From Bacteroidales bacterium (GTDB taxonomy: Bacteria > Bacteroidota > Bacteroidia > Bacteroidales > F082): a stretch of 64,000 nt of DNA. Both the position numbers and the translations under genes were made by a program. Below the pieces are notes generated by a model. It was not told the DNA's origin. It did no database searches and saw only the letters and a program-made list of their open reading frames with translations. This document shows, piece after piece, positions 1 through 64,000 of the stretch. The number at the start of each line of letters is the position of its first letter. The first letter of the stretch is position 1. The stretch lies in assembly GCA_017632935.1 (NCBI GenBank), contig JAGBQJ010000039.1, positions 1 through 64,000 on the forward strand, given 5' to 3'.

Positions 1-59
1 AAAAGCAGTTTAATCGTATCATATTCAAGTCTTTTTTTCATAACGAGGATGGAGAGGTA

Positions 60-827
60 TTATTGCCTCGACTGATATTCCGACGGCGACATCCCTGTGT
101 GTGCCTTGAAGTATTTGCGGAAAGTGAATTGTTCAGGGAAACCCAATTCATCAGCCACTTGCTTGACCATGATTTTAGGTTGGCGCAGAAGATTCTTCGC
201 CTGGTTGATGGTCACCATATTGATCCAATCCATCGGCGTGTAGCCCGTTTCTTGCTTCACGATATCAGAAAGATGGCGAGGGGTGATGGCTTGTTTTTCA
301 GCGTAATAGTTGACCGTCCGATGCTGTTTGTACTCTTGGTTGAGCGAGAGCAAGAAGGTCATCAGGATTTGCCGCTTGTGCGAAACGGATTGCGGCTTGT
401 CTTGCAACTGCGCGCTAATCAGAAAGGCAAACTCCAACAAGGTTTCTTGTTTGAGCAAGTCAATGGCTGTCGACAACAGTTTGCTTCGCATGGGATGTTG
501 TAGTTCAAGTAATTGCTTCTCTTTGGCACTGATTTCCTCCACGCGTTGCACGAAAAAGGTCTTCCGCTCTTGGTCCAAAAGGAGGTATGGCGTGATGTTA
601 ATGATTTGTTGTGCCGTAGGCGGGTTTTGGGAGAAGATGGAGTAGATGTTTTCCAAGTCGTCGTGCAGAACAACGGATGTGTAATCGTTGCTTCGGCTCA
701 GTTCGAGCATCGGAAACAGCGGCGAATGAATCATCATCATGCCTGGACGAATGGCACACCGCCCCTTGACGGTCATCTTCTCCATCGTTCCAGCTGTGCA
801 TAACTCCAAACCGACTTGCGTTTCCAT
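60..827 (-). CDS. AraC-family transcriptional regulator
   Basis: Cytoplasmic DNA-binding regulator of 255 residues. The last 90 or so residues form the double helix-turn-helix AraC/XylS domain, with recognisable pieces ITPRHLSDIVKQETGYTP, VKQVADELGFPEQFTFRKYF and a GMSPSEYQ end. The N-terminal part (about 1-150) resembles the ligand-sensing half of this family, but I cannot name its ligand. I chose the ATG at 827 because the upstream extension to 926 reads like untranslated sequence; METQVGLE is a plausible N-terminus. It is transcribed away from the two HXXEE membrane-protein genes, so it may control them; that is inference from position only. Confidence 0.9.
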   Translation of the reverse strand: METQVGLELCTAGTMEKMTVKGRCAIRPGMMMIHSPLFPMLELSRSNDYTSVVLHDDLENIYSIFSQNPPTAQQIINITPYLLLDQERKTFFVQRVEEISAKEKQLLELQHPMRSKLLSTAIDLLKQETLLEFAFLISAQLQDKPQSVSHKRQILMTFLLSLNQEYKQHRTVNYYAEKQAITPRHLSDIVKQETGYTPMDWINMVTINQAKNLLRQPKIMVKQVADELGFPEQFTFRKYFKAHTGMSPSEYQSRQ

Positions 828-1000
828 CTTGATTGTTGTTTGAAAAACGGTACAAAGGTGTAAAATTCTCCAACAAAAAGCAAGTTTTCGGGCAAGAAAG
901 CTTAGATTTGTGTAAAAATTGCTCAATAATGCCTACTTTTTACTCTTTCGCGTGTGTAGTGAAAGCCGTTATTTTGCATTCAATTTCAAAAGTGTATGAT

Positions 1001-1639
1001 ATGACAAGGTTGTTCAAAAAATTTGTGAACCATTGGTACGATTGTTCAATCTATTTGGCAGGTTTTGTGGCATTGCTAACCATCTTTCTGCCGTTCACGC
1101 TCACCCAAAAGATGCTCTTGGCCTCCATAGTGTTTCTCTTTCTGCATTTTTATGAGGAGTTTGGTTGGCCGGGTGGATTTGCCTACATGGGCGTCAAAGT
1201 GCTGCTTGGCAAGGATGAAAAAGACCAACTCAAATGGAACTGCAACAACCTCAGTTCGATGTATGGCAACTGGGGGTTTTTGCTGCTCATCTATGTACTG
1301 CCACTTTGTTTCCCTAACTTAAAGGTGTTGACCTTGGCTGCTATGATGTTCAATTTTGCCGAACTGTTCATGCACCTGATTGCTTTCAATGTGCGGCTGA
1401 AACAATGGTACAACCCCGGCTTGGTGACTGCCGTCTTTGGGCTGACCCCGATTTCCATTTATTATTTCACTTCGGTGTTTGATGCCAGCCTGTTTGCTTG
1501 GTATTATTATGTGCTGGCCGTCGTGTGGTTTGTGTTCATCTTCTGGCTTTGTTTCCGCTCACCCATCTATTGGGGCTTGGGCAAAAAGGAGGGCTATACG
1601 TTTACCGAGCAGTCGGCATTTGGGTTCTTTAAGCATTGA
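1001..1639 (+). CDS. HXXEE-motif integral membrane protein (first of a tandem pair)
   Basis: Polytopic membrane protein of 212 residues with about five or six hydrophobic segments. It carries the family signature HFYEE, followed by FGWPGGF, near residue 50; this matches the HXXEE family of unknown function. The ATG at 1001 follows a near-consensus -7 box (TTATTTTG, 969-976). The next gene starts 23 bp downstream and has the same signature, so the two look like an ancient tandem duplication in one operon. The function is unknown; the conserved His and Glu residues suggest a metal or catalytic site within the membrane, which is inference. Confidence 0.8.
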   Translation: MTRLFKKFVNHWYDCSIYLAGFVALLTIFLPFTLTQKMLLASIVFLFLHFYEEFGWPGGFAYMGVKVLLGKDEKDQLKWNCNNLSSMYGNWGFLLLIYVLPLCFPNLKVLTLAAMMFNFAELFMHLIAFNVRLKQWYNPGLVTAVFGLTPISIYYFTSVFDASLFAWYYYVLAVVWFVFIFWLCFRSPIYWGLGKKEGYTFTEQSAFGFFKH

Positions 1640-1662
1640 TTTTGTCAAACCATCAAAACAAT

Positions 1663-2286
1663 ATGACCATGTGGAAATTCATGAAACACTATGCGCTGGA
1701 AATCTACACTGTGATTGCCATGCTGCTCATTACCTTGGTGGTCATCTTCATCCCTGAATTGACCACCATCCAAAAGTTTGTGGTCTTTATGAGCTTTATC
1801 TTCATCCTGCATGAATGGGAAGAGGGGAGGTATCCAGGTGGTTTTCTTGACCTGATCACCCAACTACTTCAACGCAACATCGACGATGAGACGAAACGCG
1901 CCAGTCGTTTGGTGACGGCAGTGCTCATCTTTGTGTTGACCATCGTGCCATTCTTCTTCGGCGATGCCTATCCGATGTTTGCGGTCGCAGTGTCCACTTT
2001 CTGCATCTTCGAGGGTTTCATCCATATTGCTGGCATCCGTATTTTCAGACTGAAGAAATTCTATACACCGGGCATGGTAACGGCAGAGATTGAGGCCATT
2101 ACGGGCATTGCACTTATTGTCTATTTAGCCGTCAATCACCTTGGTGCATGGTACGACTATGTTTGCGGCCCATTCATCTTCCTCGCTTGCTTTGCCTGCA
2201 TGCAGCGAACCTTGATGTCGATGGTCGGCGGCTTGCATTACAGTGACATGCCGAAGCTCATCAAGGCGCAGTTGCGGAAGAAGTGA
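1663..2286 (+). CDS. HXXEE-motif integral membrane protein (second of a tandem pair)
   Basis: Membrane protein of 207 residues, with several hydrophobic helices and the signature HEWEE followed by GRYPGGF, the same pattern as its upstream neighbour. I used the ATG at 1663; an in-frame TTG at 1636 would overlap the preceding gene and is less likely. It probably shares a transcript with the first HXXEE gene. It ends 2 bp before the stop of the convergent metallo-hydrolase gene, leaving no room for a separate terminator. Function unknown. Confidence 0.78.
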   Translation: MTMWKFMKHYALEIYTVIAMLLITLVVIFIPELTTIQKFVVFMSFIFILHEWEEGRYPGGFLDLITQLLQRNIDDETKRASRLVTAVLIFVLTIVPFFFGDAYPMFAVAVSTFCIFEGFIHIAGIRIFRLKKFYTPGMVTAEIEAITGIALIVYLAVNHLGAWYDYVCGPFIFLACFACMQRTLMSMVGGLHYSDMPKLIKAQLRKK

Positions 2287-2288
2287 TT

Positions 2289-3314
2289 CTAATTATGCGA
2301 CCTTGTTGCATCAAGCCATAATGCCTCACCAATCTTACATGCAAACAGTTGAAGTCCATATTGTTCCGCCGCTTTACGCTCGTTTTCCCTTGGCTCGTAC
2401 CATGGATGGTTCGAGAGGCAAAACTTGGAGTGGTGGACGGTGACGAAACGCTGGGCTCCAAGTTCGGCAACGACTTTCCCCAATTGATCGGGCATGGTGT
2501 GGATCTGGCTCCAGTTGGCATCGTACTGGCCGTTCTCCATGATGGCGAGGTCAATGTCGGGAAACCGTTCCCCGAAGCGCTTGAAGCGACTGCTGTAGCC
2601 GCCATCGCCCGAGAAAAAGACCTTCCTCGTCGTCGACACCATCAGCCATGAGGCTGGCATCGTCTTGGCTTTCCAAAAACCGCGTCCCGAAAGGTGCTGG
2701 GTGGGCAGACAATGGAAGGTCAATCCGTCGGAGGTGGCATTTTCATACCAGTCCAACTCAATGAGTTGCTGCTTATCGTAGCCCCAGTATTCAAAATTCT
2801 CGCCTACGCCCAAGGGGCACACCACCTTCTTCACTCGGTCTTTCAGCTCGGTGACCGTCTTGTAATCCAAATGGTCCCAATGGTCGTGCGAGATGAGGAG
2901 AAAGTCGATTTCCTTGGGCATGTCCTTAGGTTTGTAAATGTCCGTCCCAGGAAAGGCCCGATTGACGAAGGAAACAGGCGAGCCTTTGTAGAACACAGGG
3001 TCGGCGAGGATGGTCTTCCCGTCCAAGCGAAGCAAAAAGGAGCTGTGCCCGAACCATAGGTAGAAGTCGCCTGATTCAGGCAAACGGTTCAAGTCGGTCT
3101 TGACAACGGGGACCTCACCCAGTTTTGGGATTCTGTTCTTCGGCTTTTTTCCAAAGACGAACTTCACAAGATTCTTCAGCATTCCATCTTGACCTGTAAA
3201 CAAGGTGGTCGCTTCCTCATTTTGGAACTTGTCGTTCACAAAATGAGGCGACTTCCTGATGCGTTCTTGGCGTTCGCCCCGCGCTGTCCGTCCAAATTGC
3301 TTGATGAGGTCCAC
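2289..3314 (-). CDS. MBL-fold metallo-hydrolase (NAPE-PLD/UlaG-like)
   Basis: Metal-dependent hydrolase of 341 residues in the metallo-beta-lactamase superfamily. The sequence shows FGHSSFLLRLDGKTILADPVF near residue 90 in two adjoining pieces, then the zinc-binding motif HDHWDHLD around 145, a later GDGGY (the usual metal-ligand Asp) and a C-terminal HH. This arrangement matches proteins related to N-acyl-phosphatidylethanolamine phospholipase D. The start appears to be GTG at 3314, 8 bp after the previous stop; the N-terminus (DLIKQFGRTARGER) fits the family and no ATG lies nearby. It is the last gene of a compact minus-strand run from 6802. The substrate is not predictable. Confidence 0.85.
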   Translation of the reverse strand: MDLIKQFGRTARGERQERIRKSPHFVNDKFQNEEATTLFTGQDGMLKNLVKFVFGKKPKNRIPKLGEVPVVKTDLNRLPESGDFYLWFGHSSFLLRLDGKTILADPVFYKGSPVSFVNRAFPGTDIYKPKDMPKEIDFLLISHDHWDHLDYKTVTELKDRVKKVVCPLGVGENFEYWGYDKQQLIELDWYENATSDGLTFHCLPTQHLSGRGFWKAKTMPASWLMVSTTRKVFFSGDGGYSSRFKRFGERFPDIDLAIMENGQYDANWSQIHTMPDQLGKVVAELGAQRFVTVHHSKFCLSNHPWYEPRENERKAAEQYGLQLFACKIGEALWLDATRSHN

Positions 3315-3322
3315 GCCGTTGG

Positions 3323-3886
3323 TTACTTCAGTTTCAAGCCGTCCTTGAAGGCCTCGCCGACGCGCTTCGAGACTTGATAATAGCCGTGCGTGTAGGGGTC
3401 GAAAGTGATGGCTTGCAGGGCTTCCACATCCACTTTGCCGTCCTTCATCTTGTCGGCCTCGACGGAGGTCTGTAGTACCTTGCCGATGACGCCAAGGCCC
3501 GTGTCATCGCTTTGGTATTCAACAAATTCACACTCCATAGCGATAGGCAGCTCGTTGATGATGGGAGCATCAACCAATGAGGATTTGGTCGCGGTGAGAC
3601 CACTCTTGGCGAATTTGTCCTTTTCGGTCTTGCCCGACACGACGCCGAAATAGTCGGCCTCCACCACATGGGCGGCATCGGCGATATGGACGACAAAACC
3701 CTTGCGTTGCTTGATGTTTTCCACGGTCTTGTGGGTTTCGGTCAGGTTGAGGGCCACGCGGTCGCGGTCGAGCATGGTGCCCCAAGCGGCGTTCATCACG
3801 TCGATGGTGCCATCTTCGTTATAGGTGGCCACGAGCAAAACGGGCATTGGGAAAATGGCTTCGGTTACTTTAATGGGTTGTTTCAT
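3323..3886 (-). CDS. Flavin reductase family protein (FMN-binding)
   Basis: Cytoplasmic 187-residue protein of the flavin reductase-like, FMN-binding split-barrel family. Typical family features are the early PMPVLLVAT strand, NAAWGTMLD, and the LTETHKT...GFVVHIAD segment. Such proteins reduce or bind FMN, or act as NAD(P)H-dependent oxidoreductases. It lies between an exported hypothetical protein and the metallo-hydrolase, with gaps of 25 and 8 bp. A second, lipoprotein-type flavin reductase is present at 31768-32376. The start ATG at 3886 is unambiguous. Confidence 0.85.
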   Translation of the reverse strand: MKQPIKVTEAIFPMPVLLVATYNEDGTIDVMNAAWGTMLDRDRVALNLTETHKTVENIKQRKGFVVHIADAAHVVEADYFGVVSGKTEKDKFAKSGLTATKSSLVDAPIINELPIAMECEFVEYQSDDTGLGVIGKVLQTSVEADKMKDGKVDVEALQAITFDPYTHGYYQVSKRVGEAFKDGLKLK

Positions 3887-3911
3887 AATAAATTGATAAT
3901 TGAATTTGATA

Positions 3912-4511
3912 CTATTTCAAAGAAGGTCTTAATTCTATCTCAAAAATGCTGCGTTCCACGATGCGGTAATGGGGGTGATAGGCTTCGTTGTAACGGCGGC
4001 TGTGGTGCACGGCTTGGTTGTTTCGGGCGGCTTCGTTCAGCAAGAGGAGGTCGGTCTCAAAGCCTTCGATTTCTATCTTGTTGGCTTGGATGACGTTGAC
4101 GATGGTTCCCCATTCTTCCAACCAATTGATAGTCGGTTCCTGCCTTGAATTGGCACTTCTGATCAAGGCATCCAAGAGTTGCTCGGCAGTAATCAGGCCA
4201 TTGGCAATGGCGGAGAGATATACGCGGACATAATCGCCTTGGCTGCTTGTAGGCTCGAAGTATGGAGATTGGTTTTCTCCCATTTCCGATAGTTCTTTCA
4301 TCAGATAGCGTCGCGCCGAAGCCGTGTCACTGATGATATGGCCCGGACCGAAATGCTCTTGGTAGAAACTCTTGTAGATGTCCTGCAAGGTGGATTCAGG
4401 GTAGGTCGCTATTTGCCTCTCGATGGCCGAACGCACTGCTACCGTGTCGATGGATTGCCCGAAGAGGTTGAACGAACAGGCCAAGGCTAATATCAGTATA
4501 AGCTTTCTCAT
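3912..4511 (-). CDS. Conserved exported protein of unknown function
   Basis: A 199-residue protein that begins with a cleavable signal peptide (RKLILILALACSFNLFG, then QSID). The mature part is alpha-helical and polar, with FYQEHFGPGHII and a GDYVRVYLSAIANGLIT segment. I do not recognise a characterised family, although proteins of this size with an EHFGPGH motif occur in Bacteroidales. The ATG at 4511 overlaps the stop codon of the FMN reductase gene (TGATG), which points to translational coupling. A GTG one codon upstream is also possible. The product is probably periplasmic. Confidence 0.65.
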   Translation of the reverse strand: MRKLILILALACSFNLFGQSIDTVAVRSAIERQIATYPESTLQDIYKSFYQEHFGPGHIISDTASARRYLMKELSEMGENQSPYFEPTSSQGDYVRVYLSAIANGLITAEQLLDALIRSANSRQEPTINWLEEWGTIVNVIQANKIEIEGFETDLLLLNEAARNNQAVHHSRRYNEAYHPHYRIVERSIFEIELRPSLK

Positions 4512-5158
4512 CACGCCTTAATGATTGTTTCCGCCATCCGTTTTCCAGCATCGAAGGCCTTTTGCAAGTCCTCTTCCCAGTGCTCGTCGCGATACTTGCG
4601 CTTGACTTCCTCCGAGAATCCTCCCAACTCGAAATTGGCGTAGTTCTTCACTTGGTAGGTGTTGTTGGCAAACAGTTTCTCTGGTTGTCCGAGGGCTTTG
4701 GCGATGCAAGGTTCCATGGTACCGTAGCCATTGCAGTTGCTGCCTCCCACGCCACCGTTTTGCGTCTCCACCAGCACCACGGGCATCCGCTTCGGGGCGG
4801 TGATGCTGTAGTCGTTGTAGGAGAGCCAAGGGAAGGCCAAACGCTCCAAGAAAGCCCGCATCTGGCCAGTAATCTCGCCGAAATAGTTGGGCGAGCCTAA
4901 CACCAAACCATCGGCTTGCGCAATCTCCTCCAAGACAGGAGTCAAGGCATCCTTGAATTTGCACACCTGCGAGGCCTTGCCTTTGATTTTGCAGGCCATG
5001 CACGACATGCAGCCTTTGTAGTCGAGGGCATAGAGGCGAATGGTCTTCACCTCGATTTCTTTGCTGACGGAACCGGCTCCTTCAGCGATTTTCTTGAGCA
5101 TTGAGGCCGTGTTGAAAGTAGCGCGCGGGCCTCCGTCGATGATGATGATCTTTTTCAT
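4511..5158 (-). CDS. NADPH-dependent FMN reductase / iron-sulfur flavoprotein-like
   Basis: A 215-residue flavodoxin-fold protein. It opens with KKIIIIDGGPRATFNTA (the phosphate-binding loop region for FMN) and has GLVLGSPNYFGEITGQMRAFLERL, which is typical of the NADPH-dependent FMN reductase family. A cysteine cluster, CMSCMAC then C nine residues later, sits around residues 50-67 and resembles the compact iron-sulfur motif of archaeal and clostridial iron-sulfur flavoproteins. The cluster is inferred, not proven. It lies inside the seven-gene minus-strand run and is coupled to the downstream exported protein. Confidence 0.85.
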   Translation of the reverse strand: MKKIIIIDGGPRATFNTASMLKKIAEGAGSVSKEIEVKTIRLYALDYKGCMSCMACKIKGKASQVCKFKDALTPVLEEIAQADGLVLGSPNYFGEITGQMRAFLERLAFPWLSYNDYSITAPKRMPVVLVETQNGGVGGSNCNGYGTMEPCIAKALGQPEKLFANNTYQVKNYANFELGGFSEEVKRKYRDEHWEEDLQKAFDAGKRMAETIIKA

Positions 5159-5174
5159 TGTCGTTGTCGTTTTA

Positions 5175-5444
5175 TTATCGTTCGCAAAACGTTACATGTA
5201 CCGTGTCGCCGAAAGTCTTGCCTATCTGTTTCCGGATGTCCTTCCTCACACCGATGATGAAGCATGGCGTTCCCATCTTGACAATCTGACCGTCGTATGG
5301 CACCCCATTAAAGGTGGCATGGACCGCCAACCTACCTTTGCCAAAGATTGCCTTGATGTCGAAAGGCACCTCAACATAAGCGGCATCCATGTCCTCGTTT
5401 TGGATGATGACGGCATCGAATTCGTATTGTTCAGCAGCGGCCAT
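5175..5444 (-). CDS. DUF1905 domain protein (stand-alone)
   Basis: An 89-residue protein that consists of little more than a DUF1905 domain, a small beta-rich fold of unknown function. Visible features are [18 protein letters not shown] and [19 protein letters not shown]. The same domain recurs at 35185-35796, fused behind an MmcQ/YjbR domain. By my count the two copies differ at only about 8 of 81 aligned residues, so this gene is a recent duplicate or the trimmed remains of such a fusion. It lies 16 bp upstream of the FMN reductase gene in the same run. Confidence 0.85.
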
Positions 5445-5469
5445 AAGTAAATTCGTTTAATTCGTTCAA

Positions 5470-6030
5470 TTAACTACGTTGAATCTTCGATTTCGCCGTT
5501 TTGAGGTTTTTCTGATGCGTCTTCAACAACTTCACCGCCTGCCCGTATGGGCTTGAGGTGACGCTCACGAAGTAGGCCGCCATGTCGGTGGTGTAGGTGT
5601 TTTTGTAGTAGCCTTTGGTGAAGAGTTCCTCTTCGGTGAAGCTCTCGGCAAGGCGGAGCATCTCCTCGTGGGTCTCTTGCAGCAGGCGTTTGGCCTCCTC
5701 CAAAGGCATGTTTTGGTGCTTTTCTACCAGCATCTTGTCCATCTCGTGGTAGTTCTTGCGGTACTCGTCCGGCAGGTAGTCACGAGGGTGACCTTCTCGG
5801 ATATTGTTCACAAACTCGCGCATCAACACCTGCCACTCGTAGAGGTGAATCAACAGGTCGCGGAGGCAGCGGTCGTACTGCCAGCGCACACCGCATTTCT
5901 TCGGGTCAGCGGCAAAGTCAAAGGTGGCCGATATGGCTTCCTCGCTCATCTTGGCTATCTGTTCGTTGAGTTTGGCATAGCCGTCGGCCATGGCGGCGAG
6001 CAGCTCTTGTTTGTTGGTGGGATTGGGCAT
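5470..6030 (-). CDS. ClbS/DfsB family four-helix bundle protein
   Basis: A 186-residue all-helical cytoplasmic protein of the ClbS/DfsB (formerly DUF1706) family. The opening PTNKQELLAAMADGYAKL, the DLLIHLYEWQVLM helix and the EELFTKGYYKNTY segment are characteristic. ClbS in E. coli is a cyclopropane hydrolase that protects against colibactin; most relatives have no known role. There is no colibactin-like pathway in the window, so a general detoxification role is the most that can be inferred. The gene belongs to the compact minus-strand run. Confidence 0.88.
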   Translation of the reverse strand: MPNPTNKQELLAAMADGYAKLNEQIAKMSEEAISATFDFAADPKKCGVRWQYDRCLRDLLIHLYEWQVLMREFVNNIREGHPRDYLPDEYRKNYHEMDKMLVEKHQNMPLEEAKRLLQETHEEMLRLAESFTEEELFTKGYYKNTYTTDMAAYFVSVTSSPYGQAVKLLKTHQKNLKTAKSKIQRS

Positions 6031-6097
6031 GTTGTAGGAGTTATATGTGTCGATTGTTGATTACTTCACAGTTGCCTTCATGGTCTCATTGCCTCAT

Positions 6098-6802
6098 TCA
6101 TTTCGTAAACTCCACAATAGCACTCGCCTCGTTTCCAACGGCAAGCGCGATGATGAAGCCGTTTTCTATCTCAAAAAGGGTGGGAGTGAGGCTGTCACCC
6201 AGTTTGGCAGCTACTCGATACTCCACGCGAAGCCCTTTCACCACGAAGTCCTCGGGCAGCATTTCCATCGCCATGCGGATGTAGTTGGCGTTGTTGACAT
6301 GGCGGTTGTAGTCGATGTCGGCACGCATCACCTGGATGGCCGGGAAGGCCTTGCCTCCTTCCTTCGGCAGGATGATGCGGCGGTCTTTGTAGTTCATCTC
6401 CAGCTGCGGTTCGATGAGCAGGGAGTTGGCCACGGCATCGTCCACGCGCTTCAGCTTGCCGTTGGCTTTATCGACAAAGGCACCCATGCTCCAAGTGCGG
6501 TAGCAGGGCTTACCTTCGGCATCATAGATAAAAGTGTTGCGGAAGCCAAACATGGGCTTCATGCCATAGACCGAGGTGGTCACGGTCAGTTCTTCCTTGA
6601 AATCGGGCACGCGCATGATCTCCACCTGCCTTGAGGCCAAGAGTTGCGCCATGTTCTCGCGGGCAAAGTATTCTTTTACCTGTGGCTCGCTGTCGATCCA
6701 CATCTCCGAGCAGTCCTGCATCATCTGAAGGGCGGAAAACAGCTTGAGTTTGCCCTCGCTGTCGCAGGTGCTGGTGGTTACTTTATATTTTAAGCTATAC
6801 AT
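6098..6802 (-). CDS. Acyl-ACP thioesterase
   Basis: A 234-residue hotdog-fold enzyme that releases free fatty acids from acyl-acyl carrier protein. The sequence has the two-hotdog layout of bacterial acyl-ACP thioesterases: LKLFSALQMMQDCSE in the first repeat, FRNTFIYDAEGKPCYRTWSMG in two adjoining strands, and a second repeat with RADIDYNRHVNNANYIRMAM. The Asn-His pair in RHVNNANY is where the catalytic residues lie in plant FatA/FatB. It is the first gene of the seven-gene minus-strand run; the downstream genes have no clear link to fatty acid metabolism. Confidence 0.9.
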   Translation of the reverse strand: MYSLKYKVTTSTCDSEGKLKLFSALQMMQDCSEMWIDSEPQVKEYFARENMAQLLASRQVEIMRVPDFKEELTVTTSVYGMKPMFGFRNTFIYDAEGKPCYRTWSMGAFVDKANGKLKRVDDAVANSLLIEPQLEMNYKDRRIILPKEGGKAFPAIQVMRADIDYNRHVNNANYIRMAMEMLPEDFVVKGLRVEYRVAAKLGDSLTPTLFEIENGFIIALAVGNEASAIVEFTK

Positions 6803-6895
6803 AAATCGTTGATGTTATCCACAATACGTTGCAGTTGCTTAGTGCTGTCGTTGTTTTTCTATTTAACAGTTAAAGCAAAAACTGTTTCAAGTTTT

Positions 6896-7468
6896 TCACA
6901 CCAATTCCATTGTATTGTCTTCGTTAATGTGTCTGACGGTGGCGAGGGAATGATACGTTATATTGTGATCGCGCAAGAACTGGCCGCCACCTGCAAAGCC
7001 TTTTTCCACCAGAAAACCCATACCCACAATCCGGGCACCCGACTGTCGACATAGGTGAATGACACTGCCCGAGGCGTGTCCTTCGGCAAGGAAGTCATCG
7101 ATAAACAGAATATGGTCATCGGCAGTCAGGAAACGTTTGTCGATGCATACCGTGGTGTTATCGCCTCGCGTGAACGACCAAACCCAAGACTTCCATGACT
7201 CGTCCACGGTTTTGGGAACTTTCTTTTTGATAAAGACCACAGGCAAGCCCATGAGATAGCCTGTCATGATCGCCGGTGCAATTCCGGAAGCTTCGATCGT
7301 GACAATCTTGTTGATGCCCTGGTCCTTAAAAAGGCGAGAGAATTCTTCCGCACAATGCATCATCAGTTGTGGGTCAAGCTGATGGTTGAGGAAACTGTTG
7401 ACCAGCACAATGCCCCCCTCTGCTCTGGCACTGCCATCTTTTAATATGCGTTGTTTGAGTTCTTCCAT
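6896..7468 (-). CDS. xpt: Xanthine phosphoribosyltransferase
   Basis: Purine salvage enzyme that converts xanthine and PRPP to XMP. The protein is 190 residues, the normal length for Xpt. It begins MEELKQRILKDGSA and carries LVNSFLNHQLDP, TIEASGIAPAIM and the PRPP-binding loop ILFIDDFLAEGHASG, all characteristic. The frame stays open upstream to 7990, but the ATG at 7468 is the right start: it gives the family length and lies about 40 bp from a perfect minus-strand -7 box (TACTTTTG, 7507-7514). I see no purine riboswitch in the short leader. Confidence 0.93.
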   Translation of the reverse strand: MEELKQRILKDGSARAEGGIVLVNSFLNHQLDPQLMMHCAEEFSRLFKDQGINKIVTIEASGIAPAIMTGYLMGLPVVFIKKKVPKTVDESWKSWVWSFTRGDNTTVCIDKRFLTADDHILFIDDFLAEGHASGSVIHLCRQSGARIVGMGFLVEKGFAGGGQFLRDHNITYHSLATVRHINEDNTMELV

Positions 7469-7506
7469 TGGATTAGTGGTACTTTCTAGTTCGAAGGTTA
7501 TTTTTG

Positions 7507-7514
7507 CAAAAGTA
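7507..7514 (-). promoter_or_regulatory. -7 promoter box of xpt
   Basis: The minus strand reads TACTTTTG, a perfect match to the Bacteroidota TAnnTTTG consensus, about 40 bp upstream of the xpt start codon. Confidence 0.6.
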
Positions 7515-7603
7515 TTGCTTTTTTCCATGGCCTGTAAATTTGTTCGAGAAAAAAACAATAATTCTACCTCTTGTCCGTTATACATAGGAAAAATGGCATC
7601 GCC

Positions 7604-8038
7604 ATGATTGACTTTTTTCGAAAATATGTTTCTGTCGTCGCCCTCATCCTGATGGGTCTGTTCCTTCTTGACCTTACTTGCACGGCTCAAGAGGACATAT
7701 TTGTCATGGAACAAACTGAAATCCAGTCCAGTGTATCGTTCGATGGTGATGAGTTTGATGATGATGAGGATTCGGCTTTCGTGCTCGATGGTCCATCGGA
7801 TGGTTTGCAATGCCGATGTGACCTCTTCCCAGTTACGACAATAGGAGAGGAGCAAAATGAAAATATGTGCTCGGCGGCTTTGCGACTCGGACAGGTAAGG
7901 CGTTATGCCCCAAGGAAAAACTTGGCTGACAGCCATAACTATATCATCACGAAAAACATAAAAGATGGTGCGAACTACGGTTCGGACCATCTTTTTTTAT
8001 CCCATAATTCGATTATTTATCAACTAAAATCTAACTAA
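7604..8038 (+). CDS. Possible small exported protein (doubtful)
   Basis: An open frame of 144 residues. It starts with a convincing signal-peptide-like stretch (DFFRKYVSVVALILMGLFLL, then TCTAQED) followed by an acidic segment (FDGDEFDDDEDSAF). The second half does not look like a folded domain, and the frame runs straight through a strong terminator-like hairpin (7962-7999), which is abnormal for a real gene. No TAnnTTTG box was found upstream. It could be a decayed gene, a leader upstream of the PepSY-like lipoprotein gene, or chance. I do not recognise a family. Confidence 0.25.
   Translation: MIDFFRKYVSVVALILMGLFLLDLTCTAQEDIFVMEQTEIQSSVSFDGDEFDDDEDSAFVLDGPSDGLQCRCDLFPVTTIGEEQNENMCSAALRLGQVRRYAPRKNLADSHNYIITKNIKDGANYGSDHLFLSHNSIIYQLKSN
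7962..7999 (+). terminator. Strong hairpin with T-run upstream of the PepSY-like gene
   Basis: The stem AAGATGGT/ACCATCTT is extended inward by CGAAC/GTTCG, closed by a short loop and followed by seven T residues. This is a textbook intrinsic terminator on the plus strand. It lies 40 bp before the ATG of the next gene, with no promoter box in between, so it might act as an attenuator. Confidence 0.7.
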
Positions 8039-8039
8039 A

Positions 8040-9275
8040 ATGAAGAAATTAGCATTGTTTGCAGCATTCATTGCACTGTCTTTTGCAGTGTCATCATGCA
8101 CAAAAGAAACACCCACTGGAGGTAACAACAACAGCAACAACAACCAATGGGAGGCCGAAGGGAACGGTGCTCCCGTCAATGCGATGGACATTGCCACGGA
8201 CATTGTCACGTTTGTCAACACACATTTCCCAGAAGCAAGCATCCTCAGCTGTAACCAGACCGAACACTATTACCGTGTGATTCTAAGCGACAACACCAAG
8301 GTGTATTTTACCCAAGCGCTTGAATGGGTTGAGGTGAACTGCGAACATTCATCCATTTATGGCGCTGTGCCTGCGACGCTTGTCCCCGAACAGATTGCAG
8401 CCTATGTTACCGCCAACTATCCCAATCAACACATTGATGAAATCGAAAGGGAAAACAACGGCTGGGAGATTGAACTCAGCAATGATGTTGAACTCAAATT
8501 TGATGCCAACTTCAATGTCGTCAACAATGGCGGAAACGGTGGCGGAAGCAACACTGAATACCCTGATATCAACACTTTTGTAAGCACCTATTTTTCTCAA
8601 ACTGAAATCCTAAGCATCAAAGCGGAAGACGATGAATACGAAGTGGAACTTGCCGATGGTACCGAGATTTCTTTCAATCTCAACTTCGAATGGACTCATA
8701 TTGACTGTGAAGAGTCCTCCATTTACAGTGCCGTACCTGCAGAACTCGTTCCCGATCAGATTACTACCTATGTAAACACGAACTTCCCAAACCAACAGAT
8801 TGAACAAATCGAGAAAGAGTATTATGGCTGGGAGATTGAACTCAAGAATGGACAGGAAATCAAGTTCGACACCAACTTCAATGTCATCGGAAACGGTGGC
8901 AGTAATGGCGGCGGAACTCCTTCTGACTATGTGGAGATCAACACTTTTGTTGATACCTATTTCTCGCAAGTTGGCATCCTCAAGGTTGAAATGGACGATA
9001 ATGAATATGAGGTGAAACTGACCGACGGCACGGAAATCACCTTCAACCTCGCCTTCGAATGGAAGAGCATCGACTGCGATGAGTCGAGTGTTTATGGCGT
9101 CGTTCCTGCCGAACTTGTTCCCGAACAGATTTCTGCCTACGTTGCCACGAATTACCCTAACCAGCATATTGACAAAATCGAAAAGAAAGCAAACGGTTGG
9201 GAAATTGAGTTAAGCAACGGTGTTGAGATTGAATTTGACAGCAACTTCAACGTAACCCATATCGACAACAAATAA
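8040..9275 (+). CDS. PepSY-like repeat lipoprotein (three tandem repeats)
   Basis: A 411-residue exported lipoprotein: a signal peptide ends in the lipobox AVSSC at residues 16-20, followed by an Asn-rich linker. The mature protein has three tandem units of roughly 115-125 residues separated by Gly/Asn-rich linkers. Each unit shows I.TFV.T.F...ILS, a YEVEL.DGTEI strand, an ECSSIY-like segment and YPNQHI..IE...NGWEIEL. This double-repeat pattern matches the PepSY-like (DUF2874) family of periplasmic proteins, which resemble the beta-lactamase inhibitor fold. The role is unknown. The start ATG at 8040 follows the hairpin at 7962-7999. Confidence 0.85.
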   Translation: MKKLALFAAFIALSFAVSSCTKETPTGGNNNSNNNQWEAEGNGAPVNAMDIATDIVTFVNTHFPEASILSCNQTEHYYRVILSDNTKVYFTQALEWVEVNCEHSSIYGAVPATLVPEQIAAYVTANYPNQHIDEIERENNGWEIELSNDVELKFDANFNVVNNGGNGGGSNTEYPDINTFVSTYFSQTEILSIKAEDDEYEVELADGTEISFNLNFEWTHIDCEESSIYSAVPAELVPDQITTYVNTNFPNQQIEQIEKEYYGWEIELKNGQEIKFDTNFNVIGNGGSNGGGTPSDYVEINTFVDTYFSQVGILKVEMDDNEYEVKLTDGTEITFNLAFEWKSIDCDESSVYGVVPAELVPEQISAYVATNYPNQHIDKIEKKANGWEIELSNGVEIEFDSNFNVTHIDNK

Positions 9276-9299
9276 GAAGTCAACATTTTTCTTTATAAC

Positions 9300-9333
9300 G
9301 AAAGCGGTCAGTGAGCCATCGTTGGCCGCTTTC
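9300..9333 (+). terminator. Probable terminator after the PepSY-like gene
   Basis: The inverted repeat GAAAGCGGTCA ... TGGCCGCTTTC lies 25 bp after the stop codon. The T-run is weak, so it may act mainly as an mRNA-stabilising stem. Confidence 0.5.
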
Positions 9334-9347
9334 ACAAATTTGCACTT

Positions 9348-11018
9348 ATGCTCATCGTTATCGCAATTTTAACCCTTATCGCAGGCATCGGGGTGTTTTT
9401 AGTAGCCTGCAAGATGTTGAGTACCAGTCTTGAAAGTGCAAGCAGCGCGGGCTTGAAACGGCTGTTTGCCAAGATGGGGAATAGCAAGTGGCTCGGCGTG
9501 GGCATTGGAACGTTGGGCACGGCGGCCATCCAAAGCTCGGGCGCGGTGACGGTGATGGTCATCGGTTTCGTGAACGTGGGCATCATGTCGCTCGCTCAGG
9601 CCGCCACGGTCATCTATGGCGCCAACATTGGTACCACAGTCACCGCGCAACTGGTGGCCTTGGGTATGTTTGGCGGCCACGGCATCTCCACAACGGTGCT
9701 CTTCTCGGCCTTGGCTGGCATTGGAGCCTTTGTGATGATGTTCTCGAAGCGCGAGAAATGGAAACAAACCGGCAGCATCCTTGCGGGTTTTGGCTTGCTG
9801 TTTGTCGGTCTCGGCATCATGTCGGGCGCCATGGATGAATTCGCCGCCTTGGATTCGGTGAAACAGTTTTTGGCCACCATCCGTAACCCCTTGCTGATTG
9901 TGTTCATCGGTGCATTGCTGACGGCCATCATCCAGTCGTCATCGGTGCTGACGTCCATCGCCATCACCATGGTGGTGGCGGGGCTGCTCTCGCTCGACCA
10001 AGGCATCTTCCTCACGATGGGTTCCAACATCGGTTCATGTGTGGTGGCCATATTAGCGGGCATGACCAGTGGGCGAAACGCCAAACGAACGGCCCTTATT
10101 CATTTGTTTTTCAATGTGATGGGTGTCGTGTTGTTCTTGCTTATCGCCTTGCTTCTTCATCTTTTCACCCAAGGGGATTGGGGCTTCGGGAGGATGTTTG
10201 AGGCTATGTTCCCACACGCCCCGCAGGTGCAGCTGGCCATGTTCCACACCGTGTTCAATGTCTGCACCACCTTGGTCGCACTGCCGCTGACCAATGGCCT
10301 GGTTCGCTTGGTGTGCCGCCTCATTCCCGATCATGTCGAAGAGCTCCATGACGACAAGTTCCATCTTCATTTCCTTGACGACTCGATGTTGGTGACACCT
10401 GCCTTGGCGGTCAGGCAGTTGAAGGCCGAAGTCGAAAACATGGGTGCGTTGGCCCACGATAACTTCTGTCGCGCCATACATATCGTCACCACATTGGATT
10501 TCAGCGATTTGGAGAAGTTCAAGAAGACAGAAAACGAACTTAACTTCCTGAATAGCGAGTTGACCCGATATGTGGCGGTGCTTTCAGCCAAGGCGCTTAG
10601 CCAAACTGATAGTAAGTACCTCAGTTGCAGTGTGAAAAGTGTGAGCGACTTGGAACGCATCGGCGACTATGCCGAAAACATCGTGGAATATGCGGAGAGC
10701 CTGCAAACCCAAAATGCGACGTTCTCTGCGCCTGCTGTGCTGGAAATCAAGGAAATGGAGCGGAAGATTACGGCACTCTACCATGAAGTCATGAAAGCCT
10801 ACCACGACCTCGACTTCACGGCGCTCGAATATGCCTATCAGATTGAGGAACAGATTGATAGTTTCACTGAAACCATGGAGTCGCAACACATCAAGCGGCT
10901 TGTGGCGGGACAATGCACACCACAAGTTGGTGCGGAATACATCTCACTGGCGCAAAACGCCGAGCGCGTGGCCGACCATTTCATCAACGTGGGGAAGAGC
11001 ATCAGGAGTTTCGCGTAA
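9348..11018 (+). CDS. Na+/Pi cotransporter family protein with PhoU-like domain
   Basis: A 556-residue inner-membrane phosphate transporter of the NptA/PNaS family. Residues 1-310 contain the duplicated membrane domain with two QSS motifs (AIQSSGAVTVMVIGF and IIQSSSVLTSIAITM). The C-terminal 200 residues are helical with two PhoU-like units (SVSDLERIGDYAENI and ISLAQNAERVADHFINVGK). It probably exports or imports phosphate with sodium. The gene ends 17 bp inside the 3' end of the convergent MATE gene. Confidence 0.93.
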   Translation: MLIVIAILTLIAGIGVFLVACKMLSTSLESASSAGLKRLFAKMGNSKWLGVGIGTLGTAAIQSSGAVTVMVIGFVNVGIMSLAQAATVIYGANIGTTVTAQLVALGMFGGHGISTTVLFSALAGIGAFVMMFSKREKWKQTGSILAGFGLLFVGLGIMSGAMDEFAALDSVKQFLATIRNPLLIVFIGALLTAIIQSSSVLTSIAITMVVAGLLSLDQGIFLTMGSNIGSCVVAILAGMTSGRNAKRTALIHLFFNVMGVVLFLLIALLLHLFTQGDWGFGRMFEAMFPHAPQVQLAMFHTVFNVCTTLVALPLTNGLVRLVCRLIPDHVEELHDDKFHLHFLDDSMLVTPALAVRQLKAEVENMGALAHDNFCRAIHIVTTLDFSDLEKFKKTENELNFLNSELTRYVAVLSAKALSQTDSKYLSCSVKSVSDLERIGDYAENIVEYAESLQTQNATFSAPAVLEIKEMERKITALYHEVMKAYHDLDFTALEYAYQIEEQIDSFTETMESQHIKRLVAGQCTPQVGAEYISLAQNAERVADHFINVGKSIRSFA

Positions 11019-12339
11019 GACGTTTCAACGAAACCAACACCAGCGGAATACTGACCATCAACGTCATTGCCTCGGCGATGGGCATACTGAGCCAGATGCC
11101 TTTCTGGCCGATGATGGGGGTGAGCAAAAACATAGGAATCAGCACGAAGACGATGCTTCGGCAGAGGGCGATGACCACCGACTCCAAGGGCCGCTCGATG
11201 GCGGTGTGGAAACTGCAAGCCACGATGTTGACAAACGACACCAGATAATGCAGCGTGACGTAGGTGGTCGCCACGGTGGTCAGCGTCTGCAACTCCAAGT
11301 CGCCGTTACTGAAGGCACTCGCGATGCCGTGTTTGAAAACCAAAACGAGCAGATACACTCCAATGCCGATGCCACCTCCAAGAAGCAAGGCGTTGGCCAA
11401 CAACGACTTGACTCTTCGGTGGTTTTGGGCACCCACGTTGTACGACATCAAGGGATACATGGCCTGCGACAGCCCGAAAATCGACATGTTGACGATGAAG
11501 TTGAGGTAACATACGATGGTGAAGGCCGCCACGCCCTTAGTGCCAATCTCACGCATCAGCACGAGGTTGAAGATATAGGTCGTGACCGCCGCCGAAACCG
11601 AGGTCAGCATCTCCGATGAGCCGTTGAAGAACATCTTCTTGATCTCCTTGCGTCCACCCATCATCTTGCCGAATCGGACAAACCGAAACAGCACCAAAGC
11701 CGCCGTGGTGTTGGCCACGCAAGTGGCAATGGCGGCTCCAGCCACGCCCCATCCGAAACGCAACACGAAGAAATAGTCCAAAACGATGTTCACCACGCAG
11801 CAAATGACCCCGCTGACAAACACCCAGTTGGGTTTCCCATTGAGGCGGGTGAAGGCCTCCGTGAAGTTGGGGATGCAGTAGAAGATGAAGCCACAACCGA
11901 TGATGCCAAGATATTGTCGGACAAAAGGATAAACCTCTTCATTGCTACCGAGGAAAAAACAAAGCGGCCTAAGGAATAGGGCCACCAATACGGAAAGAGT
12001 GACCATGGTGACGAGCAATGTGATGAAGGTGAGCGAGGTAAAGCCTTTCACACGCTCGTTGTCGCCCTGCCCCTTGGCGATACCCGTGATGACGATGCCG
12101 CCCGAGATGATCATGATGGCAACACTCAGCATGGAACTGATAAGCGGCATGGAAATGTTGACTGCTGCCAAGCCCGCTGCACCTACGCCACGACCCACAA
12201 AGAGGCCGTCAATGATGGTCTGCAAGCCCACGATGAGCATCCCGATGATGCTCGGCAGAGCATACCTAGAAAATTCACGGAAACTGACGCCAATCAGCGC
12301 TTTGGTTCTTGAAGGAATCCGATTCATAGCGATAGACAT
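11002..12339 (-). CDS. MATE family efflux transporter
   Basis: A 445-residue inner-membrane protein with 12 predicted helices and the duplicated six-helix MatE architecture. Visible hallmarks are YALPSIIGMLIVGLQTIIDG, VGRGVGAAGLAAVNISMPL and a second-half LSQAMYPLMSYNVGAQ. It is expected to extrude cationic compounds or drugs by Na+ or H+ antiport. The ATG at 12339 is taken, but another in-frame ATG at 12327 is equally possible. A perfect -7 box on the minus strand (TATCTTTG, 12396-12403) supports a transcript starting just upstream. Confidence 0.93.
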   Translation of the reverse strand: MSIAMNRIPSRTKALIGVSFREFSRYALPSIIGMLIVGLQTIIDGLFVGRGVGAAGLAAVNISMPLISSMLSVAIMIISGGIVITGIAKGQGDNERVKGFTSLTFITLLVTMVTLSVLVALFLRPLCFFLGSNEEVYPFVRQYLGIIGCGFIFYCIPNFTEAFTRLNGKPNWVFVSGVICCVVNIVLDYFFVLRFGWGVAGAAIATCVANTTAALVLFRFVRFGKMMGGRKEIKKMFFNGSSEMLTSVSAAVTTYIFNLVLMREIGTKGVAAFTIVCYLNFIVNMSIFGLSQAMYPLMSYNVGAQNHRRVKSLLANALLLGGGIGIGVYLLVLVFKHGIASAFSNGDLELQTLTTVATTYVTLHYLVSFVNIVACSFHTAIERPLESVVIALCRSIVFVLIPMFLLTPIIGQKGIWLSMPIAEAMTLMVSIPLVLVSLKRLTRNS

Positions 12340-12395
12340 GAAGCTTAAACGAGGGCTGCAAGACTATCTCGGCGACTCCTTCTGATAAGCGGTTG

Positions 12396-12403
12396 CAAAG
12401 ATA
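12396..12403 (-). promoter_or_regulatory. -7 promoter box of the MATE gene
   Basis: The minus strand reads TATCTTTG, a perfect TAnnTTTG match, 57 bp upstream of the MATE start codon. Confidence 0.6.
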
Positions 12404-12428
12404 CGGTTTTTTTTCCAGCAAACAGGAA

Positions 12429-12467
12429 AAAACCGCAGCAAAGGCGCAAAACCCTTGCGGCGGTTTC
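12429..12467. repeat. CCGCCGCAA palindromic repeat, copy 1
   Basis: AACCGCAGCAAAGG is paired with CCTTGCGGCGGTTT around a short A-rich loop. It is a member of a small family of intergenic hairpins also seen at 24674-24708, 25726-25762 and 35106-35158. It lies between the MATE start and the 3' end of the next gene, so it may also terminate the latter. Confidence 0.6.
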
Positions 12468-12497
12468 ATGCATCATGTTACGACATCTATGGTTTAA

Positions 12498-13127
12498 TCA
12501 GATACTTTTCGTCCGTTCCCAAACTTCATCCTTCGCGTGGCGGACAAAGCAGAAATCGCATTTGTCACCACCCTGACAAAGGGTCTGTGTGCGGATGAAA
12601 TCTATATTGTGCAAATTGCCATAGTTGATGATGTCGCTGCGGCAGAACATCGGGCCGAAACGTTCCAACACGCCGTATTTGGAGAATACATGCCAATATA
12701 AACACTCCAAAGTCTCAAAGTGATAGCGGTCTTTTGGATCGTCTTGATGCCATACATATTTCCATCCTTCGCCAGAACCGTATTTGAACCCCAGCGGGAT
12801 GATCTTCCTCATAACCGTAAGGAAGAACGGCAGCCGGGAGAGTTTTATGTACGTCTCCGGCGTGAGAGCTGCCCACATGTGAGTGGAGATAATCTCAAAG
12901 GCTTCATCAGCCGTCTTTCCGTGCGCCTGTAACACCTCGTCAATAGCAATAGTAGAAAGAATATTGCATAGATGCCCGTAATTACCACGGTCACACCATT
13001 CTGCATTCTCCAATATCAGCGTTTCCATACGCCGTAGCACTTCCTGTTGTAATTCTGGTACCAGTGCTGAAAAGCAAACCTTATAACGCCCAGAACGAAT
13101 CATCTTTAATGGCGTGTATTCCTTCAT
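12498..13127 (-). CDS. L-2-amino-thiazoline-4-carboxylic acid hydrolase-like protein
   Basis: A 209-residue protein with the C-terminal pattern of the ATC hydrolase family (Pfam ATC_hydrolase): FIRTQTLCQGGDKCDFCFVRH near the end, in two adjoining pieces, after CRSDIINYGNLHNIDF. Characterised members open the thiazoline ring in cysteine synthesis by Pseudomonas; most relatives are of unknown function. The ATG at 13127 is preferred to the upstream extension to 13199, which overlaps the promoter. That promoter carries a degenerate copy of the 20-bp inverted repeat found at three other promoters in the window. Confidence 0.7.
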   Translation of the reverse strand: MKEYTPLKMIRSGRYKVCFSALVPELQQEVLRRMETLILENAEWCDRGNYGHLCNILSTIAIDEVLQAHGKTADEAFEIISTHMWAALTPETYIKLSRLPFFLTVMRKIIPLGFKYGSGEGWKYVWHQDDPKDRYHFETLECLYWHVFSKYGVLERFGPMFCRSDIINYGNLHNIDFIRTQTLCQGGDKCDFCFVRHAKDEVWERTKSI

Positions 13128-13173
13128 AACAATACTGTTTTCATAGTTGTCATTTTTAATAATAATGATGCTG

Positions 13174-13222
13174 CAAAAGTCCGTCTTTGTGAGAGGCACA
13201 ACAATCCCAACAAATAGGTAAT
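13174..13222 (-). promoter_or_regulatory. Promoter with shared operator-like 20-mer, copy D (weak)
   Basis: The minus-strand -7 box GACTTTTG (13174-13181) is followed upstream, after exactly 21 bp, by the 20-mer AATCCCAACAAATAGGTAAT (13203-13222, plus-strand reading). This keeps the outer AATCCC and GGTA-T blocks of the element seen at 14298, 29377 and 33548, with identical spacing. It would drive the ATC-hydrolase-like gene. Confidence 0.5.
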
Positions 13223-13280
13223 TTTAAGTCTTTCTTTCCCTATTGTTGGTTGCCAATGTGTTGTGACACAAAGGACTTAA

Positions 13281-13329
13281 AATCACGATAAATAGTGATT
13301 TTTGAGTAATCAACAAGCCAATAGTTTTG
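13281..13329 (+). promoter_or_regulatory. Plus-strand promoter with ATCAC/GTGAT inverted repeat
   Basis: The 20-mer AATCACGATAAATAGTGATT (13281-13300) is an inverted repeat placed exactly 21 bp upstream of a perfect -7 box TAGTTTTG (13322-13329). The geometry equals that of the AATCCC element on the other strand, but the sequence differs. It drives the truncated reading frame at 13384. The layout suggests an activator of the Crp/Fnr type (inference). Confidence 0.45.
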
Positions 13330-13383
13330 CAGACGAAAACTAATCGATGATCATTATCATTTAATCATCTAAAAATACACATT

Positions 13384-13578
13384 ATGAATTCACATAGGAT
13401 TAACAAATTCTTTGGAAGGTATGCAGCCTTCCTTTTGAAATGGCGATGGGTCGCCATTGCCTATAGGGTGGAAGACGCCAATACAAAAGAACGTGGTGGC
13501 ACCTATGATTATACCTGCAAAACTCATTTCTTTGCCGTCGCCATCAACCAGTGCTTGGTCTCGTTTTTCTGGATATAG
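13384..13578 (+). pseudogene. Probable N-terminal relic of an RND/MMPL-type transporter
   Basis: The first 26 codons read MNSHRINKFFGRYAAFLLKW and then RWVAIA, which resembles the cytoplasmic start and first helix of RND/MMPL efflux proteins. After this the frame runs into sequence with no similarity and ends after 64 codons, overlapping the 3' end of the convergent methyltransferase gene. A full transporter would need several hundred more codons. A proper promoter is still present upstream (13281-13329). I read it as a deletion relic; an unrelated short peptide is the alternative. Confidence 0.35.
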
Positions 13579-14150
13579 ATGCCCTTGAAACCTGCATTTG
13601 ACAGGTGGAGCCTGATTTCCTCGGGCTTGTAGGTGTGCATCCCCTCGATGAGTTTTTCCCATTTCTCGTTATTGCCCGAAAGACCGTCGTCTTCGTTGAC
13701 GATGACGAACTGTGCGCCAGGCTTCATCACCCTTTTCACTTCATTGAAACAATGTTCGATGTCGGGCCAGAAATAGATGGTCTCGAAAGCCGTGATGAGG
13801 TCGAAATTGTTCTCCTCAAAAGGCAGTTCGGCCACATTGGCTTCTTGTACTTGGCAACGACCTTCCGTGATAGCCTTGGCGTTCACCTTCTTGGATTTCT
13901 CCACCGAGACAGGCGAATAATCGACGCCTTGCACCCTGCCTTTCGGGGCACGTTGCAACAGCCGTGCGATGTTGGCGCCACCGCCACAGCCGATGTCCAA
14001 GATTTGGCTGTCCTCTTTGATCTGCACCGACGACAAGGCCCAGTTGGCCAGGTCTGCATGACCGCCGCTGTTCATTCCGTTGACCATCATTTTGCCGAAG
14101 AAGCCCTCCGGCTTACGCGTATTACTGAAGATTTTGCTTAAAAGTCCCAT
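13524..14150 (-). CDS. Class I SAM-dependent methyltransferase
   Basis: A 208-residue cytoplasmic methyltransferase. Motif I is clear (ILDIGCGGGANIARLL, around residue 48), followed by VQGVDYSPVSVEKSKK (motif II acidic Asp) and FDLITAFETIYFW (motif IV). This Methyltransf_11/25-type enzyme could act on a small molecule; the substrate cannot be predicted. Its transcript appears to begin at a promoter with the shared 20-bp operator-like element and to run through a leader with a terminator hairpin (14184-14220), 34 bp before the start codon. Expression may therefore depend on antitermination (inference). Confidence 0.88.
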   Translation of the reverse strand: MGLLSKIFSNTRKPEGFFGKMMVNGMNSGGHADLANWALSSVQIKEDSQILDIGCGGGANIARLLQRAPKGRVQGVDYSPVSVEKSKKVNAKAITEGRCQVQEANVAELPFEENNFDLITAFETIYFWPDIEHCFNEVKRVMKPGAQFVIVNEDDGLSGNNEKWEKLIEGMHTYKPEEIRLHLSNAGFKGIYIQKNETKHWLMATAKK

Positions 14151-14183
14151 GATTCTATACTATTTGGTAAGGTTAATGATCAA

Positions 14184-14220
14184 ATAAAAAAGATGCGGGA
14201 ACAATTTTTGTCCCCGCATC
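14184..14220 (-). terminator. Hairpin in leader of methyltransferase gene (duplicated element, copy A)
   Basis: On the minus strand GATGCGGG ... CCCGCATC is followed by TTTTTT, a canonical intrinsic terminator. It lies between the promoter at 14269 and the methyltransferase start at 14150. The same arrangement is repeated at 33431-33470. Confidence 0.7.
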
Positions 14221-14317
14221 GAAAACTAACTCAAAATTCATCCTAAATTGTATGACAAAAATCTGCCGCAAAGTAACTGCGGTTCCAGAGACTGTGAAAT
14301 CCCCATAGATGGGTATT
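14221..14317 (-). promoter_or_regulatory. Promoter, leader and operator-like 20-mer, copy A
   Basis: Minus-strand -7 box TTACTTTG (14269-14276) with the inverted-repeat 20-mer AATCCCCATAGATGGGTATT (14298-14317) exactly 21 bp upstream. The transcribed leader (about 14261 down to 14221) is nearly identical to the one at 33471-33511, including the stretch AGGATGAATTTTGAGTTAG. Confidence 0.65.
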
Positions 14318-14347
14318 TTGGACTTTGAAGCTCATCAAAAATGAGGA

Positions 14348-14386
14348 TAAAAAATCCGTGCGGAAGGAAGACCCATCCGCACGGAA
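14348..14386 (-). terminator. Terminator of the WG-repeat lipoprotein gene
   Basis: The minus strand reads TCCGTGCGG ... CCGCACGGA followed by TTTTTTA, 32 bp beyond the stop codon at 14418. Confidence 0.75.
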
Positions 14387-14417
14387 AACTATTTCAATGT
14401 TTAGGCTAAAAGAGCAC

Positions 14418-15689
14418 TTACTTGCCCATGTCGAGCGTGCAGTTACCCTTGGCATCAATGAAGCCGTACTGTCCGTCACGATCCACTAAGGCGACACCTT
14501 CTTTTAGGTCTTCTGCATATCTAAACTGGCAGGGGAACACCTCATTGCCCTCATGGTCGACGTAGCCGTATTTATCCGTGGTTTTGTCCCAAACGCGGGC
14601 AAGGCCATCATGGAAATCGTGGCAGGGTTGTTGGTAATACAATTCTGAACCGTCGTCGTAGGCGGCTTCATAACGGAAGGGGATGACGACTTGGCCTGTC
14701 TTGTCGATATAGCCGAATTTGCCATCCTTGTTGCACACCCATGCCAGCCCTTCGCTAAAGGTGGGACAGAGCGGGTAATTGCCGCATTCCATACCTTCAT
14801 CTAGGACAAGGGTTTTATAGTCGCCAGTCAGTTCAAACTTGCCGTCGCGATTGATGAATCCACACGCGTTTTCGGTTTCGGCCCAGCAGAGACCGTCAAC
14901 AAAACAGCCGGCATGTTTGAAAATGAAGGGGATGGCTTCGAAGCCTGTCTTGTCGACAAATCCAAAGTGACACACGAAATCATCGTTATCTAATGAGAAG
15001 CATTTGCTGACAGCTGCCAAGCCTTCGCTGAAGTCTTCAGCATCGCCTTCGCATTCAAAGACTTTATTCCCCGTCTTGTCGATGAAGATGCTCTTTTGGG
15101 AGTCGTAGTCATACCATCCGCGAAGGCCATCGCTGAAGTTAGTGGAGATAGGGCCATTGCACATCCTCATGTCGAGTTCAGCAGGGATGACCACCTTGCC
15201 TGTCTTGTCAATGTAGCCTTCTTTATCATCGTCGGTGTTGAAAATGGCCATCAGTCCATCGTGGAAGCCGTCGTGGAATCCTGGACGGTATGGAGGGCCA
15301 AAAGTAGCTATTTCCTTGCCTGTTTTGTCAATGAGGGACCACTCGTCGCCAGTCTTGTAAACGACGGCTGTGCCTTCACTAAAGTCAGGGGAGATGTAGT
15401 AGTATTTGCATGGGATGACTTCGTTGCCTTTCTTATCGATGAAGCCATAGAGCTCCGTTTCCTTGTCGCAGACGACAGCCAAGCCTTCACTAAAACTAGA
15501 GACCGAGCTGTATTTGGGCATTACCTTCGCCAACGCTTCCATGTCTGCCTGCATCACTTCGGGCTGTTCGACGGTTGGCTCCGAGGCTTGTTTGCCATTG
15601 TTGTTTTGGTCGCAGGCTGTGCCAATTACCATCATCAGCAGTGCCATCACCAGCAACATTGTACAGTTGTAGATGTTCTTTTTTTTCAT
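14418..15689 (-). CDS. WG-repeat lipoprotein
   Basis: A 423-residue exported lipoprotein. The signal peptide ends at the lipobox VIGTAC (residues 23-28). The rest is a series of WG repeats, each about 35-50 residues, with the recurring FIDKKGNEVIPCKY / FSEGLAVV pattern (for example YGFIDKKGN, EGYIDKTGKVVIP, FGYIDKTGQVVIP, YGFIDAKGNCTL). I count roughly eight to nine units. WG repeats are thought to form extended or propeller-like beta structures on the cell surface; no enzymatic role is known. The ATG at 15689 lies 32 bp from a perfect -7 box (TATATTTG, 15721-15728). Confidence 0.88.
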   Translation of the reverse strand: MKKKNIYNCTMLLVMALLMMVIGTACDQNNNGKQASEPTVEQPEVMQADMEALAKVMPKYSSVSSFSEGLAVVCDKETELYGFIDKKGNEVIPCKYYYISPDFSEGTAVVYKTGDEWSLIDKTGKEIATFGPPYRPGFHDGFHDGLMAIFNTDDDKEGYIDKTGKVVIPAELDMRMCNGPISTNFSDGLRGWYDYDSQKSIFIDKTGNKVFECEGDAEDFSEGLAAVSKCFSLDNDDFVCHFGFVDKTGFEAIPFIFKHAGCFVDGLCWAETENACGFINRDGKFELTGDYKTLVLDEGMECGNYPLCPTFSEGLAWVCNKDGKFGYIDKTGQVVIPFRYEAAYDDGSELYYQQPCHDFHDGLARVWDKTTDKYGYVDHEGNEVFPCQFRYAEDLKEGVALVDRDGQYGFIDAKGNCTLDMGK

Positions 15690-15720
15690 TGTTTTGTGTT
15701 TTTTGGGGTTAAATAATGTG

Positions 15721-15728
15721 CAAATATA
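15721..15728 (-). promoter_or_regulatory. -7 promoter box of the WG-repeat gene
   Basis: TATATTTG on the minus strand, a perfect TAnnTTTG match, 32 bp upstream of the start codon. Confidence 0.6.
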
Positions 15729-15771
15729 GTGTTTTTTTATTATCCAAACGCATCTGTTGATTGCTTCGATA

Positions 15772-16668
15772 TCAACCGCGTTGAATCGATGCAACCAATT
15801 CGTCGCTAATGTTGTTTCCCATCTGACAGCAGACATCCTGGCTCCAACGTTGCGCCATCTCGATGCGCGAGGCTTGGTCGCCCTTGCCTTGCAGCATGGC
15901 ATAGATGTAGCCAGCATTGAAATTGTCACCAGCTCCGACGGTGCTGACCGTCTCTATCGCCTGCACGGGATATGTCTCGCAACCTTCAGGAGAATAGACA
16001 CGTATCGAACGCGCGCCGTCCGTCAGGATTAATGTACGGCAATAGTGACTCACTCTTTTGTAGATGGCGTCACCATCGTGCAGCCCATACAGATGGTCGA
16101 AGTCTTCCATCGACCCGCGTACCAGATCTGCCAGGCACATGTTCTCCTCGATATTGGGCATCACGTTCGGCAAATCGGCGATGTGGGGCTTGCGGAAGTT
16201 GACATCATAATAGAGCCATGCTCCCGCCTCGCGTGCTGCACGCAGCAATCCGCCCACGACAGGACGTATCACAGGATTAATAGCGAAGAAGGAGCCGAAG
16301 AGCACCGCGTCATCCTTGCTCATCTCAGGCAGCTTGCCGTCCAACGAAACCGATGCATGGTCCTTGTAGAACACATATTGCGCATCGTTATGCTCATCCA
16401 GGAACGCCAACGAGATGTGCGACTTGATATGCTCGTGGCGGCAGACATATTCCGACGACACACCATTGTCGTTCAGATAGTGGCAGATCAGGTCGCCCAC
16501 ATGGTCGCCTCCAACCTCCGTCACCATGCAGCAGGGCACACCGGCCCGTCCGAGGGAGACGATACTATTGAACGTCGAGCCGCCTGGCACGGCTTTCTGC
16601 GGCTGGTCGTCCTTAAACAGGATATCCAGCACCGTTTCTCCAATTCCTATTACGCGTTGTTTAGTCAT
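15772..16668 (-). CDS. PfkB-family carbohydrate kinase (fructokinase-like)
   Basis: A 298-residue cytoplasmic ribokinase-fold sugar kinase. It has the N-terminal signature IGIGETVLDILF, the PGGSTFNSIVSLGRAGVP glycine-rich region and the C-terminal PfkB signature VSTVGAGDNFNAGYIYAM, where the Asp of GAGD is the catalytic base. The overall pattern fits fructokinases of Bacteroidetes, which phosphorylate fructose or a related ketose. There is no adjacent sugar transporter or glycosidase, so the substrate remains open. Confidence 0.9.
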   Translation of the reverse strand: MTKQRVIGIGETVLDILFKDDQPQKAVPGGSTFNSIVSLGRAGVPCCMVTEVGGDHVGDLICHYLNDNGVSSEYVCRHEHIKSHISLAFLDEHNDAQYVFYKDHASVSLDGKLPEMSKDDAVLFGSFFAINPVIRPVVGGLLRAAREAGAWLYYDVNFRKPHIADLPNVMPNIEENMCLADLVRGSMEDFDHLYGLHDGDAIYKRVSHYCRTLILTDGARSIRVYSPEGCETYPVQAIETVSTVGAGDNFNAGYIYAMLQGKGDQASRIEMAQRWSQDVCCQMGNNISDELVASIQRG

Positions 16669-16740
16669 TTCTCTAATAAATGGTCTTGCTATATTTTGCT
16701 TTTACAATTTCTACAATTCGCAAGTGAGTTCTTTTAGCTT

Positions 16741-16947
16741 TTACATGAAGTTCTTTAGTACATTTGATAACACAACAGGAAGTATCCCCAAAAGGTTACC
16801 AGCCATGTGAACCAAAATGGCAAGGACGATGGGAAAAAATTCGGAGTCCAACTTTACCACGTTGCGCAAAACAACGGCGACAATACAAACCGAGAAAGTC
16901 AACAAAAGCCCGACGATCAGGCGTGATAAAGCAAGGTTTTTCTTCAT
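16741..16947 (-). CDS. Small two-helix membrane protein
   Basis: A 68-residue protein with two strongly hydrophobic stretches (LIVGLLLTFSVCIVAVVL and IVLAILVHMAGNLLGILPVV) joined by a short polar turn (RNVVKLDSEFF). It starts with MKKNLALSR, a plausible positive-inside N-terminus. I do not recognise the family. It lies next to the relic of an aspartyl protease, so it may itself be a leftover; the intact start and compact length favour a real small membrane protein. Confidence 0.45.
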   Translation of the reverse strand: MKKNLALSRLIVGLLLTFSVCIVAVVLRNVVKLDSEFFPIVLAILVHMAGNLLGILPVVLSNVLKNFM

Positions 16948-16976
16948 GGTAAAACTATCTTTTTCATTAATATTGG

Positions 16977-17180
16977 TTATTTCCCTTTCATATAAACGAC
17001 AGAATGGTCGAAATCGAATACGGTATCGGTTTTTTCGAAGAATTTCAGGCCGATATTGCTAGGTGCCGTGAACAAAGGTAGGTTTTTGGTGATGACTACC
17101 ACCGCGTCAGGGAAAGTGATTTCTGTCAAAGCATAACCAACCGGCTTTTCAGCAGAGGAATGCCTTTTTCTATCCACCAT
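16977..17180 (-). pseudogene. C-terminal relic of a retropepsin-like aspartyl protease
   Basis: The readable part, from about GYALTEITFPDAVVVI through NIGLKFFEKTDTVFDFD to HSVVYMKGK, resembles the last strands of bacterial retropepsin-like aspartic proteases, where a G(M/L).FL.....FDF...Y segment closes the domain. The catalytic D(T/S)G motif and all N-terminal sequence are missing. The frame overlaps the 3' end of the gene at 17126-17428. I interpret it as the 3' remnant of a gene whose 5' part was lost. Confidence 0.4.
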
Positions 17181-17428
17181 AGGTTATCCACGCCGCCGGA
17201 GCTCATTCCTCCATGGGCAAACTGCTCTATTACGACAAAATCGCCGTATTGGTCGGTCATGACCTTGCCTGAAAGCGAATGGTATTCCTCTTTTATCCAC
17301 TTTTCCAGTTCGTCAGGAGAAACAATATCCATATTCTCCGCGAGTTCTTTTAAGTGATCCCAGAAATACGGATCTCCCCGGAACCCCCATCTCTCAGGTT
17401 TTTCTTCAAATATTACTGACAGTTTCAT
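17126..17428 (-). CDS. Conserved hypothetical protein (about 100 residues, GGMSSGG motif)
   Basis: A 100-residue cytoplasmic protein. It begins KLSVIFEEKPERWGFRGDPY and contains FVVIEQFAHGGMSSGGVDNL followed by IEKGIPLLKSR. Small proteins with this WG-RGDPY ... GGMSSGG pattern occur widely in bacteria, but their function is unknown to me. The ATG at 17428 fits that N-terminus better than the upstream start at 17446. The gene starts 14 bp after the stop of the leucine-rich-repeat gene and so may be its operon partner. Confidence 0.6.
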   Translation of the reverse strand: MKLSVIFEEKPERWGFRGDPYFWDHLKELAENMDIVSPDELEKWIKEEYHSLSGKVMTDQYGDFVVIEQFAHGGMSSGGVDNLWWIEKGIPLLKSRLVML

Positions 17429-17442
17429 ATGTCGAACACTTA

Positions 17443-19014
17443 TCATTTAACTGTAACCCGCCTCGTTTCAGTGCCCTTTGCCGTCTCCACCTTGATTATA
17501 TATATGCCGGCATTTTGATGGCTGAAGTCATATTCAAAGACAGCGCCATTAACGGAACCTTCAAAGACTTTTTCGCCAAGGACATTGAAAATGCCTACGT
17601 TCTTGATGTTCTCAGCCTCGATTTTAACAGGTCCATGTGTTGGATTTGGATAAACCGATGTGACAACAGGATCGACTTCCGCAATTGCAGTGCAATCTTC
17701 AATGAACTCATAGAAACCATACATACCGTAAGGGTCGTACCAAGCGGAGTTCTGATAGGCATCAACGCATCCACAAGGAACGGTGAGCACTGAAATGCCA
17801 AATTCTGCAAACACCATGCCTCCCAAGTCAGTTCCAAGAGTAGGAGGTGTGGTAGCCAAAGAAACCGCCTCAGAAATATGTGAGCACTTCCTGAAGGCCC
17901 AGTCGCCGATATTAGAAACAGATTCGCCGATGACCAGTTTCCCATTTAATCCTTCACACTGGAAAAACGCGCTCTCACCGATGTGGGTCACAGAATTTGG
18001 GATCACCAAGTCACCAGTCAAATCAAAGCATGTGGCAAAAGCGTTGTTACCAATGGAAACCACCGAACTCGGTATTTCAATCGATGTCATCCCCCTGATG
18101 CCCTTGAATGCGTTGTTGCCGATGACGGTCACAGCATAATTATGGCCCTCGTAACTCACCGATTCAGGAATCACCAACACGCCTTGTGCATTGTAACCGT
18201 CGACATGGCCAATAACCGTTACGGAGACATTGTCGTCATTCACACGATAGATCAAGTCGTCGACAGTGAACTCAGTAGGATTGGAGTTGTAGGTCATGAA
18301 CAGGCAGGTAGGATCATAACCGGTGCTACCATCATGAAGTGCGCCTAACATTGAGTAAGTTCCAGTATTGGGGTCAAGCTGATACAAATTGCCATAATGG
18401 GCGCCAAACAATTCGCCCGTCAGCATGTCGAAAGCCATTTTTATAGGCAAATCAATCGAGTTGATCATAGTCAATTGTGCATTGGAAAGATTCAATGAGC
18501 CAAACTCGCCCCAAGAACTAATCATATAAGCGTCACCCTCCATGTTGATGGCCAAATTGAAGCCATCATGCTCTATCACACCATGGTCTTGCATGGTGTT
18601 TGGGTTAGCTGGATCGAAGCTTTTAAGGTGTTCGTTGACAATGATATAAATCAATCCGTCGGCAGGATTGTAAGCCATATCGTTGACGTAAGGAACGTTG
18701 GCAACCATCACTTCAGGCGCTTCGATAAAACTGTTAGCAGCATCGAATCGCGACCTGCAGATGTTATTGCCGTTGTCATTATTCACACTCCAGACATAGC
18801 CATCAGCAAAGGTTGCTGTCGAAACAGGAGAAAGCGCATCCGACGCAATGGATACCGACCCTATATCCTGCATGGTAAAAGAGATATACTTGTATTCTGC
18901 CGGGCTGGAAGGTAATATGTATCCAAACCAGTTAGCGGCCGATGCAGGCCCCTGCGCTTTGGCAAAGCCTGCGAATGCGAATAATAACAAAAACAACTGT
19001 AAATGCTTTTTCAT
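17443..19014 (-). CDS. Surface leucine-rich-repeat protein with type IX secretion sorting domain
   Basis: A 523-residue exported protein. A signal peptide (HLQLFLLLFAFAGFAKAQG) is followed by a beta-propeller-like region (about 25-240) and by BspA-type LRR_5 repeats (about 270-400) with units such as VTVIGNNAFKGIRGMTSIEIP and SVTHIGESAFFQCEGL, each in adjoining pieces. The last 75 residues are a type IX secretion C-terminal domain: VYPNPTHGPVKIEA, NVGIFNVLGEKVFEG and AGIYIIKVETAKG. The protein should cross the outer membrane by the T9SS and be displayed on the cell. It starts 15 bp after the DUF362 lipoprotein gene and is probably cotranscribed with it. Confidence 0.9.
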   Translation of the reverse strand: MKKHLQLFLLLFAFAGFAKAQGPASAANWFGYILPSSPAEYKYISFTMQDIGSVSIASDALSPVSTATFADGYVWSVNNDNGNNICRSRFDAANSFIEAPEVMVANVPYVNDMAYNPADGLIYIIVNEHLKSFDPANPNTMQDHGVIEHDGFNLAINMEGDAYMISSWGEFGSLNLSNAQLTMINSIDLPIKMAFDMLTGELFGAHYGNLYQLDPNTGTYSMLGALHDGSTGYDPTCLFMTYNSNPTEFTVDDLIYRVNDDNVSVTVIGHVDGYNAQGVLVIPESVSYEGHNYAVTVIGNNAFKGIRGMTSIEIPSSVVSIGNNAFATCFDLTGDLVIPNSVTHIGESAFFQCEGLNGKLVIGESVSNIGDWAFRKCSHISEAVSLATTPPTLGTDLGGMVFAEFGISVLTVPCGCVDAYQNSAWYDPYGMYGFYEFIEDCTAIAEVDPVVTSVYPNPTHGPVKIEAENIKNVGIFNVLGEKVFEGSVNGAVFEYDFSHQNAGIYIIKVETAKGTETRRVTVK

Positions 19015-19029
19015 GGTGATTAAGATTAG

Positions 19030-20064
19030 TTACTTATCAATATTCACGATATGATACTTACGGGTACCCAAGCCAATAGCTTCGGCATGGTCAATGGTAT
19101 GCGTACCGTGCTGCTTGTCGATGCGGTTCAACAGGTCGGTGGGGTCGTTCTTGGCGGTCACCTCTTGGTTGTTGATGATGTCAACGCAGGCCTGGTCAAG
19201 GGCGACGGGGTCGGTGGAAGCCAAGATGCCGTAATCTTCAAGCTTCACGGGGGCGGGATGGTCCACGCAGTCGCAGTCGATGCTCATGTTGTTCATCACA
19301 TTGATGTAGATGATGCCCTGCTTCTTGTTGAAGTAGTTCGCAATAGCCTGCGCGGCGGCAGCCATGCTCTCAAGGAAGCCGTCCTGGTCACCGATGTATT
19401 CGGGTGTCCAAAGCTTGGCCATGTCGAGTTTCTCCATTTTTCCTGAAGAGTGGATATAGGCTTTGCCATTGCTGCTGGCGCAACCGATGCTGAGGTTCTT
19501 CAGCGCACCGCCGTAGCCGCCCATAGGATGACCCTTGAAGTGGTTCAGCGCGATCATGAAGTCGTAGTTGGCCATGTGGCCGCCCACGATGTCATACTTG
19601 ATGTGACGCTGGTCTTTCACGGGGATGCGCATCTCATCGTATTCGTCCATGATGTCGACGGGGAAATAATCGGTGAAGCCGTGCCTGCGGATCACTTCCC
19701 AGTGGACGGCTGAGTTGTTGCGCTCGTCCTTCTCGTCGCCGGGACCGTTGCCGTAGGCGGTGTTGCATTCCACGATGGTGCCGTCCACCTCATGCACCAA
19801 GTCTTTGATAAGTTCCGGCTTCAGGTAGTTGGGGTTGCTGCCTTCGCCCGTCGAGATCTTCACAGCCACGCGGCCTGTGGCCTCCACGCCGAGTGCCTTG
19901 TAAATGCGCACCAGCGATTCGGGAGTGATTTCTCTGGTCAGATAGACCGTTGCGCCTTCTTGCTTAGCGACAGTTTCGTTTTCGGCGGCTGTTTCATTGG
20001 TTTTTGAGGTGCAGCCACATGCCATTATTAAAGTTGTCATAAGAATAATTGTTAGATTTTTCAT
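19030..20064 (-). CDS. DUF362 domain lipoprotein (paralog 1)
   Basis: A 344-residue protein with a lipoprotein signal (lipobox LIMAC around residue 13) and a DUF362 domain, a family often linked to iron-sulfur or redox proteins. Clear blocks are GRVAVKISTGEGSNPNYLKP, ALNHFKGHPMGGYGGALKN, NNMSIDCDCVDHPAP and GILASTDPVALDQACVDII. A paralog with the same blocks lies at 30751-31743. The ATG at 20064 is used because it begins the signal peptide; a perfect -7 box (TATTTTTG, 20090-20097) lies 26 bp upstream. The function is unknown. Confidence 0.87.
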   Translation of the reverse strand: MKNLTIILMTTLIMACGCTSKTNETAAENETVAKQEGATVYLTREITPESLVRIYKALGVEATGRVAVKISTGEGSNPNYLKPELIKDLVHEVDGTIVECNTAYGNGPGDEKDERNNSAVHWEVIRRHGFTDYFPVDIMDEYDEMRIPVKDQRHIKYDIVGGHMANYDFMIALNHFKGHPMGGYGGALKNLSIGCASSNGKAYIHSSGKMEKLDMAKLWTPEYIGDQDGFLESMAAAAQAIANYFNKKQGIIYINVMNNMSIDCDCVDHPAPVKLEDYGILASTDPVALDQACVDIINNQEVTAKNDPTDLLNRIDKQHGTHTIDHAEAIGLGTRKYHIVNIDK

Positions 20065-20089
20065 TGTTAGGTTTTTATGATCGGCCATG

Positions 20090-20097
20090 CAAAAATA
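20090..20097 (-). promoter_or_regulatory. -7 promoter box of DUF362 lipoprotein gene
   Basis: TATTTTTG on the minus strand, a perfect consensus match, 26 bp from the start codon. Confidence 0.6.
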
Positions 20098-20195
20098 CAA
20101 ATTTCCCGCTATTCCACGCATGGTGCATAAAAAAACCAAGCCCTTAAAACAAACATCGCCAGAATTCATTCCTTATTCAGCGATTCGGTGGAAAT

Positions 20196-20270
20196 GTGGA
20201 ATTTTACTGTTTTTGCCCCATCAAAAACAAACCATCATTCCCAAAAAGAAAATTCCATTCTCGAAAGACC
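20196..20270. repeat. 75-bp segment shared with 38396-38473 (copy 1)
   Basis: The blocks GGAATTTTACTGTTTTTGCC and CCCAAAAAGAAAATTCCATT, with CATC and a variable middle between them, are repeated with few changes at 38396-38473. Here the segment overlaps the last codons of ogt; there it is the promoter and upstream region of a truncated LuxR regulator. Confidence 0.7.
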
Positions 20271-20749
20271 TGTCTTTCCAGCCGCAGGAGGGCAACTTTG
20301 TTGTTCATGCCGCCACCATATCCGACAAGCTTCCCGTTGGCACCAATCACCCGATGGCAGGGCACAATGAGACAAACTGGATTCCAACCCACTGCACCAC
20401 CAACAGCCTGCGCCGAATTGATATTCAGACGTTTGGCTATCTCACCATAAGTCTTGATTTGTCCAAAAGGGATTTCACATACAGCTTTCAAGACCGCCTC
20501 GCGAAACGGAGTGAGGCCGTTCATGCGAAAGGCTGGCGTGAAATCAGGTTGGTGTCCGGAGAAATAAGTGTCCAGCCAACGGCAGGTGTCGTGAACGATG
20601 GACGGTAGAGAAGTAAAGTCTTGTATCTCAGCAATGTCCGATGCATCGCGCGAGCTTTCAAACCAAAGGCCGGTCACGACACCTCCGTCGGAGCGTATCA
20701 GAAGGTCATCGAAACCATCAGGTGTGTGATAGCGGTAAAGCGGCGTCAT
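20204..20749 (-). CDS. ogt: Methylated-DNA--protein-cysteine methyltransferase
   Basis: A 181-residue DNA repair suicide enzyme that transfers the methyl group of O6-methylguanine to its own cysteine. The active site IVPCHRVIGANG is intact (Cys near residue 131), preceded by the recognition helix TYGEIAKRL and followed by LVGYGGGMNNKVALLRLE. The ATG at 20749 avoids overlap with the upstream GNAT gene, whose stop is 20 bp away. The C-terminal tail after LERQ is unusual; it is encoded by a segment repeated elsewhere in the window. Confidence 0.92.
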   Translation of the reverse strand: MTPLYRYHTPDGFDDLLIRSDGGVVTGLWFESSRDASDIAEIQDFTSLPSIVHDTCRWLDTYFSGHQPDFTPAFRMNGLTPFREAVLKAVCEIPFGQIKTYGEIAKRLNINSAQAVGGAVGWNPVCLIVPCHRVIGANGKLVGYGGGMNNKVALLRLERQVFREWNFLFGNDGLFLMGQKQ

Positions 20750-20769
20750 CGGAGTCAAATAGCCATGTA

Positions 20770-21252
20770 TTATTCTGCCGCGAATTGTTTCAAAGCCGCT
20801 TCGTCCAGTCTTTGCACGGTCCATTCGTCCATTGGAATGGCGCCGATGCTGCGATAGACCTGGAGGGCAGGTTTATTCCAATCAAGACATATCCATTCCA
20901 TGCGGCCACAGTGACGCTCCACGGCGAGATTTGCCAGATGTTTCAGCAGAGCTTTCCCGTAGCCTCTGCCACGTTTTTCGGGCAGGATGAAGAGGTCTTC
21001 GAGATATAGGCCTTTGCGTCCCACGAAGGTTGAGAAGTTATGGAAAAATAGAGCGAAGCCGACCACCACGTCGTCCTCTTCGGCAAAGACCACCTCAGCG
21101 GAATGCTCCACAAAGAGGGAGTGATAGATGGTGGCTTCATCGGCCACCACTTCATCGGCACATTTTTCATATTCAGCCAGTTTCTTTATAAAGTCAAGAA
21201 CAAGACCGGCCTCATCAGACTTTGCGGGTCGGATATTGAAACGAGATTCCAT
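20770..21252 (-). CDS. GNAT family N-acetyltransferase
   Basis: A 160-residue acetyltransferase. It has the opening FNIRPAKSDEAGLVLDFIKK, and LYLEDLFILPEKRGRGYGKALL carries the acetyl-CoA-binding R-G-R-G-Y-G motif around residues 95-105. The layout is close to the diamine/spermidine acetyltransferase-like group, but the substrate is not certain. It is followed 20 bp later by ogt, so the two may form an operon. A perfect -7 box (TACTTTTG, 21274-21281) precedes it. Confidence 0.9.
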   Translation of the reverse strand: MESRFNIRPAKSDEAGLVLDFIKKLAEYEKCADEVVADEATIYHSLFVEHSAEVVFAEEDDVVVGFALFFHNFSTFVGRKGLYLEDLFILPEKRGRGYGKALLKHLANLAVERHCGRMEWICLDWNKPALQVYRSIGAIPMDEWTVQRLDEAALKQFAAE

Positions 21253-21273
21253 AAGTGATTCTTTTACTGGCTA

Positions 21274-21281
21274 CAAAAGTA
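21274..21281 (-). promoter_or_regulatory. -7 promoter box of GNAT-ogt pair
   Basis: TACTTTTG on the minus strand, 22 bp upstream of the GNAT start codon. Confidence 0.55.
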
Positions 21282-21332
21282 CATTTTTTCTCGCTATGCA
21301 GAAAACAAAAACCACCGCAAAGCTCATCCTAA

Positions 21333-22157
21333 CTAAAACGCGAACTCATATCCTGCCCCCAACCAACCTCGGAAGCCGGTCTCTTTGGCGTAGGATTTCA
21401 AAATCGTCCCTTCGGCGTTGGCATCCACTTCCTTGTCGATGCAGTAGTCGCCCATGAGGTAGAAATTCAAGGTGCTGCTGCGGTTGAGCTTGATGTCTAT
21501 GCCGAGGGAACCACGATAGCGGTTGATGTAGCCGCCGTTAAAGCCCTCAAGGAACCAACCTGGGTCGCCTTCCTGCACCAGACCATCGACAGTGCCGTAG
21601 TTGATACCGTCGTAAGCAGCGTTGATGACGGGAGCATTCAAATAATTGCGCAGTTCAAAATAAGCGTATGGCTCCACCTTGCCAAAGCCAAGGTATTTCG
21701 CCGTCAGTCGGCTTTTGAGCATCAGCGCGTTGGCTGGATTCTGATACACGTTGTAGTCGCCGGTACGATGGGTGAGCTGCATCCGTTCCTTGAGCGAAAG
21801 GTTCCAGTCGCCGAACTTCAGCGTGCCTTTCACGTCAATCATAAAACGGTGACGTGCGTTCTTGAAGGCGTTGGCGCTGGAGCTGTACCCGTTGATGAGA
21901 GCGTAGCCTGCGCCAATTTTGATGTTCGGGTGTATCTTGTAGTTGAGGCTGAGGGTGCTCTGCAAGCGATCAAAAGCCCCGAAATTGTTGTCAAAGCGCA
22001 CCTCCTCTTCAAAAGAGACATGCAACCTCCTGACAATCTTCTTGTCTAAGGTGAAGGAGAGTCTTCCGCCATATTCCGGATCAAGGGCATTGTCGGTTTG
22101 CGCCGTTGCCAAAATGGGGAATAATAGTCCCAATAATATGATTATCCTAATCTTCAT
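21333..22157 (-). CDS. DUF2490 outer-membrane-like protein
   Basis: A 274-residue exported protein. A signal peptide (IRIIILLGLLFPILATAQ) is followed by a beta-rich body with alternating hydrophobic strands ending in GAGYEFAF, whose terminal aromatic residue is typical of outer-membrane barrels. The DUF2490 pattern is visible: RLSFTLDKKIVRRLHVSFEE, IKIGAGYALINGY, RHRFMIDVKG and LSLKERMQLTHR. The gene follows the carbohydrate-binding protein gene after 30 bp that contain a 7-bp tandem repeat, so they are probably cotranscribed. Confidence 0.85.
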   Translation of the reverse strand: MKIRIIILLGLLFPILATAQTDNALDPEYGGRLSFTLDKKIVRRLHVSFEEEVRFDNNFGAFDRLQSTLSLNYKIHPNIKIGAGYALINGYSSSANAFKNARHRFMIDVKGTLKFGDWNLSLKERMQLTHRTGDYNVYQNPANALMLKSRLTAKYLGFGKVEPYAYFELRNYLNAPVINAAYDGINYGTVDGLVQEGDPGWFLEGFNGGYINRYRGSLGIDIKLNRSSTLNFYLMGDYCIDKEVDANAEGTILKSYAKETGFRGWLGAGYEFAF

Positions 22158-22185
22158 AACTCTAAACTCTGAACTCTAAACTCTA
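22158..22185. repeat. Four tandem 7-bp units between two genes
   Basis: AACTCTA AACTCTG AACTCTA AACTCTA fills the gap between the stop codon at 22188 and the start codon at 22157. Such heptamer repeats could vary in number and alter spacing before the DUF2490 start. Confidence 0.8.
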
Positions 22186-22187
22186 AA

Positions 22188-23750
22188 CTAAAATGATCCA
22201 TGTCCGCCCCAACCAGGCCCTCCTCCGCCGCCGTTGCCACCTGTATAGGACGACAAACTGACCGACGAACCGCCGCTGACAGAAGCGTCTTGATACAACA
22301 AACCTTCAAAATAACTCGTGCCGCCACTTACCGTAACGCCCGATGAAAGGGTAGGAGTTGATGCACCCGATACCACCAAAGGCGTGCCACCGCTCGAAGG
22401 TGTCTTGAAAGCGTAAACCGTGGAGCCAACAGTCAAAGCATACCAGGTGTTCTGAGACCAAGAAGAAGCCGAATAGCAGCTTTGCGTCAGCGATGAGCCG
22501 CTCTCCAGTCCACCGATGGCGATGAGCGTGCCACCTTCCACATAAAGTTTGTAACCGCCTTCGGTGTTGGCATCGATGGCCACTTCGGGTGAACTGGCAC
22601 TGATGGCATAGACCACGCCGCCTTTGATATAGCAGTTGCCGTTGGCGTCGAGGCCGTCGTTGCCTGCTGAGTGGCCGTAGACGTAGCCTCCGCTGATGGT
22701 GAATTCACCAGCCGAGTTGATGGCGTCATCAGACTGCGAGTAACTGTAAACCTCGCCGCCGCTGATGGTAATCGCGCCCTTCGACTCTATGCCCTCATGT
22801 GCAGTGGTTTTAACGACGAGGCTGCCGCCCGTGATGCTCAGGTTGCCATCGAACTTGATGCCTTTGGCACTCACGCCGTCTGAATTGCTTTGTCCACCTC
22901 CAGGGAAACCACTGCCCGACGAGCCGTAGTTGCTTCCTGTGACGGTAACATTGACAATGCCGCCACGGAAAATGCCATAGCCGTCGCAGCTGATACCCTT
23001 GGCACCGGTGCCGCTGCTGCTGAGATAAAGCGTGCCGCCTGTCACCTTGATATAGTCGTTAGCCTTCAGGCAGGCAGGCTTCAGTGTCTCGCTGCCACTG
23101 ACTGCGGCAGAGGTGGTGGTGCTCACCGTGACGGTTCCTTCCATGAAGTGGAGGTAGTCATCGCTGACAATGCCGCTCTTGCCCGAGGCCACAACAGCCA
23201 AACTTCCCATGCCGCTGAAGACCAGCTGGCCTTCGCTGAACAGTACTGCCTTCTCGTCCTCGGTGGAAGGGGTGTTGATATAGAGAGTGCCGTCGGCCAA
23301 GGCGTTCGTTCCCTTGAGTACGATGAAGGTTCGCTTGCCCTTGTTGGGTGCCGAGGCCGGACCTTGCACGTTGATGGCTGCACCGTTGGGGTTTGTGAGG
23401 TTCACCCCGTTGAGGGTGATGCCCTGTTTGCTGCCGCTATAAAGCTTGAAGAAGCCGTCGGTAGCGGTGCCGCTTAGCTCATACATCATATACTCTTCGC
23501 CCATATAGACGATGGTCACGTCATTACCGTTGATCGTCACAGAGAAATCATCGGTTGCTCCTGTCACAACGGCATTGCCATTGTCAGAAAAGGCCACAGA
23601 AACAGTTTGGGCGAAAGTGGTGCCAGCAATGTCGTCGCTCACATCGTCCGACGTGGCAATCCTGTCGACGCTGACGATATTGTCCTTTTGGCAACACGCA
23701 AATGACATTGCAAGCAAGACAAACAGTAAATAATTCAAGAGATGTTTCAT
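22188..23750 (-). CDS. Carbohydrate-binding (Cthe_2159-like) lipoprotein
   Basis: A 520-residue lipoprotein: the signal ends at a Cys in MSFACCQKD. The body is a long right-handed beta-helix-like repeat region with GGTL, GGEVY and KGGVVY turns, as in Cthe_2159 of Clostridium thermocellum, which binds polysaccharide. Pieces include TDDFSVTINGNDVTIVYMG, GGTLYLSSSGTGAKGISCDG and DDAINSAGEFTISGGYVYGH, the latter with Asp residues typical of its calcium sites. The C-terminus is Gly-rich (GGNGGGGGPGWGGHGSF). It probably sits on the outer surface and binds glycans. Confidence 0.85.
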   Translation of the reverse strand: MKHLLNYLLFVLLAMSFACCQKDNIVSVDRIATSDDVSDDIAGTTFAQTVSVAFSDNGNAVVTGATDDFSVTINGNDVTIVYMGEEYMMYELSGTATDGFFKLYSGSKQGITLNGVNLTNPNGAAINVQGPASAPNKGKRTFIVLKGTNALADGTLYINTPSTEDEKAVLFSEGQLVFSGMGSLAVVASGKSGIVSDDYLHFMEGTVTVSTTTSAAVSGSETLKPACLKANDYIKVTGGTLYLSSSGTGAKGISCDGYGIFRGGIVNVTVTGSNYGSSGSGFPGGGQSNSDGVSAKGIKFDGNLSITGGSLVVKTTAHEGIESKGAITISGGEVYSYSQSDDAINSAGEFTISGGYVYGHSAGNDGLDANGNCYIKGGVVYAISASSPEVAIDANTEGGYKLYVEGGTLIAIGGLESGSSLTQSCYSASSWSQNTWYALTVGSTVYAFKTPSSGGTPLVVSGASTPTLSSGVTVSGGTSYFEGLLYQDASVSGGSSVSLSSYTGGNGGGGGPGWGGHGSF

Positions 23751-23840
23751 CTTTGGTCTATTTTGTAAGACAACTTCAAATCAGGGCGTTTTATTATTCC
23801 AAGAAAGTCAAAAAAATCACCAAGGTCAGGAGGCGTTTTC

Positions 23841-24611
23841 CTATCCCATGACCACATCCAAAACCATCATCAGCACAAAACCTATGGCAAAACCAATGGT
23901 GCTGAGGTTGGAATGTTCGCCCGATGAAGCCTCGGGAATCAGTTCCTCGACGACCACGTAGCACATGGCACCAGCGGCGAAGGCGAGCATGTAGGGTAGG
24001 ATAGGGGTGAGCCACGCGGCCAGCAATACCACAGCCAAACCGCCCAGTGGTTCAACCACTCCACTCAGGCTTCCGATAAAGAAAGACTTTGCCTTGCTGT
24101 TGCCCTCCGCACACATGGGCATGGAGATGATGGCCCCTTCGGGAATGTTTTGGATGGCGATGCCGAGTGACACTGCCACTGCACTAGCCAAACTAACACT
24201 TTCGGCACCTTGCGACGCGGCGGCAAACACCACACCCACCGCCATGCCTTCGGGCAGGTTGTGAATGGTGACGGCCAAAGCCAACATTGCTGTGCGGGAG
24301 AGTTTGGACCGCGGTCCTTCAGGCTTTGAAGAGCCAAGGTGTAGGTGTGGTGTGAGTTCGTCCAAAAGCAGCAAGAAACCGACACCCGCAAGGAAACCTA
24401 TTGCAGCAGGCAATACAGCCCAATGGCCACTCTCTGCCCACATCTCAATGGCAGGGATGAGCAACGACCAAACAGAAGCGGCTATCATCACGCCAGATGC
24501 AAAACCCAGCAGCGACTTCTGTAACCTCGGCGACATGTCTTTCTTCATGAAAAAGACGAAGGCTGCGCCGAGCATGGTGCCCAACAAAGGAATCAACAAG
24601 GCCGTGCCCAT
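23841..24611 (-). CDS. ZIP family metal transporter
   Basis: A 256-residue inner-membrane protein with eight predicted helices. The two metal-site helices are obvious: IHNLPEGMAVGVVFA (helix IV) and IQNIPEGAIISMPM (helix V). These His, Asn and Glu ligands carry zinc, iron or manganese inward. A cytosolic loop LTPHLHLGSSKPEGPRSK holds two histidines. The length fits the GufA-type subgroup. The start ATG at 24611 follows a perfect -7 box (TACCTTTG, 24638-24645). Confidence 0.93.
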   Translation of the reverse strand: MGTALLIPLLGTMLGAAFVFFMKKDMSPRLQKSLLGFASGVMIAASVWSLLIPAIEMWAESGHWAVLPAAIGFLAGVGFLLLLDELTPHLHLGSSKPEGPRSKLSRTAMLALAVTIHNLPEGMAVGVVFAAASQGAESVSLASAVAVSLGIAIQNIPEGAIISMPMCAEGNSKAKSFFIGSLSGVVEPLGGLAVVLLAAWLTPILPYMLAFAAGAMCYVVVEELIPEASSGEHSNLSTIGFAIGFVLMMVLDVVMG

Positions 24612-24637
24612 AATGGTAGTAGTAACAGTTTAGACTG

Positions 24638-24645
24638 CAAAGGTA
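24638..24645 (-). promoter_or_regulatory. -7 promoter box of the ZIP transporter gene
   Basis: TACCTTTG on the minus strand, 27 bp upstream of the start codon. Confidence 0.6.
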
Positions 24646-24673
24646 GGCATTTTTCGGTAATCCGAAAAAACAA

Positions 24674-24708
24674 AACCACCGGAAAGGTCAAGAAAAACCT
24701 TGCGGCGG
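24674..24708. repeat. CCGCCGCAA palindromic repeat, copy 2
   Basis: AACCACCGGAAAGG pairs imperfectly with CCTTGCGGCGG. Its GGTCAAGAAAAACCTTGCGG core is identical to copy 3 at 25726-25762. It lies just beyond the 3' end of the MerR gene. Confidence 0.65.
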
Positions 24709-24715
24709 CAGCTTC

Positions 24716-25540
24716 TTACCCTATCGGAATCTGAATCACCGACAGCCATTTTTCGGGATCGTCTTGATTCCAAACGCCATCAATGTAGCAGGTGCGGTGA
24801 TGGCCAACGACCTTGTAGCCCTGCTCATCGATGTAGCGGAAAGCCTCTGTGTACGACTCGTAAAATCGTTCGTATGGGCCGATATGCTTCATACAGAGTG
24901 CCTTGGGTACGGCTGGCAGACGCTTGAACTGGATGATGGCGCTGTCTTCGCCCATTTCTTCAACTTGTTCGCAATACTCGATGTCGATGTCTGTCGGCTT
25001 GTACTCCTTGTTGTGTTCGATGGTGAAGCAGTAGCCGGGCGGCGGACACTTGCAACCGAGCCTTTGCATCTCGGGGCCGATGACGTTGACGCACAGCGGG
25101 CCAAGGGCGGCATAGTTAGGGATGACTTCACGATGGCTTGCCACGATGATTTCGGGCAGTGATTGGATGCTGAATTTTTCCATTTTAGTGATTTGTTTGC
25201 GAGAGTCCCTCCAATTGAGCAGTTGGTCACGGCGGGCAATCAGTTGCTTCAGCTGCTTTTCCGTTTCCTTGATCTTCTCGTCCATCTGCCGGATGTCGGG
25301 CGTGTGTGAACCGTCTTCGTACAGTTCCTTGATTTCATCCAGCGAGAACCCGAGCCGTTGCAGGTCGCGGATGGATTGCAGCGTTTGCATCTGGTCGATG
25401 CTGTAGTAGCGGTAGCCCGTCCACTCGTCCACCTCGTCAGGCAGGAGTAGTCCCTTCTGCTCGTAATGGCGCAAGGTCTTCACAGTCACTTGCATCATCT
25501 TGGAGAACTCTCCGATTTTTAACTTTGTTTTGTTGCTCAT
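24716..25540 (-). CDS. MerR-family regulator with GyrI-like effector domain
   Basis: A 274-residue transcription factor. Residues 5-75 are a MerR winged helix (KIGEFSKMMQVTVKTLRHYE, GYRYYSIDQMQTLQSI), residues 80-115 a coiled-coil dimerisation helix (EKIKETEKQLKQLIARRDQL), and 120-274 a GyrI/SOUL-like ligand-binding domain (IIVASHREVIPNYAALG, MKHIGPYERFYESYTEAF). The architecture equals that of BmrR, which senses multiple drugs and activates efflux. No efflux gene is directly adjacent. The start at 25540 is preceded by a perfect -7 box TAACTTTG (25568-25575). Confidence 0.92.
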   Translation of the reverse strand: MSNKTKLKIGEFSKMMQVTVKTLRHYEQKGLLLPDEVDEWTGYRYYSIDQMQTLQSIRDLQRLGFSLDEIKELYEDGSHTPDIRQMDEKIKETEKQLKQLIARRDQLLNWRDSRKQITKMEKFSIQSLPEIIVASHREVIPNYAALGPLCVNVIGPEMQRLGCKCPPPGYCFTIEHNKEYKPTDIDIEYCEQVEEMGEDSAIIQFKRLPAVPKALCMKHIGPYERFYESYTEAFRYIDEQGYKVVGHHRTCYIDGVWNQDDPEKWLSVIQIPIG

Positions 25541-25567
25541 CGTACGATTTTTATGCTTAAGCGGCTG

Positions 25568-25575
25568 CAAAGTTA
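25568..25575 (-). promoter_or_regulatory. -7 promoter box of the MerR gene
   Basis: TAACTTTG on the minus strand, 28 bp upstream of the start codon. Confidence 0.6.
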
Positions 25576-25614
25576 AACCTTGCCCCAAGGGACGAGTCAA
25601 GAGAAAAATTCATT

Positions 25615-25700
25615 TATTTCATTTTGTTCTTTTTCGGCTTCGGCTGTGGCAATGCCTTACAGGTCTCTTTGTGATTGCGCAAAGGTACGAATATTCACAA
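25615..25700 (-). pseudogene. Relic of a second tfoX-like gene (internal deletion)
   Basis: The plus-strand text TTCTTTTTCGGCTTCGGCTG then TGGCAATGCCTTA matches the 3' end of the tfoX gene at 28242. The following CTTTGTGATTGCGCAAAGGT then ACGAA matches its promoter region at 28574-28600, including the -7 box TACCTTTG. The whole body of the gene between these ends is missing. This is a duplicate of tfoX reduced to its two ends. Confidence 0.7.
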
Positions 25701-25725
25701 TAAGAATGGAGTAAATGATCTGCAA

Positions 25726-25762
25726 AACCGCCGCAATGGTCAAGAAAAACCTTGCGGCGGTT
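25726..25762. repeat. CCGCCGCAA palindromic repeat, copy 3
   Basis: AACCGCCGCAATGG pairs with CCTTGCGGCGGTT around the loop TCAAGAAAAA. It is the most perfect member of the family and lies in the divergent region upstream of the Crp-type regulator. Confidence 0.7.
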
Positions 25763-25830
25763 GGGTTGTTAGAACTTTGTGCTACGCTTCTTCAATGGCT
25801 TCCACTGGGCACATCAGGCTTTTTTTTCCG

Positions 25831-25838
25831 TATTTTTG
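25831..25838 (+). promoter_or_regulatory. -7 promoter box of the Crp/Fnr regulator gene
   Basis: TATTTTTG, a perfect match, 18 bp before the ATG at 25857, giving a very short leader. Confidence 0.6.
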
Positions 25839-25856
25839 CGCCAAAATAATATTGAG

Positions 25857-26462
25857 ATGGAAGAACTGAAACGTATCAAACTCTTTGCAGGATGCAGCGA
25901 TGAATCTTTGGAGCGTCTGCTCGAAAGCCCTTGTCGGCGACAGAATTATCCCGCTGGAAGGCGGATGCTTAACCCGGGTGACCCTTGCCGTGCGCTGATG
26001 GTGCTTGTCGAAGGTCGGGCCGAGGCGCGAATGATGGGCGAAGAAGGCCGCGAGGTGCTTGTCGACCACCTGAAAGCCCCAATGCTGCTGGCTCCAGCGT
26101 TTCTGTTTGCCAACAATAATGTTGTTCCTGTGGAAGTCACCGCCCTTAATGATTGCGTGGTTTGGCACATCAACCGCGAAGCCTTTTTCGAGTTTATGCA
26201 ACAGGAGCCGACTGTGTTGCGTGCCTTCCTTGAAATCCTCTCCGAGCGAGGCCGTTTCCTAAGCCGAAAAATGCGCACCTTCGCCGTCAACAGCCTTCGC
26301 AACCGCGTCATCGAATACCTTGAAGCCAACGGCAGCATCACTTCCGTGGCCGCCGCTGCCGAACAACTTGGCGCAACAAGACCCTCACTCAGCCGTGTCC
26401 TCTCGGAGATGGTGAGCGAGGGCCTTATCACAAAAGATGGGAAAGGCTACAAGAATTGTTAA
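25857..26462 (+). CDS. Crp/Fnr-family regulator, HcpR-like
   Basis: A 201-residue regulator. Residues 10-120 form a cyclic-nucleotide-binding-like jelly roll ([20 protein letters not shown]) and residues 145-201 a winged helix ([35 protein letters not shown]). It lacks the cysteines of an Fnr iron-sulfur cluster. It converges on hcp with a 4-bp overlap at the stops. In Porphyromonas and sulfate reducers a regulator of this family, HcpR, activates hcp under nitrosative stress; the position of a palindrome at the hcp promoter (28186-28199) supports the same pairing here. The upstream extension to 25779 is rejected in favour of the ATG at 25857. Confidence 0.85.
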
Positions 26463-28120
26463 ATTCCAAAGATTCTCATATCTTCCTCAACCGTACTAAT
26501 CCCGCCAATGCCGAAGTTTTCGACCAAGACTTTTGCCACATTTGGTGAAAGGAACGTGGGCAAGGTCGGGCCGAGATGGATGTTCTTCACGCCGAGGCTG
26601 AGAAGGGCTAACAGAACGATGACAGCCTTTTGCTCGTACCAAGCGATGTTATAGGCGATAGGCAATTGGTTTACATCGTCCAAGCCGAACACTTCCTTCA
26701 GTTTTAATGCGATAAGTGCCAGCGAATAACTGTCGTTGCACTGGCCCGCATCCAACACGCGCGGAATGCCATTGATGTCGCCCAAGCCAAGTTTGTTGTA
26801 CTTGTATTTGGCGCAACCCGCCGTTAGGATGACGCAATCCTTGGGCAAGGCCTTGGCAAATTCGGTGTAGTATTCGCGGCTCTTCATACGACCGTCGCAG
26901 CCTGCCATCACCACAAACTTGCGGATGGCACCGCTTTTCACGGCCTCTACTACTTTGTCGGCAAGGGCAAACACCTGTTCGTGGGCAAAACCTCCTATAA
27001 TCTTGCCCGTCTCAATCTCTTTAGGGGCTTGGCAGGTCTTGGCCAAAGCGATAATTTCACTGAAATCCTTTTTGCCGTTGGCATCAGCGGGGATGTGCTT
27101 CCAACCCGGAAAACCCGTGCTGTTGGTGGTGAAAACGCGGTCTTTGTATGTGGCATTGGCCGTAGGCGGCACGATGCAGTTGGTGGTGAACAGAATGGGG
27201 CCGTTGAAGGCTTCAAACTCCTCGCGCTGTTTCCACCAAGCGTTGCCGTAGTTGCCTTTCAAGTGGCTGTATTTCTTTAGTTTGGGGTAATAATGTGCAG
27301 GTAACATCTCGCTATGGGTGTAGATGTCGATGCCAGCGTCCTTGCTCTGTTCCAAAAGTTGCTCAATGTCGTTGAGGTCGTGGCCGCTGATGAGGATGCC
27401 TGGACGGTTACCAACGCCAATGTTCACCTCGGTGATTTCAGGGTTGCCGTAAGCGGTCGTATTGGCTTTGTCGAGCAGTGCCATCGCCTTCACGCCCCAT
27501 TCGCCTGTTTTCAGGACAAGAGCGGTGAGTTCATTGGCATCGTTGCAGGTCACTAATTGGCCAAGGGTTTGCAGGATGAACTCGTTGATGTCGCTGTCCA
27601 CCTGACCGAGGCGAGCGGCGTGTTCCAAGTAGGCGGCCATACCTTTAAGGCCGTACATAGTCAACTCCTTCAGCGAGCGGATGTCCTCGTTGCTTTCGGC
27701 TAATACGCCCACGTTTTGCGCTTTCTCGTCATATTGCTCGCGGGGGCTATTCCATTCCAATACATCAAGTTTCGGGAGCACGATGCCTTTCTTGTCGGTC
27801 ACGCGGTCGATAAACATATTGCGCAATTCCAAGCCCTTGTCGATGCGGGCGTAGATACTCTCCGCGTCGAAGTTGGCATTGGTGATGGTCGAAAACAGTG
27901 CGTCGTTCACAAAGGCGTGGATGCTCTTGCGGAAATCGCAATAATCGTGTCCACATCCATGCTGGTGATGGTTGGCGATGACGCCCAATCCTTTAAGGAC
28001 ATAAATCAAAAGGTCTTGTGCGTGAGCCACTTGTGGGGTCTTTCCGCACACTCCTGAAATCTTACAGCCGGTGCATCCGGCGGTTTCCTGACATTGGAAA
28101 CAAAACATTTTCTCGTTCAT
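26459..28120 (-). CDS. hcp: Hydroxylamine reductase (hybrid cluster protein)
   Basis: A 553-residue cytoplasmic iron-sulfur protein that reduces hydroxylamine or nitric oxide. The N-terminal cluster ligands are in [20 protein letters not shown]. Later blocks for the hybrid 4Fe-2O-2S cluster include [19 protein letters not shown] in similar form, [32 protein letters not shown] and [11 protein letters not shown], then [14 protein letters not shown] and [20 protein letters not shown]. Length and motifs are normal. The ATG at 28120 starts MNEKMFCF. The promoter has a perfect -7 box and a Crp-type palindrome at the position of a class II activator site. Confidence 0.96.
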
Positions 28121-28155
28121 AGTATTGCGTGTTGGGTTAGTTTTGAAATTTGCCG

Positions 28156-28199
28156 CAAAACTACATACGAGGAATGACTTGAAGCGTAACAAATGTTAC
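28156..28199 (-). promoter_or_regulatory. hcp promoter with Crp/Fnr-type palindrome
   Basis: The minus-strand -7 box TAGTTTTG (28156-28163) is perfect. Upstream lies GTAACA-AA-TGTTAC (28186-28199), a perfect 6-bp inverted repeat whose centre is about 41 bp before the expected start of transcription. This is where a class II Crp-type activator would bind; the likely protein is the regulator encoded at 25857. Confidence 0.65.
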
Positions 28200-28241
28200 A
28201 GTGAAAAACAAAAATCCGTAAATAGAAAAAAACATATTTTT

Positions 28242-28562
28242 TCACTTTTTCTTTTTCGGCTTTGGTTGTGGCAATGCCTTAATGGTCTCGCGGACAAGCG
28301 CCGACAAATAATCCCTGTCGTCCACATCTTCGATGAAGAAAAAGTCTTTTGCGCCGTCGTAAGGCGGACGCATTTCGACGCTGCGCAACAGCGAGCGGCC
28401 AGCCTCGGTCGGTTTCAGATAGAAACGGTTATCGCAGACGAGGCCGAAGATGACGCCGTCGCAATAAATGCCGTAGTCGCCGAACATTTTTTTCACGGTG
28501 ATCTCGCCTGCACCAGCACATTGGTCGGCGATGTATTGAACGAAGTCGGGGTTGCTTGCCAT
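28242..28562 (-). CDS. TfoX/Sxy N-terminal domain protein
   Basis: A 106-residue protein that equals the TfoX/Sxy N-terminal domain: ITVKKMFGDYGIYCDGVIFG, then DNRFYLKPTEAGR and PYDGAKDFFFIED. TfoX controls competence in gammaproteobacteria, but short homologues like this one are widespread and of unknown role. The C-terminus is a Lys/Pro tail (PQPKPKKKK). A perfect -7 box TACCTTTG lies at 28587-28594. A gutted second copy of this gene is present at 25615-25700. Confidence 0.85.
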   Translation of the reverse strand: MASNPDFVQYIADQCAGAGEITVKKMFGDYGIYCDGVIFGLVCDNRFYLKPTEAGRSLLRSVEMRPPYDGAKDFFFIEDVDDRDYLSALVRETIKALPQPKPKKKK

Positions 28563-28586
28563 GGTGAGTTATCCTTTGTGATTGCG

Positions 28587-28594
28587 CAAAGGTA
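28587..28594 (-). promoter_or_regulatory. -7 promoter box of the TfoX-like gene
   Basis: TACCTTTG on the minus strand, 25 bp upstream of the start; the same box survives in the relic at 25680-25687. Confidence 0.6.
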
Positions 28595-28620
28595 CGAAAA
28601 ATCTCAATAAACCAGTCGGC

Positions 28621-28755
28621 CTATTGCCGCTTCGCCTCATAGCCGATGTCAGTGATGGCCTTGATGACGGCCTCGTCGGTGATGTCGCCTTTGACGGTGG
28701 CGGTGCCAGCGGCGAGGTCCACGGTCACCTCATCGATGCCCTGCAAGCCTTGCAT
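28621..28755 (-). pseudogene. Relic of a heavy-metal-associated (HMA) domain protein
   Basis: The 44 codons from the ATG at 28755 encode MQGLQGIDEVTVDLAAGTAT, then VKGDITDEAVIKAITDIGYE and AKRQ. This is the second half of an HMA domain as found in copper chaperones and CopA. The first half with the metal-binding GMxCxxC motif is absent; upstream in this frame there is a TGA stop, and the sequence merges with the 3' end of the MptD-like gene. I read this as the product of a deletion that joined the two genes. Confidence 0.6.
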
Positions 28756-29320
28756 AATTCAATGTTGTCGCAGTCTTTTTCATCACACGCTCCGCCAGTC
28801 GCATGGCGAGCATGGCGATGGGTATGGTCAATGCTATGACGACAATTAGCATGGGGATGTTGTCGATGACGGGTTTCATCAGCTCGTCATAACCGGCAGG
28901 CATCTCCTCGACGGCAGCGGCCAACGAGCCTTCGGTGTCGGTCCACCAATGAAGGGTATAGGCGAAAAACGAAAAAGCGAAGGGAACGAAGCTCCAGCGG
29001 ACACCTTTCATCGTGTCGTAGCCTTTCATCTTTCGGAGAATCTCGGCCAAAGCGGTCAAAACAACCGTTCCAATGATGTAAGCCAGATCCGCTTCGCCCG
29101 CTATCAAGAACAGGACGAAGATGAATCCGTTCAGGGCTGTTGCCGCCCCGAAGCCACGGATGAGGGTGCAGGTATAGAGGTAGATAAAGGCGGACACAAG
29201 CGGCAGCACCGCGCCGATATACGCATAGCATGCAGGGTGGATGGCGCCACTTGCAGCACCCAAAATGAACAAGGCCAAATAAGCGATGGCCATCAGGAAG
29301 ACTTTTAATACTGTTTTCAT
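28730..29320 (-). CDS. MptD-like putative ECF transporter S component
   Basis: A 196-residue membrane protein with five to six helices. Features such as ASGAIHPACYAYIGAVLPLV, FGAATALNGFIFVLF and LTALAEILRKMKGY resemble the Trep_Strep/MptD family, thought to be substrate-binding S components of energy-coupling-factor vitamin or metal transporters. The ATG at 29320 gives a good N-terminus (KTVLKVFLMAIAYLALFILG). The promoter has the shared 20-bp operator-like element. The last codons overlap an HMA relic, so the natural C-terminus may have been altered. Confidence 0.65.
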   Translation of the reverse strand: MKTVLKVFLMAIAYLALFILGAASGAIHPACYAYIGAVLPLVSAFIYLYTCTLIRGFGAATALNGFIFVLFLIAGEADLAYIIGTVVLTALAEILRKMKGYDTMKGVRWSFVPFAFSFFAYTLHWWTDTEGSLAAAVEEMPAGYDELMKPVIDNIPMLIVVIALTIPIAMLAMRLAERVMKKTATTLNYARLAGHR

Positions 29321-29347
29321 AGTTTTACTTTTTGATGTTTGACACTG

Positions 29348-29396
29348 CAAAGTAATGGCCATTTCAAAAATCGTGAAATCCCTATTGATGGGTATT
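29348..29396 (-). promoter_or_regulatory. Promoter with operator-like 20-mer, copy C
   Basis: Minus-strand -7 box TTACTTTG (29348-29355) and, 21 bp upstream, the inverted repeat AATCCCTATTGATGGGTATT (29377-29396, plus reading). It drives the MptD-like gene directly, without the terminator leader seen in copies A and B. Confidence 0.65.
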
Positions 29397-29511
29397 GTCA
29401 AGTGATCTTATCCCAAGTTTCGATGACTTTTGAGAACAAACGCCGCAAAGGTTCTTGTGTGATGCATGGGCAATTCATGATGGAGTTTCGGAGGAAACAG
29501 AGATGAAGAAA

Positions 29512-29550
29512 ACAAATCCGCCATTCAAGCTTTCGCTCGAATGGCGGATT
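29512..29550 (-). terminator. Terminator of the exported thioredoxin gene
   Basis: AATCCGCCATTC and GAATGGCGGATT form a 12-bp stem, followed on the minus strand by TTGTTTTC, 22 bp past the stop codon. Confidence 0.75.
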
Positions 29551-29571
29551 GTTCACTATAAACCTTAAAAC

Positions 29572-30648
29572 TTACTTGTGCACAATCACCAAGCGTTGGG
29601 TCGTTCCGTTGCTAGTTCTAACAAAGTAGATGCCTTCTTGGTACTTGGCAGTCGGGATGACCAATTGCGACTTGTCAGTGCGGAAAGTCTCGACTTTCTG
29701 CCCGACTACGTTGTAAAGGTTTACCACGCCAAGATTCTCGCCTTGGAGGGTTACGCTTTCGTTGGCGGGATTGGGGAACATGGTCAGCGTCGTGCTGTTT
29801 TCACCGACGCCGACGGTCATTTCGTAAACGATGTCGACCTCGAAGTTGCCCGCCGAAGTGTTGACATACATCTTTCCTTCGAAGTTTTCCTTCACAGGCA
29901 CATCGACATAGACATCAATAATAATGGTTTCTCCTGCCGTGACGGTCATGCCTTCGGTGACGTCTTGGCCATCATCCATGCAATGCAACGCAAAGATGGG
30001 GTCGGCAGTGAAGGCATTGACGGTTACGTCTTCAGCGGTCATGTTGGAAATGGTCAGTTGGCCAGGCTGATAGGTCTCACCATCGTTGTAGATGTGCAAG
30101 GTTTGCGGGTTGACGGTCAGCGTGCCTGTGCAGTCGTGGGGTTGCAAGCCGTTTTGTTGCATGGCATTGACCACATCTTGTGCCGAGAAGGGATAGAGAT
30201 CCAGCAGGCCTCGGATGGGGATGCTACGGTCGGGCATGATGAGGACGAGAGTGGGGCAGGCTTGGATGCCATAAAGGTCGAAGACCTCGTTGCCACCGCC
30301 GTCCTTGCCGACGGTGGGAAATTCAACACCGTATTCGTTGGCCCATTGCTGGCAGACGGCATTGCTGTCGATGTATGAGATTTCGATGTAGAATACATCG
30401 TGCATGTTGCAGCCCATCTGGGTATAAGAACCCGTGATGTAAGGCGAGATCTGCTGGCATTGTCCGCATGAGTAGAAGAAGAAGTCGATGAAGACGGCTT
30501 GACCGCGGTCAAGGATCTCGAAGAGGTTGTAGGTCTGTCCGTGGCAGTCGGTGACAGTGAAGTCGACGGCCTCAGTGAGGTTGGTCTGTTGTGCGCGAAG
30601 ACCTACTCCAAAGAGCAGGAACGCGAGGAGAATGTAAATTTTTTTCAT
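29572..30648 (-). CDS. Exported thioredoxin-like protein with type IX sorting domain
   Basis: A 358-residue secreted protein. Signal peptide: KIYILLAFLLFGVGLRAQ. Residues 25-170 form a thioredoxin/redoxin fold with the active site FYSCGQCQQISPY (CGQC) and the cis-Pro region YGIQACPTLVLI. A beta-sandwich follows (about 180-275), and the end is a type IX secretion domain: LTMFPNPANESVTLQG, VNLYNVVGQKVETF and GIYFVRTSNGTTQ. It is expected on the surface or in the medium, where it may form or reduce disulfides. The CxxC site is intact. Confidence 0.9.
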   Translation of the reverse strand: MKKIYILLAFLLFGVGLRAQQTNLTEAVDFTVTDCHGQTYNLFEILDRGQAVFIDFFFYSCGQCQQISPYITGSYTQMGCNMHDVFYIEISYIDSNAVCQQWANEYGVEFPTVGKDGGGNEVFDLYGIQACPTLVLIMPDRSIPIRGLLDLYPFSAQDVVNAMQQNGLQPHDCTGTLTVNPQTLHIYNDGETYQPGQLTISNMTAEDVTVNAFTADPIFALHCMDDGQDVTEGMTVTAGETIIIDVYVDVPVKENFEGKMYVNTSAGNFEVDIVYEMTVGVGENSTTLTMFPNPANESVTLQGENLGVVNLYNVVGQKVETFRTDKSQLVIPTAKYQEGIYFVRTSNGTTQRLVIVHK

Positions 30649-30750
30649 GGTGAAAAATGGTTTGTGGTTATACTTATTATTACTTTGGCACTTCGATATT
30701 GTGAGATCTGTCAGTTTTGTCTTCGGATAATTAATCCCACAATTAAAATG

Positions 30751-31743
30751 TCAATTTTCATTGTCTATGCTGATAATAGTGTATTTTCGTGTTCCGAGTC
30801 CAATCTGTTCGGCATATTCCACGGTATGGGTGCCGTGTTTCTTGTTGATGCGTTCTTGCAAAGGCTTGGCGTCATCGCCCTTGCTGCTGATGTGGTTGAA
30901 CACGAGGTCGAGGCAGGCTTGGTCGAGGGCGACGGGGTCAGTGGAGGCCAGAATGCCGATGTCCTTGATGCGCGGTGCGGCAGGGTGCCCGTCGCAGTCG
31001 CAGTCTACCGACATGTTGTTCATCACATTGATGTAGATGATGTCCTTGCCTTCCTGCTTGAAATAATCGTGTACGGCCTGTGCCGCTGCGGCCATCGACT
31101 CAAGGAAACTGTCCTGTTTGGCGATCGTCCAATGCTTCTGGCTCTTGCCCGCAGAGTGGATGTAGAGCTTTCCGGCGGTAGAGGCCACGCCGATGCTCTG
31201 GTTCTTCAGTACGCCGCCGAAGCCGCCCATGGCATGTCCCTTGAAGTGGGCCAGGTTGATCATAAAGTCGTAGTTTTGCAGGTGTGAGCCTACGATGTCA
31301 TATTGCAGATGTTTGGTGTCTTTGACGGGCAGCTGCATTTCGCCTTCCTCGTCCATGATGTCAACGGTGGCGATGTCGTTGTAGCCGCGTTCAGCGATGG
31401 CTTGGCGGTGCTTTTCGGTGTCGCCACGGTTGCCGCCGTAAGCCGTGTTGCATTCCACGAGGGTGCCGTTCACCTTTTGTACCAGGTTTTTGATCAGTTC
31501 GGGGCGCAGGTGGTTGCTCTTCGATGACTCGCCGGTGGAGATTTTAACGGCCACACGGCCGTGGGCCTCCACGCCCAAAGCCTCATAGATGCGCACCAGC
31601 CCCTCCGGACTGATGTCGGTAGTCATATAAACCGTTGCAGCCTCGCCTTCAGTCGTGGGTGGGGCGGGTTGATGTGTTTGTGCATGGCATGAAGCCATGC
31701 CGAGAATGCAAATCAGTGCCATAACGATAGTGCTTTTAGTCAT
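30751..31743 (-). CDS. DUF362 domain lipoprotein (paralog 2)
   Basis: A 330-residue exported protein with a lipobox in LGMASC (around residue 19) and a DUF362 domain. It shares long blocks with the paralog at 19030-20064: GLVRIYEALGVEAHGRVAVK, FKGHAMGGFGGVLKNQSIG, INVMNNMSVDCDCDGHPA and GILASTDPVALDQACLDLV. The conserved VDCDC motif could bind a metal or cluster, which is speculation. It starts 24 bp after the flavin-reductase-like lipoprotein gene and probably shares its transcript. Confidence 0.87.
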   Translation of the reverse strand: MTKSTIVMALICILGMASCHAQTHQPAPPTTEGEAATVYMTTDISPEGLVRIYEALGVEAHGRVAVKISTGESSKSNHLRPELIKNLVQKVNGTLVECNTAYGGNRGDTEKHRQAIAERGYNDIATVDIMDEEGEMQLPVKDTKHLQYDIVGSHLQNYDFMINLAHFKGHAMGGFGGVLKNQSIGVASTAGKLYIHSAGKSQKHWTIAKQDSFLESMAAAAQAVHDYFKQEGKDIIYINVMNNMSVDCDCDGHPAAPRIKDIGILASTDPVALDQACLDLVFNHISSKGDDAKPLQERINKKHGTHTVEYAEQIGLGTRKYTIISIDNEN

Positions 31744-31767
31744 ATTATTGTTGTTTTGTGAATAATG

Positions 31768-32376
31768 TTATCTCTTCCATGACCCAATCACCTCGCCGAC
31801 ATACACCGTATGGATACCAGCATCGAAACCGTCGTACCATTTCTTGGGCGTGTCGTTTCGGAAGTCTTGCTCCGTCTGATGCCATGCCGTCATGGTTTCG
31901 CACTCGATGACCAGGTTGGCTTCTTCGTAATAGGGTGTGCCGTGTTCGGTATAGGCCACATGCAGGCCGAGGGCAGCGGCCTTGTCGCCGTCGCGCCCAC
32001 TGTACTTGCCCATATACTGCCAAATCTTTGGGTCGTCGAACTGCATGATGGTGAAGCGTGGGTGTTTCTCCATAAACTCCCAGGTGTAGCGTGCTGGTGC
32101 CACATACACCGTCACTGCCGGACGGTCGTGGCCAAGGTAATTGCCGATGCCGCCCCAACCAATGGTCATGGCGTTGCTCTCGGTGGTGTCGCCCGAGCAT
32201 AGGATGAGGTTCTCGGTGAACCAGGTGAAGCCGTTCTTTTGAAATTCCTGTTGCACATCGAAGGCAGTCAGTTCGTTGTTTTCCTTATTCATAGTTTCGT
32301 TGTTTTGTTCCTGTCGTTGAGGACTGGCACAGCCGATGAGGGCGAGGCAGAAAAGGGTAATTAAGTGCTGTTTCAT
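31768..32376 (-). CDS. Flavin reductase-like lipoprotein
   Basis: A 202-residue flavin reductase-family split barrel preceded by a lipoprotein signal (LITLFCLALIGC, Cys near residue 16). The domain shows FTENLILCSGDTTESNAMTI, WGGIGNYLGHDRPAVTVYVA, HPRFTIMQFDD and YYEEANLVIECETM. Most family members are cytoplasmic, so a membrane-anchored extracytoplasmic form is unusual. The start at 32376 lies 26 bp from a perfect -7 box (TATCTTTG, 32402-32409) that backs onto the promoter of the divergent transporter gene. Confidence 0.82.
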   Translation of the reverse strand: MKQHLITLFCLALIGCASPQRQEQNNETMNKENNELTAFDVQQEFQKNGFTWFTENLILCSGDTTESNAMTIGWGGIGNYLGHDRPAVTVYVAPARYTWEFMEKHPRFTIMQFDDPKIWQYMGKYSGRDGDKAAALGLHVAYTEHGTPYYEEANLVIECETMTAWHQTEQDFRNDTPKKWYDGFDAGIHTVYVGEVIGSWKR

Positions 32377-32401
32377 TGAAAATGATGTGTTTATTGAAGC
32401 G

Positions 32402-32426
32402 CAAAGATAAACAATTTCTATCTTTG
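32402..32426. promoter_or_regulatory. Back-to-back promoters of flavin reductase and EamA genes
   Basis: TATCTTTG on the minus strand (32402-32409) and TATCTTTG on the plus strand (32419-32426) lie 9 bp apart. The plus box is only 8 bp from the ATG of the transporter gene, so that mRNA would have almost no leader. The two promoters would compete for polymerase. Confidence 0.6.
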
Positions 32427-32434
32427 CGCCCGAA

Positions 32435-33415
32435 ATGTTTATCGGAGAACTAATTTCATTAGGCGTTGCCGTTTCGTGGACCGCCACGGCATTGTTTGCG
32501 GAAGTGGGCTCGAAGCGTATGGGCTCGCTGCCGTTCAACACTATCCGCATGACGATGTCGCTGGTGCTCCTTGCCGTCACGCTGTGGCTGGTGATGGGCG
32601 TGCCTTATCCGCGTTATGCCGATGCCAGCACTTGGACATGGCTGCTGCTCTCGGGCTTGGTGGGTTATGTCATCGGCGACTACTGCCTGATGCAAGGCTA
32701 CATAAAGATAGGTTCTCGTTTCGGTCAGCTCTTTATGACTTTGTCGGCACCTACGGCAGCAGTCACGGGACGGTTGCTCCTTGGGGAGCAGATGCGCCCC
32801 ATCGCCATCGTTGGCATGGTCGTCACCTTGAGCGGCATTGCGCTTTCGATATTGTCGAAGAGCGACAAATCCGATCATCATGCCATCCATTTCAAGTTAC
32901 CAACGAAAGGCATCTTTTTCGCGGCGATGGCTGGCATTTGCCAAGGTTTCGGCTTGGTGCTCAGCAAGGTAGGCTTGACGCATTACGACGCTGCCCTCAC
33001 TGCCGCTGGCATCGCAGGCGATTCGGTCTTTGCCAACGCCGTGTTGCCTCTGCCTGTCAGCGTCAGCATGTCCTTTGCCGCCACCACGATCCGCGCTTAC
33101 ATCGGACTTGTGGGATTTTTCTTAGCGTTGGTTTTGTTCAACAAAGACGGACTTGCCCAGTTGCGTCACGCCGTGAGCGACCGCAAGGCGATGTGGTGTG
33201 TGCTGGCATCTACCATATTCGGGCCATTCATCGGGGTCAGCGCGTCGCTATTGGCCACGCAATTCACCTCGGCGGGTATCGCCCAGACGCTCTTTGCGCT
33301 CACGCCCATTCTCATCATCGCCCCAGCAGCCATCCTTTTCCATCAAAAGGTGACCTTGCGCGAAGTCATAGGCGCTGTGATCAGTGTCGTTGGTGTGTGT
33401 CTATTTTTTGTGTAA
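32435..33415 (+). CDS. EamA/DMT family transporter
   Basis: A 326-residue inner-membrane protein with ten predicted helices in two EamA repeats: the first with ISLGVAVSWTATALFAEVGS and GYVIGDYCLMQGYIKIGSRF, the second with IFFAAMAGICQGFGLVLSKV and FGPFIGVSASLLATQFTSAG. Such transporters export or import amino acids, nucleosides or other metabolites; the substrate is unknown. The ATG at 32435 nearly coincides with the predicted transcription start. The gene ends just before a hairpin that belongs to the opposite-strand element B. Confidence 0.9.
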   Translation: MFIGELISLGVAVSWTATALFAEVGSKRMGSLPFNTIRMTMSLVLLAVTLWLVMGVPYPRYADASTWTWLLLSGLVGYVIGDYCLMQGYIKIGSRFGQLFMTLSAPTAAVTGRLLLGEQMRPIAIVGMVVTLSGIALSILSKSDKSDHHAIHFKLPTKGIFFAAMAGICQGFGLVLSKVGLTHYDAALTAAGIAGDSVFANAVLPLPVSVSMSFAATTIRAYIGLVGFFLALVLFNKDGLAQLRHAVSDRKAMWCVLASTIFGPFIGVSASLLATQFTSAGIAQTLFALTPILIIAPAAILFHQKVTLREVIGAVISVVGVCLFFV

Positions 33416-33430
33416 CTCATTGACCTGCAC

Positions 33431-33470
33431 AAAAAAAAGATGCGGAACCAGAACCCTTGTCCCGCATCTT
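33431..33470 (-). terminator. Terminator hairpin of element B
   Basis: AAGATGCGG (33437-33445) pairs with CCGCATCTT (33462-33470); on the minus strand it is followed by a run of T. It may also serve the convergent EamA gene ending at 33415. Confidence 0.75.
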
Positions 33471-33511
33471 AAAACTAACTCAAAATTCATCCTAGTACAG
33501 TATGACAAAAA
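33431..33511 (-). ncRNA. Candidate small RNA, copy B of a duplicated leader
   Basis: A short minus-strand transcription unit: promoter at 33519, then about 40 nt that nearly match the leader at 14221-14261 (with AGGATGAATTTTGAGTTAG), then the hairpin AAGATGCGG ... CCGCATCTT followed by eight T residues. No gene on the minus strand lies downstream, because the next gene is on the plus strand. The unit would give an RNA of about 80 nt. The short frame starting ATGAATTTTGAG is not conserved in phase beyond the leader, so a peptide is less likely. Confidence 0.45.
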
Positions 33512-33518
33512 TCTGCTG

Positions 33519-33567
33519 CAAAGTAACGATCTTTCCAGAAACCGTATAATCCCCATTGATGGGTATT
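33519..33567 (-). promoter_or_regulatory. Promoter with operator-like 20-mer, copy B
   Basis: Minus-strand -7 box TTACTTTG (33519-33526) with AATCCCCATTGATGGGTATT (33548-33567, plus reading) 21 bp upstream. It differs from copy A by one base in the 20-mer. Confidence 0.65.
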
Positions 33568-33667
33568 TAGGTCAGGCTCATTAACCATAAATAAGGAATC
33601 CTACCGGCCTACACTTCTTTCTTATGTGCCACCCGAGTCCATTGAGCATTCTTTGTTGAAAAAGTTG

Positions 33668-33675
33668 TACTTTTG
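33668..33675 (+). promoter_or_regulatory. -7 promoter box of the NifX/NifB-like gene
   Basis: TACTTTTG, a perfect match, 22 bp before the ATG at 33698. Confidence 0.55.
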
Positions 33676-33697
33676 ACCGTCAAAAAATACACGTTCT

Positions 33698-34027
33698 ATG
33701 ACTCAAAGAATTGCTATCCCTTCAAACGAAGGCATGATGTGGCCTCATTTTGGCAAGGCCCCGCAAGTGACGTTTTTTAATGTTGAAGACGGCCAGGTAA
33801 AAGATTCCACTGTGCTCCAAGCACCTGAGCATCAACATGGAGCCATGCCGAGATTTCTCGCCGAGCAAAACTGCACCGATGTCATCTGTGGCGGCATCGG
33901 AGGCGGCGCGGTCGAGCTTTTGAACCAGTTAGGCATCAGAAAGGCAGTCTTTCAGAAAAGTGGTGTTCATGTTCAGTCTTACATTGAGACTGCAAAGATA
34001 GAAAAATGCGACAAACGGGAAGTATAG
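33698..34027 (+). CDS. Dinitrogenase iron-molybdenum cofactor (NifX/NifB C-terminal-like) family protein, probably truncated
   Basis: A 109-residue protein. Residues 1-85 fit the small cytoplasmic family related to NifX and the NifB C-terminus: RIAIPSNEGMMWPHFGKAPQ, FFNVEDGQV, and the DVICGGIGGGAVELLNQLGI loop. In relatives the chain then continues with a further strand and helix. Here it passes into an unrelated tail (SYIETAKIEKCDKREV) encoded by AT-rich DNA that itself contains a minus-strand -7 box (TATCTTTG, 33993-34000). The natural 3' end seems to have been replaced by a deletion. Stand-alone members may bind metal clusters; no nitrogenase genes are present. Confidence 0.7.
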   Translation: MTQRIAIPSNEGMMWPHFGKAPQVTFFNVEDGQVKDSTVLQAPEHQHGAMPRFLAEQNCTDVICGGIGGGAVELLNQLGIRKAVFQKSGVHVQSYIETAKIEKCDKREV

Positions 34028-34072
34028 TCGCATTTTTAATCAGCAAAAAAAAACCGGAACGGCTATATTTTG

Positions 34073-34080
34073 TAGTTTTG
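34073..34080 (+). promoter_or_regulatory. -7 promoter box of the lipoprotein gene at 34114
   Basis: TAGTTTTG, a perfect match, 33 bp before the ATG. Confidence 0.55.
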
Positions 34081-34113
34081 CACCCAATAAAGACAAACCT
34101 AAATCTTATCGTT

Positions 34114-35094
34114 ATGAAAAAAGTGTTTTTTAGTTTAGTGCTCCTCTGCGGCCTCGCATTATTCAGCACCAGTTGCAAAGACAACAACAACGGCAACAAT
34201 AACGTCACCCCTGAGGTGGAAACGAACGAGATGACCGTCGGTAACAACACTTCCGACATCGTCACCGCCAAGGCTGTCACCTACGGCCAAAAGAACGCTA
34301 TCGTCCTCGCTTCCAAGGAGATGACTGCCGACAAGAACGAAGGCATCGCCATCATCTTCAACGGCTCCATCACCCCTGGCACCTACACGATGGGCAATAC
34401 GAAAGACCCCGTCCCCACTGTCGTCGGTTTTCATGACTTCAACCTTGGTGAGCTGCCCTTTATCATGGGTGCTGATACCTTGTATTATGGCGACACCTAC
34501 TATTGGATGAACGGCCTGCTCTCCGTCACCGAGAACAATGGCACCTACACTGTCATTCTGTCACAGAGTATGGGCACCAATGCCAACGGCGAAACCATCA
34601 ACCTAGCCCTCAACTTCCAAGGCACATTGCCGCCGTACCAATTTGATGTCAACAACAAGTTCATGATCAAGAACATCGAAAGCCCCATCGGCTTGGCGGG
34701 CGTCACCTCCCTCGATGGTTTGAGTTCTCTGGGCCTCGACGTGAAGTCAATGCTCTTCATGTCGGCCGACCGCAAGCGTTTCTTCATCGTCAGCTATCTG
34801 GGCGGACAAGTCGTTGATGGCGAGTACAACCTCGGCTACATCGGCACACCTTATGTGCCTGTGTTCCCCTGCGTGCATGTGGCTCTCGACGGTAACTTTT
34901 GGACCTTCCAGCCTCAGACGGGCTATATCGCCAAGAGCGGCACGTTGAAGGTTATTACCAATGACGACGGTACCAAGACCGTCATCATGCAAAACCTCAA
35001 ACTGAAGAACGTGGAACACGACAACGAGTTCTTCTTCCCCATCATCGACGGCTCACTGCAGTACCACGGGTATATGTATGAACTGAGCCTGTAA
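34114..35094 (+). CDS. Lipoprotein of unknown function
   Basis: A 326-residue exported lipoprotein with signal KKVFFSLVLLCGLALFSTSC (lipobox FSTSC) and an Asn-rich spacer (KDNNNGNNNVTP). The mature part is beta-rich with repeated strand-turn patterns (GSITPGTYTMGN, YYWMNGLLSVTENNGTYTVI, VVDGEYNLGYIG). I do not recognise a named family; proteins like this are common in Bacteroidales. The ATG at 34114 is set by the signal peptide. It is followed by a hairpin of the CCGCCGCAA family. Confidence 0.7.
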   Translation: MKKVFFSLVLLCGLALFSTSCKDNNNGNNNVTPEVETNEMTVGNNTSDIVTAKAVTYGQKNAIVLASKEMTADKNEGIAIIFNGSITPGTYTMGNTKDPVPTVVGFHDFNLGELPFIMGADTLYYGDTYYWMNGLLSVTENNGTYTVILSQSMGTNANGETINLALNFQGTLPPYQFDVNNKFMIKNIESPIGLAGVTSLDGLSSLGLDVKSMLFMSADRKRFFIVSYLGGQVVDGEYNLGYIGTPYVPVFPCVHVALDGNFWTFQPQTGYIAKSGTLKVITNDDGTKTVIMQNLKLKNVEHDNEFFFPIIDGSLQYHGYMYELSL

Positions 35095-35105
35095 GGCAAT
35101 ACAAA

Positions 35106-35158
35106 CACCGCCGCAAAGGAGATCGCGGGTCTCCGCCCGCGATGAGGCCTTGCGGCGG
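35106..35158. repeat. CCGCCGCAA palindromic repeat, copy 4, with nested hairpin
   Basis: The outer stem ACCGCCGCAAAGG/CCTTGCGGCGG encloses a second inverted repeat, TCGCGGGT ... GCCCGCGA followed by TGAGG. The inner part resembles the GCGGGTCAAGCCCGC hairpin at 51885-51905. It lies between two converging genes, where it may terminate transcription. Confidence 0.7.
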
Positions 35159-35184
35159 CAATAATTGGTATTGGTATCTATTTT

Positions 35185-35796
35185 TCAGCTTCGTTCGCAA
35201 AACGTAACATGCACCGTGTCGCCAAAACGCTTGCCAATCTGTTTCCGGATGTCCTTTCGCAGCCCAATGATGAAGCACGGTGTCCCCATCTTCACGATTT
35301 GGCCGTCGTAAGGCACACCGTCAAAAGTGGCGTGGACCAACAAACGGCCTTTGCCGAACAACGCCTTGATGTCGAATGGCACTTCCACGTAGGCAGCGTC
35401 CATTTCGCCGTTTTGCAGGATAACGGCATCGAATTCCAAACGTTTAGTTTTCTTAGTCTTATTATATTTTGCCTTTACAATTTCGTATGAATTTCGTGTT
35501 AGGTCTTTCAACAGTCCATCAGGAGCCGTTTGAGGGTCTATGCCGATCCAATGTTTGGGCGATTCGTTGTAAGGATTGCCGATACAGTCGTGTTCTGCTT
35601 TCAATTCTTCAATCCGTTCAGGTTGACACTTGAGCGAGATGACTTTGAACTCGTCGCAGTCGAAGTAGGAAAACATGTGACCGCAGACATAAAACACCAG
35701 CACCCCTGCACCGTTTTTGAACTTGGTGAAAGGGAATTTTTCTTCGATGCCGTCGCCTAACGAGAGACAATAATTGCGATAGTCTTCGATGTTCAT
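35185..35796 (-). CDS. MmcQ/YjbR-DUF1905 fusion protein
   Basis: A 203-residue two-domain protein. Residues 1-115 match the MmcQ/YjbR DNA-binding-like fold ([48 protein letters not shown]). Residues 122-203 are a DUF1905 domain ([37 protein letters not shown]). The second half is nearly identical to the separate protein at 5175-5444. Fusions of these two domains are known; the function is not. Confidence 0.87.
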
Positions 35797-35807
35797 GGGT
35801 TATAATA

Positions 35808-35993
35808 TCATCTACTTAAAAGACTCACAATTCCAGCAGGTCGATTGCTCGCATCCACTAGTCCCAACTGGTCGCACCGCTCGATGATGGCGGGAGGGTA
35901 GTTGAAGATGCTCTTGATGGGGTTTCTCGACATCAGGAACACAAACAGCGTAAACAAGGCGCAAGCGACGAGAGATTCTATTAGAAAGGTCAT
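35808..35993 (-). CDS. Small membrane protein, possibly a truncated N-terminus
   Basis: A 61-residue reading frame: one hydrophobic helix (FLIESLVACALFTLFVFLM) and then RNPIKSIFNYPPAIIERCDQ. The NPIKSI-YPPAI pattern resembles the start of larger membrane proteins in this phylum, and the chain stops soon afterwards (SNRPAGIVSLLSR). I suspect a gene cut short, but a genuine small protein is possible. It follows the equally short gene at 36000 by 6 bp. Confidence 0.4.
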   Translation of the reverse strand: MTFLIESLVACALFTLFVFLMSRNPIKSIFNYPPAIIERCDQLGLVDASNRPAGIVSLLSR

Positions 35994-35999
35994 ATCTTT

Positions 36000-36239
36000 T
36001 TAGTTTTCAGGTAACAACTCGGAAATCCTGTCTTCCCTAATCATCTTTGGTGCGGACTTTCCCGCCAACACCAACACCTTCTTGCAATGGCGATAGACGT
36101 GAAGCTGTCGTGAACGCACCACTGCAGTCAGTTCCGGATCGTCTTGCATGGCCATCCAAAGACGATGGTATTCGCCGCCTTCTTCAAACAGCTTCTTCTG
36201 CAAGTGTGAGCATATATTTGTCGTGTCGATGGTTATCAT
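36000..36239 (-). CDS. Conserved short protein of unknown function, possibly truncated
   Basis: A 79-residue protein, TIDTTNICSHLQKKLFEEGG followed by EYHRLWMAMQDDPELTAVVR and RQLHVYRHCKKVLVLAGKSA. It reads as a well-formed soluble domain start, rich in conserved-looking residues, but ends at RISELLPEN where homologues may continue. I cannot name the family. It lies between the PhzF gene and another short frame. Confidence 0.45.
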   Translation of the reverse strand: MITIDTTNICSHLQKKLFEEGGEYHRLWMAMQDDPELTAVVRSRQLHVYRHCKKVLVLAGKSAPKMIREDRISELLPEN

Positions 36240-36261
36240 TGTTTATCGGCATTTTTTTGTT

Positions 36262-37101
36262 CTAAGCAAGGTTGAATTCCCCTGAAGCTAGCACATTGGC
36301 GGTGCCACCGACGTAGAGAGTTCCATCGGAGGCGATGCGTGTGGCCACCACTGAGGGTCGCCCCATGGCTTCGCCTTGAAGGAAGGTAAAATCGCCTACC
36401 GAAGGGATACGACCGTTTTGCTGCAGATAATGGGTCAAAGCAGCGTTGGCGGTACCTGTGGCCGACTCTTCAGGGATGTCGTATAGCGGTGCGAAGTCTC
36501 GGACATGGGCCGTGTGGCCGTCGTTGCAGAAGGCAAACACATGGAGGCTGACCGCTTTGTGTTTTTGAGTGATTGCCGAGATGGCATTCATGTCGGGCTG
36601 CAAACCATTGAGCATCGCCACATCAGAGATGGGAATCATGATATCGGGCAGACCGGAATAAGCGATTTGCACGGGTAGGGTAGGATGGTAGTCTTCCACG
36701 CCAAGGGCATGATAGATCTCATCGGTATCTTCGACAGTGGCAACGATGCGTGGGGTGGCCATCTGCATCATCACCTTTTCACCCACCTTGATGCGAAGGT
36801 CGCCCGCCAGCGTGTGGCATAGGCATTCACCCTCCGCCAGCCGCAGCTGGTGCAACAGCGAGAAGGTGGCGATGGTGGCATGGCCGCACAACTCCACTTC
36901 GGCTTTCGGAGTGAAGTAACGCAAGTGGTATTCCTTCGGCGACAGTCTCCGGACGAAAGCAGTCTCGGAATAGCGCAGTTCGGCTGCGATTTGCAGCATC
37001 AGCGCTTCAGTAGGGAAGGGGGTTCCTTCCAGCAACACCACGCCTGCGGGGTTACCTCCAAAAGGCTGCTCGGTGAAAGCGTCGACTATGTAGTATTTCA
37101 T
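36262..37101 (-). CDS. PhzF family isomerase
   Basis: A 279-residue cytoplasmic protein with the diaminopimelate-epimerase-like fold of PhzF. The family start YYIVDAFTEQPFGGNPAGVV is unmistakable, as are SETAFVRRLSPKEYHLRYFT, ELCGHATIATFSLLHQL and EESATGTANAALTHYL. The conserved Glu that acts as the acid/base (ETAFV, near residue 46) is present. Only a few members have known reactions; this one may be an isomerase or epimerase. It ends an operon of flavodoxin, cupin, SMR transporter and PhzF. Confidence 0.93.
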   Translation of the reverse strand: MKYYIVDAFTEQPFGGNPAGVVLLEGTPFPTEALMLQIAAELRYSETAFVRRLSPKEYHLRYFTPKAEVELCGHATIATFSLLHQLRLAEGECLCHTLAGDLRIKVGEKVMMQMATPRIVATVEDTDEIYHALGVEDYHPTLPVQIAYSGLPDIMIPISDVAMLNGLQPDMNAISAITQKHKAVSLHVFAFCNDGHTAHVRDFAPLYDIPEESATGTANAALTHYLQQNGRIPSVGDFTFLQGEAMGRPSVVATRIASDGTLYVGGTANVLASGEFNLA

Positions 37102-37105
37102 AGAA

Positions 37106-37429
37106 TTATCCAACGATTTTCAGTCCAACAATAGAGAGTATCAGCGTGCTGAGGAAAAACACACGCCAGAAGGTGGCAGGCTCGTGAAACACAAAGATGC
37201 CCAACAGTACCGCCCCGACAGCGCCGATGCCTGTCCAGACAGAATAGGCGATGCCAATGGGAATGGTTTGAGTGGCTTTCGCCAGCAGCACCGCGCTCAG
37301 CACATAAAGCAGGCCGAAGCCCATAATCCACAGCCAAAACTCCGTGCCAACTGTCAATTTGGACTTACCGAGACAGAAGGCAAAGCCAGTTTCACAAAGG
37401 CCAGCGATAATTAGAATGATCCAGTTCAT
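37106..37429 (-). CDS. SMR family transporter (SugE/Gdx-like)
   Basis: A 107-residue inner-membrane protein with four helices, the standard small multidrug resistance size. The essential glutamate is in IIAGLCETGFAFCLG (Glu13), and IPIGIAYSVWTGIGAVGAVL is the conserved helix 3 region. The pattern fits the SugE/Gdx branch, which exports guanidinium, better than the EmrE branch. No guanidine riboswitch was recognised nearby. The start overlaps the cupin stop (ATGA), which indicates coupling. Confidence 0.9.
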   Translation of the reverse strand: MNWIILIIAGLCETGFAFCLGKSKLTVGTEFWLWIMGFGLLYVLSAVLLAKATQTIPIGIAYSVWTGIGAVGAVLLGIFVFHEPATFWRVFFLSTLILSIVGLKIVG

Positions 37430-37797
37430 ACTCCGGATTCTTCTTGATGTTGCACAGCCAGAGGCAAGTCTTTTTGCGAGAGATAGAACATATAGAGGAT
37501 GGCAGGCTTGGTGCCTCGGTTCTCGCCATGGTGGACCGTCCCGACCATCTCGACGACGGCTTCACCCTCATGGACGACCTTCTCCGTCCCGTCTTGGGCA
37601 ACGATAGTCAGCTCTCCCTGTACCAGCACGCCATAATTCATCACATCATGGTGATGCCATCCGAGTTTCTGACCAGCGGGAAATACATACTTCATGGCCA
37701 CCAATTCAGGGCGGCCTTGTGGGTAATCAGGAAGTTCCGCGCCATCCCAACTCTGCGAGGTGCGGATGAGTTCCGTGGTTTCTACTTGCATATCCAT
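37426..37797 (-). CDS. Cupin domain protein
   Basis: A 123-residue single-domain cupin. The metal-site motif GQKLGWHHHDVMNYGVLVQG carries His-His-His ligands, and a second motif GEAVVEMVGTVHHGENRGTK a further His. Such small cupins bind metal and may be sensors, isomerases or dioxygenases. It lies 5 bp after the flavodoxin lipoprotein gene and overlaps the SMR gene by 4 bp, so it is certainly part of that operon. Confidence 0.88.
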   Translation of the reverse strand: MDMQVETTELIRTSQSWDGAELPDYPQGRPELVAMKYVFPAGQKLGWHHHDVMNYGVLVQGELTIVAQDGTEKVVHEGEAVVEMVGTVHHGENRGTKPAILYMFYLSQKDLPLAVQHQEESGV

Positions 37798-37802
37798 GGA
37801 AA

Positions 37803-38354
37803 TCAGTCGTTCATCAGCCTGCTTTCACCCCAAGTGTATTGCGGATAGGCTTTCTTGAGGTCGTTGGCCGAGCCTTCCACGCCGCTGCCGCCACTGGTGG
37901 CGAACACATTAAGGGTCTTGCCGCTCAGGTCGTGTGCCTCGATGAAGGTGTTGACGATGGTGGGGGCGGTGTACCACCACACGGGGAAGCCGATCCACAC
38001 GATGTCGTAGTCGGCGATGTTCTCGCACTTGCCGGCGATGGCGGGACGCGATGCTTTGTTGGTCATCTCCTGTGTGGAACGTGATGTCTTATCACGCCAG
38101 TCGAGGTCAGCGGCAGTGTAAGGCACCTCAGGGGTGATTTCATAAAGGTCGGCGTTGAATTCTTTGGCCAGACGTTGTGCAGCGGCCTTGGTGGTACCTG
38201 TGGCCGAGAAATAAACTATCAATGTCTTCATTTCCTTGATCTCCTTTGTTTCGGTGGTTTGTGTGTTTTGCTTGTTGTCTTTTTTGTCGTTGTTTTGCGC
38301 GCAGGCGCCCAACATCAGGCAGCATGCGGCGAAGAGTAATACTATCTGTTTCAT
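37803..38354 (-). CDS. Flavodoxin-domain lipoprotein (1)
   Basis: A 183-residue protein with a lipoprotein signal (QIVLLFAACCLMLGAC, lipobox LGAC) and a polar Asn/Lys/Thr linker, then a complete flavodoxin domain: TLIVYFSATGTTKAAAQRLA (FMN phosphate loop), ADYDIVWIGFPVWWYTAP and LNVFATSGGSGVEGSA. Cytoplasmic flavodoxins are electron carriers; here the domain would sit outside the inner membrane. It heads the operon with cupin, SMR and PhzF genes. A perfect -7 box TATCTTTG is at 38380-38387. Confidence 0.88.
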   Translation of the reverse strand: MKQIVLLFAACCLMLGACAQNNDKKDNKQNTQTTETKEIKEMKTLIVYFSATGTTKAAAQRLAKEFNADLYEITPEVPYTAADLDWRDKTSRSTQEMTNKASRPAIAGKCENIADYDIVWIGFPVWWYTAPTIVNTFIEAHDLSGKTLNVFATSGGSGVEGSANDLKKAYPQYTWGESRLMND

Positions 38355-38379
38355 TTCATGGTGATTGTTAATTATTGTG

Positions 38380-38415
38380 CAAAGATACAAAAAAAGTGGA
38401 ATTTTACTATTTTTG
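38380..38415. promoter_or_regulatory. Divergent promoters between flavodoxin lipoprotein and LuxR fragment
   Basis: TATCTTTG on the minus strand (38380-38387) and TATTTTTG on the plus strand (38408-38415), both perfect -7 boxes. Confidence 0.55.
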
Positions 38416-38473
38416 CCCCATCAAAACTTTAGACATCATGCCCAAAAAGAAAATCCCATTTTCAAGAGACACC
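38396..38473. repeat. 75-bp segment shared with 20196-20270 (copy 2)
   Basis: GGAATTTTACTATTTTTGCC and CCCAAAAAGAAAATCCCATT repeat the segment at the 3' end of ogt with few differences and one indel. The segment stops where similarity to the LuxR-family regulator begins. Confidence 0.7.
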
Positions 38474-38477
38474 AAAC

Positions 38478-38939
38478 TTGCCCACCGCCTTGGATGCCAA
38501 TTTGCTGATCATCGACCCGACGCTTCTAGGCTTCCACAACAAGGAATTCCTATCGCAATTAGGCAAGGAGCACCCGCAACTCACCTTTGTCGCCTTAGTG
38601 ACCTCGTGCCTCGACCATTCCATGCTGACTCCATACAACGGCGTCATCGAGATCAACGACACGCGGTCGAAAATCATCAGCAAGATGAACGAATTTGCGC
38701 AAAGCGACACCTCGAAGAGCGTCGACGACGTGGAACTATCGAAACGTGAGACCGACGTGCTGGTGGCTGTCGCCAAAGGCATGATGAACAAAGAGATCGC
38801 CGACGAAATGAACATTTCCATCCACACGGTCATCTCTCACCGCAAGAACATCACCCGAAAGACCGGCATCAAATCGGTTTCGGGCCTTACGGTCTATGCC
38901 TTGCTGAACAATCTCATTGATGAAAAGGACTTGATATAA
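38478..38939 (+). pseudogene. LuxR-family regulator lacking the start of its receiver domain
   Basis: The open frame encodes about 153 residues from a TTG at 38478. The C-terminal LuxR helix-turn-helix is complete (LSKRETDVLVAVAKGMMNKE, IADEMNISIHTVISHRKNIT). The N-terminal part matches only the second half of the pseudo-receiver domain found in Bacteroidales relatives (NLLIIDPTLLGF, FVALVTSCLDHS, GVIEINDTRSKII); about 50 residues are missing and no ATG in frame precedes it. The frame opens right after a DNA segment copied from, or shared with, the ogt end. It may be non-functional or translated from the TTG as a short regulator. Confidence 0.65.
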
Positions 38940-38957
38940 CACACAAATACTAAGGAA

Positions 38958-39818
38958 ATGAAAACTTTGAAACTTACATTGGTCCTTGCGACCGTGACAC
39001 TGGCCGCCGTCTCATGCGGCCCCAAGCCTGAAACCCCTAAGGAAGAGCCTCAAAAAGAAACAACCCCCAAGATGCTCGTCCTTTACTATTCCCAAACCTC
39101 CAACACCAAAGGCGTGGCACAGGAAATCGCCATGAAACTTGGTGCTGACATCGAGGAGATCGTTCCCGTCGAACTCTACGACGGTGACTTCCAAGCCACC
39201 ATCGAACGTGGCAAGAAAGAGCTCGACGAGGCAGCCTATCCTGAGATCCAACCTCTCAAAGCCGATGTCGCCAACTACGACGTCATTTTCCTCGGCTACC
39301 CGATTTGGTTCGGCACCTATGCGCCTCCCGTTTTCACTTGGTTGGATCAGGTGGACTTGAGTGGCAAGAAGGTCGTTCCGTTCTGCACTTTCGGCAGCGG
39401 CGGATTGGAGTCGAGCATAAAGGACCTGGACAAAGCTGAGCCTAATGCGGAAATCCTGCCTGGTTATGGCGTTCGCGCCGCCCGCCTCGAAGCCATGCCC
39501 AAGGAAATCGACCAATTCCTGAAAGCCAATGGCTTCCTTGAAGGTGAATACACCAAGTTGGAGGAATTCCCTGAACAACATCCTGTGAGCGAAGAGGAAA
39601 CCGCCATCTTCGATGCCGCCGTGGGCGACTATCCGATGATGCATGCCCAAGCCAAGACCGTGGCTTCGCGCAACATCCCAGAAGGCACCGAATACATGTT
39701 CACCGCTGTCGACCTTCCTCGTGAGGACATGCCCAACATGCCGCCAGCGGGCGAGATGACGGTCTATGTGTCGGTTGTAGGGGAGGAGACACCTGTGTTT
39801 ACCAGAGTGATCAGATGA
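38958..39818 (+). CDS. Flavodoxin-domain lipoprotein (2) with C-terminal extension
   Basis: A 286-residue exported protein with lipobox LAAVSC (Cys near residue 20). Residues 38-200 form a flavodoxin domain: KMLVLYYSQTSNTKGVAQEI, YDVIFLGYPIWFGTYAPPVF and KKVVPFCTFGSGGLESS. About 85 further residues (SEEETAIFDAAVGDYPMMHA, then beta strands) form an extra domain that I do not recognise. It lies 18 bp after the LuxR fragment and 28 bp before the nitroreductase gene, so the three may be cotranscribed. Confidence 0.88.
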   Translation: MKTLKLTLVLATVTLAAVSCGPKPETPKEEPQKETTPKMLVLYYSQTSNTKGVAQEIAMKLGADIEEIVPVELYDGDFQATIERGKKELDEAAYPEIQPLKADVANYDVIFLGYPIWFGTYAPPVFTWLDQVDLSGKKVVPFCTFGSGGLESSIKDLDKAEPNAEILPGYGVRAARLEAMPKEIDQFLKANGFLEGEYTKLEEFPEQHPVSEEETAIFDAAVGDYPMMHAQAKTVASRNIPEGTEYMFTAVDLPREDMPNMPPAGEMTVYVSVVGEETPVFTRVIR

Positions 39819-39846
39819 AATATTGAGCAACTCAAATACACCAACT

Positions 39847-40464
39847 ATGAAAATCGCCAAAACACTTAGGGTTTTTGCCCTAGCACTCCTCGCTGCCGTC
39901 CTCACGACAAGCTGCAGCATCGAACAAGTGAAAGATGACGGCAAAATCGCCATTGACAACATCATGACACGCACCAGCATACGCTCGTTCACCGACCGTG
40001 CCGTCTCTGCCGACACCATCGAAATGCTGCTTCGTGCAGGCATGTCCGCACCTACGGCCGTCAACAAGCAGCCTTGGCATTTTGTTGTCATCACTGACCG
40101 TGCCGTCATGGATTCTTTGGGTGGCAACGGCCGCCAAAGCCAGATGTGGAAGGAATCGCCCTTGGCCATCGCGGTATGCGGTGACATGGACAAGGCCTTG
40201 GAAGGTCCCGCTCAGGCATTCTGGATACAGGACTGCTCGGCCGCTACTGAGAACATCCTCTTGGCCGCCCATGCCCTTGGCCTCGGCGCCGTGTGGACAG
40301 GCTGCTATCCCATGGTGGAACGCATGACCAACGTCAGCCAGGTGCTAAACCTGCCCGACAATCTCGTTCCGCTCTGCGTCATTGTGATGGGCTATCCCAA
40401 CGAAAGCCCTGAGCCGAAAGACAAGTGGAAGCCCGAAAATGTGACTTACAACAAGTTTGAGTAA
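39847..40464 (+). CDS. Nitroreductase-family lipoprotein
   Basis: A 205-residue flavin-dependent nitroreductase preceded by a signal with lipobox LTTSC (Cys near 21). The nitroreductase domain has IMTRTSIRSFTDRAVSADTI (FMN phosphate site R-T-S-I-R), RAGMSAPTAVNKQPWHFVVI and GLGAVWTGCYPMVERM. Such enzymes reduce nitro or quinone groups using NAD(P)H, but NAD(P)H is not available outside the cytoplasm, so a different electron donor would be needed. The neighbouring exported flavodoxin is an obvious candidate (inference). Confidence 0.9.
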   Translation: MKIAKTLRVFALALLAAVLTTSCSIEQVKDDGKIAIDNIMTRTSIRSFTDRAVSADTIEMLLRAGMSAPTAVNKQPWHFVVITDRAVMDSLGGNGRQSQMWKESPLAIAVCGDMDKALEGPAQAFWIQDCSAATENILLAAHALGLGAVWTGCYPMVERMTNVSQVLNLPDNLVPLCVIVMGYPNESPEPKDKWKPENVTYNKFE

Positions 40465-40467
40465 ATG

Positions 40468-40505
40468 AAAAACTGCCGCGCCTGATGATGCGGCAGTTTT
40501 TTTTA
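40468..40505. terminator. Bidirectional terminator between nitroreductase and dipeptidase genes
   Basis: AAAACTGCCGC ... GCGGCAGTTTT followed by TTTT, directly after the nitroreductase stop and over the end of the convergent C69 gene. Confidence 0.8.
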
Positions 40506-42200
40506 TCTTTCCCTTCGTTCTATGACCTTTTTCAGCTTATAACGCTCACCCGTCGATTTGCCGAAGGCGTCGATGAACTGCTGGTCGTAACCAGGCGTTT
40601 CGTAGCCCCAGCGTTGGAAGTTGCCGTCCTTGTCGACACGCTTCACCACTTGGTCGTTGTATTTTACGATGAGGTATTTGGCCAGTTTGTCCCAGCGTTG
40701 CATCATACGCTCGGCGTAGGCGATGCTCTTTTTGTTGAGGTAGCTCTGTCGGTCGGCAGGCATCATGTCCTTGATGGCCATGAGCACGCTGTCCTGGTCA
40801 GCATAGTAATAATCCTCTAATTCGTTTTGCGCCTTACGCAAGTCGCCAATCATCATGGAATAGCGGGGATAGACCATGTTGGCCACCCAGTTGTTCATCC
40901 AGAAGGCCGACTTATCGCTGAACTCGTTGCGCGGGTTGTTCTCTTGACGGAAGCAGTCGGGCACCTGAGTGATGCAGCAATAGAGCGGCACGTAAGCCAC
41001 CATGTTGGCATCGTCGCAGTTAAACCAGGTGACGCCGCCCACATCGTTGGACAGCCACGAGCGCATCTGGCAAGTCATGGTGAAGCCTGACTGTTGGCAG
41101 GCGATGGGCCGCTCACGATAATAGGGGATGCTGTCGCTGTCCTTGAAATGCATGGGCAGCGGACGGATGGGCATGCCCCAGGGACCAGCGGTCATATCGG
41201 AAGTCATATCAAGCGGTGTGCCTTCAAAATGGTCGCGCATGTCGTTCTGCAAGTCGCGCAACGACAAAGGTTTATCGGGCTTGATCCAAAGTGGCAGATG
41301 GTCACAGATATCGAACTCACCATTGATGTAGGGCAGGTATTTGTCCATCTCCACGTGGCTGTAGTGATGACGGAAGAAGCTCCACACACGGGCATCGGCA
41401 TAGCGCACGTTCTCGAAGTCGATGGGGCAGTAGGCATCGCGGAAGGAGAAATCTTGGTCTTTGCCGTTGAAATAGCCACATTCCTTGGCAAAGCTGATGA
41501 CATCGGCGGCATAGACGCATTCCACCTCGGGATTGTTGATTTTCTTGAGGTTCTTGCTGCTGATGCTATTTTTGGAACGCTTCTCCAAGGGAAACTGACG
41601 GATGCGGCTCAGGTTGGCATGGGCGCAGATGCAGTCATCAGGGATGCGCAAAGCCACCCAAACGGCTCCTTTGCGACCAGGGCCTTTGCCGATGATTTCC
41701 ATGATCCAGGCCTCGTTGGGGTCGCAGATGGTGAGGGTCTCGCCGCTGCTGTTGTAGCCGTATTCCTCAACGAGTTCCACCATGCAACGGATGGCCTCAC
41801 GGGCGGTGGAGGAGCGTTGCAATGCCAGACGCATCAAGGAGAAATAGTCCAACAGCCCTTCTTGGTTGACGAGTTCCAAGCGTCCGTCGAAGGTGGTCTC
41901 CACAATGGTCACCTGCTTCTCGTTCATTAGGCCGACCACGTTATAGGTATATTCCACCTGTTTCACATATTGCCCTTTATGGGAGGGTCCCCAGCCGTGA
42001 ATTTCAATAAGTTCACCTGGTTCGTGCCGTCCCGAAGGGCTATACGACAACGAACCGGAGAAACCGAAACCGTCGCAGTTGTAGGTGCACATCACGCTGC
42101 CGTCAGTTGAGGCATTTTTGCCTACAATAAGGTTGGTGCAACCCCAAGTGGGAATCGCACAGAGAACCGCTATTAGTGCAAAAAGTTGCTTTTTCATCAT
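40503..42200 (-). CDS. C69 family dipeptidase
   Basis: A 565-residue exported Ntn-hydrolase peptidase (PepD/U34 type). A signal peptide (KKQLFALIAVLCAIPTWG) is followed at once by CTNLIVGKNASTDGSVMCTY; the Cys after cleavage is the N-terminal nucleophile, as in this family. Further blocks are GLMNEKQVTIVETTFDGR, ALQRSSTAREAI, NEAWIMEIIGKGPGRKGAVW and SNDVGGVTWFNCDDANM. It should split dipeptides in the periplasm. Two adjacent ATG codons (42200 and 42197) are possible starts. A -7 box TACTTTTG lies at 42238-42245. Confidence 0.92.
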   Translation of the reverse strand: MMKKQLFALIAVLCAIPTWGCTNLIVGKNASTDGSVMCTYNCDGFGFSGSLSYSPSGRHEPGELIEIHGWGPSHKGQYVKQVEYTYNVVGLMNEKQVTIVETTFDGRLELVNQEGLLDYFSLMRLALQRSSTAREAIRCMVELVEEYGYNSSGETLTICDPNEAWIMEIIGKGPGRKGAVWVALRIPDDCICAHANLSRIRQFPLEKRSKNSISSKNLKKINNPEVECVYAADVISFAKECGYFNGKDQDFSFRDAYCPIDFENVRYADARVWSFFRHHYSHVEMDKYLPYINGEFDICDHLPLWIKPDKPLSLRDLQNDMRDHFEGTPLDMTSDMTAGPWGMPIRPLPMHFKDSDSIPYYRERPIACQQSGFTMTCQMRSWLSNDVGGVTWFNCDDANMVAYVPLYCCITQVPDCFRQENNPRNEFSDKSAFWMNNWVANMVYPRYSMMIGDLRKAQNELEDYYYADQDSVLMAIKDMMPADRQSYLNKKSIAYAERMMQRWDKLAKYLIVKYNDQVVKRVDKDGNFQRWGYETPGYDQQFIDAFGKSTGERYKLKKVIERRER

Positions 42201-42237
42201 GTGAAATGGTATAATTTTTGTTTGGAAATAAGTTTTG

Positions 42238-42261
42238 CAAAAGTACATTTTTTTAACTTTG
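42238..42261. promoter_or_regulatory. Back-to-back promoters of C69 dipeptidase and outer-membrane barrel genes
   Basis: TACTTTTG on the minus strand (42238-42245) and TAACTTTG on the plus strand (42254-42261) lie 8 bp apart, so the two genes share one compact control region. Confidence 0.6.
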
Positions 42262-42280
42262 CAGCCTAAAAAATACAGCA

Positions 42281-44938
42281 ATGAAGAAAACGTTTTCCTT
42301 GAGAGCCTTGTTCTCTCTGCTTTTGGTCCTTACAACGATATTATGTGTTGCCCAGCCTCCAGGCGGTGGAGGCCCTCCCGGTGGCCGTCCTCCGGGCGGT
42401 CGTCCCCCAGGAGGTAGGCCTCCTTTCGGCGGTGACCGTCAGTGGGGTCAGAACGAAGGTAATATGCCCACTGTCAAGCAGAAGAAGCGTGTTCGCGAAG
42501 GCGACACTTTCCAAGTGGTCGGCGTGCTGCGCGACGCTAAGACGGGCGAGTATATGCCTTACGTTAATGTGGCCGTGCTCGACTCTGTTGATATGGAGCT
42601 GGTCAAAGGCGGCATCAGCAATATGGATGGCGTTTTCGAACTGAACGGCGTGCCACAGGGTTCGTTTGTGTTGCGCGTTTCAGCCATCGGTTACGAGAGC
42701 TATATGCATCCCTTCAAGGTGACCAACAACACCAATCTGGGTACCTTGCGGATCAATCCTGGTGTGACCTCCATTGGCGAGGTGACGGTGGCGGCAGAAC
42801 GACCGCTCTATGCCATGGACGGTGAGAAACTGATTTACAACGTCAGCGAAGACCCGTCCATCCAGACCGGTACCACCGAGGACGCCTTGCAGAACGCGCC
42901 TGGGGTGGAAGTCGACGTGGAAGGCAACATCACCCTGCGTGGCGTGTCGAGCGTGGAGATCTGGGTCAATGACAAACCCTCGAAACTCACCGAGGAAAAC
43001 CTGAAGACCTATCTCCAGACCTTGCCCGCCAACGCCATCGCACGCATTGAGACCATCACTAACCCATCGGCCAAGTACGCCACCGATGCCGAGGCGGTTA
43101 TCAACATCGTCACTTCGGCTCATATCAAGAGCAACCAGTTTGTGAGCTTTGGCGTAAACGGCTCCAACCAGCCCTTCGTCTCGCCATGGGTCAGCTATAT
43201 GTGGAAGAAGGAGAAACTGAGCATCAACCTGTTTGCCTCGGGACGTTACAGCTTCCGAGACAATGCCTCCAACTCGTGGTCGCAAAAACGCCGCGATGCC
43301 GCCACAGAGGGAGAATATGAGGTCACTTGGGCGGATACGACCTCCCAAACCGATAATAGCCGTTCCTATAGTGGCAATGTGTTTATGAACATTGACTACG
43401 AAATCGACACTACCAGCGACATCTCGTTTGACGCAGGCGGTTTTTATAACGACAACAGGAACGACATGCTCCGCACCGAGAGTCAAACCTATTACTATCT
43501 TGACTCAGTGCCTGCCTATTCTCAGCTTTTTGCCGACCAAACCAGTGACAACAGCGACAGTAGGATGATTTTTGGTCATGCAGGAGTGGACTATACCAAG
43601 AAATTCGACAATGAGGGCCACAATCTTCGTTTGGGTCTGAACACCCGCCTCAACAGGAACAGCACGGAGGAATGGTACAACCGCTTCTACGATGTTTACA
43701 CCGACCTCGACGAGCACCGTTATATGCTTACCAATACCTTTGGTTATGGTGCAAGCCTCGATGCCCGCTACAACCGTCCTTACAGCAAGGATGGCGAACT
43801 GAGTTATGGTCTCCGTGTTGACCATCAGCAAGACGACAACACTTACGATCGTTACAATGACACGGTCGGGATATTGATTGACACTTTGCGTGCTTACCAA
43901 TTCAAAGGCAACGAGTCGAGCGTCAATGCCGACGTCAACTGGACGCGTCGCTGGGGAGGATTTACTTTAAGCACAGGTTTAGGTGTAGAAGGTGAATATA
44001 CTGGTTTCAATTATATTAGTGATATGCCTTTTGCTGATGATAGCTCCTATTTCCACGTCCATTTCCGCCCATCCATCCATTTGACCTATCGCACTGAATC
44101 CATGCACAACTGGAAACTCAATTACTCCATGCGCATGTCTCACCCGAGAGGCGAGCAAGTCAGTACCTTCCGCCGCTATGGTGAGAACAGTTACTCCGTC
44201 GGTAATCCCAATGGTTTGAAAGACGGTTTCACCCACAATATGGAAGCCGGTTGGCAGAAGTTCTTCGAACGCTTCGGCAACATCGGCTGGGAAGCTTACG
44301 GCCGTTGGAGCACCAACGAAATCAGTTCGCTGACCGATGCCGAATACGACAACTATCTGGAGCGTATCGTCAGTTACTCGATACCTTACAATATGGGTAC
44401 CTCGTGGCGTTACGGCACCTCTATCAACATGACCTATCGCCCGAGCGGTTTCTTCAATGTGCGCCTCTATGCCAACCTTTACGACTATGGTTACAGGATG
44501 GAATATGACCGCGTCGACGAGTTTGGCAACATCGAGCATAAGACGGACGAAAACCACAAATGGTCATGGAACGTGCGTGTCAATACATGGGCGAAACTGT
44601 TCGACCAGCTGCAAGTCACGGCTTCAGCCAACTATCGGTCTCCCACTATCGGCCTAATGAGCGAAAGCAAGGCGCGTTACTTCCTCAACATGGGTCTGCG
44701 CAGCGACTTCTTCAAGCGCCGTCTGTCGGTGTTCGTCAACGTGCAGGACATCTTCAACTGGGGCGCCAAGATTGGTTCGGGCTCGAGCAACACCAACCCG
44801 TACTATCTCAGCGACAGCACCCGCAAGATGCTCAATAGCCGCTATATCTCGGCAGGTTTCACCTTGCGTTTCGGTAAGATGGAACTGGAGCGTCAGGCCA
44901 AGGAGGGCGATAGCGAGTCGGGCGACAGCCTCGAATAA
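42281..44938 (+). CDS. TonB-receptor-like outer-membrane beta-barrel protein
   Basis: An 885-residue outer-membrane protein. After the signal peptide there is a Pro/Gly-rich repeat (PPGGRPPGGRPPGGRPPFGG). Residues 75-160 form a carboxypeptidase-regulatory-like domain (VVGVLRDAKTGEYMPYVNVA), then a plug-like domain (LQNAPGVEVDVEGNITLRGV, SVEIWVNDKPSKL, YATDAEAVINIVTS) and a long barrel of the OMP_b-brl_3 type. The last strands end in FTLRFGKMELERQ. Its ligand is unknown; no SusD-like partner is present. It is abutted by the convergent yqgE gene without a gap. Confidence 0.92.
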   Translation: MKKTFSLRALFSLLLVLTTILCVAQPPGGGGPPGGRPPGGRPPGGRPPFGGDRQWGQNEGNMPTVKQKKRVREGDTFQVVGVLRDAKTGEYMPYVNVAVLDSVDMELVKGGISNMDGVFELNGVPQGSFVLRVSAIGYESYMHPFKVTNNTNLGTLRINPGVTSIGEVTVAAERPLYAMDGEKLIYNVSEDPSIQTGTTEDALQNAPGVEVDVEGNITLRGVSSVEIWVNDKPSKLTEENLKTYLQTLPANAIARIETITNPSAKYATDAEAVINIVTSAHIKSNQFVSFGVNGSNQPFVSPWVSYMWKKEKLSINLFASGRYSFRDNASNSWSQKRRDAATEGEYEVTWADTTSQTDNSRSYSGNVFMNIDYEIDTTSDISFDAGGFYNDNRNDMLRTESQTYYYLDSVPAYSQLFADQTSDNSDSRMIFGHAGVDYTKKFDNEGHNLRLGLNTRLNRNSTEEWYNRFYDVYTDLDEHRYMLTNTFGYGASLDARYNRPYSKDGELSYGLRVDHQQDDNTYDRYNDTVGILIDTLRAYQFKGNESSVNADVNWTRRWGGFTLSTGLGVEGEYTGFNYISDMPFADDSSYFHVHFRPSIHLTYRTESMHNWKLNYSMRMSHPRGEQVSTFRRYGENSYSVGNPNGLKDGFTHNMEAGWQKFFERFGNIGWEAYGRWSTNEISSLTDAEYDNYLERIVSYSIPYNMGTSWRYGTSINMTYRPSGFFNVRLYANLYDYGYRMEYDRVDEFGNIEHKTDENHKWSWNVRVNTWAKLFDQLQVTASANYRSPTIGLMSESKARYFLNMGLRSDFFKRRLSVFVNVQDIFNWGAKIGSGSSNTNPYYLSDSTRKMLNSRYISAGFTLRFGKMELERQAKEGDSESGDSLE

Positions 44939-45529
44939 TCAGTTGTCCTGATAATCTTTTGGGAAGTGCCTCCACATGTCGTAGGCGCTTCCCATTTTGT
45001 TTACAAAGGCCTGCCACATCTTCTCGGGTGGCGTGTTGAGGTATTCCTCGGCCGTGATGTCGCTGACGAGCCATGAATTGCGCACCAACTCACCGACCAG
45101 TTGGCCTGCATCCCAGCCTGCATAACCCAAATAGAAGCGCACGTTGTCCTCATTAGCGATGCCAGTATGAATCAATGTGGCCAAGGTCTCATGGTCGCCG
45201 CCCCAATAAAGGCCGTCAACGATGGGGTAGGACTCGGGAATTGTATCGCCCAAGGTGTGGATGAAGAAAAGCTGGTCGTCGGCCACGGGACCGCCAAGAT
45301 ACACGGGTGCCTCGAAGTCGGGGAACTCGTCGACGATATGGTTGACCTGAACATCCAACTTCTTGTTGAGGATAATGCCGAAGCTGCCTTCCGACTCCAC
45401 ATGGTCGATGAGCAGGATGACCGCCCTGCCGAAGTGGAAGTCGTTCATTAAAGGCTCGGAAATCAAGATTTTACCTTGTTTCGGCTCCAATGAATTGCTC
45501 CTTATGACAAACTTTTCTCCTAAATCCAT
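44939..45529 (-). CDS. YqgE/AlgH family protein
   Basis: A 196-residue cytoplasmic protein of the YqgE/AlgH family (DUF179). Key blocks: KQGKILISEPLMNDFHFGRA, VILLIDHVESEGSFGIILNK, YLGGPVADDQLFFIHTL and YLGYAGWDAGQLVGEL. Its biochemical role is unresolved. The ATG at 45529 fits the family start; a perfect -7 box (TACTTTTG, 45534-45541) is so close that the mRNA would be nearly leaderless or the true start lies slightly downstream. Its stop codon abuts that of the barrel-protein gene. Confidence 0.92.
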   Translation of the reverse strand: MDLGEKFVIRSNSLEPKQGKILISEPLMNDFHFGRAVILLIDHVESEGSFGIILNKKLDVQVNHIVDEFPDFEAPVYLGGPVADDQLFFIHTLGDTIPESYPIVDGLYWGGDHETLATLIHTGIANEDNVRFYLGYAGWDAGQLVGELVRNSWLVSDITAEEYLNTPPEKMWQAFVNKMGSAYDMWRHFPKDYQDN

Positions 45530-45533
45530 ACCG

Positions 45534-45581
45534 CAAAAGTAGGATTTTTGGATGATATTCAAGGCAGTTTTCGTAATTTTG
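45534..45581. promoter_or_regulatory. Divergent promoters of yqgE and murL-like genes
   Basis: TACTTTTG on the minus strand (45534-45541) and TAATTTTG on the plus strand (45574-45581), both perfect -7 boxes. Confidence 0.6.
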
Positions 45582-45602
45582 TGCCATAAATTCCTTTTCA
45601 TC

Positions 45603-46994
45603 TTGAAACGAACTGATAATCAATCCAAATTCGATGCCCTGCGCAAAGAGTTTTCGACCTTCACCTTCGAAAGCCAGACGGTGAAACGCGAAAACGGCAC
45701 CTTGTCATTGGCTTTCGACTTCAACCTCGATGACCGATACCATTTTCGTCCGACATTGGAAATTCCGGCCAGACCTTTTTTCGATTGGGGCAGCATCCCT
45801 GAGGAACAACTACAGGCCTTGGCCTTCCAAATCGGAATGACTGAGTTGGTGAGCTATTGGAAAATCGCCTGCCCAAAAAGGGTGTTGGTGAAGCCTTTCG
45901 CCTTGACAGAATTGCAGAAAGCGTTTTGGAAGAAGTTGTATTACAATGGGTTAGGTGAGTTTCTCTATTTGAACAGCATCGGCGTATCGGAAGCGGATTT
46001 AATGGAGATTGTGACGCTGCCCATAGATTCCCAGCCATCGCACGTCCTCCGTTGGAATGACATGGGCAGCTGGTTCAAAGAGAAAACGCTCGTTCCAGTG
46101 GGCGGCGGCAAAGACTCTGTGGTCACGCTGGAATGCCTGCGCAACGAGATGCCTGTTATCCCATTGATTGTGAATCCCCGTGGTGCGACTTTAAACTGCG
46201 TGAAGACTGCGGGCTACCAGGATGACGGGTATATTGTCATCAACCGCACTCTCGACCCGACCATGCTGCGACTCAATACCGAAGGCTATCTGAATGGCCA
46301 CACACCGTTCTCGGCTTTGCTGGCATTCATCAGCATTTTGGTAGCGTTTGGGAGCAAATCAAAATACATCGCCTTGTCGAATGAGAATAGCGCGAACGAG
46401 TCGACTGTGCCTGGGACGAACATCAACCACCAATACAGCAAATCCATCGAGTTTGAAAGTGATTTCAGAAACTACGTTGCCGAGAATATCAGCGAAGAAG
46501 TGCAGTATTTCAGCTTCCTGCGTCCTTTGAGCGAGTTGCAGATTGCCAAGCTGTTCTCGCAATTCGAGGCCTATCATCCCGTGTTCCGCAGCTGCAATGT
46601 GGGTAGCAAGACCGACTCATGGTGCGGCCATTGCCCCAAATGCCTCTTCACTTGGATTATCCTTTCGCCATTCCTCTCAAAGGAGAAGCTGGTGGCCATC
46701 TTCGGCAAGGACCTGATGGCCGATGAGAGTCTGCGACCCATTTACGAAGAACTGAACGGCACGGCAGCCGTGAAGCCCTTCGAATGTGTGGGAACGGTGG
46801 AGGAGGTGAGGGCATGCGCTAATGCCGCGGGCATTTCGACAGGCTCAATGACCGCTGCTTTTGCTAAGGTCCCTGAGCTGGTTCTTGAGCTTGTCGAAGG
46901 GCCGACTGTAGAAGAGATATTATCTCGCTTCAACACCCATCATTTCCTGCCCGAGAAGTTTGAACAAATCCTGAAAAACCGACTTTATGTTTGA
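45603..46994 (+). CDS. murL: MurL-like glycopeptidyl-glutamate epimerase
   Basis: A protein of about 463 residues with an ATP-pyrophosphatase-type loop (LVPVGGGKDSVVTLE, around residue 165) and a cysteine cluster WCGHCPKCLFTW near 345. This combination, directly followed by a MurD-type ligase, matches MurL, which in Xanthomonas inverts L-Glu of UDP-MurNAc-L-Ala-L-Glu to D-Glu. The only sensible start in frame is a TTG at 45603, 21 bp after a perfect -7 box; the first ATG comes almost 80 codons later. A palindromic repeat (46833-46903) adds STGS ... VPELVLELVEGP near the C-terminus. The gene overlaps murD2 by 8 bp. The assignment rests on motifs plus context. Confidence 0.72.
   Translation: MKRTDNQSKFDALRKEFSTFTFESQTVKRENGTLSLAFDFNLDDRYHFRPTLEIPARPFFDWGSIPEEQLQALAFQIGMTELVSYWKIACPKRVLVKPFALTELQKAFWKKLYYNGLGEFLYLNSIGVSEADLMEIVTLPIDSQPSHVLRWNDMGSWFKEKTLVPVGGGKDSVVTLECLRNEMPVIPLIVNPRGATLNCVKTAGYQDDGYIVINRTLDPTMLRLNTEGYLNGHTPFSALLAFISILVAFGSKSKYIALSNENSANESTVPGTNINHQYSKSIEFESDFRNYVAENISEEVQYFSFLRPLSELQIAKLFSQFEAYHPVFRSCNVGSKTDSWCGHCPKCLFTWIILSPFLSKEKLVAIFGKDLMADESLRPIYEELNGTAAVKPFECVGTVEEVRACANAAGISTGSMTAAFAKVPELVLELVEGPTVEEILSRFNTHHFLPEKFEQILKNRLYV
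46833..46903. repeat. In-frame palindromic element inside murL
   Basis: TTCGACAGGCTCA at the left and TGAGCTTGTCGAAGGGCC at the right form an inverted repeat around GTCCCTGAGC. The same element lies in murD2 (48063-48120) and is translated in the same frame. Confidence 0.75.
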
Positions 46995-48291
46995 CCTCAT
47001 CCTCAACCGATTACGCGGCAAACGCGTCCTCATCCTCGGCTTCGGGCGCGAGGGCAAGTCTACACTGCGTTTCTTGAACAAATACATGCCTGATGCCGTT
47101 GTTGCCGTGGCCGACAAGAGCGCGATGGAAGGCGTGACGCATTCAGGAGAGCACTATCTTGAGGCGATGTACGACTATGACATCGTCATCAAGACGCCTG
47201 GCATCTCGCTGAAGGACTTTGACACGAAAGGCGTGGAGATCACCTCGCAGACCGACTTGTTCCTCAGTCAGTTCCACAGCCAAACCATCGGCATCACGGG
47301 CACCAAAGGCAAGAGCACCACAACGAGCCTCATCTATCATCTGCTGAAATCCTCGGGGTGTGATGCCATTCTCACGGGCAACATCGGCATTCCCTGCTTC
47401 GACATCATGGAGGACATCCATCCGGAGAGCATAGTGGTGTATGAACTGTCAGCGCATCAGCTGGAATATGTGCACAACAGTCCACGTGTGGGCGTGTTGC
47501 TCAATATCTTTGAAGAGCATCTCGACCATTTCGGTACTATGCAACGTTATGCGGAGGCCAAGCTCAACATCATGCGCTACATGGGCGAAGACGACACCGC
47601 CGTCATCCACGAGACCTTGATGGAAGACGCCTGGCGGCTGTTTGTTAACAACATCGTATTTTCCTTGTTCGACATGGATGATTTGGTAGACCGCACAGCC
47701 TTACCGCTGATCGGTGAACATAATTACATGAACGTCAAGGCAGCGTTGCTCGCCTGCTATGCCTATGGTGTGGATATCATAGAACTGATACCATATCTTT
47801 ATACCTTCAAGCCTTTGGAGCATCGTCTGGAACCTGCAGGCACCTTCGGTGGCGTGACCTTCATCAACGACAGCATCTCCACCATACCGCAGGCCGCCAT
47901 CTCGGCTTGTCAAGCCTTGGGGCGCGTCGACTTTCTGCTGCTCGGCGGCTTCGACCGTGGCATCGACTACCAGCCTTTAGCTGACTACCTAAAAGAATAC
48001 CCCGTGCCGCATCTGCTGTTTACAGGCAAGGCAGGGGAGAGGATGATGACTTTAATAAACGGGGCTTCAACAGGCTCAGCAACCTGTGACACTGAGGTCC
48101 CTGAGCCAGTCGAAGGGCCGTCCCTGTTTTATTATGCTTCCTTGGAAGAAGCCTTTGGATACATGACCACACACGCAAAACCAGGTGATGTCTGCCTCTT
48201 GTCACCCGCCGCCTCCAGCTATGATCAGTACAAGAACTTCGAGGAACGCGGCGCGAAATTCAAAACATTAGCACAACAATTTGGGAAATAA
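46987..48291 (+). CDS. murD2: MurD-family ligase, probable UDP-MurNAc-L-Ala--L-glutamate ligase
   Basis: A 434-residue Mur ligase. N-terminal Rossmann part GKRVLILGFGREGKSTLRFL, ATP loop GITGTKGKSTTTSLIYHLL (about 103), central HLDHFGTMQRYAEAKLNIM, and the C-terminal domain with EHRLEPAGTFGGVTFINDS and LLSPAASSYDQYKNFEERG. Because it overlaps the MurL-like gene, it is likely the MurD2 type, which adds L-Glu rather than D-Glu to UDP-MurNAc-L-Ala. Ordinary MurD remains the alternative. A palindromic repeat inserts STGSATCDTEVPEPVEGP at about residue 360, in a loop before the last strands. A good terminator follows (48297-48328). Confidence 0.8.
   Translation: MFDLILNRLRGKRVLILGFGREGKSTLRFLNKYMPDAVVAVADKSAMEGVTHSGEHYLEAMYDYDIVIKTPGISLKDFDTKGVEITSQTDLFLSQFHSQTIGITGTKGKSTTTSLIYHLLKSSGCDAILTGNIGIPCFDIMEDIHPESIVVYELSAHQLEYVHNSPRVGVLLNIFEEHLDHFGTMQRYAEAKLNIMRYMGEDDTAVIHETLMEDAWRLFVNNIVFSLFDMDDLVDRTALPLIGEHNYMNVKAALLACYAYGVDIIELIPYLYTFKPLEHRLEPAGTFGGVTFINDSISTIPQAAISACQALGRVDFLLLGGFDRGIDYQPLADYLKEYPVPHLLFTGKAGERMMTLINGASTGSATCDTEVPEPVEGPSLFYYASLEEAFGYMTTHAKPGDVCLLSPAASSYDQYKNFEERGAKFKTLAQQFGK
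48063..48120. repeat. In-frame palindromic element inside murD2
   Basis: TTCAACAGGCTCAG pairs with CTGAGCCAGTCGAAGG. It is a shorter relative of the element in murL, encoding STGS ... VPEPVEGP. Confidence 0.75.
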
Positions 48292-48296
48292 AAGAA

Positions 48297-48328
48297 AACC
48301 CGCTCGGAGTATTCCGAACGGGTTTTGT
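48297..48328 (+). terminator. Terminator after murD2
   Basis: AACCCGCTCGGA and TCCGAACGGGTT form a stem with loop GTAT, followed by TTGTTT. Confidence 0.75.
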
Positions 48329-48330
48329 TT

Positions 48331-48383
48331 GTAGAGACGTTACGTGCAACATCTGTAGAGACGCGCCGCGGCACGTTTCTACA
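48331..48383. repeat. GTAGAGACG palindromic repeat (one partial, one full copy)
   Basis: A partial copy GTAGAGACGTTACGTGCAAC is followed by the near-palindrome TGTAGAGACGCGCC ... GGCACGTTTCTACA (48354-48383). Related palindromes occur at 62790 and 62888. Confidence 0.7.
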
Positions 48384-48395
48384 TAAAATTGTTAT

Positions 48396-49706
48396 TTACA
48401 GCAAATCTTCCAGAATCTTTCCGCCTTCATATTCGGTGCCTTTGTATTCACCACCGCCTTCAAGCCAAACATTGCCTTCTTTGCAGTCGACAAAGGTGTT
48501 GCCGCTGTGGGTCACGTTGCCCCACTTCTCAATGCTCTCGACGCCCACGCCGTTGTAGAAGCAGGGACCGAACACGTTGTTCGTAAGAGTCAGTTTGGCT
48601 TCACTGCGGATGTAGAGGCAACATCTTTCGGTCCAGCCGTCGCTCGTGCCGCAGTTCTTGATTTGGCAGTAGTTCATCACATTGTTGTTGCGCTTGCTGT
48701 CGAAGCGGATGCCGTTCCAGGCTTCGCCCTCTTCCTCGCAGAAGAATACGATGGGCTTCTCTTCGGTGCCATTGGCCACGAAACCACATTCATCGCCCAC
48801 ACCGATGCCTGTGTTGATGGGCATCATGAATTTAACACCAGGCTCAATGGTCAAGGTCTTGTTGCCGTCGAAACTGGTTCCATCAGGGAAATAGTAGGGG
48901 ATAGGCAACTCATGAATGGTTAAGTTTTCCTTCAATTCACCGGCACCATGTCTGCTACAGACCATATTTTTGCCATTGTTTTCGAAGGTGTTGCCAGCGC
49001 CGATGTTCTTACAAATGGCCTGGAAATCTTCGCTAATCCAAGGATAAGCGGCGCAGTTCTTGATGGTATTGTTCTCGAAAGCGGTGAAATAAGCCTCTTC
49101 GTATTCGGTGACGATACCCATGCCAAGGCTGCCGTCGATGAGACAATTCTTCATGCTAAGGCGACCATTGGCCAGATGCACCACACCTTCCCATTCGCCT
49201 TCACCGCTGCCACCGCGCAGGAATTGGACATACTCAAACTGGTTGTCGTTACGCTTGCTGTCGATTTTGACATTATGCCATGAGCCATTGCTATTGTTGT
49301 TGGTGGGACCTTCAAGGATGATAGGTTTCTCTTCGGTGCCGACCATTCTTAGTCCGGCGTTTTCGCCTACACCGATGCCACCGTCCGTACCAGTAAACAT
49401 AATAGTCACGCCCGGTTCGATGGTGAGGAGAGCGTTTCCATTGACGTTGACCCAGCCATCGATGATGTAGTCCACGCCAAGACCGAGGTCAGGCCAAGTG
49501 ACATTGGCATCGATGCTGCCTGAAAACTCGGTCGGGACACCTTCACCGTTTGTGGCGTTGTTTACGGTGGTGTTGTTTTCTGTGTTCTCAGTGTTGTTGC
49601 TGTTGTTGACGTTGTTGTTGTCAATCTTCTTGGGACCGTTGCTGCAACCAGCCAACAGCGCGATGGCAAGCAATGCAATGCCCATAGTTTGGAATAATCT
49701 CTTCAT
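48396..49706 (-). CDS. Parallel beta-helix lipoprotein
   Basis: A 436-residue exported lipoprotein with lipobox LLAGC (residue 21) and a long Asn/Thr-rich spacer. The body has two similar halves of right-handed beta-helix character: each starts with LLTIEPGVTIMF-like text (also TLTIEPGVKFMM), then GIGVGENAGLRMVGTEEKPI or GIGVGDECGFVANGTEEKPI, and KIDSKRNDNQFEYVQF or RFDSKRNNNVMNYCQI. This is the pattern of DUF1565/NosD-like surface proteins. The function is unknown, perhaps polysaccharide binding. Confidence 0.8.
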   Translation of the reverse strand: MKRLFQTMGIALLAIALLAGCSNGPKKIDNNNVNNSNNTENTENNTTVNNATNGEGVPTEFSGSIDANVTWPDLGLGVDYIIDGWVNVNGNALLTIEPGVTIMFTGTDGGIGVGENAGLRMVGTEEKPIILEGPTNNNSNGSWHNVKIDSKRNDNQFEYVQFLRGGSGEGEWEGVVHLANGRLSMKNCLIDGSLGMGIVTEYEEAYFTAFENNTIKNCAAYPWISEDFQAICKNIGAGNTFENNGKNMVCSRHGAGELKENLTIHELPIPYYFPDGTSFDGNKTLTIEPGVKFMMPINTGIGVGDECGFVANGTEEKPIVFFCEEEGEAWNGIRFDSKRNNNVMNYCQIKNCGTSDGWTERCCLYIRSEAKLTLTNNVFGPCFYNGVGVESIEKWGNVTHSGNTFVDCKEGNVWLEGGGEYKGTEYEGGKILEDLL

Positions 49707-49745
49707 GATTTGTAGTTTTTGTATTACTATATGATTTGTTCGTTT

Positions 49746-50693
49746 TTATGATTTCTTTCCGACTTTGACGGTCTTGCCGCTGTTGTCACTGCCGCCGTTG
49801 TTGTTAGTCTTTCCACTCTTCGGTTTGGTAGTGCTTTGAGCCTTTGCAGCGTTTGATGACTTGGTAGTGGTGGTCTTAGTGGTCTTGGGTTTGCTCGTTG
49901 TCGAGCTCGGCGTGGTCATCTTGTAGCCTGCGGCTTCAGCCAAGTCTTTAATGTGGGCAGCACGTTTATGGGTGTCGGGGTGGGTGGAGAGCAATTCTGT
50001 CAATGTGCCTTGCTGACCAGTATCGCCGCCAAGGTTAATCAACACGTTCAGAGCATGATACATGGCATACGGGTCCACGCCATTTTGGACGCAGAATTGG
50101 AAAGCGGTTTCGTCGGCTTGTGTCTCTTGACGACGTGAATAGGCATTGCTGGCCAACTGTTGTCCAAGATCTCCAAGGAATCCTTGTGATATGGCACCTG
50201 CTGTTTGACTGAAGGCACCGATGCCATAGCGGGCGGCTACCATAAGATAGGCGGCACGATATGCGTCTCGAACATCTTTATTAATAAGGTGTCCCAACTC
50301 GTGTCCAATGACGGCAAACACCTCGTCGTCGTTCATGGCATCCATCAAGGCGCTGTAGACGCGCACACTACCATCGCCGCTGGCAAAAGCATTGACCGTA
50401 TTGGATTGATACACTTTGTAATTCAGGTTCAAGTCTTTGATGTTGTGGAAACGCGCCATAATGCGGTCCAAGCGTTGTGTGTAACTGTTGTCGGCAGGCA
50501 GAATTGTGTTCTGTCCATCGGCTTCCACCATGTATTGGCTGCACAGCTGGGCAATCTCCGCATCGCTGATGGTCAAGGCTTGTACGGCGGCAGCTCCCGC
50601 GTTGATGGCGGAGTTCTGGTCCACGATTTTCAAGGATGAGCAACTGGTCATCATCATGACGGCCAAAGCTCCGATAAGTGCTAATTTCTTCAT
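49746..50693 (-). CDS. M48-family metalloprotease lipoprotein
   Basis: A 315-residue exported protease. Lipobox MMTSC (Cys near residue 18); the zinc-binding motif VFAVIGHELGHLINKD lies around residue 130 and the third ligand region YSRRQETQADETAFQFCVQ around 190. This is the BepA/LoiP-like M48 layout used for outer-membrane quality control. The last 60 residues are a low-complexity Ser/Thr/Lys tail (TTKTTTTKSSNAAKAQSTTK), not needed for catalysis. A perfect -7 box is at 50733-50740. Confidence 0.92.
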   Translation of the reverse strand: MKKLALIGALAVMMMTSCSSLKIVDQNSAINAGAAAVQALTISDAEIAQLCSQYMVEADGQNTILPADNSYTQRLDRIMARFHNIKDLNLNYKVYQSNTVNAFASGDGSVRVYSALMDAMNDDEVFAVIGHELGHLINKDVRDAYRAAYLMVAARYGIGAFSQTAGAISQGFLGDLGQQLASNAYSRRQETQADETAFQFCVQNGVDPYAMYHALNVLINLGGDTGQQGTLTELLSTHPDTHKRAAHIKDLAEAAGYKMTTPSSTTSKPKTTKTTTTKSSNAAKAQSTTKPKSGKTNNNGGSDNSGKTVKVGKKS

Positions 50694-50732
50694 ATTGAAT
50701 AAGTTTAATATTTGTCTTCCGATTTAACCTTG

Positions 50733-50811
50733 CAAAAATACTGCATAATGATGGATTTTTTTCAAAAAAACGCATTTTTTTCTTGCATGTTCCAAAATTA
50801 ATGTATTTTTG
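50733..50811. promoter_or_regulatory. Divergent promoters of M48 protease and SPFH genes
   Basis: TATTTTTG on the minus strand (50733-50740) and TATTTTTG on the plus strand (50804-50811). Confidence 0.6.
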
Positions 50812-50844
50812 CCACATCAAAATAATATCAAAATAATATCATCT

Positions 50845-51789
50845 ATGGAAACGAAAGAATTTGAATTTAAAGGATTTGCGATGAACGGATTCATCGCATT
50901 GTTCATCGAACTTGCCATCATTGGACTGAGCATTGCGGGTATTGTTGCATTTGCACTCGGCGTGTTTCATACACCTATTCTCTCCGTCATTGGGTTTTTG
51001 CTTGCATGCATTTGGCCCATCGGTTTACGCAAGCTGGAACCTAACGAGGCCATGGTGATGCTGTTCTTCGGCAAATACAAAGGCACCTTTACCAAGACGG
51101 GCTTCCACTGGGTCAATCCTTTCATGACTTCCAAGAAAGTCTCGCTCCGCGCCCGTAACCTCAACCCCGACAACATCAAGGTCAACGACAAGACAGGTAA
51201 CCCCATCATGATCGGGCAAATCTTGGTATGGAAACTGAAAGACACCTACAAGGCCATGTTTGAGATCGACTCGCAGACCATGGCGGGTGGCTCGGCAGGC
51301 AGCACGGCTACAGTATCTGTCTCCAACCGAATGAAAGCCTTCGAAAGCTTCATCAAGGTGCAGAGTGATGCCGCTTTGCGTGAGGTGGCTGGTATGTATG
51401 CCTATGATGAGAACGAAGCTGAAGCCGATGAGCTGACCCTTCGTTCTGGTGGTAAGGAAATCAATGATGTGCTGCTGAGCAAGCTGAATGAGCGTCTGGC
51501 CATGTCGGGCTTGGAGGTGCTTGAAGCAAGAATCAACTACTTGGCCTATTCGCCTGAGATTGCCGCCGTGATGTTGCGCCGTCAGCAGGCTGCCGCCATC
51601 ATCTCGGCCCGTGAGAAGATCGTGGAAGGCGCCGTGTCGATGGTCAAGATGGCCCTGGACAAGCTGAAAGACGAAGACGTCGTCGAACTCGACGAGGAAC
51701 GCAAGGCCGCCATGGTGAGCAACCTCATGGTGGTGCTCTGCGCCGACGAGTCGGCGCAACCGGTGGTGAATACGGGAAGCCTATACTAA
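50845..51789 (+). CDS. SPFH (band 7/prohibitin) domain membrane protein
   Basis: A 314-residue protein. Two adjacent N-terminal membrane segments (residues 12-60) are followed by an SPFH domain: [40 protein letters not shown] and [21 protein letters not shown] helical flotillin-like tail follows ([20 protein letters not shown]). SPFH proteins scaffold membrane microdomains and regulate membrane proteases. It precedes a PH-like membrane protein and a CPBP protease, with a gap of 142 bp that contains hairpin repeats. Confidence 0.9.
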
Positions 51790-51829
51790 TCTGAAAACGA
51801 CACAACCCAATCCTAAGCCGTCATGGCGG

Positions 51830-51910
51830 ACAAGGATCCGCCATCTCCTGAGCACGAAGACGATACCCTTCTTTTCAGGAAATTGCGGGTCAAGCCCGCA
51901 ATGAGGCTAA
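51830..51910. repeat. Two hairpin repeats between SPFH and PH-domain genes
   Basis: ATGGCGGA ... TCCGCCAT (about 51834-51854) and ATTGCGGGTCAAGCCCGCAAT (51884-51904, in two arms of GCGGG/CCCGC) followed by GAGGC. The second unit resembles the inner hairpin of the repeat at 35106-35158. Confidence 0.6.
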
Positions 51911-51931
51911 GGCAAAAAACCAATAGAAACA

Positions 51932-52717
51932 ATGGAAATCTTCGATTATATTAATTTAGGGTTAGGCTTGCTTCTTATTGTGGTGGGCCTGCTGTGCTAC
52001 CGTAACCCCAATCTGATTAACCCTTACGGTGGCATGTCGCCCGAAAGGAAAGCCTTGGTCGACATCGAAGGTCTGAAAAGGGTGGTGGCCATCGCCTTTT
52101 GCGCAACCGGTTTTCTGTTGATTGTCACGGCCACGCTCTCCATGACCAAAGTCATTGGCGAGATGACGGGCGTGTATGTAATGATTGCACTGGTGACGGC
52201 CATGATGGTGCCCCTGTTTATTGCCATGTGGAGATACAACGGCTTTGGTCGTGATAAAGAAAACCGCCTTTCCTATGATGCCAAACAGAGGGAAAAAAAG
52301 AAAAACAAGATCACGATCTGGGTTGTGGTTATCATTACCTTGTTATCTTTGGCTTTGATACCGATTCTCTTCTTCTGGGGCAACAAAGGGCCCAAGTATG
52401 AAATTTCAAGCGATTGCATCAAAGTGAAGGGTGGGGGATACCACGCGACGATTCTCGTTGCCGACATCACCTCGGACAGCGTTTGGGAGCACTGGCCAGG
52501 CATTGCCTTGCGCACCAACGGCATGTCGACCAATAAAGCCAACATGGGACATTTCCGCCTGAAGAACGATGAAAACTGTATGCTGTTTATTCATAAAGAT
52601 GGTGGCCCCTTGCTTGAACTGCGCACCGCTGATGGCGGGTTGTATTATTTGAATTGTGCCAAGGAGGAAGAAACGCTTGAGATGATAGAACAAGTGAAAA
52701 AAGAAATCAAACCATGA
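51932..52717 (+). CDS. Membrane protein with DUF3784-like and bacterial PH domains
   Basis: A 261-residue protein. Residues 1-95 contain three hydrophobic helices with LLIVVGLLCYRNPNLINPYG and SPERKALVDIEGLKRVVA, resembling DUF3784. A charged linker (DAKQREKKKNK) and a fourth helix (120-145) precede a soluble domain from about 155 to the end: YEISSDCIKVKGGGYHATIL, FRLKNDENCMLFIHKDGGP. This fits the bacterial PH domain family. It overlaps the CPBP protease gene by 4 bp (ATGA), so they are coupled. Confidence 0.75.
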   Translation: MEIFDYINLGLGLLLIVVGLLCYRNPNLINPYGGMSPERKALVDIEGLKRVVAIAFCATGFLLIVTATLSMTKVIGEMTGVYVMIALVTAMMVPLFIAMWRYNGFGRDKENRLSYDAKQREKKKNKITIWVVVIITLLSLALIPILFFWGNKGPKYEISSDCIKVKGGGYHATILVADITSDSVWEHWPGIALRTNGMSTNKANMGHFRLKNDENCMLFIHKDGGPLLELRTADGGLYYLNCAKEEETLEMIEQVKKEIKP

Positions 52718-53706
52718 AAAAAGCAATAAAATACGCCATAGCCGTCTGCCTCTTCAGCTGGGCGATGTTTGCCGTAGCCCATTGGGGGTTCGGCATAGGC
52801 GCTGACACCCCTAAGGGGCTTATGGCCTTCTCCGTGGTGTATATGTTTTTCCCGCTCATTACAGCCTTGGTGTTGCAAGCCATCGACAAGGAGAAATTCA
52901 ACCACACGGGCTTGGTCAACTTCAAGGTGTCGTGGGTGTGGGTGGTGGCCTGGCTGCTGCCTTTGGTGATGACTTTGGTCTGCATCCCCGTGAATGGCTT
53001 GATGCCAGGTGTTGAGCTCAAATACAACGCCGAGCAGCTCATCAACCAATACCATGTGCCTGAAGACCAGCAAGAAATGGTGCGTGAGCAGATGGGGCAG
53101 ATGCCCGCCTATCTGATGATTATCATCACGCTGGTCAGCGGCCTGATCGCAGGCGTCACCATCAATGCGATCTGTGCCTTCGGCGAGGAATACGGCTGGC
53201 GCAATTACCTTGTCTGCGCCTTACGTGAGGTGAAGTTTTGGCCGGCGGCCTTGTTCATCGGCATCGTGTGGGGCATCTGGCATTTCCCGCTCATCCTGAT
53301 GGGCCACAACTATCCGAACGAGCCGCAATGGGGCGTCTTGCTGATGGTAGTGATGTGCATCCTGTTGGGTGTCATCGAATTGTATTTCGTGCTGAAGTCC
53401 AAGTCGATGGTGGTGGCCGCCATTATGCACGGCACTTTCAACGCTGTCGCTGGCGTGGTCATCTATTTCACTTTGGGCGGCAACGACTTTCTGAATGGCA
53501 TGACTGGTCTGTCAGGCTTCATCGTCATGACAGTGACCATCTTGTGTATTTGGATTTACGATAAATACATCGCCAAGAACAACATCCTCTCGATGACCTT
53601 AGGCGAGTCTTTAAGACGCGAGACTACGAGACACGAGACTCGTGACGATGGTTCCGTCTCGTGTCCCGAAGTCTCGTGTCCCGCGTCCAAAACAGAAAGG
53701 ATTTGA
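52714..53706 (+). CDS. CPBP family intramembrane glutamic protease
   Basis: A 330-residue membrane protein with eight or so helices. The CPBP (Rce1-like, ABI) motifs are complete: FGEEYGWRNYLVCALRE with the catalytic Glu-Glu, FIGIVWGIWHFPLILMGHN and AAIMHGTFNAVAGVVIYF. Normal family members end soon after the last helix; here about 30 extra residues (RRETTRHETRDDGSVSCPEV and the rest) are encoded by a palindromic repeat at 53620-53675. The tail is probably neutral for function. It follows the PH-domain gene in an operon. Confidence 0.9.
   Translation: MKKAIKYAIAVCLFSWAMFAVAHWGFGIGADTPKGLMAFSVVYMFFPLITALVLQAIDKEKFNHTGLVNFKVSWVWVVAWLLPLVMTLVCIPVNGLMPGVELKYNAEQLINQYHVPEDQQEMVREQMGQMPAYLMIIITLVSGLIAGVTINAICAFGEEYGWRNYLVCALREVKFWPAALFIGIVWGIWHFPLILMGHNYPNEPQWGVLLMVVMCILLGVIELYFVLKSKSMVVAAIMHGTFNAVAGVVIYFTLGGNDFLNGMTGLSGFIVMTVTILCIWIYDKYIAKNNILSMTLGESLRRETTRHETRDDGSVSCPEVSCPASKTERI
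53620..53675. repeat. Palindromic repeat that encodes the CPBP C-terminal tail
   Basis: The arm at 53620-53639 (GAGACTACGAGACACGAGAC) pairs with the arm at 53656-53675 (GTCTCGTGTCCCGAAGTCTC) with two mismatches; a further GTCTCGTGTCCCGCGTC follows. The element lies within the reading frame. Confidence 0.7.
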
Positions 53707-53708
53707 CG

Positions 53709-53876
53709 ATGGCGAAGGAGAAAGACAATACGAACAAAACCTTTCTGCTCCGCGTCGATAACGAGACGATGGATGCGGTAGAAAAATGGGCCGCTGACGA
53801 ATTCCGCTCCGTCAACGGCCAATTGCAGTGGATCATCGCCGAAGCGCTGAAAAAGAGTGGGCGTAAAAAGAAATAA
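53709..53876 (+). CDS. Small Arc-type ribbon-helix-helix protein
   Basis: A 55-residue protein: KTFLLRVDNETMDAVEKWAA then DEFRSVNGQLQWIIAEALKK. This is the sequence pattern of Arc/MetJ-type ribbon-helix-helix DNA-binding proteins, where the first strand (TFLLRV) pairs in the dimer. It begins 2 bp after the CPBP stop and is probably in the same operon. No toxin gene is adjacent, so a role as an antitoxin is not supported. Confidence 0.8.
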   Translation: MAKEKDNTNKTFLLRVDNETMDAVEKWAADEFRSVNGQLQWIIAEALKKSGRKKK

Positions 53877-53885
53877 ATTGGTATT

Positions 53886-54074
53886 ATGGATAATGAATTA
53901 TTGATTTTGATTATCGTTGCCATCTTCCTTGTCATACAAGCCGTGGTTGGTGGATTAATAGCCCGCAGGCGCGGCAAATCGTTTTGGTTATGGTTTGCTG
54001 TATGTCTCCTGCTCGTGTTCCCGATAGGGTTTATCCGTATGTTGCTGGGCACCCGGGACGACTGGATGCCGTAA
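53886..54074 (+). CDS. Small membrane protein of unknown function
   Basis: A 62-residue protein with two hydrophobic helices (LLILIIVAIFLVIQAVVGGL and FWLWFAVCLLLVFPIGF) joined by the basic turn ARRRGKS. The family resembles small PLDc_N-like or superinfection-type membrane proteins only loosely, so I leave it unnamed. It follows the ribbon-helix-helix gene by 9 bp. Confidence 0.55.
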   Translation: MDNELLILIIVAIFLVIQAVVGGLIARRRGKSFWLWFAVCLLLVFPIGFIRMLLGTRDDWMP

Positions 54075-54093
54075 CAATCTAAATCAAAAAGAG

Positions 54094-55021
54094 ATGAAAA
54101 CGAGAATCTGCAACCTTATCATACTATTGTTTTTCGTTATTGGGTCATCGTTTGCCCAAATTGAAGGATATTGGAAAGGCAAAATCGACCTTGGCGGGCT
54201 ACAACTGGAGTTGGCTTTTGACATTGCGTCAACGGAGAACGGATATTCCGCCACTTTAGATGTGCCAGCCCAAAGCGCCTTCGGTATTCCTGTCGATGAG
54301 ACCGTGTTTCAGGACAACCATTTGCAGATGACGATGTCAGCAATGGGGGCCAGCTATTCGGGCACTTTGAAAGACAAGGTCATTGAAGGCCAGTTCGTGC
54401 AACATGGCATGACTTTCCCTTTGATCCTTGAAAAAGGGGAGAAGGAAGCACAACAAATGGCACGTCCGCAAGACCCGCAACCGCCATTCAATTATCATAT
54501 TGAGGAAGTGACATTCGTCAATGAAAAAGAAGGCAACACCATCGGGTATGACGGAAGAATCTGTACAATTCAGCAGCAACACCAATGCCCAACTGTTTGA
54601 CATCATTGAGGCCTCAAGCAATAGGGAAGAGGCTGATAGTTTAATGTGTCAGTTGGTGCAAGGTTGGGGCTACAGCGAGGAGTTGACCGAACAGACCGTG
54701 TCGGGAATGACTTCACCGTGGATGTATTATTTCCTGAAATACGACCCTACAGATGCCATTGTGCAGACCCAATGTCCTGCCTTGTTGCTGAATGGCTCCA
54801 AGGACTTGCAAGTGATTGCCTCGCAAAATCTTCCCGCCTACGAGAAAATCATTGCCGAGCATGGCAAAACCAACCTGACCTTGCGCGAGATGCCGGATTT
54901 GAACCATTTGTTCCAGCATTGCGAGACGGGCTCGCCTAATGAGTATTTCACTATTGATGAGACTATTTCGATTGAGGTGTTGGAGATAGTAATTGGATTT
55001 GTGAAGAGAATTTCCAATTAA
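54094..55021 (+). pseudogene. Exported alpha/beta hydrolase with internal deletion and frameshift
   Basis: The first part (54094-54600) encodes a signal peptide and the N-terminal beta domain typical of Bacteroidales exported hydrolases (IEGYWKGKIDLGGLQLELAF ... EEVTFVNEKEGNTI). The second part, in another frame (54521-55021), encodes the C-terminal third of the hydrolase: AQLFDIIEASSNREEA, CPALLLNGSKDLQVIASQNL (catalytic Asp region) and MPDLNHLFQHC (catalytic His). The middle third with the nucleophile GHSEGG-type motif is missing, and the junction near 54546 shifts the frame. The gene cannot give an active enzyme. Confidence 0.75.
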
Positions 55022-55044
55022 TCCGAAGTCATTCCATTTTTCTT

Positions 55045-55052
55045 TATATTTG
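55045..55052 (+). promoter_or_regulatory. -7 promoter box of the sigma factor-caspase operon
   Basis: TATATTTG, a perfect match, 22 bp upstream of the sigma factor ATG at 55075. Confidence 0.6.
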
Positions 55053-55074
55053 TCGCCACAATTCAGTTTCATGG

Positions 55075-55659
55075 ATGACAAGGAAGCAGTGGCATAAAAT
55101 GGAATGTTTGTCGGACCGTCAGTTGGTGAGTTTACTTCTCGCCAACGACGAGGAAGCGGTAGAGTATGTATTTTTCCATCGCTGCAACGGCATGTTTTCC
55201 CATGTTATCAGCGATGTTTTTCGATCGCAAGTCAAGAAAGAGGAGCTGATTACGGATTTCTATCTTTTTCTGAGCGCGGATGAATGGCGTCGTTTGCGTC
55301 AGTTCGAGTTCAGGTCGGAGTTGAATACCTGGATGACGATTGTCGCCATCCGGTTTTTTCGTCAAAAGAAAGCTGACATGCAGACTACTTTATCGGATTT
55401 GGAGCCTCCATTAATACAAAATGTAGGTCAAATTGCCGATGATTTTGACATCTTCGACGAAATATCGCGAGTGGAACTATATGAAGCCATCGATGGGCTT
55501 CCCAAGCCCCGTGAGCGTTTTGCTCTGTTGGGTGTACTGGCGGGGAAAAAGACGGAAACGATAGCAGAAGAATTGGGTGTTACCGTCACTGCTGTATATA
55601 ATCTGACCAAGAAAGCCAAAATGGCATTGAAAGAAAGGATGAAAGGAAGAACGAAATGA
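55075..55659 (+). CDS. ECF-type RNA polymerase sigma factor
   Basis: A 194-residue sigma-70 factor with only regions 2 and 4. Region 2: VEYVFFHRCNGMFSHVISDV to FRSELNTWMTIVAIRFFRQK. Region 4: EAIDGLPKPRERFALLGVLA and KTETIAEELGVTVTAVYNLT, the helix-turn-helix that reads the -35 element. The start may be the ATG at 55075 or the one at 55099 (MECLSDRQL). It overlaps the next gene by 4 bp (ATGA). It should direct transcription of a regulon that may include its own operon. Confidence 0.88.
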   Translation: MTRKQWHKMECLSDRQLVSLLLANDEEAVEYVFFHRCNGMFSHVISDVFRSQVKKEELITDFYLFLSADEWRRLRQFEFRSELNTWMTIVAIRFFRQKKADMQTTLSDLEPPLIQNVGQIADDFDIFDEISRVELYEAIDGLPKPRERFALLGVLAGKKTETIAEELGVTVTAVYNLTKKAKMALKERMKGRTK

Positions 55660-56432
55660 AAAGGGATCCAAACGAAATTACCGACGAATTGCTGGCTTGC
55701 TATCTGGAAGGCAAACTGTCCGCACAAGAGAAGGCTGCAGTGGAACGATACCTGTCGGAGCATGAGGATGCCATGGATGTTGTCATCCTTGCCCGATATG
55801 AATTGGGATACAAACGGGCTAAACGACGCTTCTATGTCTACGGCATCACCGCCTTGGTGTTGGTGGCTGGCCTTGCCCTGCTTTTCTGGAGGTTGCTGAC
55901 ACCTTTGCAAATGAAAGTCAACATCACGGAAGATAGAACATGCACCGTGCCGTCGCTACCTTTTGAGGGTGGTATCCTTGAGTGCGAATACGCAGGCAAT
56001 GCTTTGCAACGTATTGCAGTCAAATCCGACAGCCCTACTGTCTTCCTCAACGACATTCCATATCGTTTGAAAGGCAGCCAAGTGCATCTCGTTTTTGAAG
56101 CGGAAGGCTACCAAACCATCGACACTGTAGTGAAAGCTCAACGTAGTGTGGAATTATGCATACGCCGCAACAACGACCTCGGTGTGGTTTTTGGCCGTGT
56201 GCTTGATTTTGAGACCAACCAACCTGTGGATGGTGCCACGGTGAGCCTTTTGGATTATTCTGCCACAACTGATGCCAATGGCCAATTCAGGATTGAAATC
56301 CCATTTGACAAGCAAGATAAGTGTCAACGCGTGTTGGTCTCTAAAGATGGCTATCAATCATGGGACGAGTTGTATAGGCCTTCGGCCACCGAGCCTTGGC
56401 TGATCAGTTTGGAAAAGGAGGTGCAGCCATGA
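55656..56432 (+). CDS. Membrane anti-sigma-like protein with carboxypeptidase-regulatory-like domain
   Basis: A 258-residue single-pass protein. Residues 1-55 form a short helical cytoplasmic part (EITDELLACYLEGKLSAQEK ... RYLSEHEDAMDVVILARYEL), arranged as in anti-sigma factors but without the zinc ligands. One transmembrane helix follows (YVYGITALVLVAGLALLFWR). The outer part ends in a carboxypeptidase-regulatory-like domain (VVFGRVLDFETNQPVDGATV, SATTDANGQFRIEIPF). Its position next to the sigma gene supports an anti-sigma role; this is inference from context. The start codon overlaps the sigma stop. Confidence 0.75.
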   Translation: MKRDPNEITDELLACYLEGKLSAQEKAAVERYLSEHEDAMDVVILARYELGYKRAKRRFYVYGITALVLVAGLALLFWRLLTPLQMKVNITEDRTCTVPSLPFEGGILECEYAGNALQRIAVKSDSPTVFLNDIPYRLKGSQVHLVFEAEGYQTIDTVVKAQRSVELCIRRNNDLGVVFGRVLDFETNQPVDGATVSLLDYSATTDANGQFRIEIPFDKQDKCQRVLVSKDGYQSWDELYRPSATEPWLISLEKEVQP

Positions 56433-57676
56433 GGAAACTACTTGTTGTATTACTGGCGTTATGTGGGCCTATGTATGGCCAAGTGGTGCAGTATGGTAAG
56501 GTGATGGAATGGAGTGAACAAGGAAGTCCGCTTGTGGGCGTCACCCTCACAACCCCCTCGGAACACGATTGTCAGCCCACAATCAGTGACTCAAAAGGTG
56601 GCTTTCGTTTGCGTTTCAGCGAACATCATGTCGGTGATGTAATCCACGACATCACGGCAAGAAAGACAGGCTACGAGGTGGTGAATGTGCATGTCGCCCG
56701 CAGTTGGACGCTGACCACAGCTGACACCCTTGCTATCATCATGGCACCCAAGGCCAAGATGAAAGAGGCACGAAGCCAATACTACGGTATGAGCAGCTTG
56801 ATGGAACTGAATGGAATGTGGTTCCGTGAAGGCGACCGTGCCATCGAGGTAGAGTCTCCGATCTACAGTTTTCATATCAATCGTTATGGCTATGACATGG
56901 CGGCTTCTGATGTTGATGTTGACATTCCCATGACCCAAGTGGTGAATGATAAGATGTTCACCGTCATTGTCGCCAATGAGTATTATCAGCAGGAGCAGCA
57001 GGTGCCATATGCCATTCACGACGGCGAGATTTTCAGGGAATATTGCCTCAAGACTTTGGGTATTCCCGAAGACCATATCCATCTGGTCAACGATGCCACA
57101 TTGAACAACATTCGTTTTGAGGTGGATTGGCTGAGCAGTGTACTGGAAGCCCATCATGGCGAGGTACGGGGAATCTTTTATTATGCCGGTCATGGCATTC
57201 CCGATGAGGTGAACCGCAATGCCTACTTGATGCCTGTTGACGGCTATGTGGGCAATTTGAATTCGGGCTATGGTTTGGATGACTTGTATGCCCAATTGGG
57301 TTCGGTGAGTGCCGATGCGGTGTTCTATTTCATTGATGCCTGTTTCAGCGGAGCCACCCGTGATGGCAACATGTTAGCCCAAAGCAGGGGTGTTACGGTC
57401 AACTCGAAGGATGGTGTGCTACAAGGTAATGCTGTGTCCATCACCGCGGCACAAGGCAACGAGACCGCATACGCCTATACGGAAAAATCGCATGGGATGT
57501 TCACTTATTATCTCTTGAAGAAACTGAAGGAGACCCGAGGCGATGTCAGCATTGGTGAGTTGGCCGACTACCTCAACGCTCAGGTTGCCCGTATGTCGGT
57601 CGAGGCATGTTCCAAGAGTCAACATCCGACAGCTACCGGCACAATTGAGGAATGGAGAGAAATGAAATTGAGATAA
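56429..57676 (+). CDS. Exported caspase-family protease
   Basis: A 415-residue secreted or periplasmic cysteine protease. Signal peptide: RKLLVVLLALCGPMYGQ. Residues 20-110 look like a carboxypeptidase-regulatory-like domain (GSPLVGVTLTTPSEHD, SDSKGGFRLRF). From about 170 to the end is a caspase (peptidase C14) domain: FTVIVANEYYQQEQQVPYAI, the catalytic His in IFYYAGHGIPDE and the catalytic Cys in FYFIDACFSGATRDGN. Both catalytic residues are present. It overlaps the anti-sigma-like gene by 4 bp, so its expression is coupled to the sigma factor system. Confidence 0.92.
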   Translation: MRKLLVVLLALCGPMYGQVVQYGKVMEWSEQGSPLVGVTLTTPSEHDCQPTISDSKGGFRLRFSEHHVGDVIHDITARKTGYEVVNVHVARSWTLTTADTLAIIMAPKAKMKEARSQYYGMSSLMELNGMWFREGDRAIEVESPIYSFHINRYGYDMAASDVDVDIPMTQVVNDKMFTVIVANEYYQQEQQVPYAIHDGEIFREYCLKTLGIPEDHIHLVNDATLNNIRFEVDWLSSVLEAHHGEVRGIFYYAGHGIPDEVNRNAYLMPVDGYVGNLNSGYGLDDLYAQLGSVSADAVFYFIDACFSGATRDGNMLAQSRGVTVNSKDGVLQGNAVSITAAQGNETAYAYTEKSHGMFTYYLLKKLKETRGDVSIGELADYLNAQVARMSVEACSKSQHPTATGTIEEWREMKLR

Positions 57677-57680
57677 GATT

Positions 57681-58499
57681 ATGAGAAAGACTATTATATT
57701 GTTTGTATGTTTGTGCGGTTTCATGATGTCATCGTCATGGGCTCAAGAGACGGTGGAGATTGTCAAGGCCTTCCCGCAGAAAAAAACTATTGTCGTGGAA
57801 TATGACCTGGCCGAGGATGCCGACTTCGTGCGGCTTTTCGTCTCCTTGGACGGTGGCGTCACCTATCGGGGCCCTTTACAACAGGTCAGCGGCGACCTTG
57901 CCGATGTCAAGGCAGGCTTTGGCCATAGCATCGTATGGGATGTGCTGAAGGAATTTGACGTGGAGTCGTTTGACAGCGACCAAGTGCGTTTCAAACTGAA
58001 TATCTTGCTGAAGGAGCGTTGGCCGCGTGAGACCTTCATCACCCTTAATGCAGCTTATAGTTTCGCGCCGCAGGCCTCGTTCGGTTTCAGCGTGGGACAG
58101 GTGAAGCGTTTCGGGTGGTTTGTCAGTGTGATGAGCAATGGCCGTTTTTCGGGTTTCGATGCCGATGGCACCTGTGACGCACAAGGCTATCTTCCCGACG
58201 GACATCTGATGCAATACACGGGAGATGTATCCAAGATGCGTCTTTCCGTCATGGCGGGCGGCATGATGCGTATCAAAGGACCTTGGATGGTCCGCGTCGG
58301 CGTGGGCTATGGCAACCGCACCTTGCTTTGGCAGACCACCGACGGCCAATGGCTTCGCAACACGGCATACAGTATTCAAGGCCTCGACCTTTCGGCGGGC
58401 TTACAACTGCACTTGCATGGTTTTGTAATATCGTTGGAAGCCGTCACCACCCAATTTCAGAATGTTGAAGCAAAAATAGGATTAGGATATGCGTTTTAA
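57681..58499 (+). CDS. Exported beta-barrel-like protein
   Basis: A 272-residue protein with a signal peptide (IILFVCLCGFMMSSSWAQ). Residues 25-110 form a small beta domain (KKTIVVEYDLAEDADFVRLF, VSLDGGVTYRGPLQQVSGDL), and the rest has alternating strands ending in AKIGLGYAF, with the terminal Phe usual for outer-membrane barrels. I do not know the family name. It lies 4 bp after the caspase gene and overlaps the next gene by 11 bp. Confidence 0.7.
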   Translation: MRKTIILFVCLCGFMMSSSWAQETVEIVKAFPQKKTIVVEYDLAEDADFVRLFVSLDGGVTYRGPLQQVSGDLADVKAGFGHSIVWDVLKEFDVESFDSDQVRFKLNILLKERWPRETFITLNAAYSFAPQASFGFSVGQVKRFGWFVSVMSNGRFSGFDADGTCDAQGYLPDGHLMQYTGDVSKMRLSVMAGGMMRIKGPWMVRVGVGYGNRTLLWQTTDGQWLRNTAYSIQGLDLSAGLQLHLHGFVISLEAVTTQFQNVEAKIGLGYAF

Positions 58500-59976
58500 G
58501 CTTTTGATTATATGTGCTTTGTGCGCATTGGTATTCGGGTCGTGCCATAAAGACCCCAAACCCAATGAAGAAACCTTCAAAATCTTGAAGGAGAAAGAAA
58601 AAATTACGATAGGCACCGACCGGGTGAGCTTTAAGGGAGAATTTGCCTATTCTGGTATCGTCGACAGCATGTGGCTTCGGGTGGGCGTCGAGGAACATCT
58701 CTATGGCTCCGAAGACTACCCCATGAGCGTGATGGGGAAAACTTATTCGGCCGAGATTATCGGCTTGCAGCCAGGCACCTTCTATTATTATGCCTATGTG
58801 GTGGACTATGGTGCTCAGACTCCTTGGCAAAGCGAACTATACGGTTTCACTACAGCGGAAGAGGAAATCAACTTGCCCACGGTGACTACGGTCGAGGTGA
58901 CGGGAGTGACTGTTTCGATGGCATCTTGCCTCTGTAATGTCGCCGACGACGGAGGTTCCGAGGTGACCGAACGTGGTGCTTGTTGGGACACCCATCCCAA
59001 CCCAAGCATCTCCAATTCCAGTTTTGCCAACGGCAACGGCTGTGGCAATTACGAGGTAATTCTAACAGGGCTTGAACCTGGCACCACCTATTATGTGCGC
59101 GCTTACGCCAAAAACCGCAAAGGTGTCAACTATGGCGAGGAATTGAGTTTCAATACATTGGATGAACTGATTCCTCCTTTGGGCGCAATCAATGGTTTGT
59201 TTACTGTGGCGGAAGGCCATCAGGTGTGGTTCTCTGTGGGTAACTTGAGGTATCATGCCGTCAACCACGAATGGGGCTTTGCCGAGGAACAGTATCAATA
59301 TGACGGGGAGAGCAATGCCAATATCGCAGAGGACTATGCGGGATGGATAGACTTGTTCGGTTGGGGGACGAGTGGCTTCGACCATGGTGCCGTGTGCTAC
59401 CAACCATGGTCTTCCGATTCGGATTCTGACAATTATTTTGCATACGGTAATCAAGAATACAATTTGAACGACCAAAGTGGTCAGGCCGACTGGGGCTATG
59501 GCGTGTTTTTGGAAGAAGGCGACGTGTTGACCCACCCTTGGCGCACATTGACCTACGAAGAATGGCATTATCTGTTCCATGATCGCAACACGGTCTCAGG
59601 CATCCGTTTCGTCAAGGCGAATGTGGAGGGAGTGAATGGGGTGTTGCTGTTGCCCGACGATTGGAGCACCTCGGTGTATTCGCTCAATAACATTAACCAG
59701 GATGGTGCCAGTTTCACCAGCAACTTCATCACCCGTAATGCTTTCACTAGTTATATTGAACCCAACGGCGGTGTTTTCCTACCAGCGGCCGGCAAACGAA
59801 GTGGGATGGAAGCAGAAGGATTGGGAGTTTGTGGCTATTATTGGTCGGCAACAGCTGCAAGTGTGAAGCGCAGCCTTTCGGTGATGTTTGATGCTGATCT
59901 CATCGATGTTGGGACCACCCTTAACCGCAGCAAGGGCTATTCGGTGCGACTGGTGCGCGATGTGGAACAACGATAA
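58489..59976 (+). CDS. Fn3-like and FISUMP-like domain lipoprotein
   Basis: A 495-residue lipoprotein with lipobox VFGSC (Cys near 19). Two fibronectin-III-like modules follow (GLQPGTFYYYAYVVDYG; GLEPGTTYYVRAYAKNRKGV), then a C-terminal domain from about 235 with FSVGNLRYHAVNHEWGFAEE, RTLTYEEWHYLFHDR, VLLLPDDWSTS and GYYWSATAASVKRSLSVMFD. This matches the FISUMP-like major paralogous domain frequent in Bacteroidota and Fibrobacter surface proteins. It is the last gene of the sigma-caspase operon and probably a surface protein. Confidence 0.82.
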   Translation: MRFKLLIICALCALVFGSCHKDPKPNEETFKILKEKEKITIGTDRVSFKGEFAYSGIVDSMWLRVGVEEHLYGSEDYPMSVMGKTYSAEIIGLQPGTFYYYAYVVDYGAQTPWQSELYGFTTAEEEINLPTVTTVEVTGVTVSMASCLCNVADDGGSEVTERGACWDTHPNPSISNSSFANGNGCGNYEVILTGLEPGTTYYVRAYAKNRKGVNYGEELSFNTLDELIPPLGAINGLFTVAEGHQVWFSVGNLRYHAVNHEWGFAEEQYQYDGESNANIAEDYAGWIDLFGWGTSGFDHGAVCYQPWSSDSDSDNYFAYGNQEYNLNDQSGQADWGYGVFLEEGDVLTHPWRTLTYEEWHYLFHDRNTVSGIRFVKANVEGVNGVLLLPDDWSTSVYSLNNINQDGASFTSNFITRNAFTSYIEPNGGVFLPAAGKRSGMEAEGLGVCGYYWSATAASVKRSLSVMFDADLIDVGTTLNRSKGYSVRLVRDVEQR

Positions 59977-60062
59977 TTTTTTTTCTTTTGTTGGACTAAA
60001 AATCTGTCGTTAGACACTCTATTATAAAAAGGGATATATTTCCCAGATAAAGAGTAGTGATA

Positions 60063-60314
60063 ATGACGACAGACAACAGCATACCTCAGACCGACAATTT
60101 TCATATTGGCAACCTCATCAGGACAGAACTCGAGCGGCAGGGCAGGAGTATCACCTGGCTGGCCGAAGAGGTGCATTACTCCCGTGAAAACCTTTATAAG
60201 ATTTTCCGTCGCCCTTGGATCCACACCGACTTGCTTTTCAAGTTGTGCGACGTGTTGCATCACGACTTTTTCAAGGATTGTTCTGACGTTTGGAACAGCA
60301 GGAATAAAGTGTGA
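60063..60314 (+). CDS. Small helix-turn-helix protein
   Basis: An 83-residue protein with a XRE-like helix-turn-helix: IGNLIRTELERQGRSITWLA, EEVHYSRENLYKIFRRPWIH and TDLLFKLCDVLHHDFFKDC. It could be a regulator of the neighbouring barrel and WG/FISUMP genes, all on the same strand. The ATG at 60063 is used; a GTG two codons earlier is possible. Confidence 0.75.
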   Translation: MTTDNSIPQTDNFHIGNLIRTELERQGRSITWLAEEVHYSRENLYKIFRRPWIHTDLLFKLCDVLHHDFFKDCSDVWNSRNKV

Positions 60315-60402
60315 ATAAATTTTCCAATTATTTGGAAAATAACGGTCAATGTATTGGTATAAAAAGCACCGCTTAATTTGCTGATGAAAAGGGATTTCGC
60401 TA

Positions 60403-60410
60403 TATTTTTG
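60403..60410 (+). promoter_or_regulatory. -7 promoter box of the barrel protein gene at 60450
   Basis: TATTTTTG, a perfect match, 39 bp upstream of the ATG. Confidence 0.6.
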
Positions 60411-60449
60411 CGTTTGAATAACACAATTATGTACATAACAATATTACGT

Positions 60450-61007
60450 ATGAAAAAACATTTACCATTACTATTGATTCTGATGTTGGTATTCATCGGG
60501 AACAACCTTTACGCGCAAAGCGGCATTGCTTTTGGGATAACGCCTTATGGGAAGGTGAAGATGAGGGAAAAAGGTGGAAAGACTGATTTGTTAAGCCATA
60601 GTTACTCTTTCTCACAACCGATGTATCGACTCGCTTTGGAAAGACACATATCAGGAACAAAAGATGGTTTAATAGAAGCCTGCTATTCAAAAGTGGATTT
60701 GGTAGACGAAACAGGTGACTTCCATTTGCAAACGAACTGGTATGGGCTTTATGGGTTTTATGGGTATAATTTGTTAGCCAGAAAGAGAGTGCAAATTCCC
60801 GTCTATGTTGGGTTAGGGGGCTGTTACTACAAGGGACTTGATGAAGCGGGATTCTACATTGATTTTGCGGTACGCACACGCATCAAGGTTTATTTGCTCA
60901 ATCGCCTGGCCATTTTTGGCGGAGGCACCTATTATCTCGGAGCTGGGGTAAACGAGACCACGGAAAGGCGATATGGTGTGGATTTCGGAATTCTGTTTAA
61001 TTTCTAA
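60450..61007 (+). CDS. Outer-membrane beta-barrel-like protein
   Basis: A 185-residue exported protein: signal peptide (KHLPLLLILMLVFIGNNLYAQ), then a mature part with about eight amphipathic strands (GIAFGITPYGKVKM, YGLYGFYGYNLLARKRVQIP, VYVGLGGCYYKG) and the terminal sequence YGVDFGILFNF. The ending in Phe fits insertion by the Bam complex. I do not recognise a specific family. It may be transcribed with the following WG/FISUMP gene (36 bp gap). Confidence 0.65.
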   Translation: MKKHLPLLLILMLVFIGNNLYAQSGIAFGITPYGKVKMREKGGKTDLLSHSYSFSQPMYRLALERHISGTKDGLIEACYSKVDLVDETGDFHLQTNWYGLYGFYGYNLLARKRVQIPVYVGLGGCYYKGLDEAGFYIDFAVRTRIKVYLLNRLAIFGGGTYYLGAGVNETTERRYGVDFGILFNF

Positions 61008-61043
61008 TGTTCATTGTAAATTCAATTTAAAAATATCGAAGCT

Positions 61044-62612
61044 ATGAAAAAACAAATTGCCTTGATTGTGTCAGTTCTCTTCTTTGTGTCTTCGGTCTAT
61101 GCGGGAGGGATTGAATCACTTTTTGAGAAAGCTATCAAATCTGGTAGAAATAATAATGGGCGAGGTGCATATACTCTCCAAGTCCCGGCAAGCAAGAATA
61201 TCTTGGTGGACGATGCACTCCAGTACATGCAAAGAAAAGGATACATTCTCACTAAAGACTATGGGGTAAAACAGATGATTCGTTTTGGCTATTATGCAAG
61301 AGCCATTAAATCGGTGGAGTTTATTCCGGAAGCGGAGCTGGAAAGCTATATCGCCAATATGCCGCTTGCCGACCAGTGTGGAAAAGCCGTGATTTTCCCT
61401 AATGCCAAAAAGGAAATTGTGAATGTGTATTGGTCCGGGAATGTCAATAATGGTTATATCACGGGAAACGGCGTCGGTTATACAAAACTGAACAATAGCA
61501 TGTATGTAATAAAAGGCAAGTTTGATAACGGCATCCCGAATGGCTCATGCGAGGTTGTCACCCATACGCCTGTGTTTGGAAGATATCCGAAATATCTCCA
61601 ACATACAGACCAACGAACCGTAAACTTCACCGTCGACAATTCTTCCAATGGCTATATGCCGTTGCTTATGAATGGCAAGTATGGCTTTATTAATGACAAG
61701 GGGGACATTGTTGTTCCATGTAAATATGATAAGGTGGTACAAGGCTACAACACATCGGGGTTCGCCATTGTCACAGACCCGTCTGACGGCGGCCAAGAAA
61801 TCAAAATCAACACCAGCGGAACAAAACTGGGCTATTCGGACAACCAGTTACGAATCAACGAGGAGAAGCGGCTGGCGAAAATTGCGGAGGAGAAGCGTTT
61901 GGCAGAGGAAAAGAAAAAAAAGGAAGAAGAACAGCGCTTGGCAGAGGAAGAGAGGAGAAAGGAAGAAGAAAGAATACAGAGAGAGCGAGAGAAAGCCTTG
62001 GCTGAAGCTCGTGCGGAAGAGGAGAGGCAAGAACGTCTCAATGCGAAGAAGGGCAACAAGAGTGGCACTCCAATAAGAGGAAAGGTTTCCTCTTTTGTTG
62101 ACCTTGGCTTGCCGAGTGGCACCTTGTGGGCCCAATGGAATGTGGGTGCAAGTCGTCCCGAAGAATGTGGGGATTGTTTTGCTTGGGGTGAAACAAAAAA
62201 AACGAAGGGCAAAAAAAGTACCGAATACACCAGAGACGGGCAGACTTTGGAAGACATTGATGATGCCGCGACTGCCAATTGGGGTAAGAATTGGCGTACC
62301 CCTACGCTTAGTGAATGGCAAGAATTGTATAATTATTGCAGGAAGGATTTTACAACATGGAATGGCGTGAATTGTTGTCGATTTATAGGGCCAAACGGCA
62401 ATAGTATAATTCTTCCAGACAACGGGGATGGTCTTTACATGAGTGCTACGCTGGACTCCTTCTGTAGACTTTTTTATGGGCACAAAAGATTTCTCATAGA
62501 TAGAAGCGAATACTCTCGGGATGTTGGAAGCAGAAACATGGTCAGACCTGTACTAAGGTACACGAAGGATGAATACATGATGATGTCGATAGAAAAACAA
62601 TTAGGCAATTGA
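61044..62612 (+). CDS. Exported protein with WG repeat, coiled coil and FISUMP-like domain
   Basis: A 522-residue protein with a signal peptide (KQIALIVSVLFFVSSVYAGG). Residues 30-200 are a beta-rich region of unknown fold, 205-250 a single WG-type repeat (NGKYGFINDKGDIVVPCKYD), 270-345 a highly charged coiled coil rich in Glu, Lys and Arg (EEKRLAEEKKKKEEEQRLAE), and 350-522 a FISUMP-like domain (FVDLGLPSGTLWAQWNVGAS, CGDCFAWGETK, NWRTPTLSEWQELYNYC). The coiled coil probably spaces the two globular parts. The function is unknown. Confidence 0.82.
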   Translation: MKKQIALIVSVLFFVSSVYAGGIESLFEKAIKSGRNNNGRGAYTLQVPASKNILVDDALQYMQRKGYILTKDYGVKQMIRFGYYARAIKSVEFIPEAELESYIANMPLADQCGKAVIFPNAKKEIVNVYWSGNVNNGYITGNGVGYTKLNNSMYVIKGKFDNGIPNGSCEVVTHTPVFGRYPKYLQHTDQRTVNFTVDNSSNGYMPLLMNGKYGFINDKGDIVVPCKYDKVVQGYNTSGFAIVTDPSDGGQEIKINTSGTKLGYSDNQLRINEEKRLAKIAEEKRLAEEKKKKEEEQRLAEEERRKEEERIQREREKALAEARAEEERQERLNAKKGNKSGTPIRGKVSSFVDLGLPSGTLWAQWNVGASRPEECGDCFAWGETKKTKGKKSTEYTRDGQTLEDIDDAATANWGKNWRTPTLSEWQELYNYCRKDFTTWNGVNCCRFIGPNGNSIILPDNGDGLYMSATLDSFCRLFYGHKRFLIDRSEYSRDVGSRNMVRPVLRYTKDEYMMMSIEKQLGN

Positions 62613-62789
62613 TTTCTGAAGCATTATTGGCTTTTTGGCTGCAAAGTTCCCGGCTGGCAATAGGCTTTTGCGTCAATCAATGCCAATCCATAATGAAGCG
62701 GAATAGACAGTTCCACGCTTCATTAGTATCAACCAATTGTTGGGAGCGTGAGCTTCAAATGGCTGTTACTTAGGTTTGTTAATTGCTTT

Positions 62790-62817
62790 GTAGAGGCGGT
62801 GCATGCACCGCCTCTAC
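62790..62817. repeat. Perfect 28-bp palindrome followed by T-run
   Basis: The arm GTAGAGGCGGTGCA is followed by its exact reverse complement TGCACCGCCTCTAC, then GTTTTTTTA. It could act as a terminator for the gene ending at 62612 and belongs to the GTAGAG palindrome family. Confidence 0.85.
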
Positions 62818-62887
62818 GTTTTTTTATTTCCCGTTCTTCCGAATTTGCAATGCGGAAGGCGTGAATATAAGCATTTGCAATGCGGAA

Positions 62888-62913
62888 TAGAGACGTGCCG
62901 TGGCACGTCTCTA
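62888..62913. repeat. GTAGAGACG palindromic repeat
   Basis: TAGAGACGTGCC and GGCACGTCTCTA flank a 2-bp centre; compare 48354-48383. Confidence 0.8.
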
Positions 62914-62944
62914 CTGTTTATTTGCGTTTTGGGCGGCTGCCACG

Positions 62945-62985
62945 GTGTGACAGCCCTACAACGGCTGGGCTGTAGGGTTGTCACA
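62945..62985. repeat. Long inverted repeat, TGTGACAGCCCTACA type
   Basis: TGTGACAGCCCTACA is matched by TGTAGGGTTGTCACA with one mismatch, with CAGCC/GGCTG pairing inside. It forms a strong hairpin without a T-run. Confidence 0.7.
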
Positions 62986-63096
62986 TTGCAGCAGCCGCAT
63001 TAAGATGCGACACGTTTGGGTATGCCATCGGAAACTGTGGAGAGGTTGGGCGGATGTGTTTTTATTGAAATTGTGGCGATGTTTCGGAAATTGTTG

Positions 63097-63104
63097 TATT
63101 TTTG
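63097..63104 (+). promoter_or_regulatory. -7 promoter box of the DUF3791 gene
   Basis: TATTTTTG, a perfect match, 17 bp before the ATG at 63121. Confidence 0.6.
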
Positions 63105-63120
63105 CAAAAAATCAACTGAT

Positions 63121-63417
63121 ATGTCCAGTGCATCGAAATCAAATGCCCGCACAGACACCTATATCTGGGATGATGGCTATCCGCGCCCCACTGAACAAGA
63201 ACGCACTATCACTTTCGTGTGTTCTTGTATCGAGTCGGTGGCTGAGCGGCTTGGGTGCAAGGCTTCTGAAGTTTTTCGTCGTATGGAGCGTGTTGGTTTG
63301 ATTCACGACTACATCGTTCCATATTATGACACCATCCACACCGAAAGCCGCGAGAATGTCACTGTCGAGATTATTGAGACATTGGAGTTTTGGGAGAAAA
63401 AGAAAGGAGTAAGCTAA
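63121..63417 (+). CDS. DUF3791 domain protein
   Basis: A 98-residue protein. The DUF3791 core is visible as ITFVCSCIESVAERLGCKAS, EVFRRMERVGLIHDYIVPYY and DTIHTESRENVTVEIIETLE. In Bacteroidota and Firmicutes this small family is usually encoded next to a DUF3990 gene, and the pair has the look of a toxin-antitoxin-like or effector cassette; its biology is unclear. The ATG at 63121 is well placed behind the -7 box. Only a remnant of DUF3990 follows. Confidence 0.8.
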   Translation: MSSASKSNARTDTYIWDDGYPRPTEQERTITFVCSCIESVAERLGCKASEVFRRMERVGLIHDYIVPYYDTIHTESRENVTVEIIETLEFWEKKKGVS

Positions 63418-63526
63418 TGATTGGTCGAAACATCAACCTAATAACCAGTTTTGTATCTTAAACCAAGAGATTATAGATAAGTTTTTGCGTTTTATCGAAT
63501 CAAAAAACTTTGAGGAGTATGCTTAG
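63413..63526 (+). pseudogene. C-terminal relic of a DUF3990 gene
   Basis: In the frame starting at 63413 the sequence reads ANDWSKHQPNNQFCILNQEI then IDKFLRFIESKNFEEYA and stop. A ...PNNQ(I/F)CFLNQ...I..(F/H)L.FI ending is what I expect at the end of DUF3990 proteins. All upstream parts are missing, and there is no start codon in frame. It lies exactly where the DUF3990 gene would be expected, between two DUF3791-like genes. Confidence 0.5.
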
Positions 63527-63725
63527 AACAGATCAAATGTGGTATAAAATCGGTGGAATAGTCATGGCATTGGCCGAGCAACTGGATATCAGCCCTGAAC
63601 GGGCTTTGGAACTGTTCTACAAATCACAAACATGCGAAGAACTGCATGATCCAAAGACTTTGCTTTATACCTTCGGTGATGCTTACATTGCAGATGAAGT
63701 GATAGCTGAGTTGAAAGGAATGTAG
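63519..63725 (+). CDS. DUF3791-like small protein
   Basis: A 68-residue protein: MWYKIGGIVMALAEQLDISP then ERALELFYKSQTCEELHDPK and TLLYTFGDAYIADEVIAELK. It resembles the shorter DUF3791 relatives that flank DUF3990 genes. The ATG at 63519 overlaps the stop of the DUF3990 relic (ATGCTTAG), as would be expected for a formerly coupled operon. Confidence 0.65.
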   Translation: MLRTDQMWYKIGGIVMALAEQLDISPERALELFYKSQTCEELHDPKTLLYTFGDAYIADEVIAELKGM

Positions 63726-63784
63726 TTTAAGATGCTAAAAATACAAATATTCCCCCAAACCTACTGTAATCCAAATATTTTTCC

Positions 63785-63920
63785 TATCTTTGCAGCCCGA
63801 TTCAGACCGCACTCCAGATTGATTGCAAAATCAGCGGTTTGAGTTGAAAATCAAAAGTTTAACCTCCTCGCGGGCGGGTTTCTGGAACGCTTGCGGGTAC
63901 AATTTTTTACAATTATTACA
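63785..63920 (+). promoter_or_regulatory. Promoter and long leader of the gene starting at 63921
   Basis: The -7 box TATCTTTG (63785-63792) is perfect and lies about 130 bp before the ATG. The leader contains a GC-rich, foldable segment (CCTCCTCGCGGGCGGGTTTC ... CGCTTGCGGG) in otherwise AT-rich DNA. A long structured leader suggests post-transcriptional control. Confidence 0.5.
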
Positions 63921-64000
63921 ATGGCAGAAAACGAAAACATCATCAACGAAGCCATGCCGGTAGAAGAAAAGGCCGTTGAAGAAACCCCAGTCATGGAAGC
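63921..64000 (+). CDS. Start of a gene with acidic N-terminus, cut by window end
   Basis: Only 26 codons are visible: MAENENIINEAMPVEEKAVE then ETPVME. The acidic, low-complexity start and long leader would suit ribosomal protein S1 (rpsA) or another highly expressed translation-related gene of Bacteroidota, but nothing domain-specific is visible, so no symbol is given. Confidence 0.6.
   Translation, partial: MAENENIINEAMPVEEKAVEETPVME

Follow-up and report, generated by a model that had tools for sequence, protein, structure and literature searches.

The window, i.e. the whole 64,000-nucleotide stretch of Bacteroidales DNA analysed here, contains four minus-strand promoters which carry the same 22-bp operator at the same distance from the -7 box. 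This is probably the operator of a CdhR-type iron-starvation activator, whose regulon includes a small RNA (sRNA-I) present in several copies.

The operator reads AAAT[A/C]CC-N8-GGGATTT and its end is separated by 24 bp from the TTTG of the -7 box (Table 1). The initial annotation had described four minus-strand sites at a fixed distance from their -7 boxes; all four were found at this spacing, and the repeated operator is confirmed as real. The -7 box conforms to T[TA]NNTTTG at three of the four promoters, the one at 13.2 kb showing GACTTTTG only. The operator of this last promoter is degenerate; it is supported because a near-identical sequence, AAATACCTATTTGTAGGGATTG, occurs at the same spacing in genomes G092 and G123. 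A fifth, weak site on the opposite strand lies upstream of a 64-aa ORF starting at 13384.

Table 1. Features of the window. Mismatches are counted against AAATMCC-N8-GGGATTT; the gap is that between operator end and TTTG, and the span runs from operator through TTTG.
Feature	Position	Strand	TTTG	Mismatches	Gap	Remarks
Operator 1, degenerate, AATTACCTATTTGTTGGGATTG	13202..13223	-	13174-13177	2	24 bp	Span 13174-13223
Operator 2, AAATACCCATCTATGGGGATTT	14297..14318	-	14269-14272	0	24 bp	Span 14269-14318
Operator 3, CAATACCCATCAATAGGGATTT	29376..29397	-	29348-29351	1	24 bp	Span 29348-29397
Operator 4, AAATACCCATCAATGGGGATTA	33547..33568	-	33519-33522	1	24 bp	Span 33519-33568
Fifth, weak operator-like site, AAATCACGATAAATAGTGATTT	13280..13301	+	13326-13329	2	24 bp	
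ATC-hydrolase-like gene	12498..13127	-				Behind operator 1; 209 aa from ATG at 13127; Pfam ATC_hydrolase 2.5e-14 on longer ORF
Methyltransferase gene	13524..14150	-				3' of sRNA terminator; Pfam Methyltransf_11 5.5e-22
sRNA-I copy and terminator (predicted)	14184..14266	-				5' end estimated; R1 match 14183-14277; fold z -4.7
Trep_Strep / MptD-like ECF S-component-like membrane protein	28730..29320	-				Pfam Trep_Strep 5.4e-23 on 28730-29314; ATG at 29320
sRNA-I copy and terminator (predicted)	33430..33516	-				5' end estimated; R1 match 33430-33527; fold z -3.0
Truncated second hemerythrin-cdhR copy	38439..38939	+				First ~15 hemerythrin codons fused directly to cdhR from ~codon 45; HTH kept

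The 33-bp block common to three of the window sites, a pattern derived from these same sites, has an expectation of 0 in 100 shuffles. When the genome itself (2.86 Mb in 62 contigs) was scanned with the 17-bp core, four exact matches were obtained, three in the window and one at C19:5206, together with a single one-mismatch match at C48:1589. Noise begins at two mismatches, where there are 19 matches in total versus seven for the reversed pattern. At C40:249986 there is a perfect palindrome that was discounted, as it looks like a terminator hairpin with T-runs after it; palindromes resembling it contribute noise to the pattern counts.

The promoters at 14.27 and 33.52 kb precede paralogous, terminator-ended predicted RNAs of about 85 nt, which we call sRNA-I. 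The first of these promoters had been assigned to the methyltransferase gene, an assignment that has to be given up: it would instead drive the small RNA, and the methyltransferase gene begins past the RNA terminator. The candidate small RNA already suspected at 33.52 kb stands, as a terminator-ended sibling of the 14.27-kb RNA, a relationship that the initial annotation had not noted. The product behind operator 3 also matches NCBIfam TIGR02185, under the cut-off.

A regulon had been proposed from the window sites, and the same operator was indeed found beyond the window, in genomes of the genus and elsewhere in the order. Operator plus TTTG gave 231 matches in 99 genus genomes versus 22 for the reversed pattern; the reversed-pattern control in 295 genomes gave five. 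Among the genes behind the genus sites are FeoAB, an imelysin/di-haem oxidoreductase operon, cytochrome-c biogenesis genes and hemerythrin-luxR, while flavodoxin and TonB receptors also occur behind sites elsewhere in the order; hmu, the published CdhR target, did not turn up at any of the loci that were read. The sRNA-I promoter has the same operator as the iron genes. To go by the predicted gene functions the regulon would concern iron, a point absent from the initial annotation. According to the consulted portion of PMC10434189, iron depletion in Bacteroides thetaiotaomicron induces BT0519-20 as well as FldA and its neighbours, and a porin/thiol-oxidoreductase/peptidase M75/CcsA operon is listed there as induced upon iron depletion.

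A Crp/Fnr- or LuxR-type regulator had been named as something to test for; one of the LuxR type is linked to the motif, through the position of its gene as well as through co-occurrence. Of the 63 sites outside the genus, seven, in six genomes belonging to six families, have a listed CdhR match no more than 1 kb away, against an expectation of 0.06. Hemerythrin is a neighbour at all of the best 30 CdhR loci of the order, seven of which, including our own, have an operator with at most two mismatches (reversed pattern, 0); the other 23 have none within two mismatches in the ~3.5 kb examined. The phosphorylation site is Asn in 28 of these 30 CdhR proteins, and hemerythrin residues H99, H143, E148, H177, H221 and E225 are present in 30/30. 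In this assembly the intact pair (Pfam GerE 4.7e-17 and Hemerythrin 1.3e-7) is found only on C19, a 7.9-kb contig which could come from a related strain. Within the genus, sRNA-I or a second RNA described below (sRNA-II) occurs in 35 of 65 genomes with hemerythrin versus none of the 10 without, and in these 10 the operator signal falls to control level. A weak signal (20 matches versus 3 in the control) is seen in the 30 hemerythrin-positive genus genomes which have neither RNA, and the per-genome difference between hemerythrin-positive and -negative genomes is modest (p 0.03, the genomes being related). By eye, the hemerythrin promoter of our own locus has a degenerate element only, 25 bp from TTTG, and similar elements are seen at five of six other divergent loci; the upstream sequence inspected at L157, L158, L161, L169-L171 and L173 shows no evident one.

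There are four copies of sRNA-I in the assembly, two in the window and two on other contigs. Each is predicted to start directly 3' of GTTACTTTG and to end at its terminator. An RNA-model search recovered sRNA-I in 28 of 149 family genomes, every one in a single genus; over the order it was found in 4 of 393 genomes, three of which belong to the genus, the match in the fourth (G455, E 8e-4) being weak. The 38 loci matched by the model were found independently of the operator; 37 have it exactly 24 bp from TTTG. This constant spacing supports the dimeric activator envisaged in the initial annotation; its placement near -42 is an estimate. Operator plus CAC with no mismatches occurs at 22 sites in the 149 family genomes, all in genomes with sRNA-I: 21 at sRNA-I itself and one at the gene of a methyltransferase that lies upstream of Trep_Strep. 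Of 37 sRNA-I loci, 10 adjoin hemerythrin/cdhR.

The predicted RNA has two conserved blocks, for the most part unpaired, and a terminator, the helix of which has changes on both sides in five of six pairs (the model having been used to fit the alignment). For helices 1 and 2, which show hardly any variation, covariation provides next to no support. A peptide is unlikely because the loop between the conserved blocks differs in length by one or two bases. We predict, from the sequence, a small independent RNA with an intrinsic terminator. Rfam gave no matches at the gathering threshold in the window, and sub-threshold matches only at loci L020, L021, L346 and L347. The SnoA and Rfp18 RNAs, judged on their published descriptions, were not taken as relatives.

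Long complementary-site searches found no targets for sRNA-I. Exact matches to the reverse complement of a 15-mer were confined to RNA genes in 56 genus genomes (28 with and 28 without sRNA-I). Of the seven one-mismatch places inspected five are one orthologous place and the sixth is similar, and none is clearly at a gene start. An 11-mer has six matches in its own genome, four of them RNA genes; one of the remaining two coincides with a start codon, as does one match of the reversed control, which is about chance level. The second, unlike small RNA, sRNA-II, has a 5' hairpin and is located behind the operator in eight of the 99 genomes of the genus; sRNA-I is absent from all seven of these eight that were searched.

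Based upon description, the gene pair can be likened to PG1236 hemerythrin and CdhR (PG1237) of Porphyromonas gingivalis, which have the same order, a hemerythrin gene and then a LuxR-type regulator, and to BT0519-BT0520 of B. thetaiotaomicron, likewise hemerythrin then LuxR-type regulator and iron-responsive in the same portion of PMC10434189. PMC10101095 describes CdhR as activating hmu. No operator sequence for CdhR was found in the literature searched. NarL/NarP 7-2-7 sites and other operators of the LuxR/FixJ family are symmetric, lie near -42 and are bound through a LuxR-type HTH. The present operator resembles them in its TACCCAT-NN-ATGGG symmetry, its estimated position and the HTH of its putative regulator; unlike NarL/NarP sites it has fixed outer AAAT/ATTT blocks and eight variable inner bases, and unlike NarL-type proteins CdhR has a receiver-like domain without Asp. 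The hemerythrin resembles TIGR03652 of the RIC/YtfE/ScdA Fe-S-repair di-iron proteins, a hemerythrin fold family; unlike these it scores 55.8 bits, far under the cut-off of 204.7, and stands beside a LuxR regulator at 30/30 loci examined.

We envisage that CdhR, a LuxR/NarL-HTH protein whose receiver-like domain is devoid of the phosphate-accepting Asp, is presumably controlled by the di-iron hemerythrin encoded beside it. At low iron CdhR would, as a dimer, occupy the 22-bp palindrome, the centre of which lies 35 bp upstream of TTTG (roughly -42), and contact RNA polymerase, whereupon the promoter would fire. In the rumen genus the regulon would comprise iron-uptake and electron-transfer genes and sRNA-I, which probably acts in trans via base-pairing, perhaps rationing iron.

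The short inner spacing of the palindrome fits LuxR/NarL proteins and, with the CdhR linkage in six families and the control-level signal where hemerythrin is absent, speaks against another regulator (e.g. of the Fur/DtxR or TetR type) binding the operator of the same iron regulon, of which hemerythrin-cdhR would be merely a member. We consider this unlikely, even though operator adjacency indicates a gene being regulated as much as one regulating, the operator precedes a TetR gene at L340, and TetR and DtxR genes are among the iron-responsive ones in the part of PMC10434189 consulted. That CdhR is the activator but its hemerythrin senses oxygen or nitric oxide, not iron shortage, has a minor but appreciable chance of being right: RIC is the closest family of this hemerythrin, and cdhR declines in microaerophilic conditions (PMC10101095, excerpt), whereas iron depletion induces the relatives described in print (PMC10434189, as above) and many genes behind sites serve iron uptake or iron replacement.

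Rather than acting in trans, the conserved RNA might also serve the gene that follows as its leader or attenuator, as a same-direction gene follows shortly past the terminator at several loci. This seems quite improbable, in that neighbours vary between loci, the next gene is convergent at 33.5 kb, L028, L035 and L055, a new -7-like box is seen by eye past the terminator in C19 and C48, and two RNA copies lie in one contig. Two of the sites in the window belong to paralogous copies of a single RNA promoter and therefore do not count as independent; that the repeats as a whole reflect chance or recent duplication without function is nonetheless hardly credible, given that unrelated genes across many families are preceded by this motif at this spacing, and given the low counts of the reversed controls. 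A CdhR-type activator remains our preferred reading.

Like RyhB, PrrF and IsrR, iron-responsive small RNAs of other phyla, sRNA-I is a small RNA in a putative iron regulon; unlike them it is expected to be activated by CdhR, not repressed by Fur, and has no Rfam match at threshold. PrrF, as sRNA-I, occurs in several copies per genome. No RyhB-like RNA of this phylum was found in the open-licence literature searched, and sRNA-I would be the first candidate known to us. Bacteroides is without Hfq according to the part of PMC7366714 consulted. It is quite possible, and we suggest it tentatively, that the Bacteroidales possess a non-Fur iron switch, composed of a di-iron hemerythrin sensor and a non-phosphorylatable LuxR activator with one operator across many families, which in the F082-type rumen genus has recruited, by lineage, sRNA-I (up to four copies) and sRNA-II as an Hfq-free counterpart of RyhB. 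With an operator defined this precisely, and at a constant distance, the regulon can be tested in a laboratory species, and iron promoters can be annotated in genomes of uncultured organisms from gut and rumen; sRNA-I, an undescribed small RNA, may help the cell ration iron.

The initial annotation had described four minus-strand promoters with an inverted repeat at one fixed distance, and on inspection of the sequence all four sites (13.2k, 14.27k, 29.38k and 33.52k) were present as described. Each bears a 22-bp near-palindrome, AAAT[A/C]CC-N8-GGGATTT, here called the operator; a gap of 24 bp separates it from the TTTG of the Bacteroidetes -7 box downstream (sigma-A consensus TAnnTTTG in the available text of PMC9723704). 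A 33-bp block is common to three of the sites and was expected 0 times (100 shuffles). The 17-bp core gave four exact matches and one with 1 mismatch in a genome-wide pattern scan, three of them inside the window and two on other contigs of this genome, C19 and C48. The sole further place matching the 22-bp form with 0–1 mismatches is a terminator-like palindrome in contig C40, probably a bidirectional terminator.

Operator-N24-TTTG, with up to 2 mismatches, gave 231 matches in 99 genomes of the host's genus versus 22 for the reversed pattern (the control). Among the 231 are palindromes that resemble terminators, as well as some operators matched on the opposite strand. Twenty genus places, selected for recurrence, were fetched (see table). 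In the window the one strong site not in front of a candidate small RNA, 29.38k, precedes the gene for a Trep_Strep (MptD-like) membrane protein; in genome G118 this gene, the methyltransferase and the ATC-hydrolase-like gene, the three gene types of the window, form one operon. A pattern scan of related Bacteroidales, in line with the scan proposed in the initial annotation and with up to 1 mismatch allowed, made matches in 83 of 295 genomes, with 5 reversed-pattern matches. The 20 order places in the table were hand-picked, six of them for nearness to the regulator CdhR, and their gene-type proportions are therefore not a fair sample.

Features bearing or mimicking the operator, what lies behind or beside them, and other window features noted. 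For the genus rows Pfam was run on L277, L278, L281, L283, L285, L289, L290, L292 and L294; gene names elsewhere in these rows were given by eye.
Feature	Location	Remark
17-bp core	C19:5206; C48:1589	outside the window
Weaker operator	C48:3058	2 mismatches, spacing unchanged; ahead of porin-like gene
Palindrome mimicking operator in pattern searches	G000 (own genome):C40:249986-250007	perfect, AAATCCCG...CGGGATTT, with T-runs
Weak fifth operator-like site	window 13280-13329 (+)	24-bp gap as elsewhere; faces away from 13.2k; only a 64-aa ORF behind, at 13384
Trep_Strep gene start, ACTATGAAAACAGTATT	window about 13130-13147 (-)	directly before ATC-hydrolase-like gene; looks as if lost from a G118-like operon
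Truncated hemerythrin-cdhR copy	window 38439-38939 (+)	hemerythrin start joins later part of cdhR
Operator-like palindromes, G006 (another genus of the family)	C28:34593 (L238); C62:18012 (L239)	usual -7 box at 24 bp absent
FeoAB, genus	L283, L284, L287, L296; also L246	
Methyltransferase, genus	L277, L281, L294, one site of L289	
Trep_Strep, genus	L285, other site of L289	
ATC-hydrolase-like, genus	L278	
ResB/CcsA, genus	L280, L290, L293	L293 behind an sRNA-I copy
Porin-like gene, genus	L292	
Hemerythrin, genus	L291	184 bp on
Lipoproteins, genus	L279, L286	
sRNA-II, genus	L282, L295	
No clear gene, genus	L288	
sRNA-II behind operator	L253, L261, L273, L274, L346, L347, L358, L360	
Flavodoxin, order	L337, L341	
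Hemerythrin, order	L330, L342	
FeoAB, order	L345	
TonB receptors, order	L326, L339	
TetR, order	L340	
Porin- or outer-membrane-like, order	L327, L329, L331, L335, L338	by eye
No clear iron role or gene, order	L328, L332, L333, L334, L336, L343, L344	
P-type ATPase beside sRNA-I	L029, L086	divalent-metal exporter-like, by eye
CDF-type (divalent-metal) beside sRNA-I	L036, L037, L048, L089	metal exporter-like, by eye

The candidate small RNA (sRNA-I) listed in the initial annotation behind 33.52k belongs to a conserved family; the list has to be amended at 14.27k, which is predicted to drive an sRNA too, a sibling by its shared conserved blocks. The four copies of this genome (behind 14.27k, 33.52k and the C19 and C48 operators) all share GCAGCAGATTTTTGTCATAC, a short variable loop and AGRATGAATTTTGAGTTAGTTTT, the 14.27k copy having a GCGGCAG variant within the second block; their 3' part is a G+C hairpin of variable sequence followed by a T-run. 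Rfam gave no match at threshold on the window, and sub-threshold matches only on two sRNA-I and two sRNA-II stretches. A covariance model built from the four copies and run on 149 family genomes made 38 matches in 28 genomes, all of one genus, to which 75 of the 149 belong. When genome_contigs (84,980 species) was scanned for the exact pattern, 33 stretches came back, many of them from ruminants; every title reads Bacteroidales, Bacteroidia or bacterium F082, which suggests an F082-type rumen bacterium as the source of the window. The weakest match, L091 (E 6.6e-4), has neither the first conserved block nor the operator and was left out of the spacing count; all 37 remaining loci have the operator (0–2 mismatches) exactly 24 bp from TTTG. 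The 37 loci together with L256 and L293 gave a structure alignment of 39 copies, of which 37 rows are distinct. In it, 5 of 6 pairs of the terminator helix show changes on both sides, and 96% of cells are paired; the inner helices hardly vary. Fitting the alignment to the model favours the model's structure. Long complementary targets of sRNA-I were sought and none found. Its conserved body, AT-rich and mostly unpaired as modelled, would fit the extended seed proposed for sRNAs of Bacteroides, where obvious Hfq is lacking (PMC7366714, available text). No report of an iron sRNA in Bacteroidota was found in the open-licence literature.

Within the approximately 3 kb examined, a histidine-phosphatase gene lies near 14 of the 37 sRNA-I loci and hemerythrin/cdhR near 10, in seven of which RNA and hemerythrin gene are divergent and about 100 bp apart. 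On C48 a porin-like gene, then imelysin (Peptidase_M75) and a di-haem oxidoreductase come after the phosphatase; the porin-like gene was named by eye, and neither it nor its relative L292 has a Pfam or NCBIfam match.

Other genus genomes have a different, unrelated-looking putative RNA (sRNA-II) behind the operator. Its parts are a 5' hairpin, GATAATGAAG/CTTCGTTATC, whose loop bears UCCC, followed by conserved GGTTTAATGTTTAATGAATTA and a terminator. With a model from six copies, sRNA-II was detected in 8 of the 99 genomes of the genus, and the two copies left out of the model share the arrangement with 3 mismatches. Among 75 genomes searched for both RNAs, sRNA-I occurs in 28, sRNA-II in seven and both in none; the eighth sRNA-II genome, G303, falls outside the 75 searched with the sRNA-I model.

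Divergent from the C19 sRNA-I copy is a hemerythrin gene (1.3e-7) with a LuxR-HTH protein (GerE 4.7e-17) behind it, here called CdhR after P. gingivalis PG1237; the truncated window copy shows 85% identity with the C19 protein across residues 45–195. The contig with the intact pair measures 7.9 kb and that with one RNA copy 7.5 kb, and some admixture of a related strain is therefore possible; two sRNA-I copies are on the window's own contig. Most of the genomes compared are draft assemblies, many of them metagenome-derived. Co-occurrence of a LuxR-type regulator with the motif, raised in the initial annotation, was seen outside the genus, where 7 of 63 sites have a listed CdhR match no more than 1 kb away (six genomes, six families; 0.06 expected). 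At the 30 best CdhR homologue loci of the order hemerythrin is kept in all, and the operator (within 2 mismatches) is found at seven, our own included (reversed pattern 0, shuffles about 0). The 65 genus genomes with hemerythrin have 155 operator matches versus 11 for the control, the 10 without it eight versus five (p 0.03), and either RNA is present in 35 of the 65 and none of the 10 (p 0.0012), both values being optimistic because the genomes are related. The 30 hemerythrin-positive genomes with neither RNA have 20 matches versus three.

The phosphorylation-site Asp is replaced by Asn in 28 of the 30 CdhR proteins, and all 30 hemerythrins have H99, H143, E148, H177, H221 and E225, which we take to be the ligands of two irons. 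The centre of the palindrome, 35 bp before TTTG, would be near -42, provided that the RNA starts several bases downstream of the -7 box. LuxR-type activators sit near -42, and the fixed spacing would be compatible with an activator touching RNA polymerase. CdhR of P. gingivalis is named an activator of hmu (PMC10101095, available text); no report of a CdhR operator sequence was found in the open-licence literature. In Prevotella intermedia the hemerythrin and regulator genes are fused (PMC10434189, available text). The simplest reading is that an iron-sensing partner directly contacts a non-phosphorylated activator.

According to the available text of PMC10434189, B. thetaiotaomicron responds to iron depletion with a 16-20-fold increase of BT0519-0520 (hemerythrin, response regulator), a 37-598-fold increase of BT0515-17 (with FldA) and a 63-324-fold increase of BT2473-82 (CcsA, porin, thiol oxidoreductase, peptidase M75), and with a smaller rise of FeoB genes; in P. 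gingivalis the PG1236-37 pair, whose regulator is CdhR, rises about 7-fold. The likeness of the operator genes to these published iron-induced genes is one in kind of gene and not of established orthologues. We infer that iron shortage is the signal in this organism.
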